Positions 1 to 22,367 of a DNA stretch of 22,367 nt are shown here, one piece after another. Made by a program: the position numbers and the translations under genes. Positions within the stretch are counted from its first letter, which is position 1. The number at the start of each line of letters is the position of its first letter. The notes beneath the pieces were generated by a model that saw nothing but the letters and a program-made list of their open reading frames with translations, had not been told where the DNA came from and made no database searches. The stretch comes from a virus: IMG/VR virus record IMGVR_UViG_3300037567_001121, positions 1 to 22,367 of that record. One strand, given 5' to 3'.

Positions 1-2
1 AA

Positions 3-3000
3 CTTATGCAGTATGCTGATGAAGTTGACCTTGGAGTCAAGGCAGCATCTGCATTGATTGAAAATGTCATCACTATTATTGAAGGTACTGACACTATCTA
101 CGAATTGGCAATTTCTGAGGAGACTCTTACTGGGGATTTCATCATTCCTTACAAGACTACTCTGGTTGAGCCATTAACAACAACTGGTAACATCATTACA
201 GTTGACTCAACGATTGGATGGCCTGAAAGAAACGGCACCATTCGTGTTAATGACCAAGAAGTTGCACAGTATAAAGAAAAATCACTTAACCAGTTTATTG
301 AATGCACCAGATCCCAAAATGGGGTGGTTGAAGACTGGGATCCTGGCACTCTAGTAACGAGTGACATCTTTGTATACGTTAATCGTGGCACTGTTGCCGA
401 ATGTAAGCTTAGAGTCCTTGGTATTGCTGAAGCAGGCACCACTATCCTGAATGACACAGGATCTTACTACCTACAAGGCGATAAACTGAAAGTTGCTAAG
501 TTGGGATCTAGTGCAGATGACGAAAAACTGTCTTCTTGGCTCTACAACGTTAAGAAACTGATTCAAGTTTCCACGATTACTCCTGGTGGTATCAACAATC
601 AGACTGCTACAGTTGTTTGTGAGAATCCTCATGGTCTTCTGGTATCTGACCAGGTTACCATCTATGGTGCAAACCCTGTTGTCTATAACGGCACGTTTAC
701 AGTTACATCTCGTATTAATGAGTTTGAATTCTCATATCAGATCAATACTCCTACAGAAATTATTCCTGCAGGTAACATCTTGCTGTCGGTTGACCTAAAC
801 AGAGGTAAGTCCGACGTTAACTCTATCAATAAAGTTGTAAGTGAGTTTACGACCAACATCCAAAACTCCTTCTTTAATGATAATTATGTCTATACAGCAA
901 CCTCAGGTCTTCCAAACTATAAGATTGGTCCTTTCACAGGGTCGGCACTGATTCCTGGTAACCAGCGTAAACTACTTCGTTTCCCTAGAGTTGTCCAAAC
1001 CATCTCTGAGCGCCAAGAAATCACAGCGAATACCTCGATTGGTGCTTGGGTGAATGGTGTGTCTATCTGGGCATACAAGTCTGGTGACTTTGTTAGATTC
1101 GGTCCTTTGACTGGAATTAGTGTTATCAATAATGGTATTGACTATGATGCAGGATCAAAACCTGCTCTAGAGATCACTGGTGGTGGCGGTACAGGTGCAG
1201 CTGGTGAGGTTATTGTTAATGGTAGTCTAACATCATTCGATGTTACTGTACAAGGTAGTGGATACACTGACTCACCTTTAGTTTCTATTGTTGGTGGTGG
1301 TGGCGTTGGTGCTACCGCGCAAGCAGTTGTCACTGGTGGTCGTGTCAGCAGAATCCTGGTTGAGCAACCAGGTAGTGGATATACTTCACAACCCAGTGTT
1401 TCGATTACTGGTGGTGGTGGATCAGGTGCTGAAGCAAATGCAAACGTCCGTGGTCCTATTGCTAGTGTCAACATCACTAGCACAGGTAGTGGATATACTG
1501 AATTACCTACCATCAAAGTTAACTCTGGTGAAGATGCTTTGGCACAACCCATTGTTATCAATGGTCGTATTGTTTCTATCGCTATTATTAACTCTGGTAG
1601 TGGATATACTACTGCTCCCGAGATTGTAATCAATGGTGATGGTTTTGGTGCTATTGCAAGAGCAATTATTGGCACTATTGGTGAAGACAAAGGTAGAGTC
1701 CTTGGTGTTGACATTACTAACAAAGGTATTGGATATACTCAGGGTCTTACTACAGTCAGACTTGAGTCTGTTGGAGACTTTGCTGAGTTTACCCCTCAAG
1801 TGTTTGAGTGGAATAAGAATTTACAGTATGAATTGGAAAGTAAATATGACAATGCAAGAGGATATGTCTTTACTGGTCTGAATAACCAGTTTGGTGGTGA
1901 GTATGCTCACCTCAGCGATCCTAAAGAGTTGCGTTATGTTGTTGGAGATAACGTCTTCCTCAACCCTGTTACCCAGAATTTCCAAGAAGTAGCATCTAAC
2001 TTTGAGCACTCTCCTATCCTTGGTTGGGCATTTGATGGTAACCCAATCTATGGTCCTTATGCATACATTGATCCTACCGATCAAAACAGTGGTGTTAGAA
2101 GACTTCGCACTTCATACAAATTAAAAGATAATGTTGTCTATGACTTAGCAACTAACCCAAATCCTGCTCGTATTGATGGTCCTGCATTGGATTCATACCC
2201 TGCAGGGACATTTGTTGCAGACTATACTTATGACTTCCAGTCTGGTGATCTAGACAACTATAATGGTCGTTTCTGTAAGACACCACAATTCCCTGATGGC
2301 ACATATGCATACTTGATTACTATTGATGCATCTGAAGCAGGTATTGCAGAATTCCCATATATCCTTGGTCCACAGTTTAACTCTCTGCCTGACCCTTGGA
2401 ATTTCACTCAGGGTGCAACTCAAGAGAATATTCCTAGTAATGTTGTAAGATATAGAGATCCATATGTCAACGTTGACATTGATATTGATCGTCAACCCAA
2501 CCAGGAAGCAGATACCTTAACGACTGAGATCGAAGGTTATCCTATTATCTTCGAGATTCAAGATAGCAATAATGACGGCATCATCGATGCTAATGAGCAG
2601 CAAGAGATTCTAGAGATGTCTGAAGAGGCAACTCTACAAATCTATGACTACTTCCCTCAAGTATCTGCAGAATCTAGAGTTGATATTGAAGTTGAAACTA
2701 CTACTCAGTTTGAGGATGCTCAGATTGACGGTTTTGTCATTGAGAACCCTGGTGTTTCCTATCAGGTTAATGATACTGTCTTCTTTGACGATGCTGATAC
2801 TGGTGGATTCGGTGCATCAGCACTTATTGAGTCTGTCAAAGGTCAAGTAGTTGCATCTTACAATAAAGAAATAATTGGTGATCGCCCTTATGGTGTGATC
2901 ACTACATCTGCTAACCATGACCTGAGGCAGCAAGACGAGATCATCGTCAACTCCACTCCTGTCATCGATAATACCAATAAAAACTTCAAAGTTAAGGTTG

Positions 3001-6000
3001 TTTCTGGTATCGAGCGTATTGATATCGTCCAGAATGGTATTGGATACAATGAAGACATTCCTCCAACCTTTGAGTTGATCACTGAGTCAGGTCAAGATGG
3101 ACAACTAGAAATCATCCTGGCAAATACGGGACAGATCAATACCGTTGATATCATCAACTCAGGTAATGGTTATGATCCAGAGAACCCTCCACAGATCCGA
3201 GTATCCCACCCACAGCAGTATAAGAAGACTCGCTATTGGTTGACTGAATATGAGGAAGCAAGTGGCATCATTGAAATCAATGATATTAAAGTTACTGCTC
3301 AGCGTTATACCTACATTTGCGGTAAGATCACTGAGACTGATGGTGATGAATCTGGTTTCCTTGCTAAGTTTGATGACTTGGGTCAGAAGATCTGGGAGAG
3401 GACACTGATCCCAATCAACGCTAACCAGAAGAGATCCGAATTCATTAAAATGGTGGTCAATGACTCACCAGAAAACGACCTTATATATGTTACAGGCCAA
3501 ACTAAAAACCCTGACACCGATGTATACAACCCAGACATCTGGATTGGTCTATACGAGTCTGGATTCAACAATGCAAACGATCCTGACGGTATCTTGCAGT
3601 GGCAGAGAGCAATTGCTGGTATCTCTGGTAGCACCAGAAGAGACTATGTAACTTCTATCGCTCTTGATCAGGAGCAACGTATCTACCTTTGCGGTTATAC
3701 CGATACTAACTCTGTTGATCCCGATGATATGTGGATCATCCAGTGTGGCATTGAAGGCGATCTGGTTGAGAAGCGTAAGGTTGCATCTCAGGACGATTCT
3801 GAGAAGATGCATCAGATCATGTGGATATCTGATGATCGATTCTTCTTCCTTGGCATTAATGACCAGAATGATGACCTGATCTTTGGTGAATTCTTCTACG
3901 ATGGTGCAAACATCGAGATGGATTGGATCAAGCAAGTCCCAACTGTTGGTGGACGTGTTGTCAATCCTAGAATGATCCAAGATGACTATGGGTCTATCAT
4001 TGTTATCTGGGATGTCTTCAATTCTGCTGCTTCCAAGTATGATAAAGTCCAAATCAGCAAATTCCTGCTTGAAACTGCTGATACCGAATGGGATTGGAGT
4101 AAGACTATAACTACTGGTGGTGATTTCCTTGAAATGCATCATGCAGGCGTTAACTATGATCAGTGGGGCAACTACTCACTCGTCTTAGACATCACCGAGG
4201 CACAAAATCAAAGATATGCCATTATTTCATACATGAAGTATGATGGCACTCTGATAAGTCAGACTAAAATTGACGATACTGCAAGTATTGGTTTCAAGGC
4301 AGTAGATCATGCACTTGACAACTCAGGTGATACGATTATTGCTGCAAACCGTCAACAATCTGATCAACTAGCATCTCTACGTTTTGACAACGCCGCAAAT
4401 CCTGTTGAGGACACCACCAAGCAAGAACTTGGCACTTATGCATATTTTGATCAGGCAAATAACTCGATTGATACTACAGTCTATAAGTTTGGCACAGGAT
4501 CCTTTAAATTCTCTGCTCATGCTCCTGTAACTATCAGCAATCTTGGTCTGACTCCTCTTGAATGGAGTATCAGGTCCTGGATGTCCATGGATACAACTGC
4601 ATGGAATACTGCTCACGAACCTACACTATTCCATGTTAATGATGCGACTAATACTAACTCAGTAACTATTACTATTGATGGCGATCCTGGATCCGCTGAT
4701 TATCAGAAAGTTAAACTGTTTATCAATGGATCTCAAGCAGGATCCTCCACTGCTGTAACTAACTGGGATGCCTTTGCTGCTGCAGCATGGGTCCACGTTA
4801 CTGTCCAGAAACGTCAAGAGTCTTTGGGTCTCTACAAGTATGAAGTATACATCTCTGGAAATCAGCAAGTAAGTTTCCAAACTACAACTGATATTGCTCT
4901 TGATGATGTTGTTATCTGTGGTCCTGTTTCTTCACCAACTGCAACTAACTGCTTCATTGGTAATATTGATGACTTTGTGCTGGATGATAATGCACCTTAT
5001 TCTGGTGTTTCATATACAGTCCCAACAACTGTTATTCCTGTTACAACATCAAACTCCGACATTGTTCTAATTAAATTTGATAGGGAGCACACCCAAAGAG
5101 CAACATATTCTATGTCTGGTCTTACCAAGCATAGTGAGATCGTATTCAGTGATGCAACGATCGGGTTGACTTGGACCATTGCAGCACTTCCTTCAATCAG
5201 TGTATGGGATGAAGGTCCTGGTGGTTTGCAGATCTTGGATATGTCGCAAACTTTCTCTACGATGAATCCTGGTACATATACACTATCGTCCCAGTATTAT
5301 CAGTATGCTTCTAAGACTTCTACAATTCCTTCACCACTTGGTAAGAGACTTGTAATCAATGCTGAAGTTATTCCCAAATTCTACATGAGGGATGCACTTT
5401 ATCAGAAAATTGATAACGTCCAAGAGTTTACTTTCACTCAACCAATTAAACTTACTCAGTATACTATTCTTCAGCAGTTTAATGCTGTAGGAACTACTAC
5501 AGCATTCGGAACGATTACCGAAATACCTGCAGGCACTCTTCGTAATCCTGGTATAGGCACTAAGTATAGGGTTGGTAAAATCTATGGCACATTTAACAAT
5601 ACTGACAGATTCAGGACTGTTGCTAATGATGTAAACCAAATTGAAGGCACTTACTTCGATACTATTGAAGAAGAATCACCTTGGGCAGCATCTACTGCAT
5701 ATAATGCAGGTGATCGTGTTTACAATCAGAAGAGAATCTATGAAGCACAAGGTGCTGGTACATCTGGCACAATTTCACCTCAACATACCACTGGTGTTGT
5801 TTCTGATGGTGTTATCAACTGGGCATTTATCGATGATTCAGGTAAGTTTACTGTCGATCTGCTTGAGCACCCATATCCTAGACCCACATTTACTGGTCTG
5901 GATATGCCTGAGTGGTTGCCACATCGCCTATATGCTGTTGGACAGCGTGTGTGGTACAAACTAAACGTATATCAGGTTGCTGTAGGCGGCGGTGGAGTCA

Positions 6001-9000
6001 CAACACCAACCCCTCCAACTCATACAACTGGTGATACATCAGATGGTAATGTCACATGGACATTCGTTGAAACCAACGAAGCAATCAGTGATTATACTCG
6101 TCTGATGGGTTATGACCTAGGTAATAACTACAGAATTCAGATTATGGAGGTGCATCCAGGATCTAACTACATTCCTAATGACGTTGTTAGCGTTAATGCT
6201 GATAATATCACTCTGGCAGCAGACGAGAAGTCTGTTGAGATTTCTGGTTTCCCATCAGTTAAGAAAATTCGTGTTACTGCACGTCTTGAGCAAGATGTCA
6301 TTCTTGCATCTTCTATCAGGACTGATAAAGTCTATTGCACATCAAATTCTGCACACTTCTACAAAGCATCGGACATCCTTTATACTGAAGGATTCTCAGG
6401 TAATCAATTCAACGGATCATTCTTTGTCGATGATGTTATTGGTACTAGAGAATTTACATTTAGTATTAGAGCATCTGCAGTTTCTGAACCAACCTTTGTT
6501 AACAGTGGGATCCAGAATGTTAACGTCTATGCCAAGCATCCTACTCTGATTTTCACTAGAAATCACCAGTATAACTTCGAGCTTAGCGATGCTTCCAACT
6601 TCGGTTACTATCTGTCATTCTCTCAGGATAACCAGTATAAACTGGAGTATTCTTTCAACAATACTGTTAGAGAAGGCACTCCTGGTATTGCAGGTGCAGG
6701 TGCAAGCAGTCCATTCGTTAAATTCTTGGTGCTTGGTGATGTTACTAACATCTCATACTACTTTGACCCATCAAGGACTGGATCTAACTCCCCAGTTGGA
6801 GAAAATTCATATGTTGACGTTATTAACACTCCATATGCTGGAAGATTCGCTATTTCTGAGATCGTAAGCGATACTGAGTTTAAATTCCCCCTCAATAGAG
6901 AACCTGAGAGGTCATCAGCTGAAATTGGTATGAATGATCAGGAGGAAGAGTATTCATACTACTCTACGACATCTACCAGAGCAGTTGGTCCTATTAATAC
7001 GATCAAACTTGTTTCTCCTGGTGGATTCTATAAGAAACTGCCTATCATCTCCGATATTGCATCCTTCCGCCAAATTGAGAAGGTTGTCGTTATTGACGGT
7101 GGCACAGAATATGCATCTGGTGTCTATTATGATGTGCCTATCGCTGGAGACGGTGAAGGTGGTAAAGCAATTGTGACAGTAACCCTTGATGAGGAAACTG
7201 GATCTGGTGCTCTCTCTACTGTTGCTGTTAGTGATCCTGGTAAGGGATATACTACTGCATCTATCGATATCGATGCAATTCCTGGAATTTTGGGAGCAAC
7301 ACTCTCAGGATCTGGTGGAGCAGTAAATGTTATCATTCCTCTTGAGGGTAGTGGTGCATCTGTCTTCCTGACAGGTAAAAACATTGGTAAGATCAAGAGA
7401 CTCAAGAATAATGAATTTGGTTTCGGTTATTCACATGATTATACCCTGAAACCTGAAATTACCTTCCCAGTCAACCTCCAACTCTTCAATACTTCGATTC
7501 TATCGGAAATTAAGATTACTGACCCTGGTAGTGGTTACACATCCACTCCTGCAGTTGTTATTGAAGGTGGTGGTGGTCAAGGTGCTGAGGCAATTGCAGT
7601 TATCAAGAATAACAGATTGAATGAGATCACTATTAAGAATCCTGGTGGTGGATACTCATCTGAGCCTGTTGTGACTCTGAAGTCTGAGTTTAACTATGTT
7701 GTTAACCTTGATCTTAACTATCTGCAGTTTAACTTCCCTCACGGTATCACAACTGGAGCAGAAATCCAATTCCGTGCTGAAAACGTTGGCACAACTGTAG
7801 GTATCCTTCCAAAACCAAGTAGTGCAGGTTTGACCTCTTTGGTTGAGGGACAAATCTATTATGCAATTGCTGGTAACTTAAATTCACTAGAATCCGACCA
7901 AATCCGCTTTGGATTGACTCTACAGTCAGCACAAGCAGGTGATTACATCACATTCCTGACTCAGGGTAGTGGTCGTCAAGTAGTACTTACCGAAGTCTTT
8001 GGTGGTAAAGCAGAAGCAGTTGTTGCAACATCTCGCTTCCTTGAAGGCGAAGAAGTCTTCCAAGGCATTTCTGTTGAGCAAGCAAGTGCAACTGGTAAGG
8101 TTTCCACCAACGTTGGTTGGCAAATCGGTCCTAAGATCCTCAAGATCGTTGATTACGATGGCGAGTGGCAGATGGGCGAAAAAGTCACTGGTAAGATCTC
8201 CAAAGCATCTGGTGTTATCGATAACATGAGTATTGCTCGTGGTGTGTTGAATATTGGATCTTTGACGAAGACTCCTGGTAAGTTTATCGATAATGTCGGC
8301 AAACCTTCCGAAATTGTCCAAAAAATCCAAGATTCCTTCTTCTACCAAAACTTCTCTTACGTTATTAAGTCCGAGATTCCAATTACTAAGTGGAAGACTC
8401 AATTGCTCCAAAACAACCACCCAGCTGGTTTCAACATGTTTGGACAGTTGCAACTGACTGGTGGTAAGGATATTTCGGGTCGTAAGGTCGGCACAGAGTT
8501 TACGAAGGAAGTTAACATCAATAACTACTCCAACGTTAACCAGATTACATCTTTCGGTGCAGCACAACCAATTTACACCGATTATAACAACACAGAGGTG
8601 CTTTTCCGTAAGAAGCGTCTTACTTCTTCTGAGGAAATTCTAACTTCGATTGTTAAGAAGTTGGATAGTATCCAGTCACAGTTTAATGGAATTGACAAGC
8701 AATTCCCACTTACGGTTGAAGGTCAGCAGGTTATCGTCCAACAAAACCAGTTGATGATCACTATTAATGGTGTGATTCAGGCACCAGGTGAATCCTACAA
8801 TATTGTTGGTGGGCAAATTGTATTTGCTGAGCCACCAAAACCTGCATCTAGAGTTAACTACAGGACCTTAGGAGTTACCCCAACACCTATCTACAGAGTC
8901 CAACTATTCTCTGGTCAAGCAGGTCCTGCTAACTATGGAATCTTCCCAACCTTGGGACAGCAAGTTATTGGTAAAGATAGCGATGCTGTTGGCACAGTTA

Positions 9001-12000
9001 TTGACTCTGGCACATCTCATATTGACATCATTAACGTAACGGGCACGTTTAATCTTAATGAAGCAATTGAGCGTGGCACACTCTTCTCTGGTTTGATCCT
9101 AAGCATCACCCAGTTGAATGTTAATACAATCTTCCAGTTTGGTGAGTCTCTTACCAACCTTGATGGAGATACTGCTATCATCGAAGAAACTAACATTGAT
9201 GAGCAAGGTGGTGTCACCGATTCACTGGTTGTAAGTAAGACTTCGGGTACTGCACAGTTTGAGACTGGTATCTTTGACTTCAGACTCAATGAGTTTGTAT
9301 ACTCAGCATCTTCCAAGATTGCTGGTCAAATCACCTTCATCTCTCCATATATCGATCCTGCCACTTTGGATGCAGTTGATGAGTTGATCATTAACCCTGG
9401 ATCTACATTCTATGGTCTGCTGTTTGAGCGTCTGGTTAGTATTACTAATCCTAACGTCATCCTTGATAATATTTCACAATCTTCTATTACACCTACATTA
9501 CTGAATGATTCTAGTAACAGAATCAACTCAGACTTCCTTGACTTTGAAGAAGTTAGAAATACTGAGATCGAATACACACAACTCACAGGTGGTGCATTCA
9601 GTGAAAATGATACAGTCCTGAATAACAGAGCACTGTTTGGTAATGCAGTTTCCGTCTTCCACGGTGGTGCTGCTAATAGATTTAAAGATGCTTCCAGAAT
9701 GATTCTGGGTAACAAGCAAGAGATCATTGATTTTGCTGAAGCAGAGATTGCTGTCAAGCATCCTAGATTCTACTTCCCTGGTGATATCATCACTAATAAC
9801 TGGAGTAGATACTCTGATGCATATCGTTTGATTCAAAAGAATCGTGAATACATTGCCAATAAGGCATACGATGAAATGATGACTCAGTATTCATCATTGA
9901 CCGTTCCTGATCCTAGTAAGTGTGTCCGTGACATCTTACTCTATATCGATGCATTGTCCCTTGACACCTTCCGTGGTGGAAACGTCTATACCTGTAAGTT
10001 ATCACAAAAGTATTTTGATGCAGATAACAACTTTGTATATGTCAACTCTGAGTCTCAAGAGACCCGTTATGGATTTGAGAAAGCAAAAGATCTGATGCTG
10101 CTGGCATTGACCAACAATATCACTGCCAACTACACTTCACAGTATGGTCCTAATACAGGAATCACATACACAGCATACAATGAAGTTGATGCTGGTGGTT
10201 ACGACGGTAACGGTATTACTGCTGACCCATCACCTAATGACCCATATGGCACCAATGGTGCTAACCAGTCCAATAACGGTACTGATAACTGCTCAGATGT
10301 GCAGGCAGCGATTACCACTCTTTATGATGTCGTTAACGAGGTAATGTTGAATGGCACCCTGGTCGATCTTCCTGATGTTTCACTTGGATCATATTCACCT
10401 GGTCAAATCAAGTGCCGTCGTGACATTGGTCTTATGATTGATGCTCTTGCAGAAGATATTTCACAAGGTGGCAATTACAACATCGTTGAATTCACTAAGA
10501 AGTATTTTGATGCTGCTGGTGCTCCTATCGCTAACGGTCTGATTGGTGAGTATGCCGAGTCATTGACTGCCATCGATAAGGCAATGCATCTGGCATTCCG
10601 AGCAATTAACAATCTGCTGTATTATCAAGTTAATAGTAGAGTCCCTGAGTCTGGATACATGCTCAAGGATCCTAGCACCTACGCTGGTCCTTATTTCGAC
10701 GGTGCTACAGACCTCTCCGAGTTTGATGTCACTGGTGCAGTTTATACACCTTCAAGTGGTGATCTAGTAATGACAATCGGCACTCACTCGCTGACGACTT
10801 CCGATACTGTCAAGATCCGTCCACATTCCTTGAAGTTTACATGTGCATCTGATGGAGATGCAACCTTCCACGATTATCCTCGTGCTGGTGATCCTGCATT
10901 CAATACGAATCTTGCAATCTCTGCAGCAGGCGCTACTACGATTACAGTCAATATTGGTGCTACACCTCTACTGCAATTCACCCCTACTGCTGCAACATAT
11001 GATCCAGCAACAGGTGATATGGAGATCACCATTGGCACTCACACACTTGAGTTGAATGACTATGTGAATATTTCAGATAACGCTCTGACATTCACTTGCG
11101 ATATGGATGCTAATGGTAGTAACCACACATATCCTAGATCATCTGACCCTGCATCTGGTCGCCGTTTGTATATCCATGGCACTACTGCAACCACCATTAC
11201 GGTTAACGTTGCAGCATCTCCAGATGATCAACAGTATACTCACGCCTTTGTTTCTGCTACTGCCAATTCGGTCACTAGCGGTGGTGGATATGCTCACACA
11301 TTCATCAATGCACTGCCAAACGCAGTCCATAATGGTGGGGGCACAAGAGCACAGTATTTCGACCCTAATTACTCCTCAGGCCGAAACGAGACAATTCAGA
11401 ATTGTGCAGACGTGCAGGCGTATATCGCGACTTTGGTTGACATCTCAACAACAGCGATTTCTGCTGGTAATCTTACAAATATTAACTCTCTCGCATCTAT
11501 TACTGATGGCACCTTTGTCGCGGGTGAAAACATTCGCACCACGAAGATTGCATACAAGGATCGTAGCGGTGGATTATTTATTGTTGGCAACACAATCACT
11601 GGCGTTACTAGCGGGGCAACCTTTGAAGCGATCGGATCTAATTCTGGTCTGAAATGGATCTTCGCTGCTTCTGTCACAGGCACATTCACCGATCGTGAAT
11701 ACATCACCAACTCTTCTATTGCAAACCAGAATAACGTCTCACAGAGTGTTATTACCAAGTATAAGAGATTGTCTGGTAGCAAGTCAGTAAGATTCCCAGC
11801 AACTGGTTATCTGGTATCTAGAGATAGTTACGACTTCTCCTTTGGCAATACAGCAGACTTCACCATCCAAGGATGGTTTAATGCAGATGCAATTGGCACA
11901 ACCCAGCATTTGGTTGACTTACGTCGCTTGTCTGCAACTTCAGGTCTGAGAATTCTTATCGATCCAGCGGGTGCTGTCAAGGTCTATAACGGCACATCAC

Positions 12001-15000
12001 AACTTCTGACTGGTGGCACAATCCTTGCCAACAACTGGCATCACATTGCAGTTGTGAGGACAACTGCTGTCCTGCAATTGTATGTTGATGGTATCCAAGT
12101 TGGCGGCAATTATGCTGACACCAATGATTATGGTTACGCTGCAGTATACCTCGGCGCTGACTTTAACGCTGCTAACCAGTTTACTGGATATGTCGATAAC
12201 TTTGTTATCAAGAATGGTGAGTCCGACTTCAATACTGGATTCGTGCCACCTACACAAATTGACTACAACAACCAGTATGTCATGTTTGGTCTTGATGGTG
12301 AGCAACCATTCGTTATGGACAACCAGGAGACTTATGCGATCTACACAGGTCAGCGTATCTCCTCTGCTGCTGTTAAGGAACTTAACTACGATCAGAAGTT
12401 TGCAATCATTGAGAATGTTGACCTTGGTAGATCAGATCACAGAAACGCTGCTGATATTATCGATCTCAACGCTGCATGGATTGCTGAGGAGGCAGTTGGC
12501 AGAATGTCTGCTGCATTCCCAGACTTCACTATTCCTGGTGATAACCCTGCTGAAGGCGGTTATGGTGGATCAAATACATGTGTCAGAGACACCAAAGATT
12601 ACATCCTTGGTGCTCTTGTCAAGGACTTGAAAGATGGTGGTAACTACAACTCACTCTATACTGCTCGCACATACCTTGAAGCATCAGGCAAACTGAAGCA
12701 CGTTGGTGGAGAGATTCTACAAACTCTGTATGCATGGGATCAAGCATTCGTCTTGTCCAAGTATGTGATTACTACTACTGATGTCAGTCTGACTGGCACC
12801 TATACAGATAGACTGAGAATTCCTAACAACTTTGCTTCACCAGCATCACAAACCATCCAAGATGAGTTTGATCTGCTAGGTCGCGAAGTGCTGGAAGTCC
12901 TTGCACCTAATCCTGATATCTTCAGAGACACTGGTGTCCTTATCTGGAAAAACCGCGATTATATCGCTCAGGAAACTGCCGAGTATATCCTCGACAAGTA
13001 TACAATTAACTTCGGTGGTGTTGAAACACCATTCCTCGAAATGCCTGGTTATGGTCAACCATACTGTGAGAGAGATGTTAAGAAATTCATTCTCCCTGCC
13101 GTAATTGCTGACCTCTGCACAGGTGGCACATACAACACTGAAGCAGTAATTGATCAGTATCTTGATGATCAGGAAAACATCTTGCATGTTGAGCATGAAT
13201 TGAATCCAATGTTGGATGCATTTGAATATGCGAAGATGCTTTGCATTAAGGCAGGCAATAACTTGCTGCTGTCTCCTGGTGAGGCATCTGCTGCACTCGG
13301 TGCCCCTGCTTGGGCACAAGATGACTACTACACCCCACTATTCACAACACGCACTGCATACAGAGATGATACTATCATCATTGACGATGAAGGTTATCCT
13401 CAAAATAACGTTTCTAATTGGAATCGTTACAAGGATGCTACCAATACTCTCAAGGTAAATGCAGATCTGATTGCTCATGAAGCAGTTGAGATCATGAATG
13501 ACTTGTCTAAGTATGGCAAGTTTAATATCCCTGGCGGTCCAGTTAATTGTGTGGATGATGTTAAGGATGTCCTCGCAGGTCTCACCCATGACCTCAACTA
13601 CAACTGTAACGAGAAGACTTGGGATGCTGCATCACTCTATGTTGAGACTGAGGATAACTCCCTCAAGCATATTGAAAAAGAATGGGAAGCATCTATTACC
13701 GTTATGAAGATTGCAAGAGACCTTGCAACTCTCACCATGAGAAATGGTTTCGGTAGAGATTATATCGAAGGTAATGATCCTCTCAGCACCGATCTCTCTT
13801 CATATAATGCAAACCCATATGAAGCAATCTATAAGGATTGTGCAGATGTAATTGATTCCAACATTCGCCGTATTGCAGAGAATGCAGTCTACGAAGGTCT
13901 GGTCAACTATCCAGCACTAAACATCAACGGTGGAGCTAGTGCAATGTGGTGGAAGGAATTCACACCTACCACTGCAGGATATATTGCAACATCTGGTGTG
14001 TTGACTCTTACCATTCCTGGTCATGGACTAAGCAAAGGTGAGTCAATCAGTATTGCAGCAAACGGTCTGACTTTCACATGCAGTCAAGATTCTAATGCTA
14101 CCAATCACCCATATCCTCGCAATACAGACCCTGCATATGAAAAGCGTCTGGTTATTGAAGATGTCACTCAAGACACAATTGCAGTTAATGTAGGCAAGTC
14201 TCCAGCAGGTCAGCAGTATACACACACGTTTGTATCTGCAGTTACTGGTGCTATTCGCTATGGATGGAATATTGGTGGAGAGCACTTCACCCCATCAACT
14301 GCTTCTTATACTGCATCTACGGGCGATATGGTCTTGACCATCCCCAACCACTCCTTCAATGTCGGTAATAGAATGTCTATTGCTGAAGATAGTCTGGTAT
14401 TTACTTGCTCAAACGACAGTTATGGTAGTGAGCATTCATACCCACGTAAGGGCGATCCTGCATACAATACAACCGTTGGAGTTACTGCAGTCGGCACATC
14501 TTCTCTAGATGTAACTGCTGCAACATATGCTGCTGACAGTGGATTGATGACACTCACCTGCTCCATGAGTCATGGGTTGTCAACTGGAAACAGAATCAAA
14601 CTGGTTACTGACTCCTTGAGATTCACATGTGATCAGGATGCTAATGGTAGCAATCATGATTATCCTCGTGCTACAGACCCTGCAGCAGATAAGTGGTTGA
14701 TTGTTACTGTCATAGATGCCACTACGGTCAGTTGTTATGTTGGTGCTGCAGCAGTTGCAAATCAGTATACGCACGCATTCGTGAGTGCTACCTCTGGTGC
14801 AGTTGTCAAGCAAGATGGCACTGTCACGGTCAACGTTGGTGCTTCTCCAGTGGGTCAACAATATACTCATGCATTTGTAAGCACTACACCTAACTCTATC
14901 ACTTCTTCTGGAAGTATTGATTGCGTCCATGATGTAACCGATATCCTGAGAGCACTGGTCTTCAACCTCAAGTATGGTGGAGACAACTGGATGAATTATG

Positions 15001-18000
15001 TTTCCGAATTCTATGTTACTTACGCAGGTAACCTGGCACATGTGACATCTCTGGCAACAGAAACAAATTGGATTCTGGATAAGACTAAGGAGTATGTGAA
15101 GCGTGCAATTCGTGGTCAGATTATCGCAAATAATTCTGGTTATGAGATTGCTCAAAACTTCTCCAATGCAGTCCCCAAACCCACTACGGTGCTTCTGCCA
15201 TCATCACCAGACACAGGTATTGAGATCGGTGGAACATATGCTCAGAATCCTACACGCACGTTTACTAATGGCGTTATCGATATCGATAACTCATCCAGCT
15301 CCACAACTGGTCAAACCATCGATGAGGATTTGACTTGCAGTTGTGTTACGGTCCTCCCTGCAGGCACACCTGCTGATGGCGTCCTCTGGGAAGGTGGTGG
15401 TAGTGGATATGGATCCTACATCGGCATCAGAGACAGCGGCACATATCTGAGACTTCGTGCTGGTGATGGCGGCAACTCTTTTGCTGGCGGCACTACAACT
15501 TACACTGATACTGGTCTTGCACTTCTCGACGTGGCAGTTTCTAGTCTGTCAGTCTACTTCGATGGTAATGAGCACGAGATCACTTGGGAGATTAGAGTTG
15601 GCGGCACTGCTGCTGCTGGTGCTGGTCGTGTCAAACTCTGGATTGATGGTAACGAAATCGGATCTGCTGAAACTCCTGGTGCAGGCACCTTTACTGGTCT
15701 TGGTGCTGGCACTGGCGCATGGTCAGATGGTAATGTGGGTGGTTTTGCTGCTACGGCAGGTGCTGTGCCATCGGGTGAATCAACAACAGCATGGGCATAT
15801 GCAACAGGAGATCTTACATACTATAGATCACGTCTAGTCGATCCTGGTTATACAGGACTTGAGTCTGATGATGTTGCTGCGAGAATTGATTCTCTGATGC
15901 TTCTGGTCACAGATGCAATTTCCAACCCTAGTAATGTTACTAATCGCACGAGCACCCTTCCCTGGATTTGGCCCGTTAAGTATACCCCTGAAGTTTGTGT
16001 AAGAGATCTTACAACTACATTTGACAGCAGTGCTGCTGAGATGAATCAATCATGTAATGAAGTTGCTTCTGCCATCGATACCTTGATGAGCATCTATATT
16101 AATACCATTGAAAACGCAGCAAACAACAATACTAACTATCTCACGGGTGTTGCTAGGACTACAAGGTCTAGTGCATATACCAATAGCATCTATCAGGAAG
16201 GCACATGTGCTGACGTAGGATCTGCAATTGAAACTCTGTTTGATCTGATGAGTAATACTCTCGGACATGGCAGGAATACCGACAAGATGATAGCAACTAT
16301 GCTTCTCTTCAATGAGAATGCAATTGCTACCAGAGCATACGATGCAACTCTTGCATATTACGGGACAACTGCTATGACAGTTGACTTCTGTAAGGATATC
16401 ATTAAGGCAATTCGTTATGACATGGTTACAGGTGGTAACGCAGGTGCGTTTGGACTTACCCAAAACTGGTTTGATGGTGAAGGCAACTTTATCGCCTTCC
16501 AAGATGTCCTTAGATCACATCTAATATATGCTAATACACGCGTACGCGAGTATGTGAAGAGTGTCTTGTATCAGTTGACAACAGATCCTGGTTGGGCAAA
16601 CTATACAACATACAATGCAGCAGTTGGTGAGACTCTTGATTACAACAGAGAAGCATCTGAGTTTATTATTGACTCCTCGATTAACTGTGTTGAATATTCA
16701 CTAGAGACTTCCAAATTCCCAACTGAGGGAAGTGTAACATTCATTCCTAGCTCCGATTGCCAAAACTTCAAGCGTCTATATGAAACGGGCGAAGATTATA
16801 ATACCGATCCAGCATTGGTATCACTTACGCCTGTTGTGCCAGTTGGTTTCGACCGTGCTGAGTATAGAATCAGAATCAATCGCGTTAACTCTTTCAGAAG
16901 AGGCGATATCCTGCAATACATCCCAGCATCTACGAATTCTGTCAAGGCATTCACAAATCAATCTTATTGGTATGTGATGACTGCTACCTCACAGTGGTTT
17001 GAAGTTGGTGCTCACTACATTCACGATGGTAGATTCAGACAACTTGAAGTTGATCTTTCCAATAATGGATCACAGATCTTCGCAGTCGTCAGACGCAGTG
17101 GAATCACAAGAAATACTATCTCGTATCCTTCTGATCCATCACAAACCCCAATCCAAGGTGGATTCAATCCTGCTGATGTTATCTACGGCACAACGTCAGA
17201 GTCTAGCTCTGAGGTTGCATCTCTCGTACTCAACCAAGCGAAGATCAAGCGTCTGTATGAGCGTTATGACTTAACCAACGTCAGTTCGACTCTGGGTGTT
17301 TATGAAAACTTCCTCAATGGCGAGCAAGTATTTGTCCAAGGCACGCCTTCTATCACCGCCACCGTCCTGCAGACAACTAAGACTGCAAATGATGGCACCA
17401 ACTTCCTCAACCTGACTACAGTCGCTGGAGTTATTAACAACGGTGCAATTCTTGAGGGTCTCGATTCTGGCACGACTGCTGAGGTTGTCTCACATGACGA
17501 TCGCATGTTGGTCAATGTCCAGAGAGGTGCTTTCGCACAAGGTGACTGGTTGTTTGATAAGAATACTTCTACAGAAGCATATGCTAATCAATATGAAAAC
17601 GCTTCAGGATCCCTTACGGGCAATGAAGGTGGTCGCATCACAATCGATGTTGAGACAATTGATTCACCATGGGAAGCAGGCGATGTTATCTACGGCAGTG
17701 TTACTGACTACATCCTTGATATTAAGGGTCTATCAGGCACACAGATTCAACTCAACCAATACATCCATGGCACCAGCATCATTCAACTTGAGTTGGGACC
17801 AGCAATTATTGATACTGGAGTCTCCGACACATTCCGTGTGGGCGATGAGATTAATCTCTTGCAAGGCACCACGATCAAAGAGCCTGGTTTCAAGGCAACT
17901 GTCACCAAGTATGTAAATGGATTGAATGCAGATCCTGCAGATCCCAACTATGGAATTCATAGATTGTGGATTGGTAATCTGATCCCCGCAGTCAATGGTC

Positions 18001-19580
18001 AACTCACTGCAGACATTAGTGAAGTCACCAACGGTGCCAACAACATAGGCAAAATTGATATCGGATCTAACTTCCCAACGATCTACGCTAACGTAGTTTC
18101 TTACACAGATACTGCGGCTAGTGTATACGGGCGCGTGGCTGCTATTGAGCAGCAAGGCATTACGGCAACTGTCTGGTTGGAGAATGTTTCAGGTGTCTTC
18201 CAAGACAACATGAGCGTCATTTCCGACTACGGTTGGGGTGGTGCAGTTACCTCTGCACGCACGCTTGAGGGTCGTGTTGATCGTTACTTCCGTGGTTTCG
18301 ACGGTAATCAGACACAGTTTGATCTCACGATCAGCAACGGTGAAGCATACTTCCCAGATCCTGCTGGTCACATGCTCATCTTCGTCAACGGCATCCTACA
18401 ACCCCCTGGTGGTAACAATTCCTACGTTGCATTCTCCGACAAGATTAACTTCTCTGAAGCACCCGAAATCGGATCCGAATTCGTTGGTTACTACGTTGGT
18501 AAACTTCGCCAGATGGATGACATCAGTTTCGAGTTTGACTCGTTACGCTCGTCCTTCAACCTCAGACGTGAAGGTTTATTCTACTCGCTGACGCTGACTG
18601 AGGGTGTTTCTTCTAACGTGATTCGTCCAGAAAACAACATCATCGTTTCGCTCAACGGTATCATTCAGGAACCTGGAGTTGCATACGAGATTGTTGGATC
18701 TAGAATCATCTTCGCTGAAGTGCCTCGCGCAGGATCAACCTTCGTGGGATTCTCCTACATTGGATCTGACACTGACGTGATTGCAGCGACAGTTGTGCCA
18801 CCTGTGGAAGCAGGAGACCAACTCTACATTGAGGGTGAAGAATTTAATCGCGAGGTTGCTCTGATTGAATCTTCCAACTCACTGATCACATTTGAATACA
18901 CAGGATCTGTTAAGGGTCGTAACGCAGCAGCAATTGCTGAGATTAGATCTGGTCAAATTGAAAGTGCAATTCTTACAAATCCTGGTGATGGTTATGATTC
19001 ACGCCCCAACGTGGATGTGATTTCATCTTCAGGTTTTGATGGTCGTATCAAGGCATTGATGGGCATCACTAGAATTGACGTGAAGACACCAGGGTCTGGA
19101 TATGCTACTCCTATTGTTTCAATTGATAACACAGTCCCTGATGACTTTGTAACTCCTGTAGGCACACCTATCAACGGTGGTTTCGACATCTACGCAGGTG
19201 AGGGACCTGAAGGTAGTGCTGGAAGCAATATCACTCCTGGCACAATTGCCATCATACAAGATCCTGTTAACGTCACCGTTAACCAAGGTCAGACTGCTGC
19301 ATTCTCAGTGGTTGCAACGGTCAGTAACAATGAGCAACGCAACTATCAGTGGCAGAAGAAGGAGTATGGCACACAGACATGGAGCAATATCATTGGTGCT
19401 AACCAAGCAGTACTCGATACGGGTATTGCTGCACAGGCAGATGATGGTGATGAATATCGTGTTGCAATCACTGCAGCGGGTGCAACGCCTGTCTACTCAC
19501 TGAGCGCAGTACTTACGGTGCAGACTGGAGCTACTGTAATTAGTAACTTCAACCCAGCATCAATCTTCGATGACATCTAA
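3..19580 (+). CDS. giant modular virion structural/adhesin protein, 5' partial
   Basis: A single frame of over 6,524 codons runs to TAA at 19578-19580 without a stop. The first ATG is at 6, but the in-frame codon before it (CTT, 3-5) is sense and no ribosome site is visible in the five available bases, so the gene probably starts upstream. The protein is a mosaic: GxGY arrays, a degenerate YHYH domain, an EF-hand loop, a propeller-like block, three concanavalin-like domains, CBM-like units, Cys-anchored helical modules, FTC/YTHAFVSA modules, LNG-PG modules and a C-terminal Ig-like domain. No catalytic motif or membrane segment was seen. These module types are typical of very large structural proteins of T4-like marine phages. 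The next genes, including one gp10-like, place it in a tail/baseplate cluster. I infer a role in the tail periphery or host adhesion; it could instead be a baseplate component carrying adhesive insertions. The exact function is not recognisable. Confidence 0.95.
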   Translation, partial: LMQYADEVDLGVKAASALIENVITIIEGTDTIYELAISEETLTGDFIIPYKTTLVEPLTTTGNIITVDSTIGWPERNGTIRVNDQEVAQYKEKSLNQFIECTRSQNGVVEDWDPGTLVTSDIFVYVNRGTVAECKLRVLGIAEAGTTILNDTGSYYLQGDKLKVAKLGSSADDEKLSSWLYNVKKLIQVSTITPGGINNQTATVVCENPHGLLVSDQVTIYGANPVVYNGTFTVTSRINEFEFSYQINTPTEIIPAGNILLSVDLNRGKSDVNSINKVVSEFTTNIQNSFFNDNYVYTATSGLPNYKIGPFTGSALIPGNQRKLLRFPRVVQTISERQEITANTSIGAWVNGVSIWAYKSGDFVRFGPLTGISVINNGIDYDAGSKPALEITGGGGTGAAGEVIVNGSLTSFDVTVQGSGYTDSPLVSIVGGGGVGATAQAVVTGGRVSRILVEQPGSGYTSQPSVSITGGGGSGAEANANVRGPIASVNITSTGSGYTELPTIKVNSGEDALAQPIVINGRIVSIAIINSGSGYTTAPEIVINGDGFGAIARAIIGTIGEDKGRVLGVDITNKGIGYTQGLTTVRLESVGDFAEFTPQVFEWNKNLQYELESKYDNARGYVFTGLNNQFGGEYAHLSDPKELRYVVGDNVFLNPVTQNFQEVASNFEHSPILGWAFDGNPIYGPYAYIDPTDQNSGVRRLRTSYKLKDNVVYDLATNPNPARIDGPALDSYPAGTFVADYTYDFQSGDLDNYNGRFCKTPQFPDGTYAYLITIDASEAGIAEFPYILGPQFNSLPDPWNFTQGATQENIPSNVVRYRDPYVNVDIDIDRQPNQEADTLTTEIEGYPIIFEIQDSNNDGIIDANEQQEILEMSEEATLQIYDYFPQVSAESRVDIEVETTTQFEDAQIDGFVIENPGVSYQVNDTVFFDDADTGGFGASALIESVKGQVVASYNKEIIGDRPYGVITTSANHDLRQQDEIIVNSTPVIDNTNKNFKVKVVSGIERIDIVQNGIGYNEDIPPTFELITESGQDGQLEIILANTGQINTVDIINSGNGYDPENPPQIRVSHPQQYKKTRYWLTEYEEASGIIEINDIKVTAQRYTYICGKITETDGDESGFLAKFDDLGQKIWERTLIPINANQKRSEFIKMVVNDSPENDLIYVTGQTKNPDTDVYNPDIWIGLYESGFNNANDPDGILQWQRAIAGISGSTRRDYVTSIALDQEQRIYLCGYTDTNSVDPDDMWIIQCGIEGDLVEKRKVASQDDSEKMHQIMWISDDRFFFLGINDQNDDLIFGEFFYDGANIEMDWIKQVPTVGGRVVNPRMIQDDYGSIIVIWDVFNSAASKYDKVQISKFLLETADTEWDWSKTITTGGDFLEMHHAGVNYDQWGNYSLVLDITEAQNQRYAIISYMKYDGTLISQTKIDDTASIGFKAVDHALDNSGDTIIAANRQQSDQLASLRFDNAANPVEDTTKQELGTYAYFDQANNSIDTTVYKFGTGSFKFSAHAPVTISNLGLTPLEWSIRSWMSMDTTAWNTAHEPTLFHVNDATNTNSVTITIDGDPGSADYQKVKLFINGSQAGSSTAVTNWDAFAAAAWVHVTVQKRQESLGLYKYEVYISGNQQVSFQTTTDIALDDVVICGPVSSPTATNCFIGNIDDFVLDDNAPYSGVSYTVPTTVIPVTTSNSDIVLIKFDREHTQRATYSMSGLTKHSEIVFSDATIGLTWTIAALPSISVWDEGPGGLQILDMSQTFSTMNPGTYTLSSQYYQYASKTSTIPSPLGKRLVINAEVIPKFYMRDALYQKIDNVQEFTFTQPIKLTQYTILQQFNAVGTTTAFGTITEIPAGTLRNPGIGTKYRVGKIYGTFNNTDRFRTVANDVNQIEGTYFDTIEEESPWAASTAYNAGDRVYNQKRIYEAQGAGTSGTISPQHTTGVVSDGVINWAFIDDSGKFTVDLLEHPYPRPTFTGLDMPEWLPHRLYAVGQRVWYKLNVYQVAVGGGGVTTPTPPTHTTGDTSDGNVTWTFVETNEAISDYTRLMGYDLGNNYRIQIMEVHPGSNYIPNDVVSVNADNITLAADEKSVEISGFPSVKKIRVTARLEQDVILASSIRTDKVYCTSNSAHFYKASDILYTEGFSGNQFNGSFFVDDVIGTREFTFSIRASAVSEPTFVNSGIQNVNVYAKHPTLIFTRNHQYNFELSDASNFGYYLSFSQDNQYKLEYSFNNTVREGTPGIAGAGASSPFVKFLVLGDVTNISYYFDPSRTGSNSPVGENSYVDVINTPYAGRFAISEIVSDTEFKFPLNREPERSSAEIGMNDQEEEYSYYSTTSTRAVGPINTIKLVSPGGFYKKLPIISDIASFRQIEKVVVIDGGTEYASGVYYDVPIAGDGEGGKAIVTVTLDEETGSGALSTVAVSDPGKGYTTASIDIDAIPGILGATLSGSGGAVNVIIPLEGSGASVFLTGKNIGKIKRLKNNEFGFGYSHDYTLKPEITFPVNLQLFNTSILSEIKITDPGSGYTSTPAVVIEGGGGQGAEAIAVIKNNRLNEITIKNPGGGYSSEPVVTLKSEFNYVVNLDLNYLQFNFPHGITTGAEIQFRAENVGTTVGILPKPSSAGLTSLVEGQIYYAIAGNLNSLESDQIRFGLTLQSAQAGDYITFLTQGSGRQVVLTEVFGGKAEAVVATSRFLEGEEVFQGISVEQASATGKVSTNVGWQIGPKILKIVDYDGEWQMGEKVTGKISKASGVIDNMSIARGVLNIGSLTKTPGKFIDNVGKPSEIVQKIQDSFFYQNFSYVIKSEIPITKWKTQLLQNNHPAGFNMFGQLQLTGGKDISGRKVGTEFTKEVNINNYSNVNQITSFGAAQPIYTDYNNTEVLFRKKRLTSSEEILTSIVKKLDSIQSQFNGIDKQFPLTVEGQQVIVQQNQLMITINGVIQAPGESYNIVGGQIVFAEPPKPASRVNYRTLGVTPTPIYRVQLFSGQAGPANYGIFPTLGQQVIGKDSDAVGTVIDSGTSHIDIINVTGTFNLNEAIERGTLFSGLILSITQLNVNTIFQFGESLTNLDGDTAIIEETNIDEQGGVTDSLVVSKTSGTAQFETGIFDFRLNEFVYSASSKIAGQITFISPYIDPATLDAVDELIINPGSTFYGLLFERLVSITNPNVILDNISQSSITPTLLNDSSNRINSDFLDFEEVRNTEIEYTQLTGGAFSENDTVLNNRALFGNAVSVFHGGAANRFKDASRMILGNKQEIIDFAEAEIAVKHPRFYFPGDIITNNWSRYSDAYRLIQKNREYIANKAYDEMMTQYSSLTVPDPSKCVRDILLYIDALSLDTFRGGNVYTCKLSQKYFDADNNFVYVNSESQETRYGFEKAKDLMLLALTNNITANYTSQYGPNTGITYTAYNEVDAGGYDGNGITADPSPNDPYGTNGANQSNNGTDNCSDVQAAITTLYDVVNEVMLNGTLVDLPDVSLGSYSPGQIKCRRDIGLMIDALAEDISQGGNYNIVEFTKKYFDAAGAPIANGLIGEYAESLTAIDKAMHLAFRAINNLLYYQVNSRVPESGYMLKDPSTYAGPYFDGATDLSEFDVTGAVYTPSSGDLVMTIGTHSLTTSDTVKIRPHSLKFTCASDGDATFHDYPRAGDPAFNTNLAISAAGATTITVNIGATPLLQFTPTAATYDPATGDMEITIGTHTLELNDYVNISDNALTFTCDMDANGSNHTYPRSSDPASGRRLYIHGTTATTITVNVAASPDDQQYTHAFVSATANSVTSGGGYAHTFINALPNAVHNGGGTRAQYFDPNYSSGRNETIQNCADVQAYIATLVDISTTAISAGNLTNINSLASITDGTFVAGENIRTTKIAYKDRSGGLFIVGNTITGVTSGATFEAIGSNSGLKWIFAASVTGTFTDREYITNSSIANQNNVSQSVITKYKRLSGSKSVRFPATGYLVSRDSYDFSFGNTADFTIQGWFNADAIGTTQHLVDLRRLSATSGLRILIDPAGAVKVYNGTSQLLTGGTILANNWHHIAVVRTTAVLQLYVDGIQVGGNYADTNDYGYAAVYLGADFNAANQFTGYVDNFVIKNGESDFNTGFVPPTQIDYNNQYVMFGLDGEQPFVMDNQETYAIYTGQRISSAAVKELNYDQKFAIIENVDLGRSDHRNAADIIDLNAAWIAEEAVGRMSAAFPDFTIPGDNPAEGGYGGSNTCVRDTKDYILGALVKDLKDGGNYNSLYTARTYLEASGKLKHVGGEILQTLYAWDQAFVLSKYVITTTDVSLTGTYTDRLRIPNNFASPASQTIQDEFDLLGREVLEVLAPNPDIFRDTGVLIWKNRDYIAQETAEYILDKYTINFGGVETPFLEMPGYGQPYCERDVKKFILPAVIADLCTGGTYNTEAVIDQYLDDQENILHVEHELNPMLDAFEYAKMLCIKAGNNLLLSPGEASAALGAPAWAQDDYYTPLFTTRTAYRDDTIIIDDEGYPQNNVSNWNRYKDATNTLKVNADLIAHEAVEIMNDLSKYGKFNIPGGPVNCVDDVKDVLAGLTHDLNYNCNEKTWDAASLYVETEDNSLKHIEKEWEASITVMKIARDLATLTMRNGFGRDYIEGNDPLSTDLSSYNANPYEAIYKDCADVIDSNIRRIAENAVYEGLVNYPALNINGGASAMWWKEFTPTTAGYIATSGVLTLTIPGHGLSKGESISIAANGLTFTCSQDSNATNHPYPRNTDPAYEKRLVIEDVTQDTIAVNVGKSPAGQQYTHTFVSAVTGAIRYGWNIGGEHFTPSTASYTASTGDMVLTIPNHSFNVGNRMSIAEDSLVFTCSNDSYGSEHSYPRKGDPAYNTTVGVTAVGTSSLDVTAATYAADSGLMTLTCSMSHGLSTGNRIKLVTDSLRFTCDQDANGSNHDYPRATDPAADKWLIVTVIDATTVSCYVGAAAVANQYTHAFVSATSGAVVKQDGTVTVNVGASPVGQQYTHAFVSTTPNSITSSGSIDCVHDVTDILRALVFNLKYGGDNWMNYVSEFYVTYAGNLAHVTSLATETNWILDKTKEYVKRAIRGQIIANNSGYEIAQNFSNAVPKPTTVLLPSSPDTGIEIGGTYAQNPTRTFTNGVIDIDNSSSSTTGQTIDEDLTCSCVTVLPAGTPADGVLWEGGGSGYGSYIGIRDSGTYLRLRAGDGGNSFAGGTTTYTDTGLALLDVAVSSLSVYFDGNEHEITWEIRVGGTAAAGAGRVKLWIDGNEIGSAETPGAGTFTGLGAGTGAWSDGNVGGFAATAGAVPSGESTTAWAYATGDLTYYRSRLVDPGYTGLESDDVAARIDSLMLLVTDAISNPSNVTNRTSTLPWIWPVKYTPEVCVRDLTTTFDSSAAEMNQSCNEVASAIDTLMSIYINTIENAANNNTNYLTGVARTTRSSAYTNSIYQEGTCADVGSAIETLFDLMSNTLGHGRNTDKMIATMLLFNENAIATRAYDATLAYYGTTAMTVDFCKDIIKAIRYDMVTGGNAGAFGLTQNWFDGEGNFIAFQDVLRSHLIYANTRVREYVKSVLYQLTTDPGWANYTTYNAAVGETLDYNREASEFIIDSSINCVEYSLETSKFPTEGSVTFIPSSDCQNFKRLYETGEDYNTDPALVSLTPVVPVGFDRAEYRIRINRVNSFRRGDILQYIPASTNSVKAFTNQSYWYVMTATSQWFEVGAHYIHDGRFRQLEVDLSNNGSQIFAVVRRSGITRNTISYPSDPSQTPIQGGFNPADVIYGTTSESSSEVASLVLNQAKIKRLYERYDLTNVSSTLGVYENFLNGEQVFVQGTPSITATVLQTTKTANDGTNFLNLTTVAGVINNGAILEGLDSGTTAEVVSHDDRMLVNVQRGAFAQGDWLFDKNTSTEAYANQYENASGSLTGNEGGRITIDVETIDSPWEAGDVIYGSVTDYILDIKGLSGTQIQLNQYIHGTSIIQLELGPAIIDTGVSDTFRVGDEINLLQGTTIKEPGFKATVTKYVNGLNADPADPNYGIHRLWIGNLIPAVNGQLTADISEVTNGANNIGKIDIGSNFPTIYANVVSYTDTAASVYGRVAAIEQQGITATVWLENVSGVFQDNMSVISDYGWGGAVTSARTLEGRVDRYFRGFDGNQTQFDLTISNGEAYFPDPAGHMLIFVNGILQPPGGNNSYVAFSDKINFSEAPEIGSEFVGYYVGKLRQMDDISFEFDSLRSSFNLRREGLFYSLTLTEGVSSNVIRPENNIIVSLNGIIQEPGVAYEIVGSRIIFAEVPRAGSTFVGFSYIGSDTDVIAATVVPPVEAGDQLYIEGEEFNREVALIESSNSLITFEYTGSVKGRNAAAIAEIRSGQIESAILTNPGDGYDSRPNVDVISSSGFDGRIKALMGITRIDVKTPGSGYATPIVSIDNTVPDDFVTPVGTPINGGFDIYAGEGPEGSAGSNITPGTIAIIQDPVNVTVNQGQTAAFSVVATVSNNEQRNYQWQKKEYGTQTWSNIIGANQAVLDTGIAAQADDGDEYRVAITAAGATPVYSLSAVLTVQTGATVISNFNPASIFDDI
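1134..1740 (+). repeat. GxGY beta-repeat array A (six units, giant gene)
   Basis: Six in-frame units begin with a G-[ST/I]-[GD]-Y motif at 1134, 1254, 1371, 1485, 1596 and 1725, so spacings are 120, 117, 114, 111 and 129 bases (37 to 43 codons). The common pattern is GSGYT..P.V.I.GGGG.GA.A.A.V..G.V..I.V...GSGYT. The DNA motif ggtagtggatatac is almost identical in four of the copies. This unit is familiar from large phage and marine bacterial surface proteins. A beta-solenoid-like stalk is my inference. Confidence 0.85.
2001..2375 (+). other. degenerate YHYH-like domain in the giant protein
   Basis: Residues about 666-790 align with the C-terminal half of the YHYH domain of the downstream gene. 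EHSPILGWAFDGNPIYGPY here matches GHSKIIGYAFDGFPIYGPY there, and GDLDNYNGRFCKTPQF matches GDLDYHNGRFCITPEF. Both then run through GTYAY to EFPY. The family's signature YHYH stretch is not found upstream in this copy, and the DYHNG histidine is replaced (DNYNG). The His before the AFDG motif is retained. It is either a decayed copy or a structural derivative. Confidence 0.8.
2562..2597 (+). other. canonical EF-hand-type calcium loop
   Basis: Residues 853-864 read DSNNDGIIDANE. This fits the 12-residue EF-hand loop with D1, N3, D5, G6, hydrophobic 8, D9 and E12. It is followed by an acidic helical stretch (QQEILEMSEEATLQIYDYF). A single unpaired loop in an extracellular structural protein resembles dockerin-type or isolated calcium-stabilised loops. 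Calcium binding is inferred from the motif. Confidence 0.75.
2715..3215 (+). repeat. GxGY beta repeats B (diverged)
   Basis: Three diverged units are visible: IDGFVIENPGVSYQVNDTV, then IERIDIVQNGIGYNEDIPP, then INTVDIINSGNGYDPENPP. They follow the I..V.I.N.G.GY...PP pattern of array A but lack the GGGG turns and are separated by non-repeat sequence. They directly precede the propeller-like block. Confidence 0.65.
3306..4390 (+). other. probable seven-bladed SBBP-like beta-propeller
   Basis: Seven strand starts recur at 3306 (YTYICG), 3477 (DLIYVTGQT), 3678 (RIYLCGYT), 3837 (RFFFLGI), 3993 (SIIVIWD), 4170 (NYSLVLD) and 4329 (DTIIAAN). Spacings are 52 to 67 codons. Between them lie outer-strand patterns such as FLAKFDDLGQKIWERTL, WQRAIAGISG, MDWIKQVPTVGG and WDWSKTITTGG. 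The D...(R/I)IY..GYT signature with a following W.(R/K) strand is that of SBBP/beta-propeller repeats. The blade count comes from reading the sequence and has not been modelled. Confidence 0.6.
4480..4996 (+). other. LamG/concanavalin-like domain 1
   Basis: Residues about 1492-1664 contain the usual jelly-roll landmarks. These are a YKFGTGSFKF start, then WSIRSWM, VKLFINGSQAG, AAWVHVTVQKR and YEVYISGNQQ, ending in CFIGNIDDFVLDDN. This matches LamG/ConA-like lectin domains, which often bind carbohydrate. Ligand and activity cannot be told from the sequence. The domain follows the propeller-like block directly. Confidence 0.75.
5676..6075 (+). repeat. two CBM5/12-like units
   Basis: Two copies share the pattern W....Y..G.RV.....Y......G......P.HTTG..SDG...W.F. 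Copy one begins SPWAASTAYNAGDRVYNQ and ends GVINWAFID. Copy two begins EWLPHRLYAVGQRVWYK and ends GNVTWTFVE. The W/Y-rich small fold resembles carbohydrate-binding family 5/12 units used in phage fibres. Polysaccharide contact is inferred. Confidence 0.65.
7077..7692 (+). repeat. GxGY beta-repeat array C (giant gene)
   Basis: Units include VVVIDGGTEYASGVYYDVP, then VAVSDPGKGYTTASIDID, then IKITDPGSGYTSTPAVVIEGGGGQGAEA and ITIKNPGGGYSSEPVVTL. The first two are diverged; the last two are close to array A in both protein and DNA. A non-repeat stretch (about 7290-7500) interrupts the array. Confidence 0.75.
8676..8878 (+). repeat. LNG-PG fibre module, copy 1
   Basis: The pattern is F.L.V...V.....L.ITINGVIQAPGESY.IVGGQIVFAEPP. 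This matches the small beta module common in phage fibre proteins (L.V.[LV]NG..Q.PG..Y...G..I.F..AP). Two further copies lie near the C-terminus at 18285-18768. Confidence 0.7.
9800..10645 (+). repeat. Cys-anchored helical modules 1-2
   Basis: Each module has an N..YIA..A helix or a CSDVQ helix, then C-[VR]-R-D, a hydrophobic helix, GGN and a further helix. Module 1 has KCVRDILLYIDAL with its Cys codon at 9921, then FRGGNVY and QKYFDADN. Module 2 has NCSDVQAAITTLYDVV (Cys at 10290), then KCRRDIGLMIDALAED (Cys at 10413), SQGGNYN and KKYFDAAG. This alpha-helical unit contrasts with the beta-rich remainder and recurs five more times downstream. Confidence 0.75.
10737..11337 (+). repeat. FTC-YPR-YTHAFVSA modules R1-R2
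   Basis: Two tandem beta units follow the pattern Y....G.M..TIG.H.L...D.V.I....L.FTC..D...H.YPR..DPA....L.I...T..TITVN. Their FTC cysteine codons are at 10852 and 11097. R1 ends early (IGATPLLQF). R2 is full length (QQYTHAFVSATANSV) and is followed by a shortened extra tail, YAHTFINALPNAV. The family resembles modules seen in large cyanophage structural proteins; its function is unknown. Confidence 0.75.
11775..12235 (+). other. LamG/concanavalin-like domain 2
   Basis: This is the clearest lectin-like domain of the window. Its landmarks are SVRFPATGYL, DFTIQGWFNAD, QHLVDLRR, LRILIDPAGAVKVYNG, NNWHHIAVVRT, LQLYVDGIQVGG and FTGYVDNFVIKNG. The WHHIAVVR and LYVDG signatures are characteristic of LamG-3-type jelly rolls. 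It sits between a CADVQ helix and helical module 3, as though inserted into the helical array. Carbohydrate binding is inferred from the fold. Confidence 0.85.
12456..13760 (+). repeat. Cys-anchored helical modules 3-5 (tandem)
   Basis: Three consecutive copies have anchor cysteines at 12579 (TCVRDTKDYIL), 13065 (YCERDVKKFIL) and 13548 (NCVDDVKDVLA). Each is preceded by an IA-type helix: AAWIAEEAVGRM, KNRDYIAQETAEYIL and VNADLIAHEAVEIM. Each is followed by DL..GG or an equivalent, a tyrosine-rich helix, a KH[IV] or LHVE step and a final helix. Copy 5 has lost the GGN glycines (LNYNCNEK). The period is about 483 to 486 bases. Confidence 0.75.
13959..14911 (+). repeat. FTC-YPR-YTHAFVSA modules R3-R5
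   Basis: Three more copies of the beta unit have FTC cysteine codons at 14079, 14406 and 14628. R3 is full (QQYTHTFVSAVTGAI). R4 stops at GTSSLDV without the YTHAFVSA tail. R5 carries two tails in a row, NQYTHAFVSATSGAV and then VTVNVGASPVGQQYTHAFVS. The array is inserted between a DCADV helix (Cys codon 13839) and helical module 6. Confidence 0.75.
14919..15130 (+). repeat. Cys-anchored helical module 6
   Basis: DCVHDVTDILRALVFNLKYGGDNW carries its anchor Cys codon at 14922. It is followed by a Y-rich helix, NLAHVTSLATE and a closing amphipathic helix (DKTKEYVKRAIRG). It starts directly after the last YTHAFVSA tail and lacks the preceding IA-type helix. Confidence 0.65.
15280..15835 (+). 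other. concanavalin-like domain 3, Gly/Ala-rich
   Basis: Residues about 5092-5275 show beta-sandwich landmarks: DEDLTCSCVTVLPAG, GVLWEGGGSGYGSYIGIRD, YLRLRAGDG, VYFDGNEHEITWEIRV, RVKLWIDGNEIGSA and GTGAWSDGNVGG. The pattern suggests a ConA-like lectin/glucanase fold. The region is visibly richer in G and C than its surroundings and in Gly/Ala codons, which may mark separate acquisition. Confidence 0.6.
16296..16580 (+). repeat. Cys-anchored helical module 7 with preceding CxDV helices
   Basis: The helix LLFNENAIATRAYDATLAYY is followed by DFCKDIIKAIRYDMVTGGNAG (Cys codon 16389) and the final helix REYVKSVLYQ. Two short helices of the CxDV type lie just upstream: SCNEVASAIDTLMSIY (Cys 16053) and TCADVGSAIETLFDLM (Cys 16206). 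This is the last copy of the helical module. Confidence 0.6.
17296..18284 (+). repeat. short-strand beta array (F..GE.V type)
   Basis: Loosely repeated units of about 25 to 50 residues follow the pattern [FI]..GE.V......TA.V. Examples are YENFLNGEQVFVQGTPSITATV, GVINNGAILEGLDSGTTAEVV, GAFAQGDWLFDKNTSTEA, PWEAGDVIYGSVTDYI, TFRVGDEINLLQG and GVFQDNMSVISDYGWGGAV. Similar strands occur around 8025-8250. This is a common element of large cyanophage structural proteins. The unit borders are approximate. Confidence 0.5.
18285..18768 (+). repeat. LNG-PG fibre modules, copies 2 and 3
   Basis: Two tandem copies are present. The first has MLIFVNGILQPPGGNNSYVAFSDKINFSEAP. The second has NIIVSLNGIIQEPGVAYEIVGSRIIFAEVPRAGS. 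They share L.NGI.Q.PG..Y....[DR]KI.F.E.P with copy 1 at 8676, about 10 kb upstream. Confidence 0.7.
18915..19131 (+). repeat. GxGY beta repeats D
   Basis: Two units are visible, IESAILTNPGDGYDSRPNVDVI and ITRIDVKTPGSGYATPIVSIDN. This is the last occurrence of the GxGY unit, just before the terminal Ig-like domain. Confidence 0.65.
19236..19530 (+). other. C-terminal Ig-like domain of the giant protein
   Basis: Residues about 6411-6508 read as an Ig-like sandwich: IIQDPVNVTVNQGQTAAFSV, then YQWQKKEYGTQTWSNIIGANQ, then DDGDEYRVAITAAG and SAVLTV. The core Trp (YQW) is present, but there is no disulphide cysteine pair. It resembles the Ig-like domain at the end of the next gene, and a 14-residue tail (ending SIFDDI) follows. 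Confidence 0.75.
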
Positions 19581-19583
19581 ATA
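19576..19583 (+). promoter_or_regulatory. T4-type late-promoter-like element overlapping the stop
   Basis: TCTAAATA matches the T4 late consensus TATAAATA at seven of eight positions, and its TAA (19578-19580) is the stop of the giant gene. With T4 geometry transcription would start near 19589, leaving only about six bases before the ATG at 19595. No clear Shine-Dalgarno sequence is seen in that short leader. Confidence 0.55.
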
Positions 19584-19594
19584 AAAGTAAAACG

Positions 19595-21193
19595 ATGGCG
19601 GCAACAGCAACCTTTAATGATGCCACTGACATACTCACGGTGGAGGCAGACAATCTGCCCACCCCTGTGAGTTATGGCACGTTTCCCAATAGCAACAACC
19701 CTCATACGGTAACAGCGCAAGATTTCGATCATGCCTTCATTTATCGTGGTGGCACTTTTGGTATTAGTCGCACGTTCGATGTTAATACCTGGGTGCAAGA
19801 TGGATTTATTAGATCCATAACGTTATCCGTAAATGATAATAGTTTATTTGGTGTAGGTAACCAGATACAAGTCGGAGACAGACTTATGTTTGTCTTTAGT
19901 GATGGGATCAAAAAAGTATTCCTTTATATGGGCACAACGTTTACCTCTATTGCAGGTGAATGTTGGTTGGCAACTGATGATAGGTTGGACTTGATCATGG
20001 AAGATCAAGAGTCCTTAACGTCAGGGACATATAGTTACTATGACCAGAGAAATGCAAGATCTTCAACTCCTTTGGGTACTATTGGCATCGCTGCTAATGG
20101 CGTTGCCTTGTTTAATCCTAGTGCTGGCACTGGTGGAAATCCTCCCTCTGGTTTCAGTTGGAATGCTCACTATGAATACTCTCCTGTAGATTTCGGAGAT
20201 GACAATTGCGGTGGACACCCTGAGCAAAATGGTCAGTATCACTATCACGATGGTCACTTTCTAGATTGCTGGAGAGATGGATCATCGATGGCAGGATATA
20301 ATGATTACTACGGTGCGACACAATATAATGGAGACAATCTTAGGCATCCTGATGGACACTCTAAGATCATTGGGTATGCTTTTGACGGATTCCCAATCTA
20401 CGGTCCTTATGGTTATGACCTACCATGGGACAACCTCACAGGATCTCGTCCTATGCAGTCTGCGTACTCCACAAAGTCACTTGAGGTTGCAGGGAGACCA
20501 GATTATGGTAGCACCACTACAAACCCCCCTGCAGGGGCATTAATGCAGGATTGGGAGTATATTGAAGGTGGTGGTGACTTAGACTACCACAATGGCAGAT
20601 TCTGTATTACACCTGAGTTTCAGTCAGGCACCTATGCATATTTCCTATCTGTAGATTCAGAGGATGTTGATTCACCAGAATTCCCATATATGGTTGGTTT
20701 GACAACTAGGGAAACTATTAACACAGCATTTACTCTTCTACCTGTGCAAGCACCTCCATCAGGTGGTGGCGGTGACGGTGACGGTCCTGTTGTACCCACG
20801 TTGCAATTTATCAACCAACCACAAAATGCTACGGCAAATGTTGGGGAGACCGCAACATTCTCTGTCCAAGCACGAGTGTTGCCTGAAGATGGACCCATTG
20901 GTTATCAGTGGTATAGATCTACTGACGGAGGTTTTGCGTTTGCTGCTATTACAGGAGCAACTACAAACTCATATACTATAAGCACACTTGCATATATGAC
21001 AGGGTATAGATTCCGTTGTCGTATTATTGGTCCACTTGGAGTATCAATACAATCATCCAATTCTCCACTAGACTCTCAAGCTGCAGTATTAACTGTTGCT
21101 GGAAGTGGTGGTGGTAGTGGATCTACATCAAATAGATTCGATAGCACGCAGGGTACTCTTGACTCTACGGCACAAACCTTCGATGGCACCTAA
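19595..21193 (+). CDS. YHYH-domain and Ig-like virion protein
   Basis: A 532-residue protein. The start is the ATG at 19595, 14 bases after the upstream stop and just after a late-promoter-like element; no strong Shine-Dalgarno is present. Residues 1-180 are beta-rich and unrecognised, with no signal peptide. Residues about 180-375 form a YHYH domain: the signature YHYH is at 215-218, the YAFDGFPIYGPYGY motif at 261-274, and GDLDYHNGRF starts at 327. A Gly-rich linker leads to an Ig-like domain (401-503; INQPQNATANVGETATFSV, YQWYRS), then a Gly/Ser linker and the tail RFDSTQGTLDSTAQTFDGT. The YHYH family is widespread but its biochemistry is poorly defined. Both recognised domains also occur in the giant upstream protein, so the two are probably partly paralogous. 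I infer a virion surface or tail-associated protein. Confidence 0.92.
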   Translation: MAATATFNDATDILTVEADNLPTPVSYGTFPNSNNPHTVTAQDFDHAFIYRGGTFGISRTFDVNTWVQDGFIRSITLSVNDNSLFGVGNQIQVGDRLMFVFSDGIKKVFLYMGTTFTSIAGECWLATDDRLDLIMEDQESLTSGTYSYYDQRNARSSTPLGTIGIAANGVALFNPSAGTGGNPPSGFSWNAHYEYSPVDFGDDNCGGHPEQNGQYHYHDGHFLDCWRDGSSMAGYNDYYGATQYNGDNLRHPDGHSKIIGYAFDGFPIYGPYGYDLPWDNLTGSRPMQSAYSTKSLEVAGRPDYGSTTTNPPAGALMQDWEYIEGGGDLDYHNGRFCITPEFQSGTYAYFLSVDSEDVDSPEFPYMVGLTTRETINTAFTLLPVQAPPSGGGGDGDGPVVPTLQFINQPQNATANVGETATFSVQARVLPEDGPIGYQWYRSTDGGFAFAAITGATTNSYTISTLAYMTGYRFRCRIIGPLGVSIQSSNSPLDSQAAVLTVAGSGGGSGSTSNRFDSTQGTLDSTAQTFDGT

Positions 21194-21196
21194 ATA
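21189..21196 (+). promoter_or_regulatory. T4-type late-promoter-like element overlapping the stop
   Basis: CCTAAATA repeats the arrangement at the previous junction. The core CTAAATAAAA (21190-21199) is identical, and TAA at 21191-21193 is the stop of the YHYH gene. With T4 geometry transcription would start near 21202, giving a leader of about 17 bases to the ATG at 21219. Confidence 0.55.
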
Positions 21197-21218
21197 AAAC
21201 TGTAGAAATTACCTAACC

Positions 21219-22367
21219 ATGGCAAAGCAAAACCTTAGCATTGGATCGTCAGCTAATGACGGGACTGGTGATAGTCTTAGAGATGGCGCTATTAAACTTA
21301 ATAGTGTCATTGACGAAATCTATACCGCTCTCGGCAATGACACTAATTTACTTGTGAATGTCGGGACACCACTTTCTGGACAAGTATTGAAGTGGAATGG
21401 ATCTCAATTTGCTGAGGGTCATTTTGATTCCTTGAGTGCAGATCTAGATACTGGTGGATTTGATATCATCTCTTCTAATAATGTAGACGTTACTATTAAA
21501 CCCAATGGTAGCGGTGATATTAAGTTTTGGGCAGGGGGTACTGGAAGTGCTCTTACTTATATTGATGGTGCTGATGGCAAACTAAAATGGTCTAACCATT
21601 TTGATGACGTTGCAAGTCTCCCAGATGCATCAAACCATCATGGTATGTTTGCTCATGCCCATAGTGAGGGACATGGATACTTTGCACATGGTGGTGCTTG
21701 GATTCAACTGATTGACTCGGGATCTAGTGTTGGTGAGCTCACTGACGTTGATATGACAGTTGGTGGTGGTCCCTCTGACGGGCAGGTCCTCAAGTGGTCT
21801 GCTGCCAATAGCAACTGGTATCCAGATAATGACGAATCTGGATCTGGCGGTGGTGGTGGCACTACACAAAATTTATTTGAAGGTATTAATGCTGATTCAG
21901 GATCTACTACAGCGAGTGCTGCTACTGACGTGCTCACTATTGCTGGTGGCACTAATATCTCCACATCTATTGCTGGTGATACGGTAACGATTGATATGAC
22001 TGGGGCGCTTGGTGCTCCTGATCAAAATCTTTTCTCGGTTATTGGGTCTGATTCTGGATCTAAAACTGCAGGAACTGCTACAACAACTATCAATATTATT
22101 GGTGGCACTGGAGTTAGCACAGCAATTTCTGGTGAGAATCTTACAGTTACTAACGATTCCCCTAACGTTGATCAAAACATTTTTGCGACAGTAACTGGTG
22201 ATAGTGGCACTACTACTTCTAACTCCACTACTGGATCATTGGCAGTCAGTGGTGGAAGCGGTGTAACAACAACTGTTACTGCTAATACCGTCAGCATTGC
22301 TGCTGAATTGTTTCTTGCTAGTGGTCAGTCTCTGTCAGAGAATCAGAGTTTCATTACTAATGTAAGT
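21219..22367 (+). CDS. gp10-like N-terminus fibre/baseplate protein, 3' partial
   Basis: The frame is open from the ATG at 21219 for 383 codons to the window edge. The N-terminus (MAKQNLSIGSSANDGTGDSL, then RDGAIKLNSVIDEIYTALGN) closely resembles the start of T4 baseplate wedge protein gp10 (MKQNINIG..VDDGTGDYL, RKGGIKINENFDELYYELG). Later segments are typical of phage fibres: two SGQVLKWNGS-like motifs (SGQVLKWNGSQF and DGQVLKWSAANSNWYPDN), a VTIKPNGSGDIKF strand, and a His-rich stretch at residues 140-157 followed by GGAW. Three tandem repeats of about 50 residues begin at QNLF (residue 217). The start is clear because the gp10-like motif begins at this Met; no strong Shine-Dalgarno is visible. 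I infer a tail or baseplate protein that attaches through its N-terminus and extends outward as a repetitive fibre. Whether it is the gp10 orthologue or a fibre with the same docking segment cannot be decided here. Confidence 0.92.
   Translation, partial: MAKQNLSIGSSANDGTGDSLRDGAIKLNSVIDEIYTALGNDTNLLVNVGTPLSGQVLKWNGSQFAEGHFDSLSADLDTGGFDIISSNNVDVTIKPNGSGDIKFWAGGTGSALTYIDGADGKLKWSNHFDDVASLPDASNHHGMFAHAHSEGHGYFAHGGAWIQLIDSGSSVGELTDVDMTVGGGPSDGQVLKWSAANSNWYPDNDESGSGGGGGTTQNLFEGINADSGSTTASAATDVLTIAGGTNISTSIAGDTVTIDMTGALGAPDQNLFSVIGSDSGSKTAGTATTTINIIGGTGVSTAISGENLTVTNDSPNVDQNIFATVTGDSGTTTSNSTTGSLAVSGGSGVTTTVTANTVSIAAELFLASGQSLSENQSFITNVS
21867..22320 (+). repeat. three tandem QNLF repeats in the fibre-like gene
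   Basis: Units start at 21867 (QNLFEGINADSGSTTASA), 22023 (QNLFSVIGSDSGSKTAGT) and 22173 (QNIFATVTGDSGTTTSNS), so the period is 156 then 150 bases. Each continues T..L.I.GGTG[IV]ST.I.G..[VL]T[IV]. This Ser/Thr/Gly-rich beta repeat is common in fibres of marine T4-like phages and probably continues past the window edge. Confidence 0.8.

Follow-up and report, generated by a model that had tools for sequence, protein, structure and literature searches.

The window analyzed here is the whole 22,367-nt stretch of IMG/VR virus record IMGVR_UViG_3300037567_001121 (positions 1 to 22,367). It holds a single giant frame on the plus strand, which runs for 6,525 stop-free codons, is open at the left window edge, and is covered by PHROG 701, and two genes downstream of it (Table 1). 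The first of the two, assigned to phrog_25852, occupies the same place in the cyanophages P-TIM40, S-SZBM1, P-RSM6, and S-WAM1. Its YHYH and Ig-like modules are 36% and 30% identical, respectively, to those of the giant. Sequence comparison suggests module exchange between the giant and this neighbor (19595 to 21193). Tandem repeats and tRNAs were looked for, and none were found.

TABLE 1 Features of the window (nucleotide positions; residue positions are marked aa)
Feature	Position	Strand	Remarks
Giant baseplate wedge protein (T4 gp7 family, PHROG 701)	3–19580	+	Start upstream of window
GxGY beta repeats (aa ~400–590)	1200–1772	+	Also in other baseplate and neck families
YHYH domain PF14240	1887–2330	+	E 2.6e-27
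SBBP beta-propeller repeat	3624–3707	+	E 4.3e-5
LamG-like domain 1	4518–4979	+	E 0.001, below Pfam cutoff
CBM5/12-like module	5652–5834	+	E 3.9e-7 to 7eea (short-tailed cyanophage; tailspike domain that binds the receptor)
gp7 core B motif YVIKSEIPITKWKTQLLQNNHPAGFNMFG	8355–8447	+	Equivalent to T4 gp7 863–892
Phycobiliprotein-like domain R1	9783–10139	+	CVRD at aa 3307
Phycobiliprotein-like domain R2	10275–10631	+	CRRD at aa 3471
Slot 1, HxYPR beta cassettes	10725–11327	+	Presence varies among relatives
LamG domain 2	11784–12215	+	E 2.2e-9; match crosses P0002/P0003 boundary
Phycobiliprotein-like domain R3	12441–12797	+	CVRD at aa 4193; PF00502 E 0.013
Phycobiliprotein-like domain R4	12927–13283	+	CERD at aa 4355
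Phycobiliprotein-like domain R5	13410–13766	+	CVDD at aa 4516; model matches phycoerythrin, Z ~10
R6, first half	13815–13934	+	Pre-slot helix ending ..NINGG
Slot 2, HxYPR beta cassettes	13935–14921	+	329 residues within the R6 loop before the bilin-Cys position
R6, second half	14922–15140	+	CVHD at aa 4974; post-slot helices
Degenerate seventh phycobiliprotein-like domain	16239–16607	+	Cys out of register; E 5e-7
C-terminal Ig-like domain	19263–19547	+	Common to giant and next gene
Neighbor, YHYH and Ig-like virion protein (phrog_25852)	19595–21193	+	
Neighbor, T4 gp9/gp10 N-terminal domain protein (phrog_677, baseplate-fiber connector)	21219–22367	+	Cut by window end

An intact giant gene with its start upstream

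An earlier note, made from the letters of the window, had described the frame as one uninterrupted phage gene, and it proves to be no artifact. Given the base composition of the region, an open frame of 6,525 codons would arise by chance with a probability of ~10^-167, and homologues are present as intact single ORFs in P-TIM40 (7,351 aa), S-SZBM1 (6,619 aa), P-RSM6 (8,573 aa), S-WAM1 (6,737 aa), Syn19 (6,483 aa), Syn33 (6,376 aa), and S-RIM8 (6,395 aa). The window being a metagenomic fragment, the frame could in principle be an assembly join of separate genes, the finding that the earlier note had named as speaking against its claim; however, intact ORFs in these seven cultured genomes exclude such a join, 78 out of 80 independent loci from IMG/VR (gathered with a 350-aa piece of the giant protein) keep the frame open, and dN/dS is low throughout, all of which makes this explanation next to impossible. 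The two loci with an early stop are L046 and L073. Across every 600-codon block tested, dN/dS lies between 0.07 and 0.38 (with its maximum around aa 4800 to 5400): the giant gene is under purifying selection along its length, as had been supposed from the intactness of the frame. The same gene reaches still greater sizes in G007, G008, G009, and G011 (the contigs of loci L040, L056, L062, and L081), whose frames of 9,560 to 9,914 codons (>1 MDa) hold an extra 2,300 to 2,600 residues.

The start lies upstream of the window, again in line with the earlier reading. The first residue of the window aligns with residue 763 of the P-TIM40 homologue, so that ~762 codons are missing, and in the IMG/VR relatives the in-frame stop before the start falls at the matching place. 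We estimate the full-length protein at ~7,290 aa and 790 kDa, of which the window copy represents residues ~763 to ~7,287, and the full gene at ~21.9 kb, or ~12% of a 188-kb genome (close to the tenth of a genome first guessed).

Identity with the cyanophage gp7 family

The giant itself is already known: it is the published giant gp7, or baseplate wedge protein, of cyanophages (PHROG 701; P-TIM40, S-SZBM1, and P-SSM4), with which it shares gene identity, the place after gp6, and modules, being 53 to 60% identical over the first 3,560 residues but carrying its own combination of slot contents. GenBank records of P-SSM4 and P-HM1 already name the gene gp7. In P-TIM40, S-SZBM1, P-RSM6, S-WAM1, Syn19, Syn33, S-RIM8, and P-SSM4, the giant gene directly follows gp6, where T4 has gene 7, and this counts in favor of gp7; the order is 25-6-7 in the giant relatives, as it is 6-7 in T4, and the downstream genes of the window agree with the wedge-cluster neighborhood of these relatives. 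Profiles of two conserved stretches match T4 gp7 at residues 732 to 759 and 863 to 892, above 2,000 shuffled copies, and an N-terminal profile finds T4 gp7 as its best PDB match (E 0.007). The homologue in S-SZBM1 (724 kDa) was found in virions by mass spectrometry, with 71 peptides and 13.5% coverage (PMC9146016).

Two cores, A and B, occur in the same order in 18 of 18 family members ranging from 498 to 8,573 aa (the search used an iterated model, whose E values are inflated); the window shows core B alone, core A belonging to the missing upstream part. What varies is the gap between the cores: 10 residues in SRB7757, 90 in T4, 447 in Cr30, 728 in phiM12, 1,383 in S-PM2, and ~2,600 in the giants (maximum, 2,610). 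Domain V of gp7 (residues 766 to 861) occupies the gap in T4. The giant is seven times longer than T4 gp7 (1,032 aa; 5IV5), which has the cores in the same order; its domain V slot spans ~2,600 aa, versus ~90 in T4, GxGY repeats stand where T4 has an N-terminal fibronectin-like domain and those following it, and the phycobiliprotein-like domains described below are missing from T4. Alg12 of AlgoCIS, whose gp7-like part is described as a hotspot of evolutionary reengineering that binds different fibers, is far smaller than the giant, and the passages on it mention no phycobiliprotein-like domains (PMC8894135).

The Pfam gp7 domains V and VI (PF21427 and PF21456), which were built on T4-type gp7, match T4 gp7 but not the giant; since they also miss three short gp7 proteins of the family (phiM12, Cr30, and IME-SM1), these domains appear confined to phages closely related to T4 and do not cover gp7 as a whole. 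Neither P0001 nor P0003, used as single-sequence queries against the PDB, matched gp7 or a phycobiliprotein, and the AlphaFold model of the core B region (window aa 2610 to 3060) failed, with a pLDDT of 41.

Phycobiliprotein-like domains and exchangeable cassettes

The region following core B holds at least six domains homologous to phycobiliproteins. In the window, six copies are good and one is degenerate; these helical modules lie on either side of the slots, and their C-x-[R/D/H]-D is followed by GG. A profile of 78 nonredundant repeats, first gathered by a pattern requiring C..D, yielded 120 matches among 177,635 PDB sequences, led by phycocyanin alpha (2vjr, E 1.2e-6), and its alignment places the phage Cys-x-Arg-Asp on the bilin-binding motif and the phage Cys on the bilin-binding Cys. 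When the 78 repeats were scanned singly, PF00502 (Phycobilisome) was the leading Pfam family, matching 23 (best E 4e-5) against 3 for the next family; single domains of the window stay below the curated Pfam cutoff, which was exceeded in 6 of 20 records.

Such a pattern might arise by chance if unrelated helical bundles shared the C-x-R-D ... GG motif, and both the weak single-domain scores and the collection of repeats by a pattern requiring C..D speak for that explanation. Against it, the best 60 of the 120 PDB matches are all phycobiliproteins. Because the repeats had been gathered by their C..D, a second search masked the motif columns and recovered the same domains: of 363 domains, 332 carry a Cys in the aligned column, and 331 have C..D nearby. 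A fold comparison free of both the pattern and any phycobiliprotein sequence points the same way, in that the AlphaFold model of aa 4400 to 5080, built from phage sequences alone and of moderate confidence, ranks phycoerythrin-type structures first (rmsd 2.5 to 3.9 over ~110 residues; Z 9.7 to 10.4, where the tool itself rates a Z of ~10 as only moderate when the domain is helical). Foldseek alone on the slot 2 model found no match below E 0.001, phycoerythrin coming first only after realignment. Overall, chance resemblance is very improbable.

Like the phycobiliproteins (PF00502: phycocyanin, phycoerythrin, and allophycocyanin), the phage domains combine a helix-loop-helix with the C-x-[R/D/H]-D motif followed by GG, and by the model they may share the fold as well; unlike them, they stand in tandem within one virion protein, their late helices have diverged, and the loop before the Cys can take 112 to 756 residues of beta cassettes. 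Similarity is concentrated in the first two or three helices (profile positions 7 to 64 of 115), the divergence affecting the later pocket helices, and R5 and R6 have Asp or His in place of the Arg of C-x-R-D. Among themselves, the domains are often 20 to 35% identical. Those lacking the aligned Cys either have a Cys beyond an inserted cassette or have lost it (as in YIAD of P-TIM40). No earlier report of phycobiliprotein or phycobilisome domains in cyanophage tails was found in the open-licence literature, and their presence in giant gp7 is apparently unreported, although that literature alone does not prove novelty.

The giant is mostly collinear with its relatives, slots 1 and 2 being the two exceptions, and part of the variable region (aa 3260 to 5050) swaps modules at fixed sites. 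The slot 2 site lies between ..INGG and CVHDVTDIL, where relatives hold 3, 112, 329, or 756 residues; in the AlphaFold model, the cassettes fold as beta domains, with one helix of the last repeat on each side. On the tree of a conserved region, the state of slot 2 has changed at least eight times, and for the empty state well-supported branches require six changes; both slots are empty in S-SZBM1, S-WAM1, and P-RSM6. Three loci (L080, L083, and L084) have a slot ~70% identical to that of the window between flanks of 45 to 51% identity, the pattern that independent movement of the cassette would leave. HxYPR cassettes also occur in tail fiber and short tail fiber genes of other cyanophages. Growth by accretion and recombination, as earlier suggested from the changing module types, is thus supported for the variable region, where modules have been gained, lost, and exchanged. 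Of the earlier interpretation, the phage origin of the gene, the selection on it, and its changes of module hold up; the published gp7 identity and the phycobiliprotein-like modules had gone unnoticed. The slot 2 cassettes (13935 to 14921) also resemble the FCCH domain of the ubiquitin-activating enzyme E1 (Z 9.3 over 79 aa) and, with a Z of 7.6, the endosialidase of phi92, and gp7 of DSL-LC02 gives a weak E1_FCCH Pfam match; this likeness may be that of a common barrel, and we claim no relation.

Bilin genes and the proposed role of the giant

We surveyed 26 isolate genomes, 22 of them from cyanophages, with the repeat profile and with PF06206, the Pfam family of the phycobiliprotein lyase CpeT. 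Phycobiliprotein-like domains are present in 15 of the 26: within a large gp7 in P-TIM40, S-SZBM1, P-RSM6, S-WAM1, Syn19, Syn33, S-RIM8, and P-SSM4; within other very large structural genes, alongside a shorter gp7, in S-PM2, S-CAM1, S-CAM3, S-RIM44, ACG-2014j, and ACG-2014f; and within both in P-HM1. CpeT was found in 14 of the 15 genomes with domains and in none of the 11 without, or, among the cyanophages alone, in 14 of 15 versus 0 of 7 (Fisher p ~5e-5 by hand, ignoring shared ancestry); these counts, like those of synteny, come from related phages and hence are not independent. In S-PM2, S-CAM1, S-CAM3, S-RIM44, and ACG-2014j, the domain-bearing gene is preceded by cpeT at a distance of 0.3 to 1.5 kb. 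A 2OG-Fe(II) oxygenase gene separates the two in all but ACG-2014j, and coordinates suggest the same order in several more species. The domain-bearing gene of these five phages (L114 to L118) is fiber-like and encodes 3,670 to 4,060 aa. Bilin reductases (5 of 20 records) and heme oxygenase (3 of 20) are sparser, which could fit hosts supplying the bilin. For the Prochlorococcus phage Syn1, cpeT is both annotated and matched (NC_015288, 19929 to 20462) and domains are present too; Table 3 of PMC3037559 gives no cpeT for this phage. The same paper, a comparative study of cyanophage genomes, lists S-SM2 and S-SSM7 without CpeT, and these two phages would be predicted to have no such domains. What pcyA and pebS do in phages is "a mystery" to its authors, and the role of cpeT is "unresolved" (PMC3037559).

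These associations raise the possibility, the less likely one, that the virion is a biliprotein, with phage CpeT (plus PebS, PcyA, and HO1 in some phages) loading bilins onto the Cys of gp7 or fiber domains. The domains are probably, instead, a borrowed stable helical scaffold that carries no pigment, with Cys and Asp serving folding or disulfides and CpeT acting on host phycoerythrin. The replaced Arg in two of the six window repeats and the diverged later helices point to such a scaffold, as does one phage with weak domains that lacks CpeT; moreover, T-type lyases reportedly act on beta-subunit Cys-153 and not on the Cys-84-like site (PMC10452541), and the conserved Cys of the phage domains is the Cys-84-like one. 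A pigment-free scaffold is harder to square with the retention of the aligned Cys by 332 domains out of 363, whose mutual identity is often just 20 to 35%, with the confinement of CpeT to genomes with domains, and with the position of cpeT just upstream of the domain-bearing fiber gene in five phages.

We put the probability at about 0.85 that the giant is a Kyanoviridae (T4-like marine cyanophage) gp7 of ~7,290 residues that has kept its cores and carries phycobiliprotein-like domains, which may serve as a scaffold presenting cassettes and lectin-like modules to the host surface, so that gp7 would double as an adhesin. It would most likely keep its wedge role through cores A and B, which presumably pack with gp6. 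Its copy number is presumably that of T4, where gp7 is a monomer present six times per tail (PMC3004832). Some 2,600 residues have grown between the cores, where T4 gp7 has its domain V, and ~3,700 more follow core B, in a region that contains at least six phycobiliprotein homologues, predicted to be globin-like, at least one of them taking swappable cassettes before the bilin-Cys position. The added mass would form peripheral arms that meet the host, composed of YHYH, LamG, CBM-like, and Ig-like modules and fiber-shared cassettes, with the phycobiliprotein-like domains as the peripheral scaffold that may present cassettes and lectin-like modules. S-SZBM1, S-WAM1, P-RSM6, and P-TIM40 are reported to be without long tail fibers (PMC9146016), and gp7 may therefore replace such fibers in these four phages. 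During coexistence with its host, S-PM2 gained nonsynonymous mutations in large structural genes (PMC9910659), among them gp7 (S-PM2d081, 3,048 aa, matched by its length) and S-PM2d218 (3,779 aa), which bears the domains; such changes would fit host contact.

Cutting of the giant chain into smaller proteins after synthesis seems unlikely. Size alone would favor it, and the 59 [IL]xE sites (the gp21-type protease site) exceed the ~45 expected, a weak excess; however, no protease domain was found in our analysis, and the virion proteome of S-SZBM1 has one 724-kDa entry, given without peptide positions, which does not exclude cutting (PMC9146016).

A virion protein built of phycobiliprotein-like domains and accompanied by cpeT, often adjoining, is a concrete candidate substrate for the unexplained bilin genes of cyanophages. 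If the virion were indeed a biliprotein, these long unexplained genes would have a structural substrate, and adsorption or baseplate triggering could respond to light. Even without bilin, a light-harvesting fold of the host would have been recruited into a virus baseplate, where it offers a fixed site for the exchange of adhesin-like cassettes, and the graded sizes of gp7, from 498 aa to frames of ~9,900 codons, provide material on how a structural protein grows.
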